A DNA stretch of 64,000 nucleotides from Bacteroidaceae bacterium (GTDB lineage Bacteria; Bacteroidota; Bacteroidia; Bacteroidales; Bacteroidaceae): the NCBI GenBank assembly GCA_024697945.1, contig JAILRU010000048.1:1-64000 (forward strand), given 5' to 3'. Shown here piece after piece: positions 1-64,000 of this stretch. Position numbers and translations under genes: made by a program. Position 1 is the first letter of the stretch, and every line of letters begins with the position of its first letter. A model generated the notes under the pieces. That model saw only the letters and a list, made by a program, of their open reading frames with translations, searched no databases and was not told the origin of the DNA.

Positions 1-900
1 GGTACGCTCTACGCCAGTGCTCTTGTTTCTATAGACGATGCCGCCGTTGGTGACAGCGAGTCCCGTCTCATCTATGAAGTCGCCCAGATTGAGTGAAGCC
101 ACATAGAATTGTTCGGTATAGGGAACATCATCGGCAGTGAGAGTCAGCGTGGATGTGCGGCTGTTGCCAAGGCTGCAATGATGATAAGAGGCGGTCTCGG
201 TACAGGTGGCGGTCAGCGTGTTGCCGCTGGCATTGAACGAGAACGTGTGACCGGGGTCTTCGGGGTCTGGTACTTCCACCTCAACTTCATAGGTGACGGT
301 GATGTAGCCTTTCCCGAATCCGAATTCCGACTGTAGAGACGCATTGTGGCCATCATCCTTAAACATTATTTTCAGAGGATTGCTTTGTGACACCTCGATG
401 CTGCCTTCAAAAGTGGCCGACCTGTTGTAAGCCTGATTATCGCTTGACGGGACATCATAGTCGCTATTGTTTCCCTGCAGATGTAAGAGCGTCGAGGTGT
501 TGGTCTTATCTCGACCGACGTACATTTGAATGCCGCTAGTCACTAATGAGAAATTATTCAATTCCACTTTGGTAACAGTTCCTTCAAGGTTGGTGAATCG
601 CAATTCGCCGTGATTATCAAGAATGTTTCCTCTAAGTTTGGTAGTATTTGCACCGAATGTCGTTGACAGAGAGAAACAGTTGTCACCGTCTTGAATTGTA
701 TTATAGTAATAAAGCCTTTTTCCTTCAGCGTTGAGCAGTGTAAGACTGTTTTCCAACGTTGTCGAACCCGATGCGCCGCCGTCCATCTGCCACGTCGCGG
801 TTCTTGTTTCCTTCACTGTTGCAGCCCACGCTGTCTGCGCCATCGTGAGCACTGCGGCGAGGATGAGGATGAGATTGTATTTCTGTCTTGTCGTTTGCAT
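1..900 (-). CDS. secreted/surface protein, C-terminus beyond window edge (partial)
   Basis: Reverse complement from 900 reads MQTTRQKYNLILILAAVLTMAQTAWAATVKETRTATWQMDGG..., a signal peptide followed by a Ser/Thr/Asn-rich sequence, open to base 1. Absent from the ORF track because it runs off the edge. Confidence 0.75.
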   Translation of the reverse strand, partial: MQTTRQKYNLILILAAVLTMAQTAWAATVKETRTATWQMDGGASGSTTLENSLTLLNAEGKRLYYYNTIQDGDNCFSLSTTFGANTTKLRGNILDNHGELRFTNLEGTVTKVELNNFSLVTSGIQMYVGRDKTNTSTLLHLQGNNSDYDVPSSDNQAYNRSATFEGSIEVSQSNPLKIMFKDDGHNASLQSEFGFGKGYITVTYEVEVEVPDPEDPGHTFSFNASGNTLTATCTETASYHHCSLGNSRTSTLTLTADDVPYTEQFYVASLNLGDFIDETGLAVTNGGIVYRNKSTGVERT

Positions 901-1067
901 TTTCTTTTTAATTGTTTATGTTTTATGGTTTAACTTTATTTGTCCCGTTGGGCATAAAAAACACAGCGGCTTGTTCTGCAATCGTGCAGGACAAGCCGTA
1001 TATCTCTCCATCGCGCGCCGACACAAGTGTCGTCGCTCAATGTCTTTTTAGTCAGTAAGGGGGAAGT

Positions 1068-1133
1068 GTGAGTGAGTGAGTGAGTGAGTGAGTGAGTGAG
1101 TGAGTGAGTGAGTGAGTGAGTGAGTGAGTGAGT
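1068..1133. repeat. tetranucleotide microsatellite (GTGA)x16.5
   Basis: Uninterrupted GTGAGTGA... run read directly. Confidence 0.98.
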
Positions 1134-1266
1134 AATCAAATTTTCGACATCACCAAACATCCGGGCCACTTTTTCATCGCCCTTAACATTATTTAATATA
1201 TATAATATATGTCCCTGATGCTCCATCATCATCCTATCCGTTAATGTCGTTTGGGTGGTGATTGAT

Positions 1267-1542
1267 TTAGAATAGGTCGGAATGTGTGCCGGTGCCTGTG
1301 AACAGAAGTATCAGTTCCGTATCGTTCTGCTCCCAAATCAGGAGCCAGTCGGCTTTCAGGTGACACTCCCATGTGCCGACATATTGTCCAGACAGTTTGT
1401 GAGGACGGTATGTAGCAGGCAACGAACCATTCTCGGCAAGTAGCGCAATTGCATCCTTGAGGAGCTGCATATCGTAGCCGCGCTTCTCACAACGCTTAAG
1501 ATCTTTCTGGAAGCGCTTTGAGGGTACGACTGTGTACTTCAT
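1267..1542 (-). CDS. YafQ/RelE-family type II toxin
   Basis: 91 aa; MKYTVVPSKRFQKDLKRCEKRGYD...LPATYRPHKLSGQYVGTWECHLKADWLLIWEQNDTELILLFTGTGTHSDLF is YafQ-like. Overlaps the upstream gene by 4 bp. Confidence 0.88.
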   Translation of the reverse strand: MKYTVVPSKRFQKDLKRCEKRGYDMQLLKDAIALLAENGSLPATYRPHKLSGQYVGTWECHLKADWLLIWEQNDTELILLFTGTGTHSDLF

Positions 1543-1805
1543 ACGTTGATGCCTAAATCCTTAAACATATCCTCGACAGAATTGTATGCTTTCAATCTGC
1601 CGTGCTTCATGTCCTCATGGGCTTGCTCGATGGATTTCACCACACTATCCTTCAAATAACAGCCTGTCTCCGGATCATAGATACGTGTCTCGGGTGTTGC
1701 CTTTGGTGTGACTTTTGAAACGAACACTCCCAATGCCTGTAGGTACGCCTTCAGAGCCTTGCCGCTGGCAGTGCGCTCATTCAATGTGATTGCATAAGTT
1801 GCCAT
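1539..1805 (-). CDS. cognate antitoxin of the YafQ-like toxin
   Basis: 88 aa small protein directly upstream of and overlapping the toxin gene. Confidence 0.75.
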   Translation of the reverse strand: MATYAITLNERTASGKALKAYLQALGVFVSKVTPKATPETRIYDPETGCYLKDSVVKSIEQAHEDMKHGRLKAYNSVEDMFKDLGINV

Positions 1806-1863
1806 AATATATATATTGTCTTTATTTGTTTTGAATATAGAAAGCCAGGTGTGGAATGTTCCT

Positions 1864-2895
1864 TTATCTGAAGGCGTCGCTCAGGAGTTTCACCTCGATG
1901 GTGGGATTGATGTTCTTATAGAGAATATGATAGACGGTATCGAGGATGGGCATGTTGACATGCAGGTGCTTGTTGATGTTCATCATACACTTCGTGGCAA
2001 AGTATCCCTCGGCAATCATCTCCATCTCTATCTGGGCTGTCTTGACATTGTAGCCCTGCCCTATCATCGTTCCGAAGACACGGTTGCGGCTGAAGTTGGA
2101 ATAACCGGTCACGAGCAGGTCACCCATATAGACGCTGTCGATGATGTTGCGCTCGATGGGATGCACGGTGTTGAGGAAGCGCTCCATCTCCTGAGCTGCA
2201 TTGCTCATGAGGACGGCCTGGAAGTTGTCGCCGTACTTCAGACCGTGACAGATGCCTGCCGCGATGGCATAGACGTTCTTCAGGACACTGGCATACTCGA
2301 TGCCTATGACGTCGCTACTCGTCTTGGCCTTCACGTAATCGCTCGATATCATCTTGACGAAAGCCTTAGCCTTCTCCTGGTCGGCACAGCCTATGGTGAG
2401 ATATGTGAGACGATTGAGGGCTACCTCCTCGGCATGGCTCGGTCCTCCGAGCACCGCGAGGTTCTCCTCAGGTACATTATATATTTGGTTGAAGTAGTCG
2501 GAACAGATGAGGTTCTCGTCGGGCACGATTCCCTTGATGGCTGTCACGATGAACTTGTCGCGCAGACGGACATGAAGCCGCTTGAGGTGTCCCTTCAGAT
2601 AGGGGGACGGCGTGACGAAGATGAGCGTCTGACAGGCTTCCACCACATGGTTGATGTCGCTGTCGAACGTGATGCGGTTCACGTCGAAATGTACGCTGGT
2701 GAGATAGGCGGGATTGTGACCGAGTCGCTTGAAGTCCTCGATGCGGTCGTCCCTGCGGAGATACCACCAGATGTGGTCATTCTTCTCGAGAAGCATCTTG
2801 GCAATCGCCGTTGCCCAGCTGCCACCACCCAGAACTGCTATGTTTCCTAATTCGCTCAATTTGAATTTTGAATTTATAAAATTTGAATTTATCAA
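1864..2895 (-). CDS. gpsA: NAD(P)H-dependent glycerol-3-phosphate dehydrogenase
   Basis: [19 protein letters not shown] Rossmann motif, ...[14 protein letters not shown]..., [11 protein letters not shown]. 4-bp overlap with lysS. Confidence 0.95.
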
Positions 2896-4667
2896 GCTGT
2901 CCAGCTTGCTATTGCCTCTTGTGAGGGCTTTTCGACCTCGAGTTTATACTTCTTGATGATTTCAATAATCTGTTGCTGAATCTTGGCAGGAGCGACGCCT
3001 TGCAGCGTGCTCACCAAGTTGTAGCCAGCCTTACGCAGGATGGGGATGATGTCGGCAGGAACGCCTTTCTCAAGGAAGAGTTCGTCCTTGTCGCGAGGAG
3101 CCTTCACTTCGGGCTTCATCTGCGGGAAGAAGAGGACTTCCTGTATGAAGGGCTTGCCGGTCATGAGCATGGCCAGTCGGTCTATGCCAATGCCGATGCC
3201 GCTGGTGGGAGGCATGCCGTATTGCAGGGCACGCAGGAAGTCGTGGTCGATCACCATTGCCTCATCGTCACCCTTGTCGGCAAGCTTCATCTGCTCGATG
3301 AATCGCTCTTCCTGGTCGATGGGGTCGTTCAGCTCGGAGTAGGCATTGGCGAGCTCCTTGCCGTTCACCATCAGCTCGAAGCGCTCGGTCAAGCCAGGCT
3401 TTGAGCGATGCATCTTGGTGAGGGGAGACATCTCGACAGGATAGTCCGTGATGAAGGTGGGCTGGATGAAGGTGCCCTCGCAAGTCTCACCGAATATCTC
3501 GTCGATGAGCTTGCCTTTGCCCATCGTTTCATCCACCTCTATGCCGAGTTTCTTGGCAACTTCGCGTATCTCTTCCTCACTCATGCCGTCGAGATCATAG
3601 CCCGTCTTCTCCTTGATGGCATCGAGGATGGGCAGACGACGGAAGGGAGCCTTGAAGCTGATGACCTTGCCGTCAATCTCCGTCTCGGGCTTGCCGTTGA
3701 CAGCCACGCAAATCTCCTCGAGAAGCTGCTCTGTGAAGGACATCATCCAGTTGTAGTCCTTGTAGCTGACGTAAAGCTCCATGCATGTGAACTCGGGATT
3801 GTGGTTCTTGTCCATGCCCTCGTTGCGGAAGTTCTTGCCAATCTCATAGACGCCCTCGAAGCCGCCAACGATGAGCCTCTTGAGGTAAAGCTCGGTGGCA
3901 ATACGCATGTACATTGGGATGTTCAGAGCGTTGAAGTGCGTGATGAAAGGACGAGCCGTTGCACCACCTGCGATGGCTTGCAAGGTAGGAGTCTCAACCT
4001 CCGTGTAGCCATGACGGTCGAAGAAAGCACGCATGGTTCGCAGAATAATGCTACGCTTCAGGAAAGTATCCTTAACACCCTCGTTTACGACAAGGTCAAC
4101 ATAGCGTTGACGATAGCGAAGCTCAGGGTCGTCGAAGGAATCATAGACATTCCCCTCTGCATCAGTCTTAACGATAGGCAGAGGTCTCAGACTCTTGGAG
4201 AGCACGGTCAGCTCTTGGGCATGAACGCTTATCTCGCCTGTCTGGGTACGGAACACATAGCCCTTAATGCCGATGAAGTCGCCCAGGTCGAGCAACTTCT
4301 TGAAGACGGTATTGTAGAGGGTCGTGTCCTCACCGTTTGCCAAAGCGTCCCTCGTTACATACACCTGTATTCTTCCCTTACTGTCCTGCAACTCTGCAAA
4401 GGCAGCTTTGCCCATGATACGCTTCGACATGATGCGGCCTGCGATGCAGACATTCTGGCTGTTTTCGGGTGTTGCCGTTTCACGTATGTCTTTACCCTCC
4501 TCGTCCTTGCCTATGATGGGCAGGTCAACGAAGTTCTCTTTGATTTCTGTACTAAAGGCATTGGTTGGATACTCAGCAGCAGGGTATGGGTCAATCCCCA
4601 AGTCACGCAGTTGCTGCAAGTTGTTGCGACGGATAATCTCCTGTTCGCTCAGTTCAAGTATGTTCAT
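2892..4667 (-). CDS. lysS: lysyl-tRNA synthetase (class II)
   Basis: Class II motifs: [47 protein letters not shown]. Confidence 0.97.
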
Positions 4668-4749
4668 CGAATCAATTTACGATTTACTGTTGACAATTTA
4701 TTATGTTATGAATTCCGGAATTATATTCCAACATTCAAATTCGCGGGTG

Positions 4750-4757
4750 CAAATTTA
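4750..4757 (-). promoter_or_regulatory. putative -7 box (TAAATTTG) for lysS
   Basis: Matches the Bacteroidota TAnnTTTG consensus, minus strand, upstream of lysS. Confidence 0.45.
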
Positions 4758-4833
4758 CGACATATAATTCAAAATTCAAAATTAAGAAATTCAAATTTAT
4801 ATTATTTTGAACGTAAATGGACTTCGAATTCAG

Positions 4834-4896
4834 AAATAAAAAGAAAAACTTTTGTTTTCCTTTTGTATTTAGCTCGCTTATTTGTATCTTTGCACG
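4834..4896 (+). promoter_or_regulatory. promoter block upstream of purH, -7 box TATCTTTG at 4885-4892; duplicated at 14619-14679
   Basis: AAATAAAAAGAAAAACTTTTGTTTTCCTTTTGTATTTAGCTCGCTTATTTGTATCTTTGCAC. Confidence 0.7.
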
Positions 4897-4972
4897 CACA
4901 AATCATCCCCTCCCCCTAAATTCACCCAAGGAGAGGGGAAAATATCTATGAATAAAATAAGAACTAAATAAT

Positions 4973-5566
4973 ATGGAAACAAGGAAAATAAAGCGTGCGT
5001 TGGTGTCCGTCTTTCATAAGGACGGTCTGGAGGAAATCCTTCGCACTCTGCATGCTCAGGGTGTTGAACTGCTCTCTACCGGCGGCACTCAGGCCTTCAT
5101 CGAGAGTCTCGGCATCCCCTGCAGGAAGGTGGAGGACGTCACCACCTACCCCAGCATCCTGGGCGGTCGCGTCAAGACCTTGCACCCGAAAGTGTTTGGT
5201 GGCATTCTGGGACGGCGTGAGAACGAAGGCGACCAACAACAGATGCAGCAGTACGACATACCAGCTATCGACCTCGTCATAGTGGACCTTTACCCCTTCG
5301 AGGACACAGTGGCAGCAGGTGCAAGCCAGGCTGATATCATCGAAAAGATAGACATTGGCGGCATCAGCCTCATCCGAGCTGCCGCGAAGAACTTCCGCGA
5401 TGTCATCATCGTACCCTCCAAGGCCGAATATGCTCCCCTACTCGACCTTTTGAAAAAGCAAGGTGCTCAAAGCGAGATTGAAGACCGCAAGTGGTTCGCC
5501 ACAAAAGCCTTCGGTGTTAGCAGCCACTATGACACAGCAATACATGCATGGTTTTCAAAAAATTGA
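4973..5566 (+). CDS. purH: IMP cyclohydrolase domain of PurH; no AICAR transformylase domain
   Basis: 197 aa; LVSVFHKDGLEEI, STGGTQAFIES, GGRVKTLHPKVFGGIL, IDIGGISLIRAAAKN. Ends at HYDTAIHAWFSKN where full-length PurH would continue. Confidence 0.88.
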   Translation: METRKIKRALVSVFHKDGLEEILRTLHAQGVELLSTGGTQAFIESLGIPCRKVEDVTTYPSILGGRVKTLHPKVFGGILGRRENEGDQQQMQQYDIPAIDLVIVDLYPFEDTVAAGASQADIIEKIDIGGISLIRAAAKNFRDVIIVPSKAEYAPLLDLLKKQGAQSEIEDRKWFATKAFGVSSHYDTAIHAWFSKN

Positions 5567-5689
5567 AAAGGTGGAAAGGTGAAAAGGTGAAAAGGTAAAA
5601 GATTTATTCGAAATCTCGAAATAACGAAATTTCGAAATATCGTCAAAAAGGAATTTAAATTGTAAAATCGTAAAATTGTCAAATTATAT

Positions 5690-6709
5690 ATGAACTGGTT
5701 TTCCCTTAACAAAGAAATAGCGATGGACCTGGGAACGGCCAACACCATCATCATCTGCGATGGTAAGATAGTCGTTGACGAGCCCAGTGTAGTAGCGCTT
5801 GACCGCCGCACAGAGCGCATGATTGCCGTTGGTGACAAAGCCAAGATGATGTACGAAAAGACCAATCCGGACATCCGCACCATCCGTCCCCTTCGTGATG
5901 GTGTCATTGCAGACTTCAATGCTTGCGAGCAGATGATGCGCGGTCTCATCAAGATGGTGCATTCAGGAAATCGCCTCTTCTCTCCCTCGCTGAAGATGGT
6001 CATTGGTGTTCCCAGTGGAAGTACTGAGGTGGAGCTTCGTGCTGTCCGTGACAGTGCTGAGCATGCAGGAGGCCGTGAGGTCTATCTCATCTTCGAACCT
6101 ATGGCAGCAGCCATCGGCATTGGTCTCGATGTCCTTGCACCTGAAGGCAACATGATTGTTGATATTGGTGGTGGTAGCACCGAGATTGCCGTCATCTCAC
6201 TGGGTGGTATAGTAGCAGACAAGAGTCTCCGCATTGCTGGTGATGAATTGACCTCAGACATCCAGGAGTACATGAGCCGCCAGCACAACGTCAAGGTCAG
6301 CGAACGCATGGCAGAACGCATCAAGATTCACGTCGGTGCTGCTATGGCAGACTTGGGTGAAGATGCTCCAGAGGACTATGTGGTTCATGGTCCTAACCGC
6401 ATCACAGCACTCCCGATGGAGGTTCCTGTGTGCTATCAGGAGATTGCCCACTGCCTGGAGAAGACTATCGCAAAAATTGAGACTGCTGTTCTCAGTGCAC
6501 TTGAAGAGACTCCGCCAGAACTCTATGCCGATATCGTGAAGAATGGTATATGGCTGACAGGCGGAGGTGCCCTGCTCAGAGGTCTTGCAAGGCGTCTGAC
6601 GGAGAAAATCAACATTGAGTTCCATGTGGCCGAAGACCCGTTGCACAGTGTTGCAAAAGGTACCGGAGTTGCCCTGAAAAATATCAACAACTTCGCCTTC
6701 CTGATGTAA
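5690..6709 (+). CDS. mreB: rod shape-determining protein MreB
   Basis: LNKEIAMDLGTANTIIICDGKIVVDEPSVVA, GGGSTEIAVISLGG. Confidence 0.97.
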   Translation: MNWFSLNKEIAMDLGTANTIIICDGKIVVDEPSVVALDRRTERMIAVGDKAKMMYEKTNPDIRTIRPLRDGVIADFNACEQMMRGLIKMVHSGNRLFSPSLKMVIGVPSGSTEVELRAVRDSAEHAGGREVYLIFEPMAAAIGIGLDVLAPEGNMIVDIGGGSTEIAVISLGGIVADKSLRIAGDELTSDIQEYMSRQHNVKVSERMAERIKIHVGAAMADLGEDAPEDYVVHGPNRITALPMEVPVCYQEIAHCLEKTIAKIETAVLSALEETPPELYADIVKNGIWLTGGGALLRGLARRLTEKINIEFHVAEDPLHSVAKGTGVALKNINNFAFLM

Positions 6710-6711
6710 TC

Positions 6712-7566
6712 GTGCACGATTTTATCGAGCGCATAAAAGCCTATGTCCACTGGGCCATCTTCCTCATCCTGGAAGTGCTCAGTGGATTCCTGCTTTTCCA
6801 ATATAACCATTACCAAGGCAGTGTCTGGTTCACTCAGGCCAACATCGCCAGTGCTATGGTGCATGAATGGGAAGAGGAAGCACTCTCATACCTGAGAATG
6901 CCTGCTGAGAATGCCGCCCTCACTCGCAGGAACGTCATCCTGCAACAACAGAACGACTTGCTGAGACATGAACTTGCTTTAATTGAAGTTAAGAATGAAG
7001 GATCAAGAGTGAAGAAGAAAAGTTACTCTGATTCTCTTCGCTCTTCTCTCGACAGCTCTTCCATGATTCCGGCAAAAATCATCGACAACAGCGTCAGAAG
7101 GAGGGACAACATGCTGGTCATTGACGTCGGTAGTAACGATGGTGTTGCTCCTGAGATGGGTGTTGTAAGCGGGACAGGTGTAGTCGGCATCATCAGCGAA
7201 GTCACTGCACATCATGCCCTCGTTATGTCCATTCTCAACAGCCACAGCAGTATCAGTTGTCGGTTGCGAGGAACAGAATACTTCGGCTACCTCAAGTGGA
7301 AAGGCGGCAGGCCATTAAGAGCCTGCATGGATGATGTACCCCGCCATGCACACATCCAGAAAGGCGATGTCGTAGAGACAAGCGGCTTCAGCAATGTCTT
7401 CCCTGCAGGCATCTTCCTTGGGAAAGTGGCGGAAATCAAGAACAGCAGTGACGGTCTGGCCTACGAGCTTGAAATCCTCCTGAGCACAGACCTGGCCAAC
7501 ATCAGGCACGTCAACGTTATCAAGAATCACAGCAAAGAAGAACTCGACTCCCTTCTGTCAAAATGA
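6712..7566 (+). CDS. mreC: rod shape-determining protein MreC (GTG start)
   Basis: Position in cluster; coiled coil then IDVGSNDGVAPEMGVVSGTGVVGIISEVTAHHALV. Confidence 0.93.
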   Translation: MHDFIERIKAYVHWAIFLILEVLSGFLLFQYNHYQGSVWFTQANIASAMVHEWEEEALSYLRMPAENAALTRRNVILQQQNDLLRHELALIEVKNEGSRVKKKSYSDSLRSSLDSSSMIPAKIIDNSVRRRDNMLVIDVGSNDGVAPEMGVVSGTGVVGIISEVTAHHALVMSILNSHSSISCRLRGTEYFGYLKWKGGRPLRACMDDVPRHAHIQKGDVVETSGFSNVFPAGIFLGKVAEIKNSSDGLAYELEILLSTDLANIRHVNVIKNHSKEELDSLLSK

Positions 7567-8069
7567 TAGTTACATTTCTAAAACGCTTAGCATGGGCATT
7601 GTTGCTGCTTCTGGTACAGGTGCTCATTCTCGACAAGGTTCATCCCTGGGGGTATGGAGCGCCCTTGCTGTGTCCGCTTATTGTTATCACCCTGCCCCTT
7701 GGGACATCTCGCACAGAAGCCTTGCTATGGGGATTTTGCGTAGGACTCGTTGCAGACATCTTTGCTGGCACCCCTGGCATCAGTTCCGCAGCCCTGACCC
7801 TCATAGCATTCATACAGCCGCCTTTGTTAGAGCTCATGGCTCCCCGCGACTCCGAAGAACAACTGCATCCATCCTTCTCTGAGATGGGACGTTGGAATCA
7901 CTTCCAGTTCATTGCCCTGCTGCTGCTGCTCCATCATGTAGTGTACTTTGCCCTCGAGGGATTCTCCTATTTCTTCCTCGAGGATATTGCCATCAGCATG
8001 GGAGTGAGCTATGCCGCATCCCTGATACTGATTATACTGGTAGAACACGTCCGTGGGAAAGAAAAGTGA
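7563..8069 (+). CDS. mreD: rod shape-determining protein MreD
   Basis: 168 aa hydrophobic protein between mreC and the PBP2 gene. Confidence 0.85.
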   Translation: MIVTFLKRLAWALLLLLVQVLILDKVHPWGYGAPLLCPLIVITLPLGTSRTEALLWGFCVGLVADIFAGTPGISSAALTLIAFIQPPLLELMAPRDSEEQLHPSFSEMGRWNHFQFIALLLLLHHVVYFALEGFSYFFLEDIAISMGVSYAASLILIILVEHVRGKEK

Positions 8070-8110
8070 AGAGTGAAGGATTTGCCACAGCCGTAAATGG
8101 TTAATGTTCA

Positions 8111-10003
8111 ATGAAAGCTGAGAACAACTACGAACTTGAGAAGCGTAAATACGTGATTGGCGGTGCAGCAGTGGTCATCATCATTGTCTATCTGCTTCGT
8201 CTCTTCACGTTGCAACTGCTCAGCGAAGACTTCAAGGTGAGTGCAGACTCCAATGCTTTCCTGAAGCGCATACAGTATCCTGCCCGAGGTGCCATATCAG
8301 ACCGCAATGGCAAACTGCTCGTTTACAACCAACCGGCTTACGACGTGATGGTCACCATGATAGAACAAGTGGGTGTTGATACCCTGGACCTTTGTGAGAG
8401 TCTCGACATCACTCGAGAATGGTACGAGCACAGAATGGAAGAGATAAAAGACAGAAAGCGCAACCCAGGTTACAGTTCCTACACACAGCAGCTCTTCATG
8501 AGCCAGCTCTCCACAGAAGAGTTCAGCCGGTTCCAGGAGAAACTCTTCCGCTTCCCTGGCTTCTACATTCGTAAGCGTAGTATCCGTCAATACAACTATC
8601 CCAATGCTGCTCATCTACTTGGTGATGTAGGAGAGGTTGGGCCCGAAGACATAGAAGCTGATAAATACTACCGTAGTGGAGACTACATTGGCAAACTTGG
8701 GGTAGAACGCTCATACGAGACTGTGCTACGTGGGGAGAAAGGCATGGAGATTCTCTTGAGAGATGCCAAGGGACGCATCAAAGGGCGCTATCAGAACGGC
8801 AAATTCGACCGTGCTCCTATCCCTGGACGCAACCTGACGATGAGCATAGACATTGAGTTGCAAGCCCTTGGTGAGCGCTTGATGAAAGGCAAACTGGGCA
8901 GCATTGTTGCCATAGAGCCAAGCACAGGCGAAGTGCTGTGTATGGTGTCAAGTCCTACATACGACCCACGCATCATGATTGGCAGACAGCGAGGAAAAAG
9001 TCAGAAACAACTTGCCAAAGACCCACACAAGCCGCTTCTCAATCGTGCCATCATGGGACAATACCCACCAGGCTCTACCTTCAAGACGAGTCAGGCGCTT
9101 ACATACCTGCAGGAGGGCATCATCACTCCAGCTACAGCCTTCCCTTGCAGCCGAGGATTCCATTTCAGGGGACTTACGGTAGGCTGTCACGGACATGGCT
9201 CCCCTCTGCCCCTTGTTCCTGCCATTGCCACCTCATGCAACGGTTACTTCTGCTGGGGACTCTACTACATGTTCGGCAACAGAAGCAAGTACAAGACAGT
9301 ACAAGATGCCATGACGACATGGAAGGACTACATGGTCAGCATGGGATTCGGCTACAAGCTTGGCATCGACCTGCCAGGCGAGAAGCGCGGCATGATTCCT
9401 AATGCAAAGTACTATGACAAAGCATATAAGAAGAGCTGGAGCGGCCTAACTGTCATCAGCATCAGTATCGGACAGGGAGAGGTCAACCTCACACCTTTGC
9501 AGATTGCAAACCTTGGTGCAACTATCGCAAACCGAGGCTATTACATCGTTCCACACGTCATCAAGGAGGTACAGGGCATGCCCCTCGACACGCTCTACAC
9601 AAAGAAGCACTACACGAAGGTTGACCGGCATCACTATGAGACTGTTGTGGCAGGCATGCGTCAGGCTGTACTGGGAGGAACTTGCCGCGTTGCCAACACC
9701 TCCTTCTATGAAGTCTGCGGCAAGACAGGTACTGCTCAGAACCCTCACGGACAGGACCATAGTGTCTTCATGGGATTTGCTCCTCGAGAAGACCCAAAGA
9801 TTGCTATCTGTGTCTATGTGGAGAACGGAAGCTGGGGAGCAACATACGGTGTCCCCATCGGAGCACTCATGATGGAGCAGTACATCAACGGCAAGCTCTC
9901 CGAGGCAAGTCAAACCCGTGCCACAGAGTTTGAGAACAAGCATCTTTATCGTGTGGACAATGGACCACAGACAATAGTCAACAGTCAGAATGAAAAACTC
10001 TAA
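8111..10003 (+). CDS. mrdA: penicillin-binding protein 2
   Basis: Transpeptidase motifs: PPGSTFKTSQA (SxxK), CGKTGTAQNPHGQDHS (KTG). Confidence 0.96.
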   Translation: MKAENNYELEKRKYVIGGAAVVIIIVYLLRLFTLQLLSEDFKVSADSNAFLKRIQYPARGAISDRNGKLLVYNQPAYDVMVTMIEQVGVDTLDLCESLDITREWYEHRMEEIKDRKRNPGYSSYTQQLFMSQLSTEEFSRFQEKLFRFPGFYIRKRSIRQYNYPNAAHLLGDVGEVGPEDIEADKYYRSGDYIGKLGVERSYETVLRGEKGMEILLRDAKGRIKGRYQNGKFDRAPIPGRNLTMSIDIELQALGERLMKGKLGSIVAIEPSTGEVLCMVSSPTYDPRIMIGRQRGKSQKQLAKDPHKPLLNRAIMGQYPPGSTFKTSQALTYLQEGIITPATAFPCSRGFHFRGLTVGCHGHGSPLPLVPAIATSCNGYFCWGLYYMFGNRSKYKTVQDAMTTWKDYMVSMGFGYKLGIDLPGEKRGMIPNAKYYDKAYKKSWSGLTVISISIGQGEVNLTPLQIANLGATIANRGYYIVPHVIKEVQGMPLDTLYTKKHYTKVDRHHYETVVAGMRQAVLGGTCRVANTSFYEVCGKTGTAQNPHGQDHSVFMGFAPREDPKIAICVYVENGSWGATYGVPIGALMMEQYINGKLSEASQTRATEFENKHLYRVDNGPQTIVNSQNEKL

Positions 10004-11498
10004 ACAAGAAAAGAAGGCACCATCGCTATTTAAGTCGCTCGACTGGCTTACCATCTTCATATACGTGGTACTGCTGGCATTGGGTTGGATGAGTGTGTGC
10101 GGTGCCAGCTATGACTACGACCAGGCTGGCAGCATCATTGACTTCTCTACCCGCAGCGGCATGCAAATAGTCTGGATAGGCAGTTCGTTGCTCCTTGCCT
10201 CCCTCATCCTCATGACAGACGACCGACTCTTTGAGACACTCTCCTACATTATATATATATGTTTCATCGGGCTGCTGTTTGCCACACCCTTCCTGGCACA
10301 TGACATCAAGGGTTCCATGTCGTGGATAAAGATAGGAAACTCCAGCATTCAGCCAGCAGAATTTGCCAAGTTCGGTGTAGCACTCTGTCTAGCAAAAGTC
10401 ATAAGCACTTACAACTTCGATGTCAGGAAGTGGCGCGACTTCATAATATGCATCGCAATAATTGTTGTCCCGATGGGACTGATTATAATGCAGAAAGAGA
10501 CAGGTACAGCCTTGGTCTATAGTGCATTCTTCCTTATGCTCTATCGCGAGGGGATGCCTGGTTGCCTGCTCTTCACCGCTCTATCGGCAGTAGTATATTT
10601 TGTGGTAGGAGTTCGCTTTGCAGAAGATCCGCTCTTGGGAGTCGAGGAGATGAGTCTCGGACACGGACTTGTCATGTTTCTCATACAAATTTTCACGACA
10701 GGACTACTCCTGGTCTATGGGAACAAGGAGCAAGGGACGAAGAACAAGAGCACCTTCATCAGGATGTTCCTCTACATGTTGCTCATCGACTGTGCTGCCA
10801 TTTTCGTAGCCCGTTATATCTATCCCTGCAATTCCGTATGGGCAATGGTCTTTGCCTGTGGAGCATCAGGTCTCTATCTGCTCTACCTTGCCCTGCGTGA
10901 CCGATTCCTCCAATACTGCCTCATTGCCCTTTTCACGTTGGGGAGCATGGGATTCTTCTATTCCGCAGACTTCGTGATGAACAGAATCATGGAGCCCCAT
11001 CAGCAGACACGTATCCGAGTGCTGCTTGGTCTGGAGGACGACCCCAGAGGTGCAGGATATAATGTCATACAGGCCAAGATAGCCATCGGTTCGGGCGGGT
11101 TGGAAGGCAAGGGTTTCCTCAACGGCACACAGACCAAGCTGAAATACGTGCCGGAGCAGGACACCGACTTCATCTTCTGTACTGTTGGCGAGGAAGAAGG
11201 CTTCATAGGCTGTGCCATCGTACTGCTGCTTTTCTTGTCGCTCATACTGAGGCTCTTGTATTTGTCAGAGAGACAGCCCTACACGTTCGGCAGGGTATAT
11301 GGATACAGTGTGCTGAGCATCTTCCTTTTCCATGTCTTTATTAACGTCGGCATGGTGCTCGGATTGACTCCAGTCATAGGCATTCCACTGCCATTCTTCA
11401 GCTATGGTGGCTCATCGCTCTGGGGATTCACAATTCTGCTGTTTATCTTCCTCAGAATAGACGCCGGACGCCTTAGAGTTCACAATTCAAAACAGTAA
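9990..11498 (+). CDS. rodA: rod shape-determining protein RodA
   Basis: SEDS family: GSMSWIKIGNSSIQPAEFAKFG, ...PLPFFSYGGSSLWGF. Overlaps mrdA by 14 bp. Confidence 0.96.
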   Translation: MKNSKQEKKAPSLFKSLDWLTIFIYVVLLALGWMSVCGASYDYDQAGSIIDFSTRSGMQIVWIGSSLLLASLILMTDDRLFETLSYIIYICFIGLLFATPFLAHDIKGSMSWIKIGNSSIQPAEFAKFGVALCLAKVISTYNFDVRKWRDFIICIAIIVVPMGLIIMQKETGTALVYSAFFLMLYREGMPGCLLFTALSAVVYFVVGVRFAEDPLLGVEEMSLGHGLVMFLIQIFTTGLLLVYGNKEQGTKNKSTFIRMFLYMLLIDCAAIFVARYIYPCNSVWAMVFACGASGLYLLYLALRDRFLQYCLIALFTLGSMGFFYSADFVMNRIMEPHQQTRIRVLLGLEDDPRGAGYNVIQAKIAIGSGGLEGKGFLNGTQTKLKYVPEQDTDFIFCTVGEEEGFIGCAIVLLLFLSLILRLLYLSERQPYTFGRVYGYSVLSIFLFHVFINVGMVLGLTPVIGIPLPFFSYGGSSLWGFTILLFIFLRIDAGRLRVHNSKQ

Positions 11499-11620
11499 TT
11501 TGACATTTAATGAAAAAAAATCTTAATTCTCGCTTTCTAATTCTTAAAATTTTTATAAATTTGCACGAAATAACTAACATCTTTTAAAAACCGATTGAAT
11601 TAATTGCCTTAATTTCTAAT

Positions 11621-13756
11621 ATGAAAAAGAGCCTATTAAATGCACTCGCAATTATCACCCTGGTGATGGCAGGATGTACCGAAGACATTGACACCTCGGC
11701 ACGCTATGTATTCAAGGAAGAAACCATCACAAGCTACCTGAGCAAACACGAGCAGTACAGCGAATACTACCGTCTGCTTGGTGAGGTCATGGTTAGTAAC
11801 ATCAGTGAGACCAACGTACGTCAGCTGCTCTCAGCACGCGGACACTACACAGTCTTTGCACCAACCAACGATGCCATTCAGGAGTATCTCGACTCCCTTG
11901 TTTCTCAGGGACTCCTCACAGAGGCAAACTGGGAATCCTTCCCCAGTCAGCGGAAACTTGACTCCATCCGTCAGGTCATAGTCTTCAACAGTATCATCGA
12001 CAGTGGCGATGACTATAGCTACTATGAGATAAACGGATTCCCGCCACAGACATCCACATCCTCCAGTGTGGAGATTCCTCTGCCCAACATGAACGACCGC
12101 AAACTTGTAGTGCAATACACCGATGTGGCAGACAGCCTGTACATCAACGACTGCTTCATAGACATCAAGAACCGCGACATCCTCTGCATCAATGGTGTCA
12201 TCCATGCCATGCACAATGTCATTTCGCCCAGCAACAACACAATGGACTACCTGCTGAGGAAGTACATTGAGAACGAGAAGAGCAACTATGTCGTTTCTGC
12301 AAAGATAGTCCAGGCATGTGGACTGTTTGACCAGCTCTCCGTTTGGCGTGATGACAAATATGAGGAAATCTTCGAGGCAGGCGCAAGGATACCGACCAGC
12401 ATGGATAGCTATGAGGACAATACCAAGCAGACTTTCCATACGCCAGAGCATCGCTACATCGGCTTCACCTTCTTTGCTGAGACCGATAAATTCTGGGCTA
12501 ATGCCATTGGGAAGGATGTTACGGAAATCACATTAGAGGACGTCATGGAATACCTTGACGCAGAAGGTGTTTATCCCGAGGCAAAACGCGACAACAACTA
12601 CAAGTCCGAAGACAACCTACTATATCAGTTCATCACCTATCATTTCCTCCCAGAGCGTCTGAGTGCAGACAAGCTTGTCTATCACTACAACGAGAAGGGT
12701 TACAACCTGAACAACAAGACTCCGACTGTGCCCGTGATGGAGTATTACACCACTATGGGTAAGCGCCGTCTGCTGAAGCTCTTTGAGAGCCGCGAGAGCA
12801 ATGGTGTCTATATCAACCGTTTCCCGAATCTTGACAATGAACGCAGGGGCTCATATCATGAGATTTCCTGTGATGCCGACAAGGTTGGTATTAAAGTGGG
12901 TGAACCAAATCTTGTTGGTGAGAACAACATCCGCAATGGTATCATCTATCCCATCGACAAGCTGTTGTACTATAGCTACGAGACACGTGCCAACCTGCAG
13001 AAGTATCGTATCCGTTGGGCTGTGCCAAGCATGTGGCCAGAGTTCATGAACAACGACATCCGTTGCTCCGAGATTACAGACGAGAAGCACAAGAACGTCT
13101 ATATTCCCACAGACGAGCAATACAAGTATCTCGAGGATGTGGACATCTCCAAGGACACTGAGTTCTACTATTGGACAGGTCGTGGCAATGGCTGGCAGAA
13201 CATGCAGGGCGATGAGATGACCATCCGTGGACTCACAGACTGCATCATGCGACTCCCGCCAGTTCCCATGCGTGGCACCTACGAGTTGAGATTTGCCATC
13301 CAGTCTGGTGGTAACAAGCGCGGCATGGTACAGTTCTACTGGGGCAGCAATAAGGACAAGCTTGCTGCTATGGGTATTCCTATGGACCTCCGCCAGGCAG
13401 CAGACAATACACTTCATACTCTGGGAGGTAATGTACCAAGTGACATCGGTTACGCACAAGACACTGACGATGACGACTACAACGCAGAGGTTGACAAGCG
13501 TATGCGTAACTTCGGCTTCATGAAGGGCTGTAACCAGTACTGCGCAGGCGGACCTGGTACTTCTACAATGATGCGAGGCTCCAACATCTGCATACGTCGT
13601 ATCATCATACGTGAGACGATGGATCCCGATGTAACCTACTACATCAGGTTCAAGACTGTGATGGACAGCAAGCTGCTCTTCTTCTACATGGACTACATGG
13701 AGTATTGCGCCAAGGAAGTCTATGACAACCCCGAACATCCGGAAGACATCTGGTAA
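11621..13756 (+). CDS. fasciclin (FAS1)-domain lipoprotein, copy 1
   Basis: Lipobox LVMAGC; FAS1 motif LLSARGHYTVFAPTNDAIQEYL; C-terminus VYDNPEHPEDIW shared with copy 2. Confidence 0.85.
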   Translation: MKKSLLNALAIITLVMAGCTEDIDTSARYVFKEETITSYLSKHEQYSEYYRLLGEVMVSNISETNVRQLLSARGHYTVFAPTNDAIQEYLDSLVSQGLLTEANWESFPSQRKLDSIRQVIVFNSIIDSGDDYSYYEINGFPPQTSTSSSVEIPLPNMNDRKLVVQYTDVADSLYINDCFIDIKNRDILCINGVIHAMHNVISPSNNTMDYLLRKYIENEKSNYVVSAKIVQACGLFDQLSVWRDDKYEEIFEAGARIPTSMDSYEDNTKQTFHTPEHRYIGFTFFAETDKFWANAIGKDVTEITLEDVMEYLDAEGVYPEAKRDNNYKSEDNLLYQFITYHFLPERLSADKLVYHYNEKGYNLNNKTPTVPVMEYYTTMGKRRLLKLFESRESNGVYINRFPNLDNERRGSYHEISCDADKVGIKVGEPNLVGENNIRNGIIYPIDKLLYYSYETRANLQKYRIRWAVPSMWPEFMNNDIRCSEITDEKHKNVYIPTDEQYKYLEDVDISKDTEFYYWTGRGNGWQNMQGDEMTIRGLTDCIMRLPPVPMRGTYELRFAIQSGGNKRGMVQFYWGSNKDKLAAMGIPMDLRQAADNTLHTLGGNVPSDIGYAQDTDDDDYNAEVDKRMRNFGFMKGCNQYCAGGPGTSTMMRGSNICIRRIIIRETMDPDVTYYIRFKTVMDSKLLFFYMDYMEYCAKEVYDNPEHPEDIW

Positions 13757-13782
13757 GACAGCCACACACAAAACAAATATAA

Positions 13783-13821
13783 TTAGGGATGCGCCAAAAA
13801 GTGCATCCCTAAATTTATTTT
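13783..13821 (+). terminator. rho-independent terminator after fasciclin gene 1
   Basis: TTAGGGATGC-N10-GCATCCCTAA perfect 10-bp stem followed by ATTTATTTT. Confidence 0.85.
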
Positions 13822-13880
13822 ATGGATTATTATGTGTATTCAGTACCCAATTCTGATGTCGTGGCGGGGAGGGTTGGCAG

Positions 13881-14045
13881 ATTATCGTTATCAATTGGAG
13901 TCCCGCGAATCCGCCACAAGCGACCTTTCCCTTTGCACGTAGCGTGCCGTCCTTCCTGTCGGAGCGATAGTATTCCTTGGCAGGAAGGATTAGTAATCCT
14001 ATGAAGATAGGGATAGTAATCCTTCGACGATAGGGATAGGACGCT
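13881..14045 (-). repeat. composite dispersed element, copy A: conserved core plus 23-nt-periodic array of 4 units (13954-14045)
   Basis: Reverse complement aligns with copy B at 31768-32016. Units AGCGTCCTATCCCTATCGTCGAA / GGATTACTATCCCTATCTTCATA / GGATTACTAATCCTTCCTGCCAA / GGAATACTATCGCTCCGACAGGA. Confidence 0.85.
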
Positions 14046-14061
14046 AACGAACAAACAACCA

Positions 14062-14145
14062 GTCGCGTCATTTTTGCGGAAAGGTAGCTCTGCAATTGTG
14101 GAAAGGCCTTTGCGCAAAATATCAAAGGCTTTTGTCGAAAGCACC
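14062..14145 (+). repeat. 22-nt-periodic degenerate array sharing sequence with 47627-47706
   Basis: GTCGCGTCATTTTTGCGGAA shared with the second locus; AAAGG recurs at 14080, 14102 and 14124. Confidence 0.75.
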
Positions 14146-14316
14146 TCAAACGCCTCAAACGTCTTTGCGTCTTTTAGCAAAAACACAGCATACGGTTGGT
14201 GGGGGACGAACAGAATATACATTATATATAATAATTAATAATAATGTACGTCAGTTTGGAGTGTGTCCATAATGTGCGTCTCAAAAAAAACACGTAAGAC
14301 GTTTGAGGCGTTTGAG
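14145..14316. repeat. 19-bp perfect inverted repeat (arms 14145-14163 and 14298-14316)
   Basis: CTCAAACGCCTCAAACGTC ... GACGTTTGAGGCGTTTGAG. Confidence 0.9.
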
Positions 14317-14409
14317 ACGTCCCCATGAAGATGTGTTACTCCTGCTTTTGTTTACAAATTTTAACATGAGGTTTTTGCGAAATCCATCTACAAACCATCA
14401 AAAATGTCG

Positions 14410-14417
14410 TACCTTTG
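14410..14417 (+). promoter_or_regulatory. -7 box TACCTTTG with no obvious ORF immediately downstream
   Basis: TCGTACCTTTGCAGCG. Confidence 0.4.
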
Positions 14418-14618
14418 CAGCGTGATTCTTACACGCTTTAGCGGAAAGGCGCAATGTTAGATGCGGACGTAGTCGCGGAAGAAAAGGTAAAAAATTAAAA
14501 AGGTTTGAATGTGTAAAAGTGAAAAATGTATCAATTATGGACGGTTGGGGGCTTGAAGTCTTGAAATTTTGAATTAATTGTTGTAAATTTGACTACGTCG
14601 AAAGTACTTCCGCTCGAC

Positions 14619-14679
14619 AATAAAAAGAAAAACTTTGGTTTTCTTTTGTATTGTGCTCGCTTATTCGTACCTTTGCACA
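14619..14679 (+). promoter_or_regulatory. promoter block of fasciclin gene 2, -7 box TACCTTTG at 14668-14675; duplicate of 4834-4896
   Basis: AATAAAAAGAAAAACTTTGGTTTTCTTTTGTATTGTGCTCGCTTATTCGTACCTTTGCAC. Confidence 0.75.
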
Positions 14680-14715
14680 CGGCCTGCGGCCTAAATAAAA
14701 ATTATAAATGATAGA

Positions 14716-16854
14716 TTGACTATGGACTATGGACTCATAACTATGGACTATGTCTGTCGTCCGCTGTTTGTTGTCCTGGTTGCTATTCTTCTGCTGACTG
14801 CTTGTCAGGAGGATGTGGATATGTCGGCGCGCTATGTTTTCAAGGAATATACGATAACTGACTACCTGAAGAACCATCCCGATGATTACAGCACTTATTG
14901 TGACCTGCTCTACAAGGTACCTGTCGGCGTGGTCAGTGAGACTACCCTGGGACAGCTTCTCTCAGCCAGAGGTCACTATACAGTCTTCGCCCCAACCAAC
15001 GCAGCTATCGACAGTTTCCTGGTTGAACTGTGCCGAAAGGAACCCGAACTGATGAGTGCTCCCACGTGGGATGCCTTCTACTCGGAGGTGAAACGGGACT
15101 CCATACGCAAAGTCATTGTTATGAACAGCATCATCGACGGAGGGGATGTGGATGTTTACCATACTTACGATTTCCCAACCCAGAACAACAGCGAGTTTGT
15201 CAGGAGCAATATGATGGACCGGAAACTGATGGTGAACTATACGAAGCAACCCGATGAGATTCTCATCAACGACTGCCCCATCAACATCAAAAACCGTGAT
15301 ATCCCTGCCATAAACGGCATCATTCACCAAATGGAGAAGGTAATTGCACCGGAAAACAATACGATGGCTACCATGCTGAGTGAATACATTTCGGGTAAGA
15401 AGGTGGGCTTCTCCATCATGGCCCGCCTGTGTCTGGCTTGCGGACTGATGGACACGCTTTCAAAGGTGAGGGACGAAACGTATGAACGGCTCTACCAGAC
15501 AGGACTCATCGCCTCCAAGGTTCCAGCTAATGGCATGGCCTCTGTCACCCCTGGCTATTCCTTCTCACCCAAGCACAGGAAGTACGGCTTCACCATTTTT
15601 GCAGAACCCGATTCCTTCTGGGAAATGGAGTTGGGGAAGGCAGCCTCGGAAATATCGCTGGCAGAGGTTCAGAACTGGGTTGAGGCTCAGGGCTTCTATC
15701 CGGAGTATCAAGCCACAGAGGATTATAAGGCCGAGAACAACCTGCTCTACCAGTGGACCACCTATCATGTCATAGACTACAAGCTGGCTCCCAACCGCCT
15801 CGTGTTCCATTTCTGCGAATACGGCTACAGGTATTCCTCCAGCACCAAGTACACCATTCCTGTGATGGAATACTACACGACAATGGGCAAGCGACGCCTC
15901 CTGAAGATTTACGAGAGTCCTGAGTCAGACGGCATCTACCTGAACCGCTTCCCCATCATTGACAGTGGTAGGACAGGCTCTGGGCACGAAATAGGCTGTG
16001 ACCCAGAAAACACGGGAAACCGAGTTGACAGGGAAGACCCCGACCTGGAACTCCACAGCGCTACAAACGGATACATGTATGCCATAGACAAGCCACTGGC
16101 CTTCTCCCAGGATGTGAGGGACAAGTTGGGTAAGCAACGAATACGCATGGATGCCATGAGCTGGTTCCAAGAGGCTGAGAACAGCGACATACGCTGTCAG
16201 CTGATAGATGACAATGAACACGGCTGGGTGCATATACCCTACGATGCCGAATACCACTTCTTCAAGAACCTCAACATCAACGAGGGCTCATCCTTCGTCT
16301 ATTGCAACGGATACGGGAAGAACTGGAGCAACTACTGCTGCGATGAGATAAAGTGCGTGGGACGATGGGACCTGACGTTCAAATTGCCTCCCGTTCCCAA
16401 ACGCAACACGTATGAAATCCGCTACCGTGTGATTGCTAATGACAACCGTGGAGTAGCTCAGATTTATTTCGGGAAAGACCCGAACAAGATGTATGCTGCT
16501 GGCATCCCAGTGGATTTGACGATGGGAGGAGATAACCCACGCACGGGATGGGCAGCTGATACGGACGACCAGGATTATAATGCTGAGGTTGACAAGCGCA
16601 TGCGCAATTTGGGATACATGAAAGGCGAGCGTTCCATCGACTGCCTGAACTATTCTGCCAACTCCAGGTCCACCACTATGCGACACATCATCCGGCACAT
16701 CTTTATCCGACAGACTATGGACCCCGATGAGACCTATTATATAAGGTTTAAGAGTGTTCTGGACAAGATTACGCCAGAATTCTACATGGATGGGCTGGAA
16801 TGGTGTCCCAAGGAGGTTTATGACAATCCCGAAACGCCGGAAGATATCTGGTGA
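14716..16854 (+). CDS. fasciclin (FAS1)-domain lipoprotein, copy 2
   Basis: Lipobox LLLTAC; SARYVFKEYTITDYL; LLSARGHYTVFAPTNAAIDSFL; C-terminus EVYDNPETPEDIW. Paralogue of 11621-13756. Confidence 0.85.
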   Translation: MTMDYGLITMDYVCRPLFVVLVAILLLTACQEDVDMSARYVFKEYTITDYLKNHPDDYSTYCDLLYKVPVGVVSETTLGQLLSARGHYTVFAPTNAAIDSFLVELCRKEPELMSAPTWDAFYSEVKRDSIRKVIVMNSIIDGGDVDVYHTYDFPTQNNSEFVRSNMMDRKLMVNYTKQPDEILINDCPINIKNRDIPAINGIIHQMEKVIAPENNTMATMLSEYISGKKVGFSIMARLCLACGLMDTLSKVRDETYERLYQTGLIASKVPANGMASVTPGYSFSPKHRKYGFTIFAEPDSFWEMELGKAASEISLAEVQNWVEAQGFYPEYQATEDYKAENNLLYQWTTYHVIDYKLAPNRLVFHFCEYGYRYSSSTKYTIPVMEYYTTMGKRRLLKIYESPESDGIYLNRFPIIDSGRTGSGHEIGCDPENTGNRVDREDPDLELHSATNGYMYAIDKPLAFSQDVRDKLGKQRIRMDAMSWFQEAENSDIRCQLIDDNEHGWVHIPYDAEYHFFKNLNINEGSSFVYCNGYGKNWSNYCCDEIKCVGRWDLTFKLPPVPKRNTYEIRYRVIANDNRGVAQIYFGKDPNKMYAAGIPVDLTMGGDNPRTGWAADTDDQDYNAEVDKRMRNLGYMKGERSIDCLNYSANSRSTTMRHIIRHIFIRQTMDPDETYYIRFKSVLDKITPEFYMDGLEWCPKEVYDNPETPEDIW

Positions 16855-16855
16855 A

Positions 16856-18298
16856 TCAATGACTTTTCTTCAGCCAGCTATCGCCGCGGAATCTAAGGAG
16901 GAAGATAAGCCCACGGAAGCAGAGCTCTATTGCCATTGCAATCCATACGCCGCGCAGTCCCATACCAGAGACTAACAGGAGGGCAAGGGATATACGCACA
17001 AACCAAATGCTTGCCAGATTCATCGTACAGGGAATCAGGGTGTCTTTTGCTCCTACAAATATGCCGTAGCAGACAATGCTGGCAGCAAACATGGGCTCGG
17101 CAAAGGCTTCTATGCGAAGCACCTGTACGGTGAGCCTCTGCACATCGACATCGGGTGTCATGACACTCATAAGGGCAGGCGAGCAGCAGTACATCACCAC
17201 TCCCATCAGGGTCATGAAGGTCATGCCCATGCCCAAGGTGATGCGTCCGAAACTGCGTGCCAAGAAGCGTCGGCCTGCTCCAAGACTTTGTCCCACAAGT
17301 GTCGTGGCTGCATCGGAGATGCCATAGCCAGGCATGTAGCAAAGTGCCTCAACAGTGATGCCAAAGCTGTTTGCAGCAATCGCAACCGTTCCTAATGGTG
17401 CGACAATAATCGTGCTCATGATTTGGGCACCGCACAGGATGACATGTTCCACTGCAATCGGTGCAGCAATGCGGAAGCTCTCACGCAAAGTGTTCTTCTG
17501 AGGAAGGAAGGAACCCGGGGGCTCGCTATCCTGCCGGAGCGAGAGTTCTTTGCTTCGCACAACGGTGAAATAGCACATCAACATGGAGCAGATGCCGAAG
17601 GCGATGGCTGTGCCCAGCACGGCACCTACGACTCCAAGGTCTGCGCCTGGGATTGTTATAGACCATTGACCGTTGGCCATTGACCATTGATAGGTGCGGG
17701 TAGGGAAGATGAGTAGCCAGTTGAAGAGGACATCAAGCAGGCATAGCCCGATGTTCAGGATGCTGGGAATGTGCATGTTGCCACTGCAGCGGAGCATACC
17801 GGCGCAGAGCGAGTTGAGCATTGAGAAGGGCAGACAGAGCGAGAAGAACATGAAGTAGAGGCTTGCATCGTGACAGATGTCCGCGCCGCCTCCCAACCAA
17901 TGGGGCAGGTAGCTGCTAATGCAGACCCCGATGCCGCTGAGCATCAAAGCGAAAAGGATGCAAGAGAGAAAACTTTGCCTGAGTACTTGACGCGCACCGA
18001 CAAAGTCGCTGGCACCAATCTTATGCGCCACTTGAACGTAAAAGCCGACGCTGACAGCTGCACAGAGACTGCCGAAGAGCCAGATGGTGGTGCTGACCAG
18101 ACCGATGCTGGCACTGGCGTGAGCTCCAAGACTGCCTACCATGCTGGCATCGATGTACTGCATCATGATGTGCACGAGCTGTGCCATCATGCTGGGAAAA
18201 CTGAGCAAGGCGGTAAGCTTGACCTGTGACAGGGTGTCAAGCTTGCCGCCTTCTCGTATAAGCGAGAGCAACCTATCTTTACTCTGCGTGTATTTCAT
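16856..18298 (-). CDS. MATE family efflux transporter
   Basis: 480 aa, polytopic; LTALLSFPSMMAQLVHIMMQYIDASMVGSLGAHASASIGL. Confidence 0.92.
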   Translation of the reverse strand: MKYTQSKDRLLSLIREGGKLDTLSQVKLTALLSFPSMMAQLVHIMMQYIDASMVGSLGAHASASIGLVSTTIWLFGSLCAAVSVGFYVQVAHKIGASDFVGARQVLRQSFLSCILFALMLSGIGVCISSYLPHWLGGGADICHDASLYFMFFSLCLPFSMLNSLCAGMLRCSGNMHIPSILNIGLCLLDVLFNWLLIFPTRTYQWSMANGQWSITIPGADLGVVGAVLGTAIAFGICSMLMCYFTVVRSKELSLRQDSEPPGSFLPQKNTLRESFRIAAPIAVEHVILCGAQIMSTIIVAPLGTVAIAANSFGITVEALCYMPGYGISDAATTLVGQSLGAGRRFLARSFGRITLGMGMTFMTLMGVVMYCCSPALMSVMTPDVDVQRLTVQVLRIEAFAEPMFAASIVCYGIFVGAKDTLIPCTMNLASIWFVRISLALLLVSGMGLRGVWIAMAIELCFRGLIFLLRFRGDSWLKKSH

Positions 18299-19133
18299 TG
18301 ATTATACAGTCTGCAGGAGCCTTCTGATTCCCGTCGATGATGAGTTCTCCGATATGTCCGGCTACTGTTATGCTGCCGCTGGTGGGATTCTTGATGCTGT
18401 GTATGTCCCCTTTGATAGTGGCTTTTACCGTACTGTACTCAAGAGCAAGGTTGGCATCGGCTCCAAAGGTGCAGTCCACCAGGGTCAGATTCTCGCAATA
18501 GCATAGTGGCTGTTCGCCTGTGATATGACAGCGGATGAGAGTAAGGCCCCGGCTGTACCATGCCAGATACTCACCGTTGATTTCGCAGTCTGTAATGGTG
18601 ACGTTCTCGCAGTCCCAAAGTGCATCCTTACTGTTGAGCAGGGAGTTCTTTATCTCCACGTTCTTGCTGTACTGGAAGGCATAGTTACCCTCTAAATGCA
18701 GATGGTCAATGTAGATGTTGTCGGTGCGCATCCCCAAATAATCAGCATTCAGTATTTCGCTGTTCCGTATATCCACATGGTCGCAATCCCAAAGCGTCTC
18801 TAATGCATTGGTGAAATGGCAGTTCTGTACTTCGATGCCCTGCATGCGGCGGAACATCTTGGGCGCGTCCACCAGACAATCTACAAGCCTGCCCTCTTTG
18901 CTGTACCATAGCGAAGAGCGTGCCGAGGTCTCGAAACGGCATTTGCTGGCTAAGAACTTCTTGCATTCCCAGAAGACATACTTGCCCTCGAAAGTGCAGT
19001 CGTAGGCTTCGATATTGCCACTCTCCTTGATGCTTGACTCACCGAGGTGGATGGTCACACGTTCCAGCCTGGCATCGTGCAACTTATAGAGTGGCCGCTC
19101 ACCTCCAAATTCCTTATCCTGAATAACAACCAT
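18279..19133 (-). CDS. DUF3737-like right-handed beta-helix protein
   Basis: Repeating hydrophobic/polar pattern ...DCTFEGKYVFWECKKFLASKCRFETSARSSLWYSKEG. Overlaps the MATE gene by 20 bp. Confidence 0.8.
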   Translation of the reverse strand: MVVIQDKEFGGERPLYKLHDARLERVTIHLGESSIKESGNIEAYDCTFEGKYVFWECKKFLASKCRFETSARSSLWYSKEGRLVDCLVDAPKMFRRMQGIEVQNCHFTNALETLWDCDHVDIRNSEILNADYLGMRTDNIYIDHLHLEGNYAFQYSKNVEIKNSLLNSKDALWDCENVTITDCEINGEYLAWYSRGLTLIRCHITGEQPLCYCENLTLVDCTFGADANLALEYSTVKATIKGDIHSIKNPTSGSITVAGHIGELIIDGNQKAPADCIINEIHAE

Positions 19134-19213
19134 CTATATTTTATTTACTATTTTACGATTTACGATGTACTATTTATTTACGTAAATAGTAAATTGTCAA
19201 ATCGTAAATGAAA

Positions 19214-20911
19214 TTAGTCTTCCATCAATTTCCTATACCTTATCCTCTTTGGCTCTTCAAGACCGAGGCGCTTGAGCTTGTTTGCCTCGTATTCAGTGTA
19301 GCTGCCTTCGAAGTAGAAGACATTGCCGTCGCCTTCGTATGCAAGGATATGCGTGCAGATGCGGTCCAGAAACCAACGGTCGTGACTGATGACAACGGCA
19401 CAGCCTGCGAAGTTCTCCAGACCTTCTTCCAAAGCACGCAGCGTGTTGACGTCGATATCGTTGGTCGGCTCGTCGAGCAACAGCACGTTGCCTTCCTGCT
19501 TGAGTGCCATGGCGAGGTGCAGTCGGTTACGCTCACCACCAGACAGCACGCCACACTTCTTCTCCTGGTCAGCTCCATTGAAGTTGAAGCGGCTCAGATA
19601 GGCACGAACGTTGATGTCTCGTCCGCCCATTCTTATCAGCTCGTTGCCTTGCGAGATGACCTGGAACACACTTTCGTCTGCCTTTATATCCTTGTGGCTC
19701 TGGTCTACGTATGCCAGTTTGACCGTCTCTCCCACCTCGAAGGTTCCTGAGTCGGGTTGCTCCAAGCCCATAATCATGCGGAACAGAGTTGTCTTGCCTG
19801 CTCCATTGGGGCCAATAACACCTACGATTCCATTGGGGGGCAACATGAAGTCCAGATTCTTGATGAGCACCTTGTCGCCGTATGCTTTGTTCAGTCCGTG
19901 AGCCTCTATCACCTTGTTGCCCAGACGAGGGCCGTTAGGAATGAAGATTTCCAGCTTCTCCTCGCGCTCTTTCTGCTCCTCGTTCAGCATCTTGTCATAA
20001 GAGTTCAGACGGGCCTTACCCTTTGCCTGACGGGCTTTTGGAGCCATACGTACCCATTCCAGCTCCCGCTCCAAAGCCTTGCGCCGCTTGCTGGCCACCT
20101 TCTCTTCCTGAGCCATACGCTTGGTCTTTTGCTCAAGCCATGAGGAGTAGTTGCCCTGCCAGGGTATGCCTTCGCCTCGGTCGAGCTCCAGAATCCAACC
20201 AGCTACATCATCAAGGAAATAACGGTCATGAGTGACGGCGATGACGGTTCCCTCATATTGCGTGAGGTGCTGTTCGAGCCAGTCAATACTCTCTGCATCA
20301 AGATGGTTGGTAGGCTCGTCGAGCAACAGTACATCGGGCTTCTGCAAGAGCAGGCGACAAAGTGCAACACGACGGCGTTCTCCACCAGAGAGGTTCCTGA
20401 CGGGTTGGTCGGCTGGAGGACAACGCAGCGCATCCATTGCACGTTCCAGTTTGCTGTCAAGGTTCCATGCGTCGGTGCTGTCGATGATGTCCTGTAGCTC
20501 ACCCTGACGAGCAAAGAGCTGGTTCATCTTGTCCTCGTCCTCATAGTATTCAGGCAGGCCGAACTTCTGATTTATCTCCTCATATTCTTTCAGGGCATCC
20601 ACGATGTGCTGCACACCTTCCTTCACCACTTCTATGACCGTCTTGTCATCGTCAAGCTTGGGTTCCTGCTCCAAATAGCCGACACTATAGCCTGGACTCC
20701 ATACCACATTCCCCTGATATTGCTGCTCAATGCCGGCAATAATCTTCATGAGGGTTGACTTACCAGCACCATTCATGCCTACGATGCCAATCTTAGCGCC
20801 GTAGAAGAAAGAGAGGTAGATGTTCTTGAGGATTTGTTTCTGGTTCTGCTGGATGACCTTGCTCACGCCGACCATCGAGAAGATGACCTTCTTGTCATCT
20901 GTCGTTGCCAT
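19214..20911 (-). CDS. ettA: energy-dependent translational throttle protein EttA (ABC-F)
   Basis: Two ABC domains; GMNGAGKSTLMKIIAGIEQ, LSGGERRRVALCRLLLQKPDVLLLDEPTNHLD, GPNGAGKTTLFRMIMG. Confidence 0.95.
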   Translation of the reverse strand: MATTDDKKVIFSMVGVSKVIQQNQKQILKNIYLSFFYGAKIGIVGMNGAGKSTLMKIIAGIEQQYQGNVVWSPGYSVGYLEQEPKLDDDKTVIEVVKEGVQHIVDALKEYEEINQKFGLPEYYEDEDKMNQLFARQGELQDIIDSTDAWNLDSKLERAMDALRCPPADQPVRNLSGGERRRVALCRLLLQKPDVLLLDEPTNHLDAESIDWLEQHLTQYEGTVIAVTHDRYFLDDVAGWILELDRGEGIPWQGNYSSWLEQKTKRMAQEEKVASKRRKALERELEWVRMAPKARQAKGKARLNSYDKMLNEEQKEREEKLEIFIPNGPRLGNKVIEAHGLNKAYGDKVLIKNLDFMLPPNGIVGVIGPNGAGKTTLFRMIMGLEQPDSGTFEVGETVKLAYVDQSHKDIKADESVFQVISQGNELIRMGGRDINVRAYLSRFNFNGADQEKKCGVLSGGERNRLHLAMALKQEGNVLLLDEPTNDIDVNTLRALEEGLENFAGCAVVISHDRWFLDRICTHILAYEGDGNVFYFEGSYTEYEANKLKRLGLEEPKRIRYRKLMED

Positions 20912-20914
20912 AGC

Positions 20915-21325
20915 TTATTCCAATTTGTCGTTGCTGAGCTTTATCGCCTTGTAGGCTTGCTGCGTAGTGAGCACCGTCTTGAATTTTGCGTAGTGCTTGC
21001 GATGTATTGCCGGTTCCTTCTCCTCCTGTTTCTGCTTGGCCTCGAAGAGCTGATCGCATTGAGCTGGAGTGAGCTTGTTTGCATCGATGGCATCCTGCAA
21101 CTCGTCTTTGAGATTCTTGTAGGAGTCTTTCAGGTCCCCAAGTTCTTTAAGATAGGCATCGAGCAGAGGCCTGAACTTTTCTTGTACATCACTTTTAAGC
21201 CTGAGGTTCTTCAGGACGTAGGCTATACGTGCATCCCGTTTCTTGCCAGCTTGGGCAGTGGTGGGCATGGCAGCGGACAAGCTGATGAGCATGGCCGCGA
21301 TGAGCATGAAATGTTTCATAATCAT
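20915..21325 (-). CDS. small exported protein of unknown function
   Basis: 136 aa with signal peptide MKHFMLIAAMLISLSAAMPTTAQA. Confidence 0.7.
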   Translation of the reverse strand: MIMKHFMLIAAMLISLSAAMPTTAQAGKKRDARIAYVLKNLRLKSDVQEKFRPLLDAYLKELGDLKDSYKNLKDELQDAIDANKLTPAQCDQLFEAKQKQEEKEPAIHRKHYAKFKTVLTTQQAYKAIKLSNDKLE

Positions 21326-21375
21326 AATATTTATATATAAGTTAAAAGGAAGTTAAAGAGGAAGCTAAAGGGATT

Positions 21376-22845
21376 CTATTTTCCAGCGAAGCGGCTATAG
21401 ATAACCTGCATCTTGATGGGATTGGCTGCTGTGCCACGTACCAGCTTGGTGCTGCAGAGACTCAAGTCTTGATTGACAGACACTTGTGTGGTATATCCGT
21501 AGCTGTCCGTCGTAGAGGCGGCTGTGACGGGTACTAACACTACATGGTTCCACTCAGGATGTGCAGCCTCCCATTCTTCTTCTGTCATGTTCTGTGCCTT
21601 CATACCTGCCAACTTCTCATTATGGCAATAAGAAATGAGGCGACTGATGTTGCTGAAATTGTAAGAGTTGTAGGTCGGGAAGAAGGATGTGGTGAAAGAC
21701 TGCTGGGAGTCGCTAACCTGATGCTCCTCAAAGAATCGAGTGAAGTTCTGTTTACGCACAAGCAAAAGTTCCTGCGGAATGCCTAAAGCATAGTCGTCAT
21801 CCTGTGCATCTTCGTCCTGATTGTTGACACGGGTGAGGGAAAGGGAGGCACGGGTGATGCTGTCGTTTTCGTGTCCCCTGTAGATTTCATCTACGGGAAG
21901 AATGAGTTCGGTGCATATGCCTGCTGGCGTCTTGAGGTATGTGTAGTTTTCGTTGCCTATAAGCTTTTCAAGATTGGAGCTCTCGAACTCTGTACATTGA
22001 ATCACTTCCGGAGTGGCTGAGAAGCGACAATATCCTGCGATTATAGAATCAGGGTATGCCTCGCTTTTGAAGCGGAAGTTAAGGTTCATGGTGCATACTT
22101 CCAGATTGAGCATGGTACCGGTGCCTCCAACTGTGCGGAACAGGAAGCCCGGACAGACGTTGCGGATAAAGGTGTAGGAATCGCGGAAGAATCCAGGATT
22201 GCTGTAGTACGTTTCCATGATGTTCTCTCCAAATTCTCTCGGCAAGACAATGCGAACATTGTCTGAGTAGTCCTGTTTGCTACGATAAGCTTCGCTCAAT
22301 GCATAGTCGGTGGCAGTGAATACTTTGGTGGTGATAGGTCCCTGTTCCGTATCCGTGAATTGCCAGAGGTCTGTGTTGGTGTAAAGCTTTGCAGACTCTT
22401 TGAGAAGCTTGTTCTCGTTCATGCTGAGGGGCCATACTTCAACCTTCATCGGGTTGTTCTTGTCGCCAAAGGTGTCTTTGATGAAAAGATGTAGCTCAAT
22501 GGAATCACAGAGATACCCATCCTCACCGGGAATGATGTCTGCCCTCTCGGGAAATGAGTAGTTCTCAAAGGAATGGAACTGAGTGGCAAAAGTGGCTGTG
22601 ATGGCTTCGTCTGTTTCCGGGTCAATAACTCTGCCTAAATAGCAGGTTGTACTGCTGGCCGACACAACTGCATTGAGCATGTCGTTCGAGAGGACACCAA
22701 AGGATTCGTTCGAAGTACTGACAGCATCCTGCACGGGAAATACTCCCAATGAACCTGTATCCTCGGTGCAACTTATCAGTAGGAAGGCTATGACCAAGAT
22801 AGTAGCAGGCCATACCCGCAAAGATTTTTCCACGTTTCTTAACAC
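21376..22845 (-). CDS. DUF4270-like lipoprotein
   Basis: ILVIAFLLISCTEDTGSLGVFP lipobox. The ORF-track start (23013) overlaps the upstream glycogen synthase gene and encodes microrepeat; GTG at 22843-22845 is a better start. Confidence 0.75.
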   Translation of the reverse strand: MLRNVEKSLRVWPATILVIAFLLISCTEDTGSLGVFPVQDAVSTSNESFGVLSNDMLNAVVSASSTTCYLGRVIDPETDEAITATFATQFHSFENYSFPERADIIPGEDGYLCDSIELHLFIKDTFGDKNNPMKVEVWPLSMNENKLLKESAKLYTNTDLWQFTDTEQGPITTKVFTATDYALSEAYRSKQDYSDNVRIVLPREFGENIMETYYSNPGFFRDSYTFIRNVCPGFLFRTVGGTGTMLNLEVCTMNLNFRFKSEAYPDSIIAGYCRFSATPEVIQCTEFESSNLEKLIGNENYTYLKTPAGICTELILPVDEIYRGHENDSITRASLSLTRVNNQDEDAQDDDYALGIPQELLLVRKQNFTRFFEEHQVSDSQQSFTTSFFPTYNSYNFSNISRLISYCHNEKLAGMKAQNMTEEEWEAAHPEWNHVVLVPVTAASTTDSYGYTTQVSVNQDLSLCSTKLVRGTAANPIKMQVIYSRFAGK

Positions 22846-22891
22846 TACTTTAACTCTAAACTCTAAACTTTCAACTCTCAACTCCAAAAAC

Positions 22892-23752
22892 TCACTCCTC
22901 TTCCTCCTCCACTCTTCCGATGTTCCAGATGGTATCGTAGAAAGGAGTGTAGCTGATGCCATAGTTCTCAACGCTGACAGGTTGCATGCAAGGCTTTTCC
23001 AACCCTTCTGCATATTTTGTCAACTCTTCGTTCTCTGCAAGGAAACCAATACCATCTGCATACTTGATGCCTAGCTTGTTAAGCATGGGAACGAGCTTTT
23101 TCTCGCCCAGGCCTCTTGTGGCTGAGATTGTGGCATTGCGGTAAGATATGATACCCTCAATGTTTGCAGGGATTGGGGCAGCAAGCATCTGCGTCGAAGG
23201 AGTGAAGATGACCTTGCAGTCGCGGAACGAAGGCTCCTCAGCGTATGCGGTCTTGGCATAAAGGGGAAGGAAACTGCTCATCCAGCCCAGGCAATGTATG
23301 ATGTCGGGGGCCCATTTCAGCTTCTTGATGGTTTCCAGAACACCGCGGGCAAAGAAAGCGGCACGTTCGGCATTATCCTCATACTCTTCACCTTCAATGT
23401 CAAAAGCCATTTTGCGCCCAGTGAAGAAGTCGTCGTTGTCGATGAAGTAAATCTGCATTTTGGCAGCCATAATGCTTGCCACTTTGATGACGAGAGGATG
23501 GTCTGTGTCATCCACGACAATGTTCATGCCACTCAGCCTGATAACTTCGTGCAGTTGGTTGCGACGCTCGTTGATGATACCCCATTTGGGCATAAAAGAG
23601 CGTATCTCCCTGCTCTTTTCCTGAACAGCCTGAGGCAGATATCTGCCCATTGTTGCCATATCGCTTTCAGGCACAAAAGGCAGCATCTCTTGTGTGACAA
23701 AGAGTATCTTCTTGGCTTTCGTCATCTTTTTTATGCTATAAAAGCTGTGCAA
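22892..23752 (-). CDS. short glycogen/starch synthase-like protein (GT5 N-terminal domain only); start may be MTKAKK at about 23725
   Basis: KKILFVTQEMLPFVPESDMATMGRYLPQAVQEKSREIRSFMPKWGIINERR. Confidence 0.8.
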   Translation of the reverse strand: MHSFYSIKKMTKAKKILFVTQEMLPFVPESDMATMGRYLPQAVQEKSREIRSFMPKWGIINERRNQLHEVIRLSGMNIVVDDTDHPLVIKVASIMAAKMQIYFIDNDDFFTGRKMAFDIEGEEYEDNAERAAFFARGVLETIKKLKWAPDIIHCLGWMSSFLPLYAKTAYAEEPSFRDCKVIFTPSTQMLAAPIPANIEGIISYRNATISATRGLGEKKLVPMLNKLGIKYADGIGFLAENEELTKYAEGLEKPCMQPVSVENYGISYTPFYDTIWNIGRVEEEEE

Positions 23753-23864
23753 AATTACAATTTTTTTTTCAATTTACAATGAAAATGTGCTGCTTTTCGT
23801 GCTTTTTGGAATAAAAAATACAAAATAATTCTAAAATCTTATCCCTTAATTCTTAATTTATTCG

Positions 23865-23872
23865 TATCTTTG
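23865..23872 (+). promoter_or_regulatory. -7 box TATCTTTG for panC
   Basis: TTCGTATCTTTGCACG 21 bp before the panC ATG. Confidence 0.65.
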
Positions 23873-23892
23873 CACGATTTTCTGTATATACC

Positions 23893-24735
23893 ATGGAAGT
23901 AATAAGCAAAATCTCCCAACTTCGTGAGCGTTTGTCGCAACTCCGTAACGAGGGAAAAAGTATCGGTCTGGTGCCCACTATGGGTGCTTTGCACGAGGGA
24001 CATGCCTCACTTGTTAGAAGAAGCGTGAAGGAAAATGACGTTACCGTAGTAAGTGTTTTCCTGAATCCAACTCAGTTTAATGACCCAAAAGATTTGGAAC
24101 GCTATCCGCGTACTCTTGAGGCTGATTGCCGTTTGCTCGATGAATGCGGTGCAGACATTGCCTTCGCACCGAGCGTAAAGGAAATCTACCCTGAACCGGA
24201 TACCCGCCTGTTCAGTTATCCTCCCACTGATAGTGTCATGGAAGGGGCTATGCGTCCAGGACATTTCAACGGCGTTTGTCAAATAGTGAGCAAACTCTTG
24301 TCGTACGTTGAGCCAGACCGAGCCTATTTCGGAGAAAAGGACTATCAGCAGATTGCCGTTATTCGCCGCATGGTTGACGACCTCGGTTTCAAGTTGCAGA
24401 TTGTGCCTTGTCCCGTAGTACGGCAGAGCGACGGACTGGCACTGAGCAGCCGCAATACGCTCCTTTCTGACGAGGAACGTGTCACTGCTGCCAATATCTA
24501 CCGCATTTTGGACAAAAGCCGTTCCCTTGGCTTGACGGTTCAGGAGACCCACGATTATGTCGTCGGGGAAATAAACAGCATCCCTGGTCTGACGGTGCAG
24601 TACTTCAGCATCGTAGATGGGGATAGCTTGGCAGATGTAACCTCATGGGACGAAGCACCAAGCGTTGTGGGATGTATCACGGTCTTCTGTGGAACAAAAC
24701 CAATAAGACTCATAGACCATATTAGATATAAATAG
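23893..24735 (+). CDS. panC: pantothenate synthetase
   Basis: [37 protein letters not shown]. Confidence 0.97.
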
Positions 24736-24737
24736 AT

Positions 24738-25079
24738 ATGATGATTGAAGTATTGAAATCAAAGCTTCACATGGTAACAGTTACTGAAGCTAATCTCAAT
24801 TATATGGGTAGCATTACCATCGACGAGGATCTGATGGATGCTGCAGGACTCATAGCCGGAGAGAAAGTCCAGGTTGTGAACAACAACAACGGAGAGCGTT
24901 TCGAGACTTATGTTATTCGTGGCGAACGTGGTACGGGCTGCATCTGTCTCAACGGCGCTGCGGCTCGCAAGGTGCTAGTTGGAGATACCGTCATTATCAT
25001 CTCATACGCCCTTATGGACTTCGAGGAGGCACGCTCTTTCAAGCCAAAGGTTGTCTTCCCAAAGAATAACCGACTTTAA
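24738..25079 (+). CDS. panD: aspartate 1-decarboxylase
   Basis: [36 protein letters not shown] with the GS processing site. Confidence 0.97.
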
Positions 25080-25117
25080 TTCATTGTATTAGACATTCAG
25101 GAATAGAGCTATAGATT

Positions 25118-25149
25118 AAAAGGAGGGTGGCACTGCCATCCTCCTTTTT
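25118..25149. terminator. bidirectional terminator between panD and the mutB operon
   Basis: AAAAGGAGGGTGGCACTGCCATCCTCCTTTTT. Confidence 0.85.
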
Positions 25150-25181
25150 GATTCCACATTCGTGGAGTCTTTGTGGGAATC

Positions 25182-25346
25182 CTATTCGTCTCCCCACAAA
25201 TTCCAGTCAGCTTCTGGCGCACGGGCACTGCCATCGCTGCCACCGCCATCCTCTATGTTAGCATTGTTGTTGAGACTTTCACAGAGGAGATTCGCTGGCA
25301 GGGCGCTTTCCACGTTTACGATAGGTGTCGAATATGCTTTTTTCAT
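25182..25346 (-). CDS. 54-aa Gly/Asp-rich-tailed small protein (below ORF-track cutoff)
   Basis: MKKAYSTPIVNVESALPANLLCESLNNNANIEDGGGSDGSARAPEADWNLWGDE; starts 15 bp after the mutB stop and lies before the terminator. Confidence 0.7.
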   Translation of the reverse strand: MKKAYSTPIVNVESALPANLLCESLNNNANIEDGGGSDGSARAPEADWNLWGDE

Positions 25347-25361
25347 TATTAGGTAAAGTTT

Positions 25362-27530
25362 TTACTCTTCGCCAAGCAGAATCTTCATCATCTCACAGGC
25401 TGAATATGGAACAGGAGTGCCGGGACCGAAGATGCAGGCAACACCAGCATTGTAGAGGAAGTCGTAGTCCTGTGCAGGGATGACACCGCCGGCGGTAACC
25501 ATGATGTCCTCACGGCCCAGCTTCTTCAGCTCTTCGATGAGCTGAGGAATGAGGGTCTTGTGACCTGCTGCCAGAGAGCTGGCTCCTACGATATCCACGT
25601 CGTTCTCTACTGCCTGACGAGCTGCTTCAGCTGGTGTCTGGAACAAGGGTCCCATATCCACGTCGAAGCCACAGTCGGCATAACCCGTGGCAACAACTTT
25701 AGCACCACGGTCGTGACCGTCCTGACCCATCTTGGCAACCATGATGCGAGGACGACGGCCTTCCTTCTTGGCAAACTCATCGGTCATGGCACAAGCCTTG
25801 TCGAAGAATTTGTCGTTCTTACTTTCACTTCTATACACGCCTGAAATTGTTCTGATTACTGCTTTGTAACGGCCCACGATGGCTTCGCAGGCATCACTGA
25901 TTTCACCCAAAGTGGCACGATGGCCTGCAGCCGTGACTGCCAGGTCGAGCAAGTTGTGCTCGCTCTTCTTGCCTTCGTTGAACTCGCGGACACACTCCGT
26001 AATGGCCTCCAGGTCTTTCTTGACCTGAGCCTCGTCGCGCTTTGCCCTGAGTTGCTTCAAGGACTCTTCCTGCTGCAGACGAACTGCGGTGTTGTCAATC
26101 TCCAGAATGTCGATAGGGTCTTCGTGGTCGAGACGGTACTTGTTCACACCGACGATGGTCTGTACGCCGCTGTCGATGCGAGCCTGAGTACGTGCCGAAG
26201 CCTCTTCAATACGCATCTTTGGCAGACCGGTCTCGATGGCCTTAGCCATACCGCCAAGCTTCTCGATTTCCTGAATGTGCTCCCAAGCCTTGTGGTACAA
26301 CTCGTAGGTGAGCTTCTCCACATAGTAGGAACCAGCCCATGGGTCGATGTGCTTGCAGACCTGTGTCTCGTTCTGGATGTAAATCTGCGTGTTACGTGCA
26401 ATACGGGCACTGAAGTCAGTAGGCAGGGCAATTGCCTCGTCCAGGGCGTTGGTGTGCAGAGACTGGGTATGACCCAGCACGGCAGCCATAGCCTCGATAC
26501 AGGTACGGCCCACGTTGTTGAAGGGGTCTTGCTCTGTCAGAGACCAACCAGATGTCTGAGAGTGGGTACGCAGAGCCATTGACTTCGGGTTCTTGGCTCC
26601 GAAGCTCTTCACAATCTTCGCCCACAGTAGGCGACCTGCACGCATCTTCGCAATTTCCATGAAGTGGTTCACGCCGATGGCCCAGAAGAAGCTGAGACGT
26701 GGAGCGAAAGCATCCACCTCGATTCCCGCATTGATACCTGCACGCAGGTAGTCCATACCGTCGGCCAGAGTGTAGGCCAGCTCGATGTCAGCCGTTGCAC
26801 CAGCCTCTTGCATGTGGTAGCCGGAGATGGAGATGCTGTTGAACTTCGGCATCTTCTGAGAGGTGAACTCGAAGATGTCGGCAATAATCTTCATCGAGAA
26901 TGCTGGCGGATAGATGTAGGTGTTACGCACCATGAACTCCTTCAGAATATCGTTCTGGATGGTACCTGCCATCTCTTCCAACTGAGCACCTTGCTCCAAG
27001 CCTGCATTGATGTAGAAGGCGAGGACGGGCAGCACGGCGCCGTTCATCGTCATGGAGACGGACATCTTGTTCAAGGGGATGCCGTCGAACAAGACCTTCA
27101 TGTTCTCCAAGGAGCAGATGCTCACACCAGCCTTACCCACGTCGCCTACAACACGCTGGTTGTCGGGGTCATAGCCACGGTGTGTGGGAAGGTCGAAGGC
27201 AACGGACAGACCTTTCTGACCGGAAGCCAGGTTCCTGCGATAGAATGCGTTGGACTCTTCTGCCGTAGAGAAGCCGGCATACTGACGGATAGTCCACGGG
27301 CGGAAGGGGTACATCATGCTGTACGGGCCACGAAGGAAGGGAGGAATGCCAGCAGCGAAGTTCAGGTGCTCCATGCCTTCGAGGTCTTCCTTAGTATATA
27401 CGGGTTGAATGTCAATCTGCTCGGCTGTCTTCCAGTTGGCAGTGATACCATTCTCCTTTTGCCAGGCCTGGCCGTTCTTAGCCTCAATGCCTGCAAAAAT
27501 ATCTATGTTATTGAATTGTTTGCGTGCCAT
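25362..27530 (-). CDS. mutB: methylmalonyl-CoA mutase large subunit
   Basis: B12-binding [71 protein letters not shown]. Confidence 0.96.
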
Positions 27531-27532
27531 AA

Positions 27533-29383
27533 TCAGATTCCGAGTTTTGCATTGTACTCCTTAAGAGTCTCAAGCTGGTTAGACCTTACATGGATGAAGT
27601 TCTCGATGCCTGCTGCCTTGAGGTCCTCTGTGCAGGCGGGTGCACCTGCTACAACGTAGAGAGCACGGCCGTTCAGATACTTGAAGGCAGGGATAGCATA
27701 TTCAGCATACTCGTCGTCGCTGGAGCAGATGACAACGATGTCGGCACCTGCGGCGAGGGCTGCGTCAACACCTTCCTCAACAGTCTTGAAGCCCAGGTTG
27801 TCAATAACCTGATAGCCTGCAGCAGCCAGGAAGTTACAGCTGAACTGGGCACGGGCCTGACGCATAGCCAGGTTGCCGATGGTCAGCATGAATGCAACGG
27901 GGACCTTCGCAGCCTTCTCTGTCTTGAGGCGCAGAGCCTCGAAGTCACTTGCAAGACGTGATGTCTTGATGGCAGGAATCTCACTCTCGCAGCCACAGCT
28001 ATTCTTACAGCAGCACTCAACAGGTTCTTTCCCTTCGCTCTTCTCCGTGAAGTTGGGGAACTGGTTGGTGCCAAGCAGGAATTCCTTGCGCTTGTCGGCA
28101 TTGGCATGACGGGCAGCATTAGTCTCGTTGATGGTCTTCTGAACAGAACCAGCCTTAGCAGCAGCCAGGAAACCGCCTTCTTCCTCTACGGCGAGGAAGA
28201 GCTTCCAAGCCTGGCCTGCCAAAGCAGAGGTCAGTTCCTCGATGAAATAAGAACCGCCTGCCACATCCACCATGCGGTCGAAGTGGCACTCGTCTTTCAG
28301 CAGCAACTGCTGGTTGCGGGCAATGCGCTCTGCAAAGTCAGTCGGAGTCTCGTAGGGCACGTCGAAGGGAGTCACCACGATACTGTCCACGCCTCCCAGG
28401 GCAGCCGACATAGCCTCGGTCTGAGAGCGAAGCATATTCACGTAGCTGTCGAAGAGCGTCTGGTTGTAGGTCGTGGTGAAAGCGCAGACGTGCATCTTGG
28501 CGCTCTCCTTGCAAGCCGTATATTGGCTTACAATCTGAGCCCACAGCATACGGGCAGCACGTACCTTCGCAATCTCCATGAAATAAACGCCGTTGATGCC
28601 CAGGTTGAACTTGATGCTCTGGGCAGCCAGTTCAGGAGCCACACCAGCTTCAGTCAGTTCTGCCAGGTACTCATTGCCCCAAGCCAGGGCATAGCCAAGG
28701 TCCTGATAGCTGTAGGCACCGGCATTCGTGAGCTTGAAGGCATTCACTGCGATGGGGCGGAACTTGGGATAGGCGGCAAACGTCTCCACCAGCGTCTTGG
28801 CATTAGCCAGCACGTCGGTCGTGTCCTTGCCCTTCATGAGCATCTTCTCCAATGGGTCGAAGCTGAGGCTGCCCTCAATCTTCTGAGCGTCAGCACCCTT
28901 CTTCTGGAAGTAAGCCACGAGAATCTGAGCCAGCTCGACTGCCTTGCACTGGCAGGTGCAGAAGTTCAGCTCAACACAATCCACATAGATGCCCTCCAGC
29001 AGGGTGTCGATGTACTCGGCACTCACTTTCTCCTTGGGGATGCAGAAGCCCAGGCTTGTCACACCCTTGTTCAGGATGTCCATTACCTTCGCATTAGCCT
29101 CCTTCGGGCAATCACACTTGATGTCCTGACGGACATACCATTCATTGTTGTCGGCCTTGTTGCCGCGAACATAGGGGAACTCGCCTGGGAGGGCGTTCAC
29201 GAGGGGTAGCTTGTCCACATCCTCCTTCAGGTAGAAAGGCTCCATGCTGAAACCCTCGTTGGTTCTCCACACCATTTTCTTCTGATAATCCGCACCCTTG
29301 AGGTCCACCTCAATCTTGTCGCGCCATTCCTGGCGGCTCGGGGCGGTAAAGTCAGAAAAGAGTTTTTCTTTACTATCTGCCAT
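27533..29383 (-). CDS. mutA: methylmalonyl-CoA mutase small subunit (start trimmed to MADSKEKL)
   Basis: Homologous architecture upstream of mutB. The ORF-track N-terminal extension MCAFKHKP... overlaps the promoter region. Confidence 0.92.
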
Positions 29384-29431
29384 AATTAAAAATAGAAATA
29401 TGTTGTTTTTAGGTTTATGCTTAAAAGCGCA

Positions 29432-29439
29432 CAAAGGTA
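29432..29439 (-). promoter_or_regulatory. -7 box TACCTTTG for the mutA-mutB operon
   Basis: CAAAGGTA on the + strand 49 bp upstream of the mutA start. Confidence 0.55.
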
Positions 29440-29589
29440 CAAATAAAAGTGAAAAGTGAAAAGTGAAAAGTGAAAAATTATTCGTTTGTCTGCTATTTTA
29501 TGCTTTTTTCCTTTAAACTTTGGACTATGAATTCGCGATAAATTTGAATTTTTCATTCATTCATCCTTTCATTTTTTCATTTTTTATCG

Positions 29590-29597
29590 TACCTTTG
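29590..29597 (+). promoter_or_regulatory. -7 box TACCTTTG upstream of the transporter gene
   Basis: TCGTACCTTTGCACCC. Confidence 0.6.
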
Positions 29598-29650
29598 CAC
29601 CCGAATACAAATAGTAAATCGTAAATCGATAAATCGTAAATTACAATAAG

Positions 29651-31399
29651 GTGTCTTGGTTTCTTAATCTTCTCACAAACACATCTGCCGTAGGCCATAT
29701 CGTGATGCTCTATGCCTTCGTCATTGCAGCAGGCATCGCTTTGGGGCGCGTTAAGATAGGCGGCAGGAAGAACGGTATAGCCCTGGGCGTGACGTTTGTC
29801 CTCTTCGTAGGTATCCTCATGGGACATCTCTATACCAGTGCCGGAGTCGTGTCGGCCGAGGGCTATGCCGCCCCCGAAAACGTGCTGACCTTCATCCAGG
29901 ACTTCGGCCTCATCCTCTTTGTCTATTGCATAGGTTTGCAGGTCGGTCCCGGCTTCTTGGAGTCCTTCAAGACAGGTGGACTCAAGATGAACCTTATCGC
30001 CATAGGTATCGTGCTGCTGAACGTAGCGTGCTGCATCGGCCTCTTCTTCCTGATATTCTACCAGGGCGGCAGCATGGCAGGCGAGAACAGCCGCAGTCTC
30101 GCCATGATGGTGGGCGTCCTGTGCGGAGCCGTCACCAATACCCCAGGACTTGGTGCGGCAACAGAAGCCTGCAACCAGATATTCGGGGCCGACGCCCCCT
30201 CCATAGCCAACGGCTACGCTTGCGCCTATCCCCTTGGCGTAGTGGGTATCATACTGGCTACCATCGCCGTCCGTTACCTCACGCGCACCTCTCTTAAAAA
30301 AGAACAGGAAGCCCTCGAACAGGAAATGGCAGCCAATCCCCATGCCACTCCCCATCGTATGACCATCAGCTGCAAGAACCCCTATATCGTGGGCAAGACC
30401 ATCATGCAGATTCGCGAGTTCCTGGGGCACGACTTCGTGTGCAGCCGAATCCTCCAGAACGGACATGTCCGCATCCCCAACCGCGACACCGTACTTGGCG
30501 ATGGCGACCTCCTCTATCTCACCTGTGCCGAGGCAGACACCGAGGCCGTCAAGGCCTTCATCGGTCCCGAGGACGACAGCATCGTATGGGAAGAGCAGGA
30601 CGTACCGATGGTGAGCAAGCACGTGCTGGTCACCCAGCCCAAGATGGCGGGCAAGACCTTGGGCGAGGTACATTTCAGCAGCGTCTATGGCGTCAATGTC
30701 ACACGAGTGCGTCGTGGCGACCTCAACCTCTTTGGCGAGCGCAACCTGCGCCTCCAGATAGGCGACCGTCTCGTGGTCGTAGGTCCCGAAGATGCTGTGG
30801 ACCGCGTGGCAGCAAAGATGGGCAACAGCGTGAAGAAGCTCGACCATCCCAACCTCTCAGCCATCTTCATTGGCATACTCATCGGCATCATCTTCGGCTC
30901 CATACCCTTCGCCCTGCCTGGCGTACCCACACCCGTCAAGCTGGGACTCGCAGGCGGTCCCCTCTGCGTGGCCATTGCCATCAGCGCATACGGTTACCGG
31001 TTCAAGCTCAATGCCTACGTCACCACCAGTGCCAACTTCATGTTGCGCGAGATAGGGCTTGCCCTCTTCCTTGCCAGTGTCGGCATCAAGGCAGGAGCCA
31101 ACTTCGTCGATACCGTCGTGGATGGCGAGGGACTGACCTACGTCTGGTGCGGCTTTGTCATCACCGTTTTACCCATCCTCATCATGGGTATTGTGGCACG
31201 CAAGTGGGCAAAGATAAACTATTTCACTTTGATGGGACTCATAGCAGGAGCCACCACCGACCCGCCCGCACTCGCCTTTGCCAATCAGACCTCCGATGGC
31301 GATGCCCCCGCCGTCGGCTACTCCACTGTCTATCCCCTGAGCATGTTCCTCCGCATCCTCACTGCCCAGCTCATCATCCTGCTCCTCTGCGTCGCATGA
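29651..31399 (+). CDS. AspT/YidE-family putative transporter with TrkA-C domains (GTG start)
   Basis: 582 aa; two membrane halves flanking RCK_C-like HVLVTQPKMAGKTLGEVHFSSVYGVNVTRVRRGDLNLF...; GGPLCVAIAISAYGYRF. Confidence 0.85.
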   Translation: MSWFLNLLTNTSAVGHIVMLYAFVIAAGIALGRVKIGGRKNGIALGVTFVLFVGILMGHLYTSAGVVSAEGYAAPENVLTFIQDFGLILFVYCIGLQVGPGFLESFKTGGLKMNLIAIGIVLLNVACCIGLFFLIFYQGGSMAGENSRSLAMMVGVLCGAVTNTPGLGAATEACNQIFGADAPSIANGYACAYPLGVVGIILATIAVRYLTRTSLKKEQEALEQEMAANPHATPHRMTISCKNPYIVGKTIMQIREFLGHDFVCSRILQNGHVRIPNRDTVLGDGDLLYLTCAEADTEAVKAFIGPEDDSIVWEEQDVPMVSKHVLVTQPKMAGKTLGEVHFSSVYGVNVTRVRRGDLNLFGERNLRLQIGDRLVVVGPEDAVDRVAAKMGNSVKKLDHPNLSAIFIGILIGIIFGSIPFALPGVPTPVKLGLAGGPLCVAIAISAYGYRFKLNAYVTTSANFMLREIGLALFLASVGIKAGANFVDTVVDGEGLTYVWCGFVITVLPILIMGIVARKWAKINYFTLMGLIAGATTDPPALAFANQTSDGDAPAVGYSTVYPLSMFLRILTAQLIILLLCVA

Positions 31400-31423
31400 C
31401 GCCGATAAAGCCTAAATTCAGAT

Positions 31424-31511
31424 TGCAAAAACGACTTTTACAGCCTGCAAGAATAGAGTTTACACGCTGCAAACACTATCTTTGCAACGAGCAAAGCGCC
31501 GTTTTTATGCC
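31424..31511 (+). repeat. 22-nt-periodic degenerate array, 4 units
   Basis: TGCAAAAACGACTTTTACAGCC / TGCAAGAATAGAGTTTACACGC / TGCAAACACTATCTTTGCAACG / AGCAAAGCGCCGTTTTTATGCC; unit starts at 31424, 31446, 31468, 31490. Confidence 0.8.
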
Positions 31512-31663
31512 ATTAAGTCCCTACGTTTTTTTCAGTGCGTAGGAAATATTTTTTCTCTTCGGAGGAAAAATATTTCCTGTGCGTAGCAGTAAAATCTGCT
31601 TCTCAATGGCGATTTTGAGAAAAAGGATAGTATTTTTATGCATTTTTAGTGCCAAATTCGCAA

Positions 31664-31728
31664 TTTAATGTCACAATGTCACACCGCAACCATCTGTCAA
31701 TCAACAAGTATGATATTGTGACATTAAA
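31664..31728. repeat. 14-bp perfect inverted repeat
   Basis: TTTAATGTCACAAT (31664-31677) and ATTGTGACATTAAA (31715-31728). Confidence 0.9.
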
Positions 31729-31767
31729 ATCGCAAAAAAATACATGGAGGAGCGGTGTCCATGAATT

Positions 31768-32016
31768 AGCGTCCTATCCCTCCTGCTGGAGGATTACTAT
31801 CCCTCCCTTCGAAGGATTACTATTCCTTCCTGCATAGGATTAGTATTCCTTCCTGCCAAGGAATACTATCGCTCTGGCAGGAAGGACGGCACGCTACAAG
31901 CAAAGGGAAAGGTCGCTTGTGGCGGATTCTCGTCCGTCCGTCAGAACCACTATATATATGTGTGGTTCTGACAAACGGACAAAAATCTTTCCGCGGGACT
32001 CCAATTGATAACGATA
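31768..32016 (+). repeat. composite dispersed element, copy B: 23-nt array of 5 units (31768-31882), conserved core, 63-bp hairpin insertion (31929-31991)
   Basis: Aligns with the reverse complement of copy A. Units AGCGTCCTATCCCTCCTGCTGGA / GGATTACTATCCCTCCCTTCGAA / GGATTACTATTCCTTCCTGCATA / GGATTAGTATTCCTTCCTGCCAA / GGAATACTATCGCTCTGGCAGGA. Confidence 0.88.
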
Positions 32017-32078
32017 TACTGTGTCCATAATGATAATAATTTTGAGGATTTAGGACTTGTTGTCTGTAAGCGGATTTC

Positions 32079-32127
32079 AGGGATTGTGGGATTGCACTTC
32101 ATATATATATGCAATCCCACAATCCCT
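32079..32127. repeat. 18-bp perfect hairpin with (TA)-rich loop
   Basis: AGGGATTGTGGGATTGCA-cttcatatatata-TGCAATCCCACAATCCCT. Confidence 0.92.
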
Positions 32128-32153
32128 ATAATCAATATGCATTTCAGAGGGCT

Positions 32154-32180
32154 TTCCCTCACATTGGGAAGGCTTTTTTG
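32154..32180 (+). terminator. terminator-like hairpin
   Basis: GCTTTCCC-tcacatt-GGGAAGGC-TTTTTT. Confidence 0.6.
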
Positions 32181-32233
32181 TGCCTGAGGCTGAAATAATC
32201 CGCCAATTTCTTTGTACGTATTGTATTTAATTG

Positions 32234-32241
32234 TATTTTTG
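32234..32241 (+). promoter_or_regulatory. -7 box TATTTTTG with TTTG (32211-32214) 19 nt upstream
   Basis: Bacteroidota-type promoter spacing immediately before a hairpin-rich non-coding stretch. Confidence 0.5.
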
Positions 32242-32245
32242 CAGC

Positions 32246-32510
32246 AGACTCGAATGGCCCGAAAGGGTGGCGAGTCAAAATCTTATTGGAAAAAGGACGT
32301 TTACGAACGTTATCTTCGACTGTCGAATCTCGCAAATTCTAGTCCAGAAGAAACGCAACCGAAACGTCTGCGTTGGGTGTATTGTATCCTGTTCTTTGTT
32401 TGAATGGTGTCAATATATCTTGACGTGGGCTATCGAGTTGCTTATCCTGGACAAGGCAATGCGAGAGCCCGACAGTGGGATAAGCGAAGTAGAGCACCCA
32501 CGTCTTTCCA
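32246..32510 (+). ncRNA. candidate structured RNA or long structured 5' leader of the LRR protein gene
   Basis: 5' hairpin GACTCG-aatggcCCgaaaGGgtgg-CGAGTC; 3' nested stems GACGTGGG(GCTTATCC...GGATAAGC)CCCACGTC, both 8 bp perfect. Confidence 0.4.
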
Positions 32511-32588
32511 TTTATCATTACTAACCGCTAAATCTGGTGTGCTATAGGCAAATGATTAGACTACATACTAACCAAACTATAATACATT

Positions 32589-35500
32589 ATGAAGCAAAAA
32601 TCTTTACTCATTCTGCTGCTTGCCATGTTGACAAACACAACACTATATGCCTATGATGCATATATTGGTAATGGCATTTACTACAACTTCTCAGAAAACG
32701 AAGCAATTGTAACGTCAGGTGATTATGACTACTCTGGCGATGTAGTAATTCCAGAATCAGTCACTTACAAAAGCAGAACTTATAGTGTGACTACTATTGA
32801 TAGTTATGCCTTTTATAATTGTAGTGGGCTAACCTCCATCACAATTCCAAGCTCCTTGAAGAAGATAATGATGGGAGCGTTCGAGGGTTGTACTTCGCTT
32901 TCAAAGGTCATTGTGAAGGATATTGCAGCATGGTGTGGTATTATATATGATGGTGGTAATGCTTTTTCAAATATTAACATTCCTCTGTTTTATGCTCATC
33001 ATCTTTATAGTGATGAAAATACGGAAATTACAGAAGTGATTATTCCAGAAGGTGTAACAAGGATTGAGGCACGCGCATTCCGCGATGCGAAGTATATTAC
33101 CTCAGTTACAATTCCAAGTAGTGTAACCTACATCGGAAGGGAAGCCTTCCGAGGTATGCATCTTTTGACCTCCATAAATATTCCTCAGACAATTACATCT
33201 ATAGAGCCATATGCATTCCAAGATTGTCGAGCTTTGCCCAATATCAGCATCCCCAATGGAGTAACGGATATTGGGTATCATGCTTTCAGGGAATGCCTAG
33301 CATTGACTTCCATTACCATACCTAATAGCGTAGTGAACATTGGTGAGTGTGCATTCAAAGAATGCATAAGCCTGAAAGATTTCTATTGCAATGCAATAAA
33401 TATCCCTGCAACAGACAGCGGAGTGTTTAGTTCTTCGCCCATCAATTATGCAACACTTCATGTGCCATCGTTTTCTTTGGATGCATACAGCACAACAGAG
33501 CCTTGGAGTGGCTTTGGTGCGGTTATTGCTATTGGAAGCGAAGTGAATCCTGAGACGATTGAAATTGCTTCATCAAAAGAATTGGCAGACTTTGCCACTC
33601 GTGTCAATGCTGGCGAATCATCACTCTGTGCTGTGCTTAAAACAGACATTGACCTTTCTGAAATCAATAGTTCCTGGATTCCGATTGGAAATGCAAATAT
33701 TCCATACATGGGAATCTTTGATGGTCAAGGACACTCCATTACAGGTTTCGAACTCACAGCCATTGGTGATTACAATGGGCTGTTTGGCTACGTCTACAAT
33801 GCGACTGTTAAAAACTTCAGCATCAGTGGCATACTAACATCACAGAATGACTGGAATGGTGTCGTAGGAAGAGCTGATGGCGCATCTGTTGTCAGCGGCA
33901 TTCATAGTTCACTTACTATAAACGTTTCAAATTATATGGCTCACACAGGTGGGGTGGTTGGCGGTAGTTCTCCTATCCATGGCATCAATCATACTGTTCT
34001 TGTAGAAGGCTGCGAATATAGCGGGACCCTAACACATAGTGGCGAAGGTGACTGTCAGGCAGGCATTTTGGGTTATACCTCCGGTGGTGGTGTCAAGAAT
34101 TGTATTTTTAGCGGAACAATTATTGGTGAGAACAGTTATTATAGCGGTATTTTAGGATATTGCAAGAATATAAACTTTAGAGGTGTACAGAACTGTCTTT
34201 CTATTGGTAAAATTGTCGCAGATGTCGGTTGTACAACCGCAGCAGCTATTATTGGAAACTGGAACGGTTCTGCAACAACGAACGTAAATAACAACTATTA
34301 TTGTCTCCAAAATGGTTCCACTACCACTATCGGCATAGGCAACAACGCATTAAATTGCGAAACTCCTCATGCGGTAACAGCAGAGCAACTTGCCAGCGGT
34401 GAAATATGCTATGCACTGAATGGTGACCAGACAGAAATCAATTGGTATCAAACGTTGGGCGATGATGATTTCCCCGTACTTGACAATAGTCATCTTCCCA
34501 TCCGCTTCATTGATGGTTCGTACGTCAACGATGTTCAATACACCATCTTTTTTGAAACCGATGGCGGCAGTCCGATAGAAAGTATTACTCAGTATGTTGG
34601 TAGTACAATTACTCCTCCAGAGAACCCAACAAAAGAAGGTTATACATTCATTGGCTGGGAACCTTCAATTCCAGAGACTATGCCCGCAGGTGGTATGACT
34701 TGTGTCGCTCAATGGCAAATCAATAGCTATACTTTAACTTACATGGTTGATGGTGAAAGATACAAGACCTCAACCGTTGTTTATGGCTCGGAGATTACTA
34801 CTGAAACAGAGCCAACGAAGGAAGGCTATACTTTCTCAGGTTGGACTGATTTGCCTGAAACAATGCCAGACCATGATGTTGTCGTAACAGGAACATTTAC
34901 TATCAATAGCTATGCCCTTGTTTACTTCGTCGATGGTGAGGAATATAGCAGGAGCGAAGTTGAATATGGCACTAAAATTACGCCATTGGAAGCACCAACG
35001 AACGAAGGTTATACTTTCTCGGGCTGGAGCTATATACCTGAAACTATGCCGGCAGGGGATGTGGTAGTCATGGGCTCGTTCTCCATCAACAGCTACACAC
35101 TGACCTACATGGTGGATGGTGAGGTTTACAAGACTTCAACCATTGTCTATGGTTCGGAGATTACACCTGAAGCAGAGCCTACTAAGGAAGGTTATACCTT
35201 CTCAGGTTGGAGTGAGATACCAGAGACGATGCCAGCAGGGGATTACGTCGTGACAGGAACGTTCACAGTAAACAGCTATACATTATCTTATATTGTAGAT
35301 GGTGAGGAATACAAGACTTCATCTGTCGAATACGGCACAACACTCACGCCTGAAGAAGAGCCCACAAGGGAAGGCTACACCTTCTCAGGATGGAGCGAGA
35401 TTCCTGATACGATGCCTGCGGAAGATGTCGTGATAACTGGTTCTTTCATCATCAACCAGTACCTGCTCACATATATCCTTGATGGAGAAGAATACAAATC

Positions 35501-36914
35501 CTACAAGGTTGACTACAACTCGACCATAACACCCGAACCTGCACCTGTCAAGAAAGGCATGACCTTCTCAGGCTGGGGCGAGGTGCCCGAAACGATGCCT
35601 GCCTGCGACTTAACCCTGACAGGCACTTACAGCTGGTCGAAGGAAACGGTTGACGGGGTAATCTACCAAGTCACCGACACTCTGAGCAACTACGCTTCCG
35701 TCGTTGGCACAGAAAGCATAATCGAGGAGACAACGATTCTGCCTTATATTGAAATAGGAGGTGACATCTATGAGGTTTATAGCATTGCTGAGGATGCCCT
35801 GCCCAAGACGGTAACGATATATGTTCCCGTAGGGAAGTTGCTGCTTTGGTTGTGGACGAACGGGTATGAAGACATCAGGGAAACTGACAGCGGCAGAAAC
35901 CTGGCTGCTCCGGAAGTGTCGCTGGTTGCGGTGACGGCAAGCTCATTGACCCTGTTCTATGCGAATGAATATCCTGAGTTGACAGAAACGGTAATGGTAT
36001 CAGGCTCGCCAGTAGAGAAGAAGCAGAACGGATATAAAGTTATGCTCAGAGAATTGGAGCCGGACAACCTGTACGAGGAACTCGCTACCCTGACCCTGAC
36101 CTATGAAGATGCATCATACACAAAGTCCTTCTCGTTCAGGACGAATCCTCTTACCCTAACCACCGAACAGCCAAAGGTTGTATCTTTGGGTAATGTTGTT
36201 GTGGCAGCCAAATCGAACCTTGACGATACAGAGTTGAACGTGGGCTTTGAATGGAGGCGTATCGACTGGACGGACGACTTCGCATCGAACTATGGTACAG
36301 CCTATCTCTTTGAAGGCATGATGGAAGGCTACATCCGCAACCTTAATGCTGACAAGCTATGGAAATACAGACCCTACTATACATCCAATGCAGGCAACAG
36401 CTACTATGGAAGTTGGGTGGGCATAGACCCCTCGAACACAAGTTACTTCCTGCCTACAATCCATACATATTCAAGAATCATTCAGTTAGGTAACTGGGCC
36501 GAGATATGGGGCTATGTGATGCGAGGCACAGACAACATTTCAAAACAGGGCTTCATATACTGGAATATGTTATTCCCTTCATCCCGAAGGAACGCGAATG
36601 GCATACCTTCTGATGCAAAGACTATACTGTCCAGCGGCAATGTGATGTCAGCAACGCTGGAAAATCTGGAATACGACACGGAATACTGCTATATGGCCTT
36701 CGTGACGACCACAGAAGGAGAGACGTTCTATGGAGAACCGCAAACATTCAGGACCGACCCTGTTGACCCCGATGCTATCAGCACCACACCTGCTGTTCCC
36801 GAGGTGGAGGAACAGGTTTATGACCTCAATGGCCGCAAGCTGAACAAACCCCAGAAGGGTATCAACATCATCCGCTACTCAGACGGAACAACAAGAAAGG
36901 TCATGATAAAATGA
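32589..36914 (+). CDS. BspA-type LRR surface protein with InlB-B/Flg_new-like repeats
   Basis: Signal peptide; LRR_5 units (ITSVTIPSSVTYIGREAFRGM...); five to six ~61-aa repeats (YTLTYMVDGEVYKTSTIVYGSEITPEAEPTKEGYTFSGWSEIPETMPAGD); C-terminal DLNGRKLNKPQKGINIIRYSDGTTRKVMIK. Confidence 0.88.
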   Translation: MKQKSLLILLLAMLTNTTLYAYDAYIGNGIYYNFSENEAIVTSGDYDYSGDVVIPESVTYKSRTYSVTTIDSYAFYNCSGLTSITIPSSLKKIMMGAFEGCTSLSKVIVKDIAAWCGIIYDGGNAFSNINIPLFYAHHLYSDENTEITEVIIPEGVTRIEARAFRDAKYITSVTIPSSVTYIGREAFRGMHLLTSINIPQTITSIEPYAFQDCRALPNISIPNGVTDIGYHAFRECLALTSITIPNSVVNIGECAFKECISLKDFYCNAINIPATDSGVFSSSPINYATLHVPSFSLDAYSTTEPWSGFGAVIAIGSEVNPETIEIASSKELADFATRVNAGESSLCAVLKTDIDLSEINSSWIPIGNANIPYMGIFDGQGHSITGFELTAIGDYNGLFGYVYNATVKNFSISGILTSQNDWNGVVGRADGASVVSGIHSSLTINVSNYMAHTGGVVGGSSPIHGINHTVLVEGCEYSGTLTHSGEGDCQAGILGYTSGGGVKNCIFSGTIIGENSYYSGILGYCKNINFRGVQNCLSIGKIVADVGCTTAAAIIGNWNGSATTNVNNNYYCLQNGSTTTIGIGNNALNCETPHAVTAEQLASGEICYALNGDQTEINWYQTLGDDDFPVLDNSHLPIRFIDGSYVNDVQYTIFFETDGGSPIESITQYVGSTITPPENPTKEGYTFIGWEPSIPETMPAGGMTCVAQWQINSYTLTYMVDGERYKTSTVVYGSEITTETEPTKEGYTFSGWTDLPETMPDHDVVVTGTFTINSYALVYFVDGEEYSRSEVEYGTKITPLEAPTNEGYTFSGWSYIPETMPAGDVVVMGSFSINSYTLTYMVDGEVYKTSTIVYGSEITPEAEPTKEGYTFSGWSEIPETMPAGDYVVTGTFTVNSYTLSYIVDGEEYKTSSVEYGTTLTPEEEPTREGYTFSGWSEIPDTMPAEDVVITGSFIINQYLLTYILDGEEYKSYKVDYNSTITPEPAPVKKGMTFSGWGEVPETMPACDLTLTGTYSWSKETVDGVIYQVTDTLSNYASVVGTESIIEETTILPYIEIGGDIYEVYSIAEDALPKTVTIYVPVGKLLLWLWTNGYEDIRETDSGRNLAAPEVSLVAVTASSLTLFYANEYPELTETVMVSGSPVEKKQNGYKVMLRELEPDNLYEELATLTLTYEDASYTKSFSFRTNPLTLTTEQPKVVSLGNVVVAAKSNLDDTELNVGFEWRRIDWTDDFASNYGTAYLFEGMMEGYIRNLNADKLWKYRPYYTSNAGNSYYGSWVGIDPSNTSYFLPTIHTYSRIIQLGNWAEIWGYVMRGTDNISKQGFIYWNMLFPSSRRNANGIPSDAKTILSSGNVMSATLENLEYDTEYCYMAFVTTTEGETFYGEPQTFRTDPVDPDAISTTPAVPEVEEQVYDLNGRKLNKPQKGINIIRYSDGTTRKVMIK
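34729..35640 (+). repeat. tandem ~183-bp coding repeats in the LRR protein
   Basis: Y(T/A/L)L.Y.(V/L)DGE.Y motif recurs about every 61 aa. Confidence 0.85.
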
Positions 36915-36930
36915 CCAACTTATAATTGAT

Positions 36931-36974
36931 AACGGCAGCGATGACTTCAAATGAGGTTGTCGCTGCCGTTTTGT
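36931..36974 (+). terminator. terminator after the LRR protein gene
   Basis: AACGGCAGCGA ... TCGCTGCCGTTTTG. Confidence 0.85.
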
Positions 36975-36999
36975 ACAGTAATGGTACAATATACTCTTC

Positions 37000-37087
37000 G
37001 CAAACCTTTGGCAAGTACATAGCAAACCCTTCGCAAACCTAGGCAAACCCTTTGGACTTGCCAAGGGTTTGCCTACACTATGCCAAG
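37000..37087 (+). repeat. ~22-nt-periodic GCAAACC array with terminal inverted arm
   Basis: GCAAACC at 37000, 37022, 37033, 37043; GGCAAACCCTT (37042-37052) pairs with AAGGGTTTGCC (37063-37073). Confidence 0.7.
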
Positions 37088-37241
37088 AGCGAGAGAAGAG
37101 CGAAGATGTAAGATGGCTGATGGCTGATGAAAAGGCGCAATGTTAACCAAGCGGACGCACCAGCGTCATACGTCGATAGTTGTACGAGAGCCAATAGCTC
37201 CGCTTCAAGGATTCGGACAGGAAAGAATGGTCAATCAGATG

Positions 37242-37269
37242 CTTTGCCAAAGGGTGCTCTTTGGCAAAG
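37242..37269. repeat. 11-bp perfect hairpin
   Basis: CTTTGCCAAAG-ggtgct-CTTTGGCAAAG. Confidence 0.85.
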
Positions 37270-37454
37270 AAATCCAATTCCCGTTTCACCAATCTTTCAG
37301 TCATACCAAAAATCTCAATAAAATGCGATTTTGTATTTCTTTTTACATGGAAAGTTACGTAATTGGAGCAAAATCGCAACTTATTGCGACCCGAGTTCTC
37401 ATGTACGGTCAAGTTTAGGCGTATAAAAAAGAAAAGAGACCTTGTAATTTGTAC

Positions 37455-38480
37455 TTATTTCAGCAGGTCGGCGTAGGTGTCGATGGCGGCATTGACTCGT
37501 GTGATGGCTTCCTCCATAGTGCATTGGAGTTTGCCGCCGCTGGCGTTCTTGTGACCGCCGCCATTGAAGAAGCGCGATGCCATCTGGTCGCATGGGAAGT
37601 CGCCGACGCTGCGCAGGCTGAGCTTCATGGTGCCGGGATGCTCGGTGTCTTCGTTGATGAAGATGCTGAGACGCATGCCGAGTATCTGCAGGGGGATGTT
37701 GACGATGCCTTCTGTATCTCCATTCTTGATCTTGAACAGGCGACGCTGCTCGTTCGTGAGCGTCATGATGGCGGTGTGGCGGTCGTGGAGCACCTTCATG
37801 TTGACGTAGAGCAAATAGCCTTGCAACCGCAAACGGGCCTCGGAAGCCGTCCAGAAAACGTTGCGATAGATCTGGTCCTTGTCGATGCCGCGAGCCAGCA
37901 GATGACTGATGTACTCGTAGATGACAGGGCGGTTGGAGTTGAACGAGAAGGCGCCTGTGTCGCACATCATGGCTGCATAGAGACAGATGGCCTCATCGAT
38001 GGAGATGTCGTCGAGTTCGCCTTGCTGATGTAGCAGGTGACAGATGACTTCGCCCGTGGCACACATCTCAGGATGGGAGATGGTGACCTGACAGAAGTCA
38101 GCTGGGTCGAGATGATGGTCGATGAGGACGCGCGGGGCTTTGCTCTGCATGATGGCTTCCTCCAAGCCAGCAAGTCGGTTGGGCTGGTTCAGGTCGCAGA
38201 CGATGACGAGGTCGGCTACGTCGATAGCAGCCTTTATCTTTTCCTGATGCTTTGCGTTCGTGTGTATGAGGATGCTGTCAGTACCCGGCATCCACTTGAG
38301 GAAGTCGGGAAAGATGTTGGGCACGATGACTGTTGCCTGCTTGCCTCTCCGCTCAAGGTAGTGCTTCAGGGCAAGTGCTGAACCGATAGCATCGCCGTCG
38401 GGGTTGACGTGGGCGCAGATGACGACATGAGAGCTGCGCTCTATTAGTTCACTATTGATAATTGACAATTGACAATTCAT
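37455..38480 (-). CDS. DHH/DHHA1 phosphoesterase, NrnA-like oligoribonuclease / pAp phosphatase
   Basis: HVNPDGDAIGSALAL, VLIDHHLDPADF (DHH), FFNGGGHKNASGG (DHHA1). Confidence 0.9.
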   Translation of the reverse strand: MNCQLSIINSELIERSSHVVICAHVNPDGDAIGSALALKHYLERRGKQATVIVPNIFPDFLKWMPGTDSILIHTNAKHQEKIKAAIDVADLVIVCDLNQPNRLAGLEEAIMQSKAPRVLIDHHLDPADFCQVTISHPEMCATGEVICHLLHQQGELDDISIDEAICLYAAMMCDTGAFSFNSNRPVIYEYISHLLARGIDKDQIYRNVFWTASEARLRLQGYLLYVNMKVLHDRHTAIMTLTNEQRRLFKIKNGDTEGIVNIPLQILGMRLSIFINEDTEHPGTMKLSLRSVGDFPCDQMASRFFNGGGHKNASGGKLQCTMEEAITRVNAAIDTYADLLK

Positions 38481-38524
38481 AAGTCACAATTATTTGACGA
38501 AGTGGCATATTCCGCGACGTAGGC

Positions 38525-40243
38525 TCAGGCATTGAAGAACGCAGCAGGAGTATTGTGGAAATATATCGTTCGGTATCTGCCGTCTGTTTGCGCGTTTGCC
38601 GTTGTCTTGTTGTCTTTTCTCTGTTCATCCTCCGGTTTCGGAGCTTCCGGGAAGGACTTCCCTTCGTTCAGTATCTCCTGGGCCTTGAGGATGGTGGGGT
38701 CGTCCTTTCCGAGGAACATCAGGTAGTCCTTCATTTCCCCTACATTATATATTATAGTGCCGTAGATGTTGCGCTCGAAGAGCTGGCGGCTTTTCTGGAG
38801 CATGAGGTTGCGGCGGCGCAACTGGTGCTTCTCGCCAAACTGGGCAAACTTCTCCAACAGGTTCTCCCGACGCAGGAACTTCTCCATGCGGTCCGCCGTC
38901 TGGAGCGAGGTGAGCTTGGCGCGGTTCTCGTCGGAGTAGGAGAAAGCAAACTGGCGAATGAGTCCGGTCAGGACTGCCTCGCGGTAGTAGGAAGTCACAC
39001 CCGTCGTATCCTCTGGCACGAAGACATCGGGCGTGATACCGCCGCCGCCATAGACGATGCGGCCGATGCTGGTCTGGAACTGCTCGCCCTCTTGATGAAT
39101 GCTGTCCTGCGAGAAGAACTCACCGCGCTCGTAGCGCATAATGAGGTCGTTCTCGTACTCCTCGCCATGTCCCTTTTCGTAGGGCTTCTGGATGCAGCGT
39201 CCGCTGGGCGTGTAGTAACGGGCTACGGTAAGACGTACCACGCTGCCGTCGCGGAACTCCATCGGTTCTTGCACAAGGCCCTTGCCGAAGGTGCGCCGCC
39301 CGACGATGGTACCTCTGTCGTTGTCCTGGATGGCACCGGCAAAGATTTCGCTGGCGCTGGCGCTTCCTTCATCCACAAGCACGACGATGGGAAGCTTCTG
39401 GAAGCTGCCACGTCCGTCGCTGTAGAATTCCTTGCGAGGACTCTTACGTCCCTCGGTATAGACAATCAGATTACCGCCCGGCAGGAACTCGTTGACCATC
39501 TGGATGGCTATGTGCATGTAGCCGCCACGATTACCGCGAAGGTCAACGATGAGCTGCTTCATGCCCTCCATGTTAAGTTCGGCCAGGGCAACAAGCATTT
39601 CGGCATAGGTCTGTTCGCCAAAGTTCTTGACGCGGAGGTAACCGGTCTTTTCGCCCATCATGAAGAAGGCATCGACACTGACCACAGGTATGTCGCCGCG
39701 AACAACCGTGAAGTATTGAATGTCGGTCGAACCGTGGCGACGAATGCCGAGATTGACCTTGGAGCCTTTTGGCCCCTTGAGATGCTTCATCACCTTATCG
39801 GAATCCATGCCGACGAGCGACACGGTATCGGCCGTCACGATGCGGTCGCCTGCCAGGATGCCCACCTTCTCGGCAGGACCTCCATGTATGACAGACATCA
39901 CGTTGACGGTGTCCTGTTCCATAGTGAACTGTACGCCGATGCCACTGAAGGAGCCCTTCAGGTCCTCGACCGACTCCTCGGCTTCCTTTGGGCCGAAATA
40001 GCTGCTGTGCGGGTCGAGTTCACTAAGAATCTGCGGCATGGCATCCTCGACCAGCGTGTTCATATCGACGGTATCGACGTAGTTGTTGTCGATAAGCTGC
40101 AAAAGATAGCCCACCTTGCTGCTGCCAGTGTTGATGATGTTGATGCGGCCGCCGGAGAAATGGCTGGTGTAGAAAGTGCCGATAAAGATGCCCACGATGG
40201 TGCCAATGGCAATCAGGAGGGGCGTAAAGCGGTGCTTGTCCAT
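38525..40243 (-). CDS. S41 family C-terminal processing peptidase
   Basis: PDZ GIGVQFTMEQDTVNVMSVIHGGPAEKVGILAGDRI; catalytic VDEGSASASEIFAGAIQD and GRRTFGKGLVQ. Confidence 0.93.
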   Translation of the reverse strand: MDKHRFTPLLIAIGTIVGIFIGTFYTSHFSGGRINIINTGSSKVGYLLQLIDNNYVDTVDMNTLVEDAMPQILSELDPHSSYFGPKEAEESVEDLKGSFSGIGVQFTMEQDTVNVMSVIHGGPAEKVGILAGDRIVTADTVSLVGMDSDKVMKHLKGPKGSKVNLGIRRHGSTDIQYFTVVRGDIPVVSVDAFFMMGEKTGYLRVKNFGEQTYAEMLVALAELNMEGMKQLIVDLRGNRGGYMHIAIQMVNEFLPGGNLIVYTEGRKSPRKEFYSDGRGSFQKLPIVVLVDEGSASASEIFAGAIQDNDRGTIVGRRTFGKGLVQEPMEFRDGSVVRLTVARYYTPSGRCIQKPYEKGHGEEYENDLIMRYERGEFFSQDSIHQEGEQFQTSIGRIVYGGGGITPDVFVPEDTTGVTSYYREAVLTGLIRQFAFSYSDENRAKLTSLQTADRMEKFLRRENLLEKFAQFGEKHQLRRRNLMLQKSRQLFERNIYGTIIYNVGEMKDYLMFLGKDDPTILKAQEILNEGKSFPEAPKPEDEQRKDNKTTANAQTDGRYRTIYFHNTPAAFFNA

Positions 40244-40264
40244 TTTATTTCTAAGTAATCTGAG

Positions 40265-42718
40265 TTATTCTGTCTTAATCAACTTGACTTCGATGCCGGC
40301 GCGACGCAGGAGGTCAACGCCATCGGTCAGACGGTATTCGCGGCTATAGATGACGCGCTTTATGCCCGCCTGAATAATGAGCTTGGCACACTCGATGCAA
40401 GGCGAATCGGTGACGTAGAGCGTTGAGCCGTCGCTATTGTTGCCGCTTCTGGCAATCTTCGTGATAGCATTTGCCTCGGCATGCAACACGTAAGGCTTGG
40501 TCACGCCATTTTCTTCGCAGATATTCTCGAAGCCCGAGGGTGTACCATTGTAGCCGTCGCTGATAATCATCTTGTCCTTCACGATGAGTGCTCCCACCTG
40601 ACGGCGCTGGCAATAGCTGTTCTCGCTCCATATCTGAGCCATGCGGAGATAGCGGAGGTCGAGGGCATGCTGCTTACTGGTAGGAGAAGTTTGCGAGCAC
40701 GGGATGCCGTTTCGTTTCAGCAGGGCCTTGATGTCTGGCTCCTTGCCACGGAAGTTCACATAGAGCTGCATGGGGTCGGCTGTTCCTCCTTGCGAGAGGA
40801 TTGTGCTACGGAAACGCTCTGCTGTCTCCTTGTCGAAGATGCCTTTTTCCAGGAAGAGACTGAAGGCATCGGCATCGAGCACCTCGGCCCACTTGTAGCT
40901 GTAATAACCTGCTGCATAGCCGCCGCTCATGATGTGGGAGAACTGTACGCTCATATTTGTACCCGCGACGGCAGGCAGCAACTGTGTCCGGCTCCATGCT
41001 TTTCGTTCGAAGTCCATGATGTCGTCGGTGAGAGGTCCTGTCAGCGTATAATAGGCCATGTCGAGCATACAGAAGCTGAGCTGGCGGATGCAAGCATAGC
41101 CGCAATGGAAGTTACGGCTCTGACGTATGCGCTCGATAAGCTCGTCGGGTAGTGGTTCTCCTGTCTCGAAGTGATTGGCAAATGTGTGCAGGAACTCAGG
41201 CTCGACTGCGAAGTTCTCCATCAGTTGTGATGGGAGTTCCACGAAGTCACGCAGGACGTTTGTGCCGCTCAACGGCTGATAGTGCACCTTCGAGAAGATG
41301 CTGTGCAAGGCGTGGCCGAACTCATGCAGGAAAGTCTCCACCTCGCTCAAAGTGAGCAGCGAAGGCTTCTCTTTTGTGGGCTTTGTCAGGTTCATGACGA
41401 TGCTGACGTGCGGACGGTGGTCGTTGCCAGCCTCGTCGATGTATTGTTCGCTGAAGTCTGTCATCCAGGCTCCGCTCTGCTTGCTGGCACGCGGGAAGAA
41501 ATCGGCATAAAGGACAGCCAGGAAGCTGCCGTCAGCATCGAAAACCTCGTAGGCTTCGACATCGGGATGATAAACTTCAATTTGGGGTTGTAGGCGGAAC
41601 GTGATGCCGTAAAGCTTTGTGGCAAGTCCGAAGATACCGTCCTTGACTTTTTGCAACTGGAAATAGGGACGGAGCATCTCGCTGTCGATATTGTGCTTCT
41701 GCAACTGCAACTTGTGGCTATAGTAGCCCCAATCCCAGGGTTGCAGACCATCCTCTAAGGGAGAACCTATGAGGGCCTTCACCTCTTCAAGCTCCGTTTT
41801 TGCCACAGGCATATAGGCTTCGTAGAGTTTGTCGATGAGGTCGTTCACGCGACCTGTAGTCTTTGCCATTCTGTTTCCCAAGGCATATTCGGCGTAGCAT
41901 TTGTAGCCAAGCAGGGAAGCAAGCTCATGCCTGAGATTGACGATTTGTCGCACAATCTCGCGGTTGTCGCATGCATCGCCTTTGCAGCAGAGCGTATTCT
42001 TTGCCATATACATCTGCTGACGCAGTTCGCGGTTGTCGGCGTAGGTGAGGAATGGTCCATAGCTGGGTGCATGAAGGGTAAAGAGCCAACCCTCCTTGCC
42101 CTTTTCCTTTGCAGCTAGAGCTGCAGCATCCTTTGCCGTGTCGGGCAGACCTGAAAGCTGACTTGGGTCGGTGATGTGAAGCTCGTAGTCGTTGGTCTGC
42201 TTGAGCTCGTTCTGACTGAACAGCAACCCCAATTGAGCAAGTTCTGTCTCTATGGCAGCAAATCGCTCCTTGTTCTCTTTACTGAGTAGGGCCCCGCTGC
42301 GAACGAAAGCGTCGTAGGTATCATCCAGGAGCTTCTGCTCTTCAGGGTTTAGCCCTTTATCACCTTCACCTTTTAACTTTTTAACCCTCTCAAAGAGATT
42401 CTCGTTGTGCATGATGCGGGCATAGTGCTCGGTTAGCAATGGCGAGAGCTTCTGTGCCAGGGCATCCATCTCGTCGGAAGTGTTGGCGTTGACAAGGTTG
42501 AAGAAGATGCTGGTTGTGCGCTCCAACAATTCGCCTGTCCTTGGGGCGATGGTATTCTGGAATGTCGGCGGCTCCGGATTATTGATGATGGCAGCCACGG
42601 CCTCGTCCTCTTGCCTCATGGCCTCGAGAATGGCAGGTTCGAAGTCCTCAAGCTTTATGCGCGAGAAGGGTGCCGTCCCGTGTAGCGTCTGAAATTTAGG
42701 TTCAAGTAATATGTTCAT
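40265..42718 (-). CDS. fusion: M3 peptidyl-dipeptidase (Dcp-like) plus C-terminal dCMP deaminase
   Basis: 817 aa single ORF; M3 motif TFLHEFGHALHSIF; deaminase HAEANAITK and SPCIECAKL; deaminase part about 40265-40678. Confidence 0.9.
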   Translation of the reverse strand: MNILLEPKFQTLHGTAPFSRIKLEDFEPAILEAMRQEDEAVAAIINNPEPPTFQNTIAPRTGELLERTTSIFFNLVNANTSDEMDALAQKLSPLLTEHYARIMHNENLFERVKKLKGEGDKGLNPEEQKLLDDTYDAFVRSGALLSKENKERFAAIETELAQLGLLFSQNELKQTNDYELHITDPSQLSGLPDTAKDAAALAAKEKGKEGWLFTLHAPSYGPFLTYADNRELRQQMYMAKNTLCCKGDACDNREIVRQIVNLRHELASLLGYKCYAEYALGNRMAKTTGRVNDLIDKLYEAYMPVAKTELEEVKALIGSPLEDGLQPWDWGYYSHKLQLQKHNIDSEMLRPYFQLQKVKDGIFGLATKLYGITFRLQPQIEVYHPDVEAYEVFDADGSFLAVLYADFFPRASKQSGAWMTDFSEQYIDEAGNDHRPHVSIVMNLTKPTKEKPSLLTLSEVETFLHEFGHALHSIFSKVHYQPLSGTNVLRDFVELPSQLMENFAVEPEFLHTFANHFETGEPLPDELIERIRQSRNFHCGYACIRQLSFCMLDMAYYTLTGPLTDDIMDFERKAWSRTQLLPAVAGTNMSVQFSHIMSGGYAAGYYSYKWAEVLDADAFSLFLEKGIFDKETAERFRSTILSQGGTADPMQLYVNFRGKEPDIKALLKRNGIPCSQTSPTSKQHALDLRYLRMAQIWSENSYCQRRQVGALIVKDKMIISDGYNGTPSGFENICEENGVTKPYVLHAEANAITKIARSGNNSDGSTLYVTDSPCIECAKLIIQAGIKRVIYSREYRLTDGVDLLRRAGIEVKLIKTE

Positions 42719-42758
42719 ATATTGTTTTCAACTCTTTATTTTTTACCTTTTAAACCTT

Positions 42759-43454
42759 TCACATTTTCACACTTTCACATTTTAAAATGTTCTCTATGTC
42801 GTGTATGATGAAATGTCCCCTGCCTAAGCGGATGCTACCTTCCTTGTCCCATCGGTTGAGTATCTGTGAAACGGTGATACGTCTTTCATCGATGTAATGG
42901 GCGAGTTCTTTCATGTGAATGAAGATTTCCACTTCGCCTTTGCAATCGTAAAAGATGATGCTGAGAAAGTGTCGCAGGCGGTCTTCTGCATTGTCTAATT
43001 GGCAAGGACGGAGTGCAGTTTCCCTCTTTTGCGCTATGGCTGAAAGAGTATTGAGCATGTTAAGCCGGAATACTTCACTCTTCATCAGGTGGCTTCCAAT
43101 CAGTCCCTTACGTATGCCCAACATCTTGACTTCGGTCTTAGCCCGATAGGTGTATTCGTAGGTCGGCGTAAGTCCGAAGAGTCTGTCAACCTCGATAACG
43201 GCAGGTGCTTTCAGCAAGGAGTGGCTGGCATAGATGCCATCGGATGACTGGTGCTCCCGTTGAAGCTCGCCCTCGACCAAATAGAGCAGTTGGGAACAAT
43301 TGTCACCTTGACGGATGAGGGGTGAGGAAGAGGCGGGAAACTCGTCTGCGTCGAGTCTCAGGGCTTCCTCCCAGCCAAGCAATTCCCTACTGCTGATGCC
43401 CTGAAGCAACGGCAATCTGGTGAAGAGCGCATATCGAGTACTGAGGTCTTTCAT
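42759..43454 (-). CDS. Crp/Fnr family transcriptional regulator
   Basis: cNMP-binding-like N-terminus and HTH HYIDERRITVSQILNRWDKEGSIRLGRGHFIIHD; MKDLSTRY start preferred. Confidence 0.75.
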   Translation of the reverse strand: MKDLSTRYALFTRLPLLQGISSRELLGWEEALRLDADEFPASSSPLIRQGDNCSQLLYLVEGELQREHQSSDGIYASHSLLKAPAVIEVDRLFGLTPTYEYTYRAKTEVKMLGIRKGLIGSHLMKSEVFRLNMLNTLSAIAQKRETALRPCQLDNAEDRLRHFLSIIFYDCKGEVEIFIHMKELAHYIDERRITVSQILNRWDKEGSIRLGRGHFIIHDIENILKCESVKM

Positions 43455-44488
43455 TTGACGATGAGTTTGCTGAACCCTTCCGTAAACCATGTGCAGTATG
43501 CGCCCTGTTCGTCGGAATAAATGAAGTATGCTTGCAGTTGAGGCTGCTTTTCGAGGACTTTCTTTGCCTGCTCCAAACCCAATACCATGAAGGCTGTAGC
43601 GAAGGCATCTGCTTCGGCACAGGTAGGCGCCATAACGGTACTCGAAAGGATGTCCTGCTGGGCAGGATAACCTGTCCGAGGGTTGATGGTATGTGCTATC
43701 TTACGCCCGTTGCTGATGTAGTAGTTGCGGTAGTTTCCGCTGGTGGCAATTGCTTTCCCCGAGAGGGCCATGATATCCTGCAGTTCCGTATTGGTGGAGG
43801 TTGAATCGTCGTCGGGCTTGTTAATGCCGATGCGCCAAGGCTCGCCTTTTTCGTTGACCCCCTCCGTGACGACTTCGCCACCAATCTCCACCATGAAGTC
43901 ATGGATGTCATGATTGCGAAGGACTTGTGCCGCTTTATCCACGCCATAACCTTTTGCTATGGCGCTAAAGTCAAGGATGGAAAGCGGGTTGTCCTTCATA
44001 AGCCTGCCATCATTGAGATGGATTGATGAGAGACCCACCATAGCACGGAGACTATCGACCTGTGCGCTGTCGGGCAGTTGTCCATTCTTGAACCCAAAGC
44101 CCCAGGCGTTAACCAATGGAGCTACAGTAGGGTCAAAGGCCCCATCGGTGGCACTATTGATGATGAAAGAAAGCTGCAACACCTCGCTCAGCATCTCGTC
44201 GGCTTTGTCCGTCTCGCCTTTGTTTATCCGACTGATGGTACTCTGCGGGTTGAACATCGAAAGCGAGGCATCTACTTTCTGCAACTCTGCCTCAATCTCT
44301 GCCTTGAGGTCTTTGTCGCAGAGGTATTTGGCATGATAGAGTGTTCCGAAGACTGTGCCCTCGTTGTGAATCATTGAGCACTGAGCATTGGCCGTCGGTC
44401 TCCAAAAGATAAGAAAACACGCAATGGCAATAACAGCAAGGATTCCCAGATATAATCTACGATTTTCCATTGACTCTTCAATTTTCAC
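43451..44488 (-). CDS. apbE: FAD:protein FMN transferase (ApbE)
   Basis: DFSAIAKGYGVDKAAQVL, HTINPRTGYPAQ. Confidence 0.93.
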   Translation of the reverse strand: MKIEESMENRRLYLGILAVIAIACFLIFWRPTANAQCSMIHNEGTVFGTLYHAKYLCDKDLKAEIEAELQKVDASLSMFNPQSTISRINKGETDKADEMLSEVLQLSFIINSATDGAFDPTVAPLVNAWGFGFKNGQLPDSAQVDSLRAMVGLSSIHLNDGRLMKDNPLSILDFSAIAKGYGVDKAAQVLRNHDIHDFMVEIGGEVVTEGVNEKGEPWRIGINKPDDDSTSTNTELQDIMALSGKAIATSGNYRNYYISNGRKIAHTINPRTGYPAQQDILSSTVMAPTCAEADAFATAFMVLGLEQAKKVLEKQPQLQAYFIYSDEQGAYCTWFTEGFSKLIVK

Positions 44489-45278
44489 TCTCCTTGTCCG
44501 GTTCGGGTGTTAGCTCAGGCGGCAGAACTGGAGGAGTCTTCACTTTCTTTTTCGTTTTGCCTACATCGAATATGAGGTTCACCGTGCCGCCAAAGCAATT
44601 GTCGTCGTTCTTGCCGAAGCCAGGAACGAAGTATGGCTCCCCGCCATCGGGATACTTCAAGCTGATGCGTTTCTTGTAGCGTATGCTCCAACCGAGGCGT
44701 ACGAAACTCCATAGCTTGGTTTCGACACCAACACCCAACTCAAGCCAATGACCTGTTGCCTTCTCCCCTTTGAGTAGTAATGGTCCGGTTGTGCCATAGA
44801 CAGGATCGGTGAATGTCGGATTACCTATGTCGTACTTAAAGCTGCTGAAGCCATAGCGAACAATGCCGAAAAGACGGTTGCCGTTGTGTTTCTTGTTGAA
44901 ATTGTAGTCGAGGCCGAAACGCATATAGGGCGCCGTGGCGCTGAACGTGTTGCCTGTCTCTGCACCCTCCCGACTGCAGTCACCTATACCAAGCTCTGCA
45001 ACAGGAAAGTACTTGTCGTAGAGGTTGATTCGGGCACTGACTTCCATATTGGCGAACTTGGCATTCATAGCTTTCATGGCAAAGCCGACGACATCGGCAC
45101 TAACCGCGACGCCGCTAAACAGGGGGGCTTTGTCCTTCTTCTCTTCCTTGCTCTTGTTCTGGGCATACGGCGTGGCACAGAACAGTCCCACCAAAAGCAG
45201 AACCAACCATCGACGTCCCAAAGAGAGAGTCAGAGGGGAATCAAAGCAAATGTATCTGCAGGTTAGTGGTCGTTTCAT
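44478..45278 (-). CDS. outer-membrane beta-barrel-like protein (DUF6048-like)
   Basis: Signal sequence and alternating aromatic strands; adjacent to 45241-45717. Confidence 0.6.
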   Translation of the reverse strand: MKRPLTCRYICFDSPLTLSLGRRWLVLLLVGLFCATPYAQNKSKEEKKDKAPLFSGVAVSADVVGFAMKAMNAKFANMEVSARINLYDKYFPVAELGIGDCSREGAETGNTFSATAPYMRFGLDYNFNKKHNGNRLFGIVRYGFSSFKYDIGNPTFTDPVYGTTGPLLLKGEKATGHWLELGVGVETKLWSFVRLGWSIRYKKRISLKYPDGGEPYFVPGFGKNDDNCFGGTVNLIFDVGKTKKKVKTPPVLPPELTPEPDKESEN

Positions 45279-45717
45279 AGTTCACGGAAGAGCGTATGAC
45301 GGTAATGGATTCGATAAATTCGTTTGTATTGCGTACACCTTGGATGGTGTGGAAAAGAGTCGTCGGACAGTCAGGCGATTCGTAATGAACCTGATTGGTT
45401 TTCGACACCCATATCGTATCCTGGAGGAAGTAGGCTTCACCCTCGGAGTCTCTGCCCTTGATGCTGAGTATGAGCGTGTCCTCTGCCTGCCAATAGCTCA
45501 AGGGTAGAGTGAGCTGGGAGGTTTTCACAGACCTGTTGAGCAGGATAGCATCAGTGCCACAGGCCGTAATGGTCAGCGTATCGTTGATAGCCACAGCCTC
45601 ACCGTCTTTGTCGAATGCCCCATACATTGCGACAGTATTGTAGAGCGTACAATCATACGACTCACATGCAGCGAGTATCAGGATGCCTGATAATATGAAC
45701 AGAAGCCGTTGCCTCAT
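45241..45717 (-). CDS. lipoprotein (DUF6452-like)
   Basis: LFILSGILILAACESYDCTLYN lipobox. Confidence 0.6.
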   Translation of the reverse strand: MRQRLLFILSGILILAACESYDCTLYNTVAMYGAFDKDGEAVAINDTLTITACGTDAILLNRSVKTSQLTLPLSYWQAEDTLILSIKGRDSEGEAYFLQDTIWVSKTNQVHYESPDCPTTLFHTIQGVRNTNEFIESITVIRSSVNYETTTNLQIHLL

Positions 45718-46679
45718 ATTGTTTTTTCAATCTGATAGTTATTGCGTTCGGGAGCATTACGGCTGATAAGCTCTCCCAAGAAACCAGCTACGAAGAGCTG
45801 AGTACCCAGAATCATCATCGTCAGAGCGATATAGAAATAGGGGCTGTTGGTGACGAGAGGGTGAGGAATGCCGTTCCAGATGCAGTACAGCTTCGTGCCG
45901 CCTACCACCATCACAGCCAGCAGACCGAGTATGAACATCACAGTCCCGATGAAGCCGAAGACGTGCATCGGCTTAAGTCCAAAGCTGTCCAAGAACCATA
46001 ATGAAAGCAGGTCCAGATAGCCGTTGACGAAGCGGTTTAGCCCCATAAACTTCGACTTGCCAAACTTGCGAGCCTGGTGATGGACGCGCTTCTCGCCGAT
46101 ATGGGTAAAACCAGCGTTCTTGGCAAGGTATGGAATGTAGCGATGCATCTCACCATAGACCTCGATGTTCTTGACCACCTCGCTACGGTAGGCCTTCAGT
46201 CCGCAGTTGAAATCGTGCAGGTTATGGATGCCGCTCACTTGTCTTGCCGTCGCATTGAAGAGCTTGGTGGGAATAGTCTTCGACAGAGGGTCACCCTTGC
46301 TGCGGTTCATCTTGTAACCGCTTACCAGGTCGTACCCCTCCTCTGTAATCATGCGATATAGCTCAGGAATTTCGTCGGGGGAGTCCTGCAGGTCGGCATC
46401 CATCGTGATGACCACATTACCCTGTGCTGCTCCGAAGCCACAATAGAGGGCTGGGCTCTTGCCATAATTGCGGCGGAACTTAATACCATGTACCGTCTCG
46501 GGATTCTCAGCCTTGAGCTGCTCGATGACTTCCCACGAGTGGTCTGTACTACCATCGCTGACAAAGATAACTTCGTAGGAGAAACCGTGCGTCTCCATCA
46601 CCTGCTTTATCCATCTGAAGAGCTCAGGCAGGGACTCATCTTCGTTGTACAGAGGAACAACAACACTTATATCTTTCAT
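45714..46679 (-). CDS. family 2 glycosyltransferase (DPM1-like) with C-terminal TM helices
   Basis: SVVVPLYNEDESLPELFRWI, VITMDADLQDSPDEIPELY. Confidence 0.92.
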   Translation of the reverse strand: MKDISVVVPLYNEDESLPELFRWIKQVMETHGFSYEVIFVSDGSTDHSWEVIEQLKAENPETVHGIKFRRNYGKSPALYCGFGAAQGNVVITMDADLQDSPDEIPELYRMITEEGYDLVSGYKMNRSKGDPLSKTIPTKLFNATARQVSGIHNLHDFNCGLKAYRSEVVKNIEVYGEMHRYIPYLAKNAGFTHIGEKRVHHQARKFGKSKFMGLNRFVNGYLDLLSLWFLDSFGLKPMHVFGFIGTVMFILGLLAVMVVGGTKLYCIWNGIPHPLVTNSPYFYIALTMMILGTQLFVAGFLGELISRNAPERNNYQIEKTI

Positions 46680-46690
46680 TTTATCATTTT

Positions 46691-47227
46691 TTACTCTTTC
46701 AACTTTTCAACTTTTCTTACTGGCAGCGCCGCAAGCAGGGAGACTGGGAACGCCAGTATTAGATTGTAGAATGCCATTTGCAACACGATGTCCCGGATGG
46801 ACATCGATTGAAACACTTTCTGTATTTCTTCCAGATTCGATTCAGGGAACAGTTTTTGCAAGGTTTGGCGGTACTCCTCGCTTTGCATGGCCTTACTCAT
46901 CAACGAGATGAAACGCCCGTCATCGAGCAGAAGAAAATAGGCATATTGCGCAGCATCTGTCAGCAGGCCAGCCAGCAAACATGTAACAAACGACAAACGC
47001 CAAATATACAACCAACTCGATGGGTTGAGCTGGCGGTAGTTCGTCAGTTGCTTGTAGAGCACATAGATGCTGATGAGACCCAAAGCCGATCCCAGCGTCG
47101 AAAGGAGCGGACGTTCAAAGGCGTACATCGCGCACAAAAAGCTTGCCGACCACATCAGTCCTATCGGAAGGGCCATCCATCCAGCTACATCTATCAGCTT
47201 TTCTCTTTTCACCTTTTCATTTGTCAT
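46691..47227 (-). CDS. DUF4199-like membrane protein
   Basis: 178 aa, 4 TM segments, immediately upstream of the GT2 gene. Confidence 0.7.
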   Translation of the reverse strand: MTNEKVKREKLIDVAGWMALPIGLMWSASFLCAMYAFERPLLSTLGSALGLISIYVLYKQLTNYRQLNPSSWLYIWRLSFVTCLLAGLLTDAAQYAYFLLLDDGRFISLMSKAMQSEEYRQTLQKLFPESNLEEIQKVFQSMSIRDIVLQMAFYNLILAFPVSLLAALPVRKVEKLKE

Positions 47228-47269
47228 TTATCATTTAGGGCGTAGCCCGCTCTTTCAATTATGAGCGGG

Positions 47270-47277
47270 CAAAGATA
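47270..47277 (-). promoter_or_regulatory. -7 box TATCTTTG for the DUF4199-GT2 operon
   Basis: CAAAGATA on the + strand. Confidence 0.55.
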
Positions 47278-47393
47278 CGAAAAAAAGCCATATAAATAAT
47301 GTAATAGAGGCAAAAAAAAGCGTGAAAGCGTAAAATTCTTCATTCTTCACTATAATTTTGAATTTTGAATTTTGAATTTTGAATTATATGTCG

Positions 47394-47401
47394 TACCTTT
47401 G
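47394..47401 (+). promoter_or_regulatory. -7 box TACCTTTG for ffs-tRNA
   Basis: GTCGTACCTTTGCACCC immediately 5' of the SRP RNA. Confidence 0.7.
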
Positions 47402-47414
47402 CACCCGCTTAACA

Positions 47415-47512
47415 TGGGAAAGTCCTATACGGCATGCTCCCGGTGAATCCCCCAGGGCTTGACCGCAGCAAGGGCAGCAGGTTGTAGCGGCGCGATATAG
47501 TAAGCTTTCCCA
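47415..47512 (+). ncRNA. ffs: bacterial small SRP RNA (4.5S)
   Basis: Terminal stem TGGGAAAG/CTTTCCCA; domain IV signature GGTGAATCCCCCAGGGCTTGACCGCAGCAAGGGCAGCAGG. Confidence 0.85.
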
Positions 47513-47515
47513 CCT

Positions 47516-47589
47516 GCCTCTTTAGCTCAGTTGGCCAGAGCACGTGATTTGTAATCTCGGGGTCGTTGGTTCGAATCCGACAAGAGGCT
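47516..47589 (+). tRNA. tRNA-Thr (anticodon UGU)
   Basis: GCCTCTT acceptor paired with AAGAGGC; loop TTTGTAA; TPsiC arm GTTGG-TTCGAAT-CCGAC. Confidence 0.93.
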
Positions 47590-47605
47590 CTCTCATCAGT
47601 ATGTC

Positions 47606-47640
47606 ACGCGACAGGTCGTTTGACCTGTCGCGTCATTTTT
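47606..47640 (+). terminator. terminator of the ffs-tRNA-Thr unit
   Basis: ACGCGACAGGTC-GTTT-GACCTGTCGCGT perfect 12-bp stem, then CATTTTT. Confidence 0.9.
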
Positions 47641-47706
47641 GCGGAATAGTAGTTCCTAAATTGCGCAAAGGCCTTTGTTCAAGATTTCAAAGGCCTTTGC
47701 GCAAAA
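47640..47706 (+). repeat. 22-nt-periodic array with 15-bp perfect hairpin
   Basis: GCGCAAAGGCCTTTG-ttcaagattt-CAAAGGCCTTTGCGC; CAAAGGCCTTTG at 47666 and 47688, TGCG at 47640 and 47662. Confidence 0.8.
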
Positions 47707-47760
47707 GGAAGCCACAGGTTTATGATTCCTGGGTAGAAAAAGTGGGGACTATTCAGCGGG

Positions 47761-49563
47761 TTAGTAGTTCAGGCGGAACATGATGGGCAAGGCGAAGCGG
47801 CTGCGGACGATGTTGCCGTCCTTGTCCTTGGCGGGTTCCCACTTTGGCATCATCTTCAGGACGCGCTCGCCTTCCTTGAAGAGCAAGTCGCCCAGGTCTT
47901 GTCCTGCCTCAAGTTTTTCCTGATTGTCGGGATGCTCCTTTTGATATGCTGTCACCTCTATCTCGGAGAGTTCTTTACCAGGTCCGCGAACCTTCTTGAT
48001 ATTGGTGAGGCTGCCATCCTTCTCAACAACGAAATTGATGATGACACGGCCCTCGAAGCCAAACTCCTGACAGAGTTTAGGATAGCGGATGTTCTGGGCC
48101 AGGAACTTGAAGCACTCCCCATCGCCGCCTGGATACTTTGCATTCTCGTGCACAACATTGTAGATGCTGTCCTCCTTTGCCTCTGCTGCTCTTGTTTCTA
48201 TAGAGAGCACAGATGAACCATCAGGCAGGGTAGTAAGATTGTTTTTAATCTCTTTGCCTTGCACGGCTTTGATGGCTTCGTGCGGAGTCATCTCCTTTCC
48301 ATCGACAACAACTTTTGGAGCCTCTTTAGTCTTAATTACGATGACACCATTGGAACCTTTATCTCCCCACTTGGCGGTGGCGGCATCCTTCTGAAGCACG
48401 GTAATGCTCTCAACATCCTCGGGATTGACATTAAGTAGTTTAGTGAACTGCTCCTCTCTTTCGAGGTTGACATTCTTCATATCCTCAGGGATTTCGTAGA
48501 TTTGGTCATTGAGGACAATCAGTGGCTGAGCATTACCAGTACCACGCACACGCATGGTTGTACTTTTCTCTTTTTCTTCCTCAAAAGCTTGCAGGTTAAG
48601 AGAATTCTCCGTACCTTTGCCCTCGAGTTTCGAAACTGTCTCCTCGATAGGAGCGACGAACTTAGGCGTTGCGAAGGCACTGAGTGCCAGCGCAGCCACC
48701 GGGATGACATAGAGCGCCTTGCTCCGCATCCACGGATTTGACTTGATTTTCTTCATCATAGTGATACGTTTTTTAGTTAAACTATGGTTAAAGCTGTTGG
48801 CAAAAGCGTAGGAACCTGAGCCAACGGCTTTTCTTATGAGCAATAACTGATAGCCCTGAGCCGAGACGCCCTGCTGCAGGACGTACTTGTCGGCCTCGTA
48901 TTCGTGGACGTCCCGAAGGCTGATGCCCAGCACATAGACCAGCGGATTCCACCATTGCACCATCTGAACGAGCGTGAGCAGCACGACGTCCCAAGAGTGA
49001 TGCCCCTGAATGTGCCCCATCTCGTGCAGCATAATCTCGCGGCCAGCCTCGTTGTAGTCCTGCTCGTTGATGACGATGTTCCGCATCCAACTGAAGGGAG
49101 CCACGTCGCCCGAGTGGCAATAGATGCGGACGCCTTGTTCGTCCTGCTGCCAGAGGGCTCCGCGACGCAAGCCGAACTGCAGGCGGCCTATCTGCCACAG
49201 CCTAACCACCAGCAACAAGGCCATACCTATTATATATGTAATGGTTAAAAGATGAAAGAGTGAAAAGGTGAAAGAGTTCGCGCCCTGTTCCTCTGCCACG
49301 ATTTGCACTTCGGGCAGGACGTGGACGGGGATTCCCAGTTCGAGCATCTGCAACTGGGCGGCCTGTACGACGGGCTGATGGTCGAGGGACATCCAGGACA
49401 CGTTGCACAGCGGCAGCACGAGCGAAAGGAACAGGATGCCCAGCAGCATCATACGGTTAAAGCGGAAGAAACTCTCGCGCTGCAGCATCAGCATGTATGG
49501 CAAGTAGAGCAACGACAGGACGATTGCGGACTTGATGGAATAGAGAAGCATAGCGGAAACCAT
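47761..49563 (-). CDS. BlaR1-type M56 metallopeptidase with TonB-plug-like segment and TonB C-terminal domain
   Basis: HEMGH motif; DVESITVLQKDAATAKWGDKGSNGVIVIKTKE; C-terminal FGFEGRVIINFVVEKDGSLTNIKKVRG. Confidence 0.88.
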   Translation of the reverse strand: MVSAMLLYSIKSAIVLSLLYLPYMLMLQRESFFRFNRMMLLGILFLSLVLPLCNVSWMSLDHQPVVQAAQLQMLELGIPVHVLPEVQIVAEEQGANSFTFSLFHLLTITYIIGMALLLVVRLWQIGRLQFGLRRGALWQQDEQGVRIYCHSGDVAPFSWMRNIVINEQDYNEAGREIMLHEMGHIQGHHSWDVVLLTLVQMVQWWNPLVYVLGISLRDVHEYEADKYVLQQGVSAQGYQLLLIRKAVGSGSYAFANSFNHSLTKKRITMMKKIKSNPWMRSKALYVIPVAALALSAFATPKFVAPIEETVSKLEGKGTENSLNLQAFEEEKEKSTTMRVRGTGNAQPLIVLNDQIYEIPEDMKNVNLEREEQFTKLLNVNPEDVESITVLQKDAATAKWGDKGSNGVIVIKTKEAPKVVVDGKEMTPHEAIKAVQGKEIKNNLTTLPDGSSVLSIETRAAEAKEDSIYNVVHENAKYPGGDGECFKFLAQNIRYPKLCQEFGFEGRVIINFVVEKDGSLTNIKKVRGPGKELSEIEVTAYQKEHPDNQEKLEAGQDLGDLLFKEGERVLKMMPKWEPAKDKDGNIVRSRFALPIMFRLNY

Positions 49564-49584
49564 TGTTATTTACGATTTGACGAT

Positions 49585-49983
49585 TTACGATTTACAATTT
49601 AATTTTGAATTATGAACTAATTCCAGCAGTTCTTTTATTTCGTCGGGCGAGAGGTTCTCTTCCTTGACGAAGTAGTTGAGCATGGACTTCAGGCTTCCGC
49701 CGAAGAAGTTCTTCTTCACTTCCTGCATCGTGCGGCGCGTGTACTCTGCCCGTGTCACCAGGGGCACATAGCGGTGGGTCTTGCCCTGTCCGCCCACTTT
49801 GTGGAAGTCCAGGAAGCCCTTTTCGTAGAGCACCTTCAGGTAGGTGGCAATCGTTGTGTAGGCAGGCTTGGGTTCCTCGCAATGTTCCAGTACGTCCCAC
49901 GCACAGGCTCCGTCCTGGATGTTCCAAAGGATGTTCATTACTTCGAACTCGACCTTGGTCAGTGTGTTGTCCTTACGTTTCAT
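49585..49983 (-). CDS. BlaI/MecI/CopY family repressor
   Basis: LTKVEFEVMNILWNIQDGACAWDVLEHCEEPKPAYTTIATYLKVLYEKGFL. Confidence 0.93.
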   Translation of the reverse strand: MKRKDNTLTKVEFEVMNILWNIQDGACAWDVLEHCEEPKPAYTTIATYLKVLYEKGFLDFHKVGGQGKTHRYVPLVTRAEYTRRTMQEVKKNFFGGSLKSMLNYFVKEENLSPDEIKELLELVHNSKLNCKS

Positions 49984-50068
49984 ATATATTAGTCGTTTGG
50001 GGAGTTATTCGTTTGGGATGTTTCCGAGGGCAAAGTAAGGGAGTTTTTCTGAATCTCGCAATATTTAG

Positions 50069-50088
50069 ATATCGAAAACTTACGATAT
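50069..50088. promoter_or_regulatory. candidate operator palindrome ATATCG-N8-CGATAT upstream of blaI
   Basis: Inverted repeat 86-105 bp upstream of the repressor start. Confidence 0.35.
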
Positions 50089-50295
50089 TCCCCGCTTTTT
50101 AACATTTATTCGTAGTAATGCAACACTTTTTACGGCCTGACTGCCGGTTTTCTTCTCTTTAACTACCACTTTTACTCCCTATTTAACTCCCACTTTTACA
50201 TCACATACTTCAGCATTATGGCGCGATTACGTCGAGAAACTCGCGAAAAGCGGAGAAAACTTGCTGGATTCGCCCATCATGTAGGGAAAAAAGTG

Positions 50296-50303
50296 TATCT
50301 TTG
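50296..50303 (+). promoter_or_regulatory. -7 box TATCTTTG for smpB
   Basis: GTGTATCTTTGTGCCC. Confidence 0.6.
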
Positions 50304-50323
50304 TGCCCAAGAATATGCGATAA

Positions 50324-50800
50324 ATGGCTAAATCCAAGATTGAAAACAAGGGAAGTGTCAACATCAAGAACAAGAAGGCTGAGTTCGACTACATCTTGAT
50401 GGACAAATATACTGCCGGCATTGTGCTCACGGGTACAGAGATAAAGAGTATCCGCAAGGGTAAGGCGAGTCTGGTCGATACGTACTGCATGGTCCTCTTC
50501 GGCGAGGTGTGGGTGAAGAACATGTACATCGCCCAGTACGAGCAGGGGTCGTATAACAACCACGTGGAGCGGCGCGACCGCAAGCTGCTGCTCAACCGCA
50601 AGGAGATACGCAAGATCCAGAACACGGTGAAGGCGCCGGGCTTCAGCATCGTGCCTGTGCTCCTGTTCATCGACGAGAACGGGAGGGCGAAGCTGGACAT
50701 CCACATCGCCCGAGGCAAGAAGGAGTACGACAAGCGCGAGACGCTGAAGGAGAAGGAAGACCGCAGGGACATATCAAGGCAGTTCAAGAAGAATTATTAA
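50324..50800 (+). CDS. smpB: SsrA-binding protein SmpB
   Basis: [57 protein letters not shown]. Confidence 0.96.
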
Positions 50801-50815
50801 AGGGAATGGGAAAGG

Positions 50816-50860
50816 GCTCCGCGACTACAATCGCGCCTTGGTGCTAAAGCATCCAAGAAG
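50816..50860 (+). repeat. two-hairpin element, intergenic copy
   Basis: GGCTCCGCGACTACAATCGCGCCTTGGTGCTAAAGCATCCAAGAA; paralogous to 55551-55597. Confidence 0.8.
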
Positions 50861-50902
50861 TTAAAGAGAAGTTAAAAAGAAGTTATAGGGAAGTTAAAGA
50901 GA

Positions 50903-52342
50903 ATGGAAGGGAAGTTAAAGGGAATGGAAAGACAGTTACAATTTACTCTTCTTTGCTTGGTGGTGCTGATGGTGGCCTGTTCCAAGCGCGAGGCGAAGGA
51001 CAGGGTGGACGCTCTGCCCGAGATTTTTCCCGACTACATCGGCGTCACGGTGCCGAGGAACATCTGCCCCATGAACTTCTCCGTGCCTGGGGCGGAGCAC
51101 GTACGGGTTATCGTGGAGAACGACAAGGGCGAGACGCTTGACGTGAGCGGCAGCGACCACATCGAGATACCGGTCAGGACGTGGAAGAAGGCCCTCTCCG
51201 ACTCCCTGTCTGTCACCGTCTCCGCCTGGGACAAGGAGCATCCGGACGGCGTGACCTACAAGCCCTTCACCATCCACATCGCCCGCGACAGCATCGACCC
51301 GTGGATAGCCTACCGCCTGCTGCCGCCGGGCTACGAGGGATGGAACCACATGGGCATCTACCAGCGCAACATCGAGTGCTTCGACGTCGAGCCCATCATC
51401 GAGAACTCGCAGAACAACAAGGGCTGCGTCAACTGCCACTCCTTCGCCAACTACGACCCACGCGACTTCACCTTCCACGCCCGTGGCAAGAACGGCGGCA
51501 CCATAGTGATGCGCGACGGCAAGATGCGGAAGGTCGATATCAAAGAGATGAGTGGCGGCCGCCACGGCTCGTACAACATCTGGCATCCCTCGAAGCGCTA
51601 CATCGCCTTCTCCAGCAACTCCACGCACCAGAGCTTCTACGGTGAGAGCAGGGACAAGATAGAGGTCTATGACTTGTGGTCCGACCTGATAGTATATGAC
51701 ATAGACAACGAGCGCATCCTACAGGACGAGCGCTTCACCGACAGCCTCAACCTCGAGATGTTCCCCTCGTTCTCGCCCGACGGCAAATGGCTCTACTTCA
51801 GTACGGCCAAGCCCGTGAGGATGCCGATGGAAGCGGACAAGCTGCACTACAGCATCGTGCGCGTCCCCTTCGACGAGCAGACGGGCGAGCTCGGCGAAGT
51901 AGATACGGTCTATAGCACCTACGAGCACGGAGGAGGCACAGCCATGATGCCGAGACTGACTCCGGACGGCCGCTACATGCTCTTCTCGCTGGGAGACTGC
52001 GGGGGATACAATCTCTACCACTCTGAGTCGGAACTCATGATGATGGCTCTCGAGACGGGCGAACTGGTGCCGACGGACATCCTGAACAGCCCCAGAGCCG
52101 AGAGCTTCCACTCCTGGAGCAGTAACGGACGATGGGTGATGTACGTGACCAAGCGCTTCGACGGACGCTACACGCGGCTCATGATGGCGTACTGGGACGG
52201 CGAGCGGTTCCACAAGCCCTTCCTGCTGCCACAGCGGAACCCCGAGGAGAACATCATGCTGCTGATGGCGTACAACGTCCCGGAGTTCATCAAGGGACGC
52301 GTCGTCATCGGGAAGAACGATATGGCGAGAATGTTTGAATAA
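50903..52342 (+). CDS. TolB/WD40-like propeller lipoprotein with a single CxxCH motif
   Basis: LMVACSKREAKD lipobox; GCVNCHSFANYDPRDF; PSFSPDGKWLYFS repeats. Confidence 0.8.
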   Translation: MEGKLKGMERQLQFTLLCLVVLMVACSKREAKDRVDALPEIFPDYIGVTVPRNICPMNFSVPGAEHVRVIVENDKGETLDVSGSDHIEIPVRTWKKALSDSLSVTVSAWDKEHPDGVTYKPFTIHIARDSIDPWIAYRLLPPGYEGWNHMGIYQRNIECFDVEPIIENSQNNKGCVNCHSFANYDPRDFTFHARGKNGGTIVMRDGKMRKVDIKEMSGGRHGSYNIWHPSKRYIAFSSNSTHQSFYGESRDKIEVYDLWSDLIVYDIDNERILQDERFTDSLNLEMFPSFSPDGKWLYFSTAKPVRMPMEADKLHYSIVRVPFDEQTGELGEVDTVYSTYEHGGGTAMMPRLTPDGRYMLFSLGDCGGYNLYHSESELMMMALETGELVPTDILNSPRAESFHSWSSNGRWVMYVTKRFDGRYTRLMMAYWDGERFHKPFLLPQRNPEENIMLLMAYNVPEFIKGRVVIGKNDMARMFE

Positions 52343-52359
52343 TATATATATAATATATA

Positions 52360-53865
52360 ATGTATAATAAACAATATGAAACAGGCGGCTCGGAAGCGAA
52401 GAAGGCTACGGTTTTCTATATATTGCTGCTTGTTCTGATGCATATCTATGTCCTCTACACCGGCTCGCAGTTCCGCTATACCTACCTGTCGATGGAGGGT
52501 GACGACTTCTGGGTGGCGACGTGGGACTTCTGGCGGCTCAAGCTCGGCATGACGCCCGCCCTGACCAACTGGCTGGCGGACTACCTCATGCAGTTCTACG
52601 GCAAGCCCTACGTCGGAGCCACCATCCAGGCCGTTGTGATCGGAGCGACCGGAGTCCTGTTCAGGGCACTCCTCTCTGGGAAGGGATGGTGGACGTTTCT
52701 TGCCCTCCTGCCGCCCGTCCTCCTCGCCTTCTGCTACCCGTTCAGCCTGTCTTTCCAACTGCAGACTCTCTTCTTCTTCGCCATGTTCCTGGGCATCTCG
52801 TGGATACCGAGGGACAACTGGAGGCGGCTGGCGAGGTTGGTTGCCATACCCGTCAGCTTCATGCTGATGATACTCCCATTCCAGTTCGTGCTGGCGTTCC
52901 CCTTAGTCCTCCGGAGCAAAGACGAAGGAGAAAGGCGGCCCAAAGATTTGTTGAAGTCCGCATGTGGTTTGGTGGCAGTAGTACTCCTCTACCTGACGCC
53001 CCATATCTACAGCCAGCAGGTCGCCTTCATACCCTTCGAGAACCGCTTTGTGGACATTACTGCCTACTGGGAGCCCCTGACGAGCCAACACCTGCGTAAC
53101 AACGAGAACATCCGCAAGATGGTCTGCCTCGCCAGTGAAGGGCGGTGGAAGGACCTCCTCTACAAGGAGGGCATACAGAGGGATGCCCAGCGAGGCAACG
53201 CCATAGCGCTACGTTACGCCCTACTCGCCGAGAGCGCTCTCGGCACGCTGCCAGAGAACCTACTCTACTACCCCATCAACGACGAGAGACTCTTCCTCTT
53301 CCAGAACGACCAGAACGTAGTGGCTCAGCAGATTAACAGACTCTTCTACCTGAACCTCGGCATCTGCGACGAGGCATTCCACCAGGCCATGGAGTATGGG
53401 CTGCTGCAGCGGAACGGTATCTGCTTCAGCAGCCTGAGGCAGATGGTAGATTACAGCACCGAGGCGGGAGACTGGGAGATAGCCGAGCGGTTCCTCCACG
53501 TCCTCTCCAAGTCCACCCTCCACAAGCGATTCGTTGAGGAGAGGCAAGCCAAAATCCAAAATCCAAAAGGCCTCACGTCGAATGGAGAAAGCGAGGCTCC
53601 CCAGCGGGCTGACAACTTCGTCGGAGGCTATCCACTGCCCATCGAGATGCTACGACTGGCACGGTACTACGGGGGAAAGGGGACTGCAGAACAAGGACAA
53701 CAGCCCGCCGACATAAAGAAGATGGTCGATTACGCCCTTTGTTGCTACATCCTGCGGAACGACGCGAACAGCTTCAGGATAGTCCTCGGGGCGTACGACT
53801 ACTACAAAGACGGCCCCCTCCCCCACGCCTACAGCGAGTTCCTCAGCCCCGCGAAGGAACAATAG
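52360..53865 (+). CDS. DUF6057-like polytopic membrane protein
   Basis: 501 aa, N-terminal TM segments, C-terminal helical repeat region; 17 bp after the propeller gene. Confidence 0.65.
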   Translation: MYNKQYETGGSEAKKATVFYILLLVLMHIYVLYTGSQFRYTYLSMEGDDFWVATWDFWRLKLGMTPALTNWLADYLMQFYGKPYVGATIQAVVIGATGVLFRALLSGKGWWTFLALLPPVLLAFCYPFSLSFQLQTLFFFAMFLGISWIPRDNWRRLARLVAIPVSFMLMILPFQFVLAFPLVLRSKDEGERRPKDLLKSACGLVAVVLLYLTPHIYSQQVAFIPFENRFVDITAYWEPLTSQHLRNNENIRKMVCLASEGRWKDLLYKEGIQRDAQRGNAIALRYALLAESALGTLPENLLYYPINDERLFLFQNDQNVVAQQINRLFYLNLGICDEAFHQAMEYGLLQRNGICFSSLRQMVDYSTEAGDWEIAERFLHVLSKSTLHKRFVEERQAKIQNPKGLTSNGESEAPQRADNFVGGYPLPIEMLRLARYYGGKGTAEQGQQPADIKKMVDYALCCYILRNDANSFRIVLGAYDYYKDGPLPHAYSEFLSPAKEQ

Positions 53866-53913
53866 CCGCAGAGGGAAGGGACGGAAGTCAAACATACAAA
53901 CAAGTGAGCAAAG

Positions 53914-53938
53914 GGCGTGCCGAATGTGGCACGCCCTC
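53914..53938 (+). terminator. hairpin after the DUF6057-like gene
   Basis: AGGGCGTGCC-gaatgt-GGCACGCCCT. Confidence 0.65.
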
Positions 53939-53946
53939 GCTATAGG

Positions 53947-54027
53947 GTCTCCCTCCCACTAATTTATCTATGATTTAAAAAAATGTGTACAATTGCATAA
54001 AAAATTATTAACCCTCGGGAGGGAGAC
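53947..54027. repeat. 11-bp perfect inverted repeat flanking an AT-rich 59-bp spacer
   Basis: GTCTCCCTCCC (53947-53957) and GGGAGGGAGAC (54017-54027). Confidence 0.85.
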
Positions 54028-54042
54028 TTGGGAATGAAGTCT

Positions 54043-54135
54043 TAGTCCGCGTCGCCGCCGCCTGGGTTGTCACCGCCGCTGCCTGGGTTGTCGCCGCCGC
54101 TGCCGCCGGGATTTGAGCCCGGGTCTTTGCCAGAA
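54043..54135 (-). pseudogene. remnant of a Gly/Asp/Asn/Pro-rich tail lacking a start codon
   Basis: Minus-strand frame reads QFYSGKDPGSNPGGSGGDNPGSGGDNPGGGDAD-stop with an in-frame stop immediately upstream; ~24-nt duplication inside. Confidence 0.45.
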
Positions 54136-54222
54136 TAGAATTGTTAAAAAAAGGTTAATACTATTGGTTAGTCACTCTCAGTCCATATCTTTAATTTTTT
54201 CAGGCTATAGACCCCGTTTTTT

Positions 54223-54312
54223 CAGTACAGGGAAAGTTTCGTTTCAGTACAGGAAAACCGCCGTTTCACTACACTAAAACCGCCGTTTCAGTACACTAAA
54301 AAAAAAGTCGCC
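54223..54312 (+). repeat. 22-nt-periodic degenerate array, 4 units
   Basis: CAGTACAGGGAAAGTTTCGTTT / CAGTACAGGAAAACCGCCGTTT / CACTACACTAAAACCGCCGTTT / CAGTACACTAAAAA...; starts 54223, 54245, 54267, 54289. Confidence 0.88.
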
Positions 54313-54337
54313 CTTTAGCCTTACTTATGCAAAGATA

Positions 54338-54380
54338 CACAAAAAAATCAGGCCTGCAATGGCAAGCCTGATTTTTTTAA
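54338..54380. terminator. bidirectional terminator-like hairpin
   Basis: AAAAATCAGGC-ctgcaatggcaa-GCCTGATTTTTTT. Confidence 0.8.
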
Positions 54381-54552
54381 CAATGATTAACACTTTTCTG
54401 TGCCTTTCGCCGTGGCGGAAGCACCGCCCTCGCTGATTGAGATTTCAGTTACAAAGCTTCGATAATGTACGTCTGGGGCATGGTTATCCTAATAGGCTGC
54501 AAAGGAAAGCAATATTATCGAAATATCATGTGATTATCCTACTAAATAAACG

Positions 54553-55023
54553 CTATAGCCCCAAAAAGTCATCGACGGCATCGATGATGCAGTCCATCTC
54601 GAAGCCGTGGGAGAGGAGGTGGCGGACGAGCTTGCCCTTGCGCTGGTAGGGGTTGTCGTCGCGCAACGTGCGGTCCTTGGCACGAAGCACCTCCCCGAGC
54701 GTCTGCAAGTAGGTGTCCTCCGGGATGGCGGTCATGCCCTCGTCAATCTCCTCGTCGGTCAGCCGCAGGTGGCGCAGCATCTGCCTGATCTTCGTGCGAC
54801 CCCAGTGGTTGTAGCAGAACTTGTCGTGGCAATAGGCCCGCGCAAAGCGCATGTGGTCGATGTACTTCTCTCGCGTCAGGTAGGCGATGATGTCGTCGGC
54901 TTCTGCCCCCGACGCGCCCCATGCCAGGAGCTTCTCCCGCACCTGGCTGGCACAGTGCTCGCTGCCGCTGCAAAGCCGCGCAGCCCTACCAAGAGCCTGC
55001 TCCTTATTGAATTCATAATTCAT
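54553..55023 (-). CDS. recX: regulatory protein RecX
   Basis: ALGRAARLCSGSEHCASQVREKLLAWG...YIDHMRFARAYCHDKFCYNHWGRTKIRQMLR. Confidence 0.9.
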   Translation of the reverse strand: MNYEFNKEQALGRAARLCSGSEHCASQVREKLLAWGASGAEADDIIAYLTREKYIDHMRFARAYCHDKFCYNHWGRTKIRQMLRHLRLTDEEIDEGMTAIPEDTYLQTLGEVLRAKDRTLRDDNPYQRKGKLVRHLLSHGFEMDCIIDAVDDFLGL

Positions 55024-55222
55024 AATGCTTTACTGAAATCTCTGAAGTTAAAATGGAAGTTAAAGAGGAAGTTAAAATGGAAGTTAAAAAGGACAATAGT
55101 AATTAATGCAAACAGCCAGCATCCCATGCTATCGTCCACAAGTGAAACGAGTTTACTCCCACGAGCGAAGCGAGTTAACTCCCTATTTAACTTCATTTTA
55201 TAACTCCCGAAACTTAAATTGT

Positions 55223-56137
55223 TTATAAACGCCCTACTACAAACCTATCGTTATCGTATTGGTCCTTTACCGTTTCAATGTCCCTATAACCTTTCTGCCG
55301 CAGGAGCTCCGCCACGTGCCGGGCGTGGGCCCTGTTCGCCTCGAAGAAGAGCCAGCCGTCAGCCGCGAGATGCCGGAGTCCGTAGTCGGCTATCGCCCGA
55401 TAGAAGACGAGCGGGTCGTCGTCCGGAACGAAGAGGGCGAGCCGCGGCTCGTGCAGCAGGACATTCTCGTCCATCTCCGCCGCCTCCCGCTCGCAGACGT
55501 ATGGAGGATTGCTGACGATGCAATGGAATGGAGAATGAAGAATGAAGCTCCGCACCTTATCAGTGCGCCTTGGTGCTGAAGCATCCAAGAATGAAGAATT
55601 TGCTGCCGCCCTCAATTTTGAATTTTGAATTGTGGATTTTGAATTACTTAGAATGTCCTCTTTCACAAACTCCAGCGCAGCGCCGAGGCGTTCGGCATTC
55701 CTGCGGGCATAGGAGAGCGCTTCGTCGGAGATGTCGAGAGCCGTCACCTGATAGCCGTCGAGGGCAAGCGTGATGGCGATGCAACCGCTGCCCGTCCCCA
55801 CGTCGAGGATGCTGCTCGCGGGTGCCACGTGCTGCCGGACGAGCCGCACCAGTTCCTGCGTCTCCGGCCTCGGGATGAGTACGCCCGGACCGACCAGGAA
55901 CTCGCGTCCGCAGAACTCCTCAGCGCCCAAAACGTACTGCACCGGTTCTCCTTTCGCCATTCTATGGATAATTATTTGCAGCTCGGCTTGGTCGTCTGCC
56001 GATAAGTTCGTATCTTTGCCGAGGAGAATGTCGGTGCGCGACAGGCCGAACCGCCGCTGCATGACGAGCTCATAGAGCGCCCGCGCCTCGCCAGCACCAT
56101 ATCTCTGCTGCAACAATTGAAGTTCTTCGTTTACCAT
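55223..56137 (-). CDS. prmC: peptide chain release factor N5-glutamine methyltransferase, with ~40-aa insertion before NPPY
   Basis: IPRPETQELVRLV, ILDVGTGSGCIAITLA, IVSNPPYVCERE; insertion SKSTIQNSKLRAAANSSFLDASAPRRTDKVRSFILHSPFH. Confidence 0.93.
   Translation of the reverse strand: MVNEELQLLQQRYGAGEARALYELVMQRRFGLSRTDILLGKDTNLSADDQAELQIIIHRMAKGEPVQYVLGAEEFCGREFLVGPGVLIPRPETQELVRLVRQHVAPASSILDVGTGSGCIAITLALDGYQVTALDISDEALSYARRNAERLGAALEFVKEDILSNSKSTIQNSKLRAAANSSFLDASAPRRTDKVRSFILHSPFHCIVSNPPYVCEREAAEMDENVLLHEPRLALFVPDDDPLVFYRAIADYGLRHLAADGWLFFEANRAHARHVAELLRQKGYRDIETVKDQYDNDRFVVGRL
55551..55597 (+). repeat. two-hairpin element, copy inside prmC
   Basis: AGCTCCGCACCTTATCAGTGCGCCTTGGTGCTGAAGCATCCAAGAA. 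Confidence 0.8.
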
Positions 56138-56147
56138 TTGCGAGACA

Positions 56148-56155
56148 AAGGTACA
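56148..56155 (-). promoter_or_regulatory. -7 box TACCTTTG for prmC
   Basis: CAAAGGTA on the + strand 11 bp before the prmC start. Confidence 0.55.
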
Positions 56156-56177
56156 AAGAAATTATGAATTATGGATT

Positions 56178-57200
56178 ATGAACCATGAATTAAATATGCT
56201 CCATGATATAAAATACATGCGTCGCTGCATCCAGTTGGCTCGATGCGGAGAAGCCGGCGCCGCACCGAACCCTATGGTGGGAGCCGTGGTGGTCTGCGAC
56301 GGACGCATCATCGGCGAAGGCTATCACCGGCGCTGTGGCGGTCCGCATGCCGAGGTGAACGCCATCGGCAGCGTGCGGGAGAGGCATCTGCTCGGCCAGA
56401 GCACTATCTACGTCAGCCTCGAACCCTGCTCCCACTTCGGCAAGACTCCGCCCTGCACCGACCTCATCATCCGCAGCGGCATACCGCGAGTCGTGGTGGG
56501 CTGCACCGACCCCTTCGCCAAAGTCAACGGGCAGGGCATCAAGAAGCTGCAGGATGCCGGATGCGAGGTCGTCGTGGGTGTCCTGGAGCAGGAGTGCCGC
56601 GAGCTGAACCGCCGCTTCTTCACTTTCCACCAGAAGCACCGGCCCTGGATAACCCTCAAATGGGCGCAGAGCGAGGATGGATTCATAGCGCCCCCCTCTT
56701 CCTCGGGGAAGGGGGAAATCGAGGGGGCAGTATTCTTCTCCAATGCCCTGACCCAGACACTGGTGCATCGCATGAGGGCACGACACCAGGCCATCCTCGT
56801 CGGCACCACGACCGCTCTGGTGGACAATCCGACACTCACCACGCGCCTTTGGCCCGGTCCCAATCCCCTGCGACTCACCATCGACCGGCACAACAGCCTT
56901 CCCCCTACCCTTCACCTCAAAGACGGCAGCACACCCACCGTCGTCTATACCCACGAAAGCCTCAACGAGATACTTTCCGACCTCTACAACCGTGGCATAC
57001 AAAGTCTCCTCGTGGAAGGCGGTGCCAAGCTGCTGCAGAGCTTCATCGACGCAGGCCTATGGGACGAAGCCCGCATAGAGACGGCTCCCGTCCGCTTGGG
57101 ACAAGGCGTGGCGGCACCTCACCTCGCAGACAGCCAGTTGGAAAGCGAGCAATCCTATGGCGGACATCTCCTGCAACACTACCGCCACAAGTCGTCATAA
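56178..57200 (+). CDS. ribD: bifunctional riboflavin deaminase/reductase RibD
   Basis: PHAEVNAIGSV, LEPCSHFGKTPPCTDLI, VEGGAKLLQSFIDAGLWDEARIE; start may be MLHDIKY (56202). Confidence 0.94.
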   Translation: MNHELNMLHDIKYMRRCIQLARCGEAGAAPNPMVGAVVVCDGRIIGEGYHRRCGGPHAEVNAIGSVRERHLLGQSTIYVSLEPCSHFGKTPPCTDLIIRSGIPRVVVGCTDPFAKVNGQGIKKLQDAGCEVVVGVLEQECRELNRRFFTFHQKHRPWITLKWAQSEDGFIAPPSSSGKGEIEGAVFFSNALTQTLVHRMRARHQAILVGTTTALVDNPTLTTRLWPGPNPLRLTIDRHNSLPPTLHLKDGSTPTVVYTHESLNEILSDLYNRGIQSLLVEGGAKLLQSFIDAGLWDEARIETAPVRLGQGVAAPHLADSQLESEQSYGGHLLQHYRHKSS

Positions 57201-57206
57201 CACATA

Positions 57207-57246
57207 ATGAACCCCGAAAGTCTCTCGTTCAACTTTCGGGGTTCAT
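57207..57246 (+). terminator. terminator after ribD
   Basis: ATGAACCCCGAAAGT-N10-ACTTTCGGGGTTCAT, 15-bp perfect stem. Confidence 0.8.
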
Positions 57247-57292
57247 CTCAATTAATAGGCTGTCGCTCTGAACAGCTCAGCACCGGCAACTC

Positions 57293-57808
57293 TTAGAAGT
57301 AGTAGCCGAATGTCAGCTTCAAGCCAAACTTTGTGTAGTCCTTGAAGTGGTTCAGGCACATGTCAACAAACAAGGACGGCTCGATGCTCACATGGTCGTT
57401 CAGGTAGAAACAGTAACCTACCTCCGGCGTCAGATAGACATTGTGTACCACATCGTCGGCATCTACGCCCCACTCACTGGAATCCACGCCGCCGCTGTTC
57501 AGTCCGTACTTCATGCCGCCACCGAAGAAGAAGCCGTTGTCCTGCAAGTAGTAACGTCCGCCTAAGCCCAAGTTGAACTCGTTGGCCTTGTCGATGTGGT
57601 CCCATCCAATCAGGCCGTTCAGCATCCAGTTGTCAGCGATGAAGTAACCGCCGCCAGCTTCGATGTTCATACAAAAACCGGAAGCCTTAGAGTAACTGAG
57701 GCCAAAGCCACTGACTGAAGCATTGAAATACTTCGTTCCTTTCTCGAACTGTGCAGATGCGCTCAGTGAGAATGTTGCAATAAGCAACGCAATAAAGATC
57801 TTTTTCAT
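57293..57808 (-). CDS. outer-membrane beta-barrel protein
   Basis: Signal peptide MKKIFIALLIATFSLSASAQFEKG; beta-barrel-like strands ending in GLKLTFGYYF. Confidence 0.8.
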   Translation of the reverse strand: MKKIFIALLIATFSLSASAQFEKGTKYFNASVSGFGLSYSKASGFCMNIEAGGGYFIADNWMLNGLIGWDHIDKANEFNLGLGGRYYLQDNGFFFGGGMKYGLNSGGVDSSEWGVDADDVVHNVYLTPEVGYCFYLNDHVSIEPSLFVDMCLNHFKDYTKFGLKLTFGYYF

Positions 57809-57845
57809 AATGATTAATGTTAATTGGTTATGGGTTGTTTATACA

Positions 57846-59294
57846 TTATTTATTATCTCTTGTATATTTTCTATTATATATTGTAAAAAGGATGGCAAGT
57901 ACTGCCATTACGGCAATGCCCACAGGGAGACCGATTCCCAGCGAGAGGCCGAAGCCCTCGGGAGCGATGAAGATGTAACTGGTACATACCACCGTCATGA
58001 AGAGCGCAGGCAGTAGGGCTATCCAATAGAAGAGTCTCTTCTTGGCAAGCCATACCGTAGCCGCCCAAAGCATGATGCAGGCAAGCGTCTGATTCGTCCA
58101 GGCGAAGTAGCGCCAAAGAACTGTGAAGTCGATGAAGAACAGGACTGTCGTGATGGCAAAAAGCGGCAGGCAGAGCATGAGACGCTTGCTGATGCTCTTC
58201 TGGCTGAGGTGCAGGAAGTCGGCAGCAATGAGTCGGGCACTGCGGAAAGCGGTGTCGCCGCTGGTGATGGGCGCTGCCACAACACCAAGGATGGCGAGGA
58301 TGGCTCCCACGGTTCCCATCCAACCTGTACTAATCTCCTTGACCACAATGGCGGGATTGCCAAGAGCTGCAAGCTTCTCATAGGCCGTAGCACCCTCTTC
58401 TCCTGGCAACATGCTGGCGAACTTCACCGCAGCAGCAGCCCAGATGAGCGCTACAACACCCTCTGTAATCATCGCGCCGTAGAAGATGGGACGGCCCAGG
58501 CGTTCGTTGGTCACACATCGAGCCATGAGCGGACTCTGTGTTCCATGGAAACCGCTTATCGCACCACAGGCAATGGTGATGCAGAGCATTGGGAAGATGG
58601 GCAGGCCTTTCGGATGATGTGTCACGAAAGGTGCATCCGTAAGCTCGGGCATCCAGCCCTCTTGTGTGTAGATACCCCAGCAAATGCCTATTGCCATCAG
58701 CAACAAGGCAAAGCCGAACACGGGATAAACCCTGCCGATGAGCTTGTCGATGGGCAACAACGTGGCGAGGATGAAATACAGGAAGATGGCAGTCAACCAG
58801 AAGCCGTTCGAGAAGAACCAACCCTTGTCGGGCGTCATGTTGTCGAGCAGGGAAGCAGGCGTCACAACGAACACGGCACCTACCAGCACCAGAAGTACCA
58901 ATGCTCCGACTCGCATCACGATTCGCATCCCATCGCCCAACTCGTTACCGATAATCTCGGGCAAGGAGACGCCGCCTTGGCGAATACATATCATGCCACA
59001 GAGGTAGTCGTGAACCGCTCCGGCAAAGATGCAGCCGAGCACAATCCACAGATAGGCTGCTGGGCCGAACAGGATACCCATGATGGCTCCGAAGATGGGA
59101 CCTGTGCCTGCAATATTGAGGAATTGGATGAGGAAGACACGCCAGGCAGGCATCGGCATAAAATCAACTCCGTCCTGCTTCTCGTAGCAAGGCATCTTCG
59201 TCGCATCGCTGGGTTTGATAACGCGCTCTACGAATGCGCCATAAAGCAGATAGCCCAGCAACAGGCAAACAAGGGATAGTGTAAATGTTATCAT
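57846..59294 (-). CDS. carbon starvation protein CstA family, copy 1
   Basis: FLNIAGTGPIFGAIMGILFGPAAYLWIVLGCIFAGAVHDYLCGMI; SGFHGTQSPLMARC. Confidence 0.92.
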   Translation of the reverse strand: MITFTLSLVCLLLGYLLYGAFVERVIKPSDATKMPCYEKQDGVDFMPMPAWRVFLIQFLNIAGTGPIFGAIMGILFGPAAYLWIVLGCIFAGAVHDYLCGMICIRQGGVSLPEIIGNELGDGMRIVMRVGALVLLVLVGAVFVVTPASLLDNMTPDKGWFFSNGFWLTAIFLYFILATLLPIDKLIGRVYPVFGFALLLMAIGICWGIYTQEGWMPELTDAPFVTHHPKGLPIFPMLCITIACGAISGFHGTQSPLMARCVTNERLGRPIFYGAMITEGVVALIWAAAAVKFASMLPGEEGATAYEKLAALGNPAIVVKEISTGWMGTVGAILAILGVVAAPITSGDTAFRSARLIAADFLHLSQKSISKRLMLCLPLFAITTVLFFIDFTVLWRYFAWTNQTLACIMLWAATVWLAKKRLFYWIALLPALFMTVVCTSYIFIAPEGFGLSLGIGLPVGIAVMAVLAILFTIYNRKYTRDNK

Positions 59295-59320
59295 CTTTTT
59301 ATTTACGATTTACTATTTAT

Positions 59321-60817
59321 TTACGATTTCATTGTGTTTAGGTTCTTTATCATAAACCAAAGAGCAATCACGGCGGTAAAGGCTCCGCCAACGATATAAC
59401 CCGTTGTCGTGTCAAGACCGAAGCCGTTCTCCTTGTCTATCAGGATGAAGCAGGCACTCACGGCACACATGAAGACGGCGGGGAAGTAGGCAATGAGCCA
59501 CGACCAGCCGGACATGATGCCTTTGCCATCGGTGCGATGCCGTAGGAAATGCGCAATGGTGAAGAAAGTAAAGGTGGCCAGTACTTGATTGAACCATGAA
59601 ACATAGAGCCACAGCACCTTGAAGCTGCTGACGTTCAGCATGGCGATGGCAACGGCAAACAGCGGGGCGGTGAGTATGAGACGCTTTACGAGGGGCTTTT
59701 GGTCGTAGTGACTGAAGTCGGCCACTATCATACGAGCCGCACGGAAAGCACTGCCGCCCGTACTCATCGGTGCTGCAACGATACCCAGTACTGCCAGCAC
59801 AAGTCCGGCATTGCCCAGCCAGTCATTGCACATCCTCTCGACCAAAAGGCCCGGATTCATCTTCACCGTTCCGCAAGATGTCATCGCATTGTAGAGTTTC
59901 TCGTAAGGCGTAGCACCAGCAATGTCCATCATATCGACGAACTTCATGGCAGCAGCAGCCCATATGAGAGCAACCACGCCTTCAGTCACCATCGCTCCGT
60001 AGAAGCAGCGAAGGCCGTACTTCTCGTTCTTGATGCAACGCGCCATCATGGGACTCTGCGTAGCATGGAAGCCACTTACGGCTCCACAGGCAATCGTGAT
60101 GAACAGACCTGGGAACAATGGCGTATAGGGAACAGGGTAATGGTCCGTGAAGGAGTCTGCTATGCTGGGGATGTTGCCTTCATGCGTGAAGATGCCTACA
60201 CCGATGAGCAGAGCCATGATGAGCAGAGCCGCTCCGAAGATGGGATAGACAGTCCCGATGACTTTGTTGATAGAGAAGACCGTAACGGCAAGGTAGAAAA
60301 TGAGTATTGCGACGGTCCATATCAGGTTGGTATCGGCAACGTCGAACAACCGCAAGGTCAGTTGTTCCATCAATCCGGCAGGAATCAACACGAACGATGC
60401 ACCGACACAAATCATCAGTACAAGGGAGACGATACGCATCACCAGTCGGCAGACGCTTCCCAGCTCGTCACCTATTATCTCTGGCAGTCCCATACCGTCA
60501 CGCCGTATGCTTATCATGCCAGCCATGTAATCGTGCATGGCTCCGCCCAAGATACAGCCCAATACAATCCAAAGAAAAGCAGCAGGTCCGTAGAGCACTC
60601 CCATCATCGCACCGAAAATGGGTCCCGTCCCTGCAATGTTGAGGAACTGTACGGTATAAACCTTCCACGTAGGCATGGGGATGTAGTCTGCTCCGTCCTG
60701 CTTCGTGTAACAAGGTGTCTTCCTGTTCGGGTCAACACCGAAAACCTTCTCTACAAAACTGCCGTATGCAAAATAACCCAGCACCAAGCAGGCCAAAGCT
60801 ATGCAAAATGTGACCAC
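59321..60817 (-). CDS. carbon starvation protein CstA family, copy 2
   Basis: FLNIAGTGPIFGAMMGVLYGPAAFLWIVLGCILGGAMHDYMAGMI; SGFHATQSPMMARC. Confidence 0.92.
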   Translation of the reverse strand: MVTFCIALACLVLGYFAYGSFVEKVFGVDPNRKTPCYTKQDGADYIPMPTWKVYTVQFLNIAGTGPIFGAMMGVLYGPAAFLWIVLGCILGGAMHDYMAGMISIRRDGMGLPEIIGDELGSVCRLVMRIVSLVLMICVGASFVLIPAGLMEQLTLRLFDVADTNLIWTVAILIFYLAVTVFSINKVIGTVYPIFGAALLIMALLIGVGIFTHEGNIPSIADSFTDHYPVPYTPLFPGLFITIACGAVSGFHATQSPMMARCIKNEKYGLRCFYGAMVTEGVVALIWAAAAMKFVDMMDIAGATPYEKLYNAMTSCGTVKMNPGLLVERMCNDWLGNAGLVLAVLGIVAAPMSTGGSAFRAARMIVADFSHYDQKPLVKRLILTAPLFAVAIAMLNVSSFKVLWLYVSWFNQVLATFTFFTIAHFLRHRTDGKGIMSGWSWLIAYFPAVFMCAVSACFILIDKENGFGLDTTTGYIVGGAFTAVIALWFMIKNLNTMKS

Positions 60818-60869
60818 CTTCTTATATACTATTTAACGATTTACTATTTACAATTTTCAATTCACAGCG

Positions 60870-60877
60870 CAAAGATA
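60870..60877 (-). promoter_or_regulatory. -7 box TATCTTTG for the cstA paralogues
   Basis: CAAAGATA on the + strand. Confidence 0.55.
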
Positions 60878-60921
60878 CAAAAAAATGAAGAATGAAGGAT
60901 TAAGAATTAAGAATTATTTCG

Positions 60922-60929
60922 TAATTTTG
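60922..60929 (+). promoter_or_regulatory. -7 box TAATTTTG only 4 nt before the ATG of the GHL10-like gene
   Basis: TCGTAATTTTGCGGCATGAAATAC. Confidence 0.5.
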
Positions 60930-60933
60930 CGGC

Positions 60934-62472
60934 ATGAAATACATATTCCTTACTATTATATGTTTTGCAGCAAGCTTTTCTTGCATGGAATTAGGTGCTC
61001 AAGTTCCTGCGTGGGGACTTGCTGCAAAGCCAAAACCTGTAGTTCAACAAAGCCAATCATCCGAAGATATTTCAGATTTTTTCCGGCCTGCTCCACCAGC
61101 TCCCAAGCACGAGGTTCGTGCCGTTTGGCTGACGACGATAATGGGCTTGGACTGGCCCAAGACAATGGCAACAGGCGAAGGAAGCAGGCAACAACAAAAG
61201 GAGGAACTGTGCCAGATACTTGACGAGTTACAGGCTTGCCACATCAATACCGTGGTGTTGCAGACGCGCCTCCGAGGTTCCGTCATCTATCCGAGTCGCA
61301 TCGAGCCTTGGGACATTTGTCTGACAGGGCAGTTTGACCGCGACCCAGGCTACGACCCGCTGGTTTTTGCCATCGAGGAAACACACCGTCGAGGAATGGA
61401 GCTGCATGCCTGGTTGGTGACAGTTCCTGCCTTTAAAATCGTCAATGCCAAGAAGATGGGAAAGAAAAGTCTGATGCGAACACATCCAGAGCTGTTGAAA
61501 AAACACGGCGAGCAATACTATCTCGACCCAGGTTTGCCTGGCTCTTCCAAATATCTGACTGCCATTTGCCAAGAGCTTGTAAGCAATTACGACATAGACG
61601 GCATACACTTCGACTACATCCGCTATCCTGAGAACCCCGAATCTTTCCCCGATGCTGCGACCTACAAGAAATATGGCAAAGGCAAAGACAAGCGTTCGTG
61701 GCGACGGGACAATATCACAAAGATGGTTCGTGATGCCTATGAAGCCGTCAAAGAATTGAAGCCGTGGGTTCGTGTCAGTTGTTCTCCTGTAGGCAAGTTC
61801 AAAGACCTGAGCCGCTATTCTGCAAAGGGTTGGTCGGCTTTCGGCGCCGTTTATCAGGATGCACAGGGCTGGCTGCGCGATGGTATCATGGACATGCTGC
61901 TCCCGATGATGTACTTCCAGGGCGACCACTTCTACCCCTTTGCCGTCGATTGGCAGGAGAACTGTTACGGCCGTCCCGTTGCACCAGGCCTGGGCATCTA
62001 CTTCTTGTCTCCGAAAGAGAAAGACTGGGACTTGGGCATCATACAGCGTGAACTCTGCTATCTGCGCCAGATGGGGCTTGGCGGACAAGCCTACTTCCGG
62101 AGCCGCTTCCTGACGGACAACACGAAAGGCATCTACGACTTCCTCCAAAAGGACTACTACCCCTACTCTGCCCTGCTGCCTCCCATGACTTGGGAAAATG
62201 CCCAAATGCCCGAAACGCCTCGGCTTGTTTCAAGAGAGCGTGTCGGAGGCATCAACGAACGATTGGAGTGGACAGGCCAAGAGGGTTGCCGCTACGTCAT
62301 CTATGCCAGCTCCCGTCTGCCTATCGATATAAGCAATCCTGCAAACATCGTCAAGGTAACTTACGACAACAGTTTCACTTACAGCCTTCTTGGGGCTTAT
62401 TATCACAACTACCACATTGCCGTAACAGCCCTCGACCGCTACGGCAACGAGAGCCAGCCCCTCCTTTTTTAA
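60934..62472 (+). CDS. family 10-like glycoside hydrolase (GHL10/DUF187)
   Basis: VRAVWLTTIMGLDWP, ILDELQACHINTVVLQTR, YDIDGIHFDYIRYP. Confidence 0.9.
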   Translation: MKYIFLTIICFAASFSCMELGAQVPAWGLAAKPKPVVQQSQSSEDISDFFRPAPPAPKHEVRAVWLTTIMGLDWPKTMATGEGSRQQQKEELCQILDELQACHINTVVLQTRLRGSVIYPSRIEPWDICLTGQFDRDPGYDPLVFAIEETHRRGMELHAWLVTVPAFKIVNAKKMGKKSLMRTHPELLKKHGEQYYLDPGLPGSSKYLTAICQELVSNYDIDGIHFDYIRYPENPESFPDAATYKKYGKGKDKRSWRRDNITKMVRDAYEAVKELKPWVRVSCSPVGKFKDLSRYSAKGWSAFGAVYQDAQGWLRDGIMDMLLPMMYFQGDHFYPFAVDWQENCYGRPVAPGLGIYFLSPKEKDWDLGIIQRELCYLRQMGLGGQAYFRSRFLTDNTKGIYDFLQKDYYPYSALLPPMTWENAQMPETPRLVSRERVGGINERLEWTGQEGCRYVIYASSRLPIDISNPANIVKVTYDNSFTYSLLGAYYHNYHIAVTALDRYGNESQPLLF

Positions 62473-62484
62473 CTTTTCAGTTTT

Positions 62485-64000
62485 TTACCTTTTCAATTTT
62501 TCCCTTAGGAACCGAGCTGTGTAGCTTTCCTTGCATTTTGCGACCTCCTCCGGGGTACCTTCGACAAGAAGGGTTCCGCCTGCATCTCCGCCTTCCGGGC
62601 CAAGGTCAATAATATAGTCGGCACATTTGATGACCTCAAGATTGTGCTCGATGATGATGATGGTGTGGCCTCTGGCGATGAGGGCATCGAAAGCAGAAAG
62701 CAGCTTGCGGATATCGTGGAAGTGAAGGCCGGTGGTCGGTTCGTCGAAAATGAAGACAGTGGGCTGATGCTTTTCCATTCCCAAATAGTAGGCGAGCTTG
62801 ACACGTTGATTCTCGCCACCGGAGAGTGTGGATGAAGACTGCCCGAGTTTGATGTAGCCCAGACCGACGTCCTGCAATGGCTTCAGCAATGAAAAGATGC
62901 GCTTCTGCCCATGTTCCGTGAAGAACTCAATGGCCTGATTGATAGTCATGTCGAGCACATCGCAGACATTCTTCCCGTGGAAACGCACATCCAGTATCTC
63001 CGACTTGAAGCGCTGTCCGTGACAACTCTCGCAAGGCAGTACCAAGTCCGCCATGAACTGCATCTCGATGGTGACGGTTCCCTCACCCTTACACTCCTCA
63101 CAACGGCCTCCGTCGGTATTGAAGCTGAAGTATGCGGGTGTATAACCCATCTGCTGTGAGAGCGGTTGGGCAGCGAAGAGCTTCCTTATCTCGTCCCACG
63201 CCTTGACGTAGGTTACAGGATTCGAGCGCGTACTCTTGCCGATAGGATTCTGGTCCACGAACTCGATAGCACTCACCATCTTCATGTCGCCCTCCAAGCG
63301 CAGGAACTCGCCCGGACGGTCAGCCACCTCATCCAACTGCCGCTTCATGGCATTATAGAAAATGTCGCGCACAAGGCTGCTCTTTCCACTGCCGCTCACA
63401 CCCGTCACACAGGTCATCAAACCCAAGGGAAAACGCACATCGATGCCCTTCAGGTTATTGGCCCGTGCTCCCTTCACCTCGATATAGCTACTGGAATGGC
63501 GACGGGATTCAGGAACAGGAATCGTCTCAGTTCCAGTAAGGAAACGGAGCGTATGAGATGAGTCGCCTGCTGAGCTAATTCCCTCCGCCGGACCATTATA
63601 CACGACCTCACCGCCCAGACGTCCTGCCTCCGGACCGATGTCGATGAGCCAGTCAGCAGCACGAATAATCTCTTCGTCATGCTCCACTACAATAACGGTA
63701 TTGCCCAAATCGCGCAACTGCTTCAGCACTTTGATGAGCCGCTCCGTATCACGACTGTGCAGGCCTATGCTCGGTTCGTCGAGGATATAGAGGCTACCCA
63801 CGAGACTACTGCCCAAGGAAGTGGCAAGGTTGATGCGCTGACTCTCACCGCCCGACAGGCTGTTGGAAGGACGATTCAAAGTCAGGTAGCCCAAGCCTAC
63901 ATCCAACAGGTATTGCAGGCGGTTCTTGATTTCCGTGAGGATACGTTTGGCAATCTTTTCCTCATGCTCACTGAGCTTTAGGTTCTCCACCCACGGCAAC
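62485..64000 (-). CDS. uvrA: excinuclease ABC subunit A, C-terminal part (5' end outside window)
   Basis: LNRPSNSLSGGESQRINLATSLGSSLVGSLYILDEPSIGLH; CEECKGEGTV zinc motif; VTGVSGSGKSSLVRDIFYNAM. Confidence 0.97.
   Translation of the reverse strand, partial: LPWVENLKLSEHEEKIAKRILTEIKNRLQYLLDVGLGYLTLNRPSNSLSGGESQRINLATSLGSSLVGSLYILDEPSIGLHSRDTERLIKVLKQLRDLGNTVIVVEHDEEIIRAADWLIDIGPEAGRLGGEVVYNGPAEGISSAGDSSHTLRFLTGTETIPVPESRRHSSSYIEVKGARANNLKGIDVRFPLGLMTCVTGVSGSGKSSLVRDIFYNAMKRQLDEVADRPGEFLRLEGDMKMVSAIEFVDQNPIGKSTRSNPVTYVKAWDEIRKLFAAQPLSQQMGYTPAYFSFNTDGGRCEECKGEGTVTIEMQFMADLVLPCESCHGQRFKSEILDVRFHGKNVCDVLDMTINQAIEFFTEHGQKRIFSLLKPLQDVGLGYIKLGQSSSTLSGGENQRVKLAYYLGMEKHQPTVFIFDEPTTGLHFHDIRKLLSAFDALIARGHTIIIIEHNLEVIKCADYIIDLGPEGGDAGGTLLVEGTPEEVAKCKESYTARFLREKLKR

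Follow-up and report, generated by a model that had tools for sequence, protein, structure and literature searches.

Intergenic tandem arrays of Bacteroidaceae with a fixed 22- or 23-nt pitch and changing unit sequences suggest a widespread DNA-docking or gene-boundary signal

The 64,000 nt stretch of DNA analysed here (the window), from a member of the Bacteroidaceae, contains short intergenic tandem arrays repeated every 22 or 23 nt, and it raises the question of why arrays with mostly different unit sequences should share one spacing. The window corresponds to contig C40 in a Bacteroidales assembly of 3.68 Mb and 138 contigs. By MreB identity, the closest named entries are rumen metagenome genomes listed as 'Bacteroidaceae bacterium' or 'uncultured Bacteroidales bacterium' (98 %), with Candidatus Physcousia equi at 89 % and Prevotella-group genomes at ~85 %. 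Gene neighbourhoods were taken from a simple longest-ORF caller, not from a curated annotation. A scan of the window with Rfam found Bacteroidales_small_SRP at 47409 and a tRNA and nothing beyond these, and the arrays match no structured-RNA family.

The initial annotation listed seven arrays and proposed that they form one class, located mainly at 3' ends, with protein docking, control of transcription or supercoiling, or debris of repeat expansion as candidate roles. For each array, the best lag among 20-25 was determined and a p-value was obtained against dinucleotide shuffles (Table 1). The best lag was 22 or 23 in all seven (p = 0.002-0.008 each), and all seven are intergenic, as had been described. 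The array at 31527, which also has a lag of 22, was absent from the earlier list and is the eighth in the window. As the places had been chosen by a reader, these p-values are post hoc, and the claim was therefore retested on unselected DNA.

Table 1. Arrays and associated modules in the window
Feature	Position	Strand	Period and other evidence
Family-1 array (13954); end motif AGCGTCCTATCC at 14034-14045	13904..14045	-	exact 23-nt pitch; lag 23, p=0.002
Family-2 copy (14072), CAAAGGCCTTTG-type units at 22 nt	14058..14134	+	lag 22, p=0.008
22-nt array (31424), imperfect units, e.g. TTTACACGCTGCAAACACTATC; part of a dispersed element	31420..31515	+	lag 22, p=0.008
Additional 22-nt array (31527), GTGCGTAGGAAA/TTTCCTCCGAAG-type units	31520..31600	+	lag 22, p=0.002
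Family-1 array (31768), canonical units CCTNCCNNCNAAGGATTACTATT at exactly 23 nt; begins at end motif AGCGTCCTATCC	31768..31870	+	lag 23, p=0.002
Family-1 right-end module, degenerate continuation with CGCT every 22 nt	31867..31916	+	50 nt in 12/12 copies
Self-complementary hairpin module in family-1 flank	31925..31987	.	some copies only
GCAAACC-unit array (37000), convergent gap	36995..37085	+	22-nt (and 11-nt) period; lag 22, p=0.004; lag 33 also high
Family-2 copy (47640), two CAAAGGCCTTTG palindromes 22 nt apart	47623..47704	+	best lag 22; gap between tRNA-Thr and convergent gene
22-nt array TTTCAGTACACTAAAACCGCCG (54223), ~4 units	54219..54308	+	TRF score 103; lag 22, p=0.002; single-copy

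Three arrays lie in convergent gaps, in agreement with the earlier description. These gaps separate a BspA-type LRR gene (+) from the gene for a DHH protein (-) at 37000, tRNA-Thr (+) from an M56/TonB gene (-) at 47640, and a DUF6057 gene (+) from recX (-), for which the recX domains were found, at 54223. Other features of the window were recorded in passing. The 13954 and 14072 arrays are flanked by tandem paralogues, one with a fasciclin domain (11621-13756) and the other a related 712-aa ORF (14716-16854), and a single copy was seen in the corresponding region of close relatives. Adjoining the 54223 array is a 21-nt GC-rich repeat, CGCCGCTGCCTGGGTTGTCAC (54048-54109), which may be coding and outside the class, as its minus strand could encode a Gly/Ser/Asp/Asn/Pro-rich peptide repeat. 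A perfect (GTGA)16.5 tetranucleotide tract (1068-1133) lies in a region with no recognisable gene family, and the 98-aa ORF that overlaps it has no Pfam match. Heptamer microsatellites (AATTTTG, ATTTACG, AAAAGTG and others) are abundant in the intergenic DNA of this genome, with 40 lag-7 segments in 41 kb vs 6 in 39 kb from sampled relatives.

For the retest, tandem arrays were sampled from the intergenic DNA of the source genome, other species of the same genus, and named Bacteroidaceae and Prevotellaceae. Microsatellites with a period of ≤12 were removed, and each array was assigned its best lag between 13 and 60. Among the 141 arrays in this pool, 76 had a best lag of 21-23 (52 at 22, 15 at 23 and 9 at 21), a further 14 fell at the harmonic of 44, and any other lag was represented by at most 4 arrays. 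Each of the three sample sets (source genome, congeneric species and named relatives) had its peak at lag 22, and the isolates with arrays include Leyella stercorea DSM 18206 and Hallella seregens ATCC 51272. Shuffled intergenic DNA yielded 0-2 arrays per set, and coding DNA was without a matching peak at lag 22. Other families of the order, sampled in 40 stretches (78 kb), had 2 arrays with a best lag of 21-23 and none at 22, vs the 21.6 predicted from the rate in the genus (p about 1e-7), and 32 kb of E. coli K-12 contained no array at lag 21-23. The proposal that the arrays form a single class sharing their pitch is thus backed by a signal in sampled genome stretches that lies far above shuffles, and by the comparison between species, in which the pitch is kept and the unit sequences are not.

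The statement that unit sequences differ between arrays was correct only in part. The arrays at 13954 and 31768 belong to one family (family 1), being inverted copies that are 90 % identical (13954 array vs 31932-31797), and those at 14072 and 47640 (47623-47699) belong to another (family 2) and are 82 % identical. Family 1 is represented by ~40 copies or matches in the genome and family 2 by 5 copies. The arrays at 31424 and 31527 are both within one dispersed element with tens of genome matches, mostly to the 31527 half; several copies are long, including those on contigs C91 and C114 (93 % and 90 %), and tens of matches are shorter. The 37000 array has 4 copies in the genome and the 54223 array has 1. 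At least three unrelated array families coexist in this genome.

These families are restricted to particular lineages. Among 60 relatives searched by alignment, family 1 was present only in G001, and no family-1 match was found in plasmids, phages or viral contigs (the viral scan used exact patterns only). The species pair G078 and G009 has a family of its own with the core CAACGTGTTG/CAACACGTTG (29 and 28 scored matches), and none was found in 17 other species of the genus. Although ACACGT is present in 9 of 57 units (1-1.6 expected), this excess comes partly from shared ancestry and ACACGT is not claimed as a common core. Some arrays are accompanied by hairpin modules. One of ~63 nt, GTCAGAACCAC...GTGGTTCTGAC, is self-complementary and is found at 31925-31987 and in other family-1 copies; it is missing from the 13954 copy, and the family-1 flanks are hence mosaics of modules. 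A dispersed module, GTGTATTTATGTA...TACATAAATACAC, with ACGAACGA ends, adjoins arrays in L009, L014, L019, L022 and L024, and another, TTAATGTCACAATGTCAC...GTGACATTGTGACATTAA, lies beside arrays in L002, L003, L010 and L020.

The most telling observation is how strict the pitch is within a family. The distance from core to core in family 1 of the source genome is exactly 23 in 73/73 cases (74/74 in a relaxed search), with no mixture of 22 and 23, and it is 23 in 19/19 cases in G001. In G078, the distance is 22 in 82/82 cases, and in 100/103 when relaxed cores are included. The spacers of the arrays are 8-12 nt long and share a consensus. Adjacent spacers in G078 mismatch at 45 % of positions, amounting to 440 differences with no indel, though these differences are not all independent, as units may be homogenised by recombination, and the argument from missing indels is weakened to that extent. 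The noncoding leaders of relatives, used as a rough control, have frequent gaps, one for every 2.5 substitutions or so by a crude estimate. The family-1 right-end module was considered as a control for the indel rate and found unsuitable, being itself phased and length-invariant. The idea of debris left by repeat expansion, at least in its simple form, does not account for the missing changes in spacing.

The units also have dyad symmetry in excess. Self-complementarity of the consensus units is 4.56 vs 3.47 in shuffles, and 23 % of units have a significant dyad (p<0.05) when taken singly. In units of pitch 22, 24 dyads have their centre between two bases (9.2 expected) and 3 have it on a base (8.0 expected); this result is for pitch 22 only, as the odd-pitch sample outside family 1 is too small to judge. 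Both core orientations are found inside 12 of 25 G078 arrays, with the register kept. Relative to transcription, the majority orientation in G078 is forward in 5 arrays, reverse in 5 and equal in 1, and there is no polarity. Mixed orientation and lack of polarity are as expected for sites recognised by dimers.

The location of arrays mainly at 3' ends, as initially proposed, is strongly evident in G078 and takes the same direction in the source genome, but is only modest when species are pooled. Among 23 placed arrays in G078, 11 are in convergent gaps vs 3.4 expected (p=0.001) and 1 is in a divergent gap vs 4.0 expected, and 8 of the 11 in tandem gaps are nearer to the upstream stop codon. 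The 19 resolved copies of family 1 in the source genome include 8 in convergent, 9 in tandem and 2 in divergent gaps. In the pool of species (87 arrays), 12 are in divergent gaps vs 19 expected (p=0.05), and the mean relative position in tandem gaps is 0.40 on a scale that starts with 0 at the 3' end of the upstream gene.

In the gap that follows rodA and closes the mre operon, 7 relatives have arrays of lag 22 or 44, and 3 more have 41-nt arrays. The units are largely different between relatives, with a TTCACAC element common to L135, L138 and L140. In the closest species, an array is present in this gap in L135 and L138 and there is none in the window, L136, L139 or L141. The array in L135 and L138 is between the rodA stop codon and promoter-like TTTG elements of the next gene. 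The 41-nt arrays consist of palindromic units (TTCCCGACCCGGGAA; GGGAAGTGAACATTTCCC) and are found downstream of rodA at 15877-15982 in L151, 12025-12146 in L152 and 16194-16468 in L172.

Docking is the candidate role that best fits a strict pitch close to two helical turns, units with dyads, cores of either orientation without polarity, and the 3'/convergent location. We consider, with a probability of roughly 0.4, that the arrays are phased dyad sites on which a dimeric or multimeric DNA-binding protein docks, likely at the boundaries of transcription units, and that their sequences turn over between lineages. Each unit would comprise a short core, often a dyad, and a spacer, and two to nine cores exactly 22 or 23 bp apart, i.e. 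about two helical turns, would allow protein dimers, or multimeric complexes (e.g. a topoisomerase), to sit side by side in a fixed register. The preferred places of the arrays are behind stop codons and between converging genes, at a distance from promoters. By analogy with BIME-2, which binds DNA gyrase (PMC2817692), the likeliest use would be to mark the boundary of a transcription unit, either by blocking read-through or by retaining a protein that takes up supercoils. Within a given lineage, a small number of cores, or just one, may have spread to tens of places and later been replaced, such that the letters change and the geometry stays. As several unrelated families are found in one genome, a single base-specific factor is unlikely to read all of the arrays, unless it is geometry or structure that is read. 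A more far-reaching version, in which the Bacteroidaceae have a boundary system defined by geometry and not by sequence, with strict 22-bp (or 23-bp) dyad arrays behind operons, a conserved reader of the phasing and cores replaced in each lineage, appears doubtful.

The main rival, which we regard as a real if tentative possibility, is that the arrays are non-functional minisatellites of the BrickBuilt type, carried in a miniature mobile element that is moved by a transposase acting in trans, with slippage or recombination at palindromic cores adding further units. Arrays would be tolerated only where no promoter or gene is broken, and the 3' bias would then reflect purifying selection. BrickBuilt, with its 23-nt tandem repeats, is a precedent (PMC4596501), and both the presence or absence of arrays at orthologous gaps and the lineage-restricted families are in keeping with this explanation. 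So are the defined ends of family 1: AGCGTCCTATYC occurs 27 times, nearly always at the end of an array. However, the end motif is at both ends in two copies only, no transposase-sized segment is apparent between paired end motifs in this genome, and inspection by eye revealed no consistent target-site duplication, the flanks being too diverged to define one. Moreover, slippage and drift predict neither one pitch across unrelated families nor the absence of any pitch change amid divergent spacers. A BrickBuilt-like origin accounts for dispersal and turnover, but not for the constancy of the pitch.

It is improbable that the arrays act as RNA devices, i.e. as tandem hairpins at the 3' ends of mRNAs that terminate transcription or block exonucleases. 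They are located behind stop codons and fold better than shuffles, with mean folding z-scores on the two strands of -6.1/-5.9 for family 1 of the source genome, -2.4/-2.5 for G078 and -2.6/-2.7 for the others. However, folding is equal on both strands and polarity is lacking, U-runs adjoining the ends of G078 arrays are near background (6/50 vs 7.8 %), and a train of hairpins needs no exact 22-nt step. An intrinsic terminator, with a GC hairpin, a U-run and polarity, is accordingly not supported for G078.

Mobilisation by a RAYT (Y1) transposase, as for REP/BIME elements, is very unlikely. The tens of palindromic, lineage-specific intergenic arrays per genome at 3' ends are REP-like (PMC2817692), but the units are direct tandem repeats at a fixed 22 or 23 nt, unlike REP dimers, in which spacers are mostly 20-100 bp (PMC3733652). 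No match to Y1_Tnp (PF01797) was found in G078, G009, G001, G012, G002 or G016, and the lack of one in G078, which is array-rich and 97 % complete, disfavours a RAYT/REP origin. Chance, assembly artefact or coding periodicity, which might be suspected as the arrays were picked post hoc, is refuted by the sampled lag spectrum, with next to no arrays in shuffles, no peak in coding DNA and, excluding an artefact of assembly, arrays in named isolates, and its likelihood is negligible.

In the open-access literature, we found no description of a class extending across the Bacteroidaceae with a conserved pitch and changing sequence, and the sole close case is BrickBuilt of Porphyromonas gingivalis, the nearest described relative. 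Classes of repeats are usually identified by similarity of sequence. As the pitch here is constant and the unit sequences change from species to species, such searches pick up small families confined to particular species, e.g. BrickBuilt, and overlook the class as a whole. A role in protein docking would point to an unrecognised system of transcription-unit boundaries, or of the nucleoid, among the dominant bacteria of the gut, rumen and mouth. For selfish minisatellites, any mechanism of dispersal would have to account for the constant step of 22 nt.

Among known systems, CRISPR arrays likewise have a conserved palindromic core and spacers of constant length. However, the spacers here are 8-12 nt long and resemble one another, instead of being unrelated and ~30 nt, and there are many small arrays per genome. 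REP/BIME elements are located at 3' ends. The arrays resemble REP/BIME-2 in being palindromic intergenic repeats with many copies per genome and tandem clusters, and differ in unit length and pitch, in their direct tandem register and in having no evident GTAG/CGTC-type tag. The arrays in L151, L152 and L172 agree in length, the only feature compared, with MITE464/PgRS of P. gingivalis, which has 41-nt tandem repeats. BrickBuilt is a MITE-borne minisatellite of P. gingivalis with 23-nt tandem repeats, a leader and a tail, found in 19 intergenic copies; it has IS5-like terminal repeats (GAGACCTTTGCA), target-site duplications and 0-6 % indels, and is reported to be limited to P. gingivalis and P. 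gulae (PMC4596501). P. gingivalis W83 also has 22- and 41-nt repeats (PMC4596501). The arrays share with BrickBuilt the tandem units of 22-23 nt without separate spacer DNA, a conserved and a variable half, the intergenic location, tens of copies, dyads and some leader/tail structure in the flanks. IS5-like ends and target-site duplications were not found here, the ends having been worked out for family 1 alone, where they are AGCGTCCTATCC and not an IS5-like sequence. Compared with BrickBuilt by its description, the spacing here is stricter, and many unrelated unit families across the Bacteroidaceae share the pitch alone.
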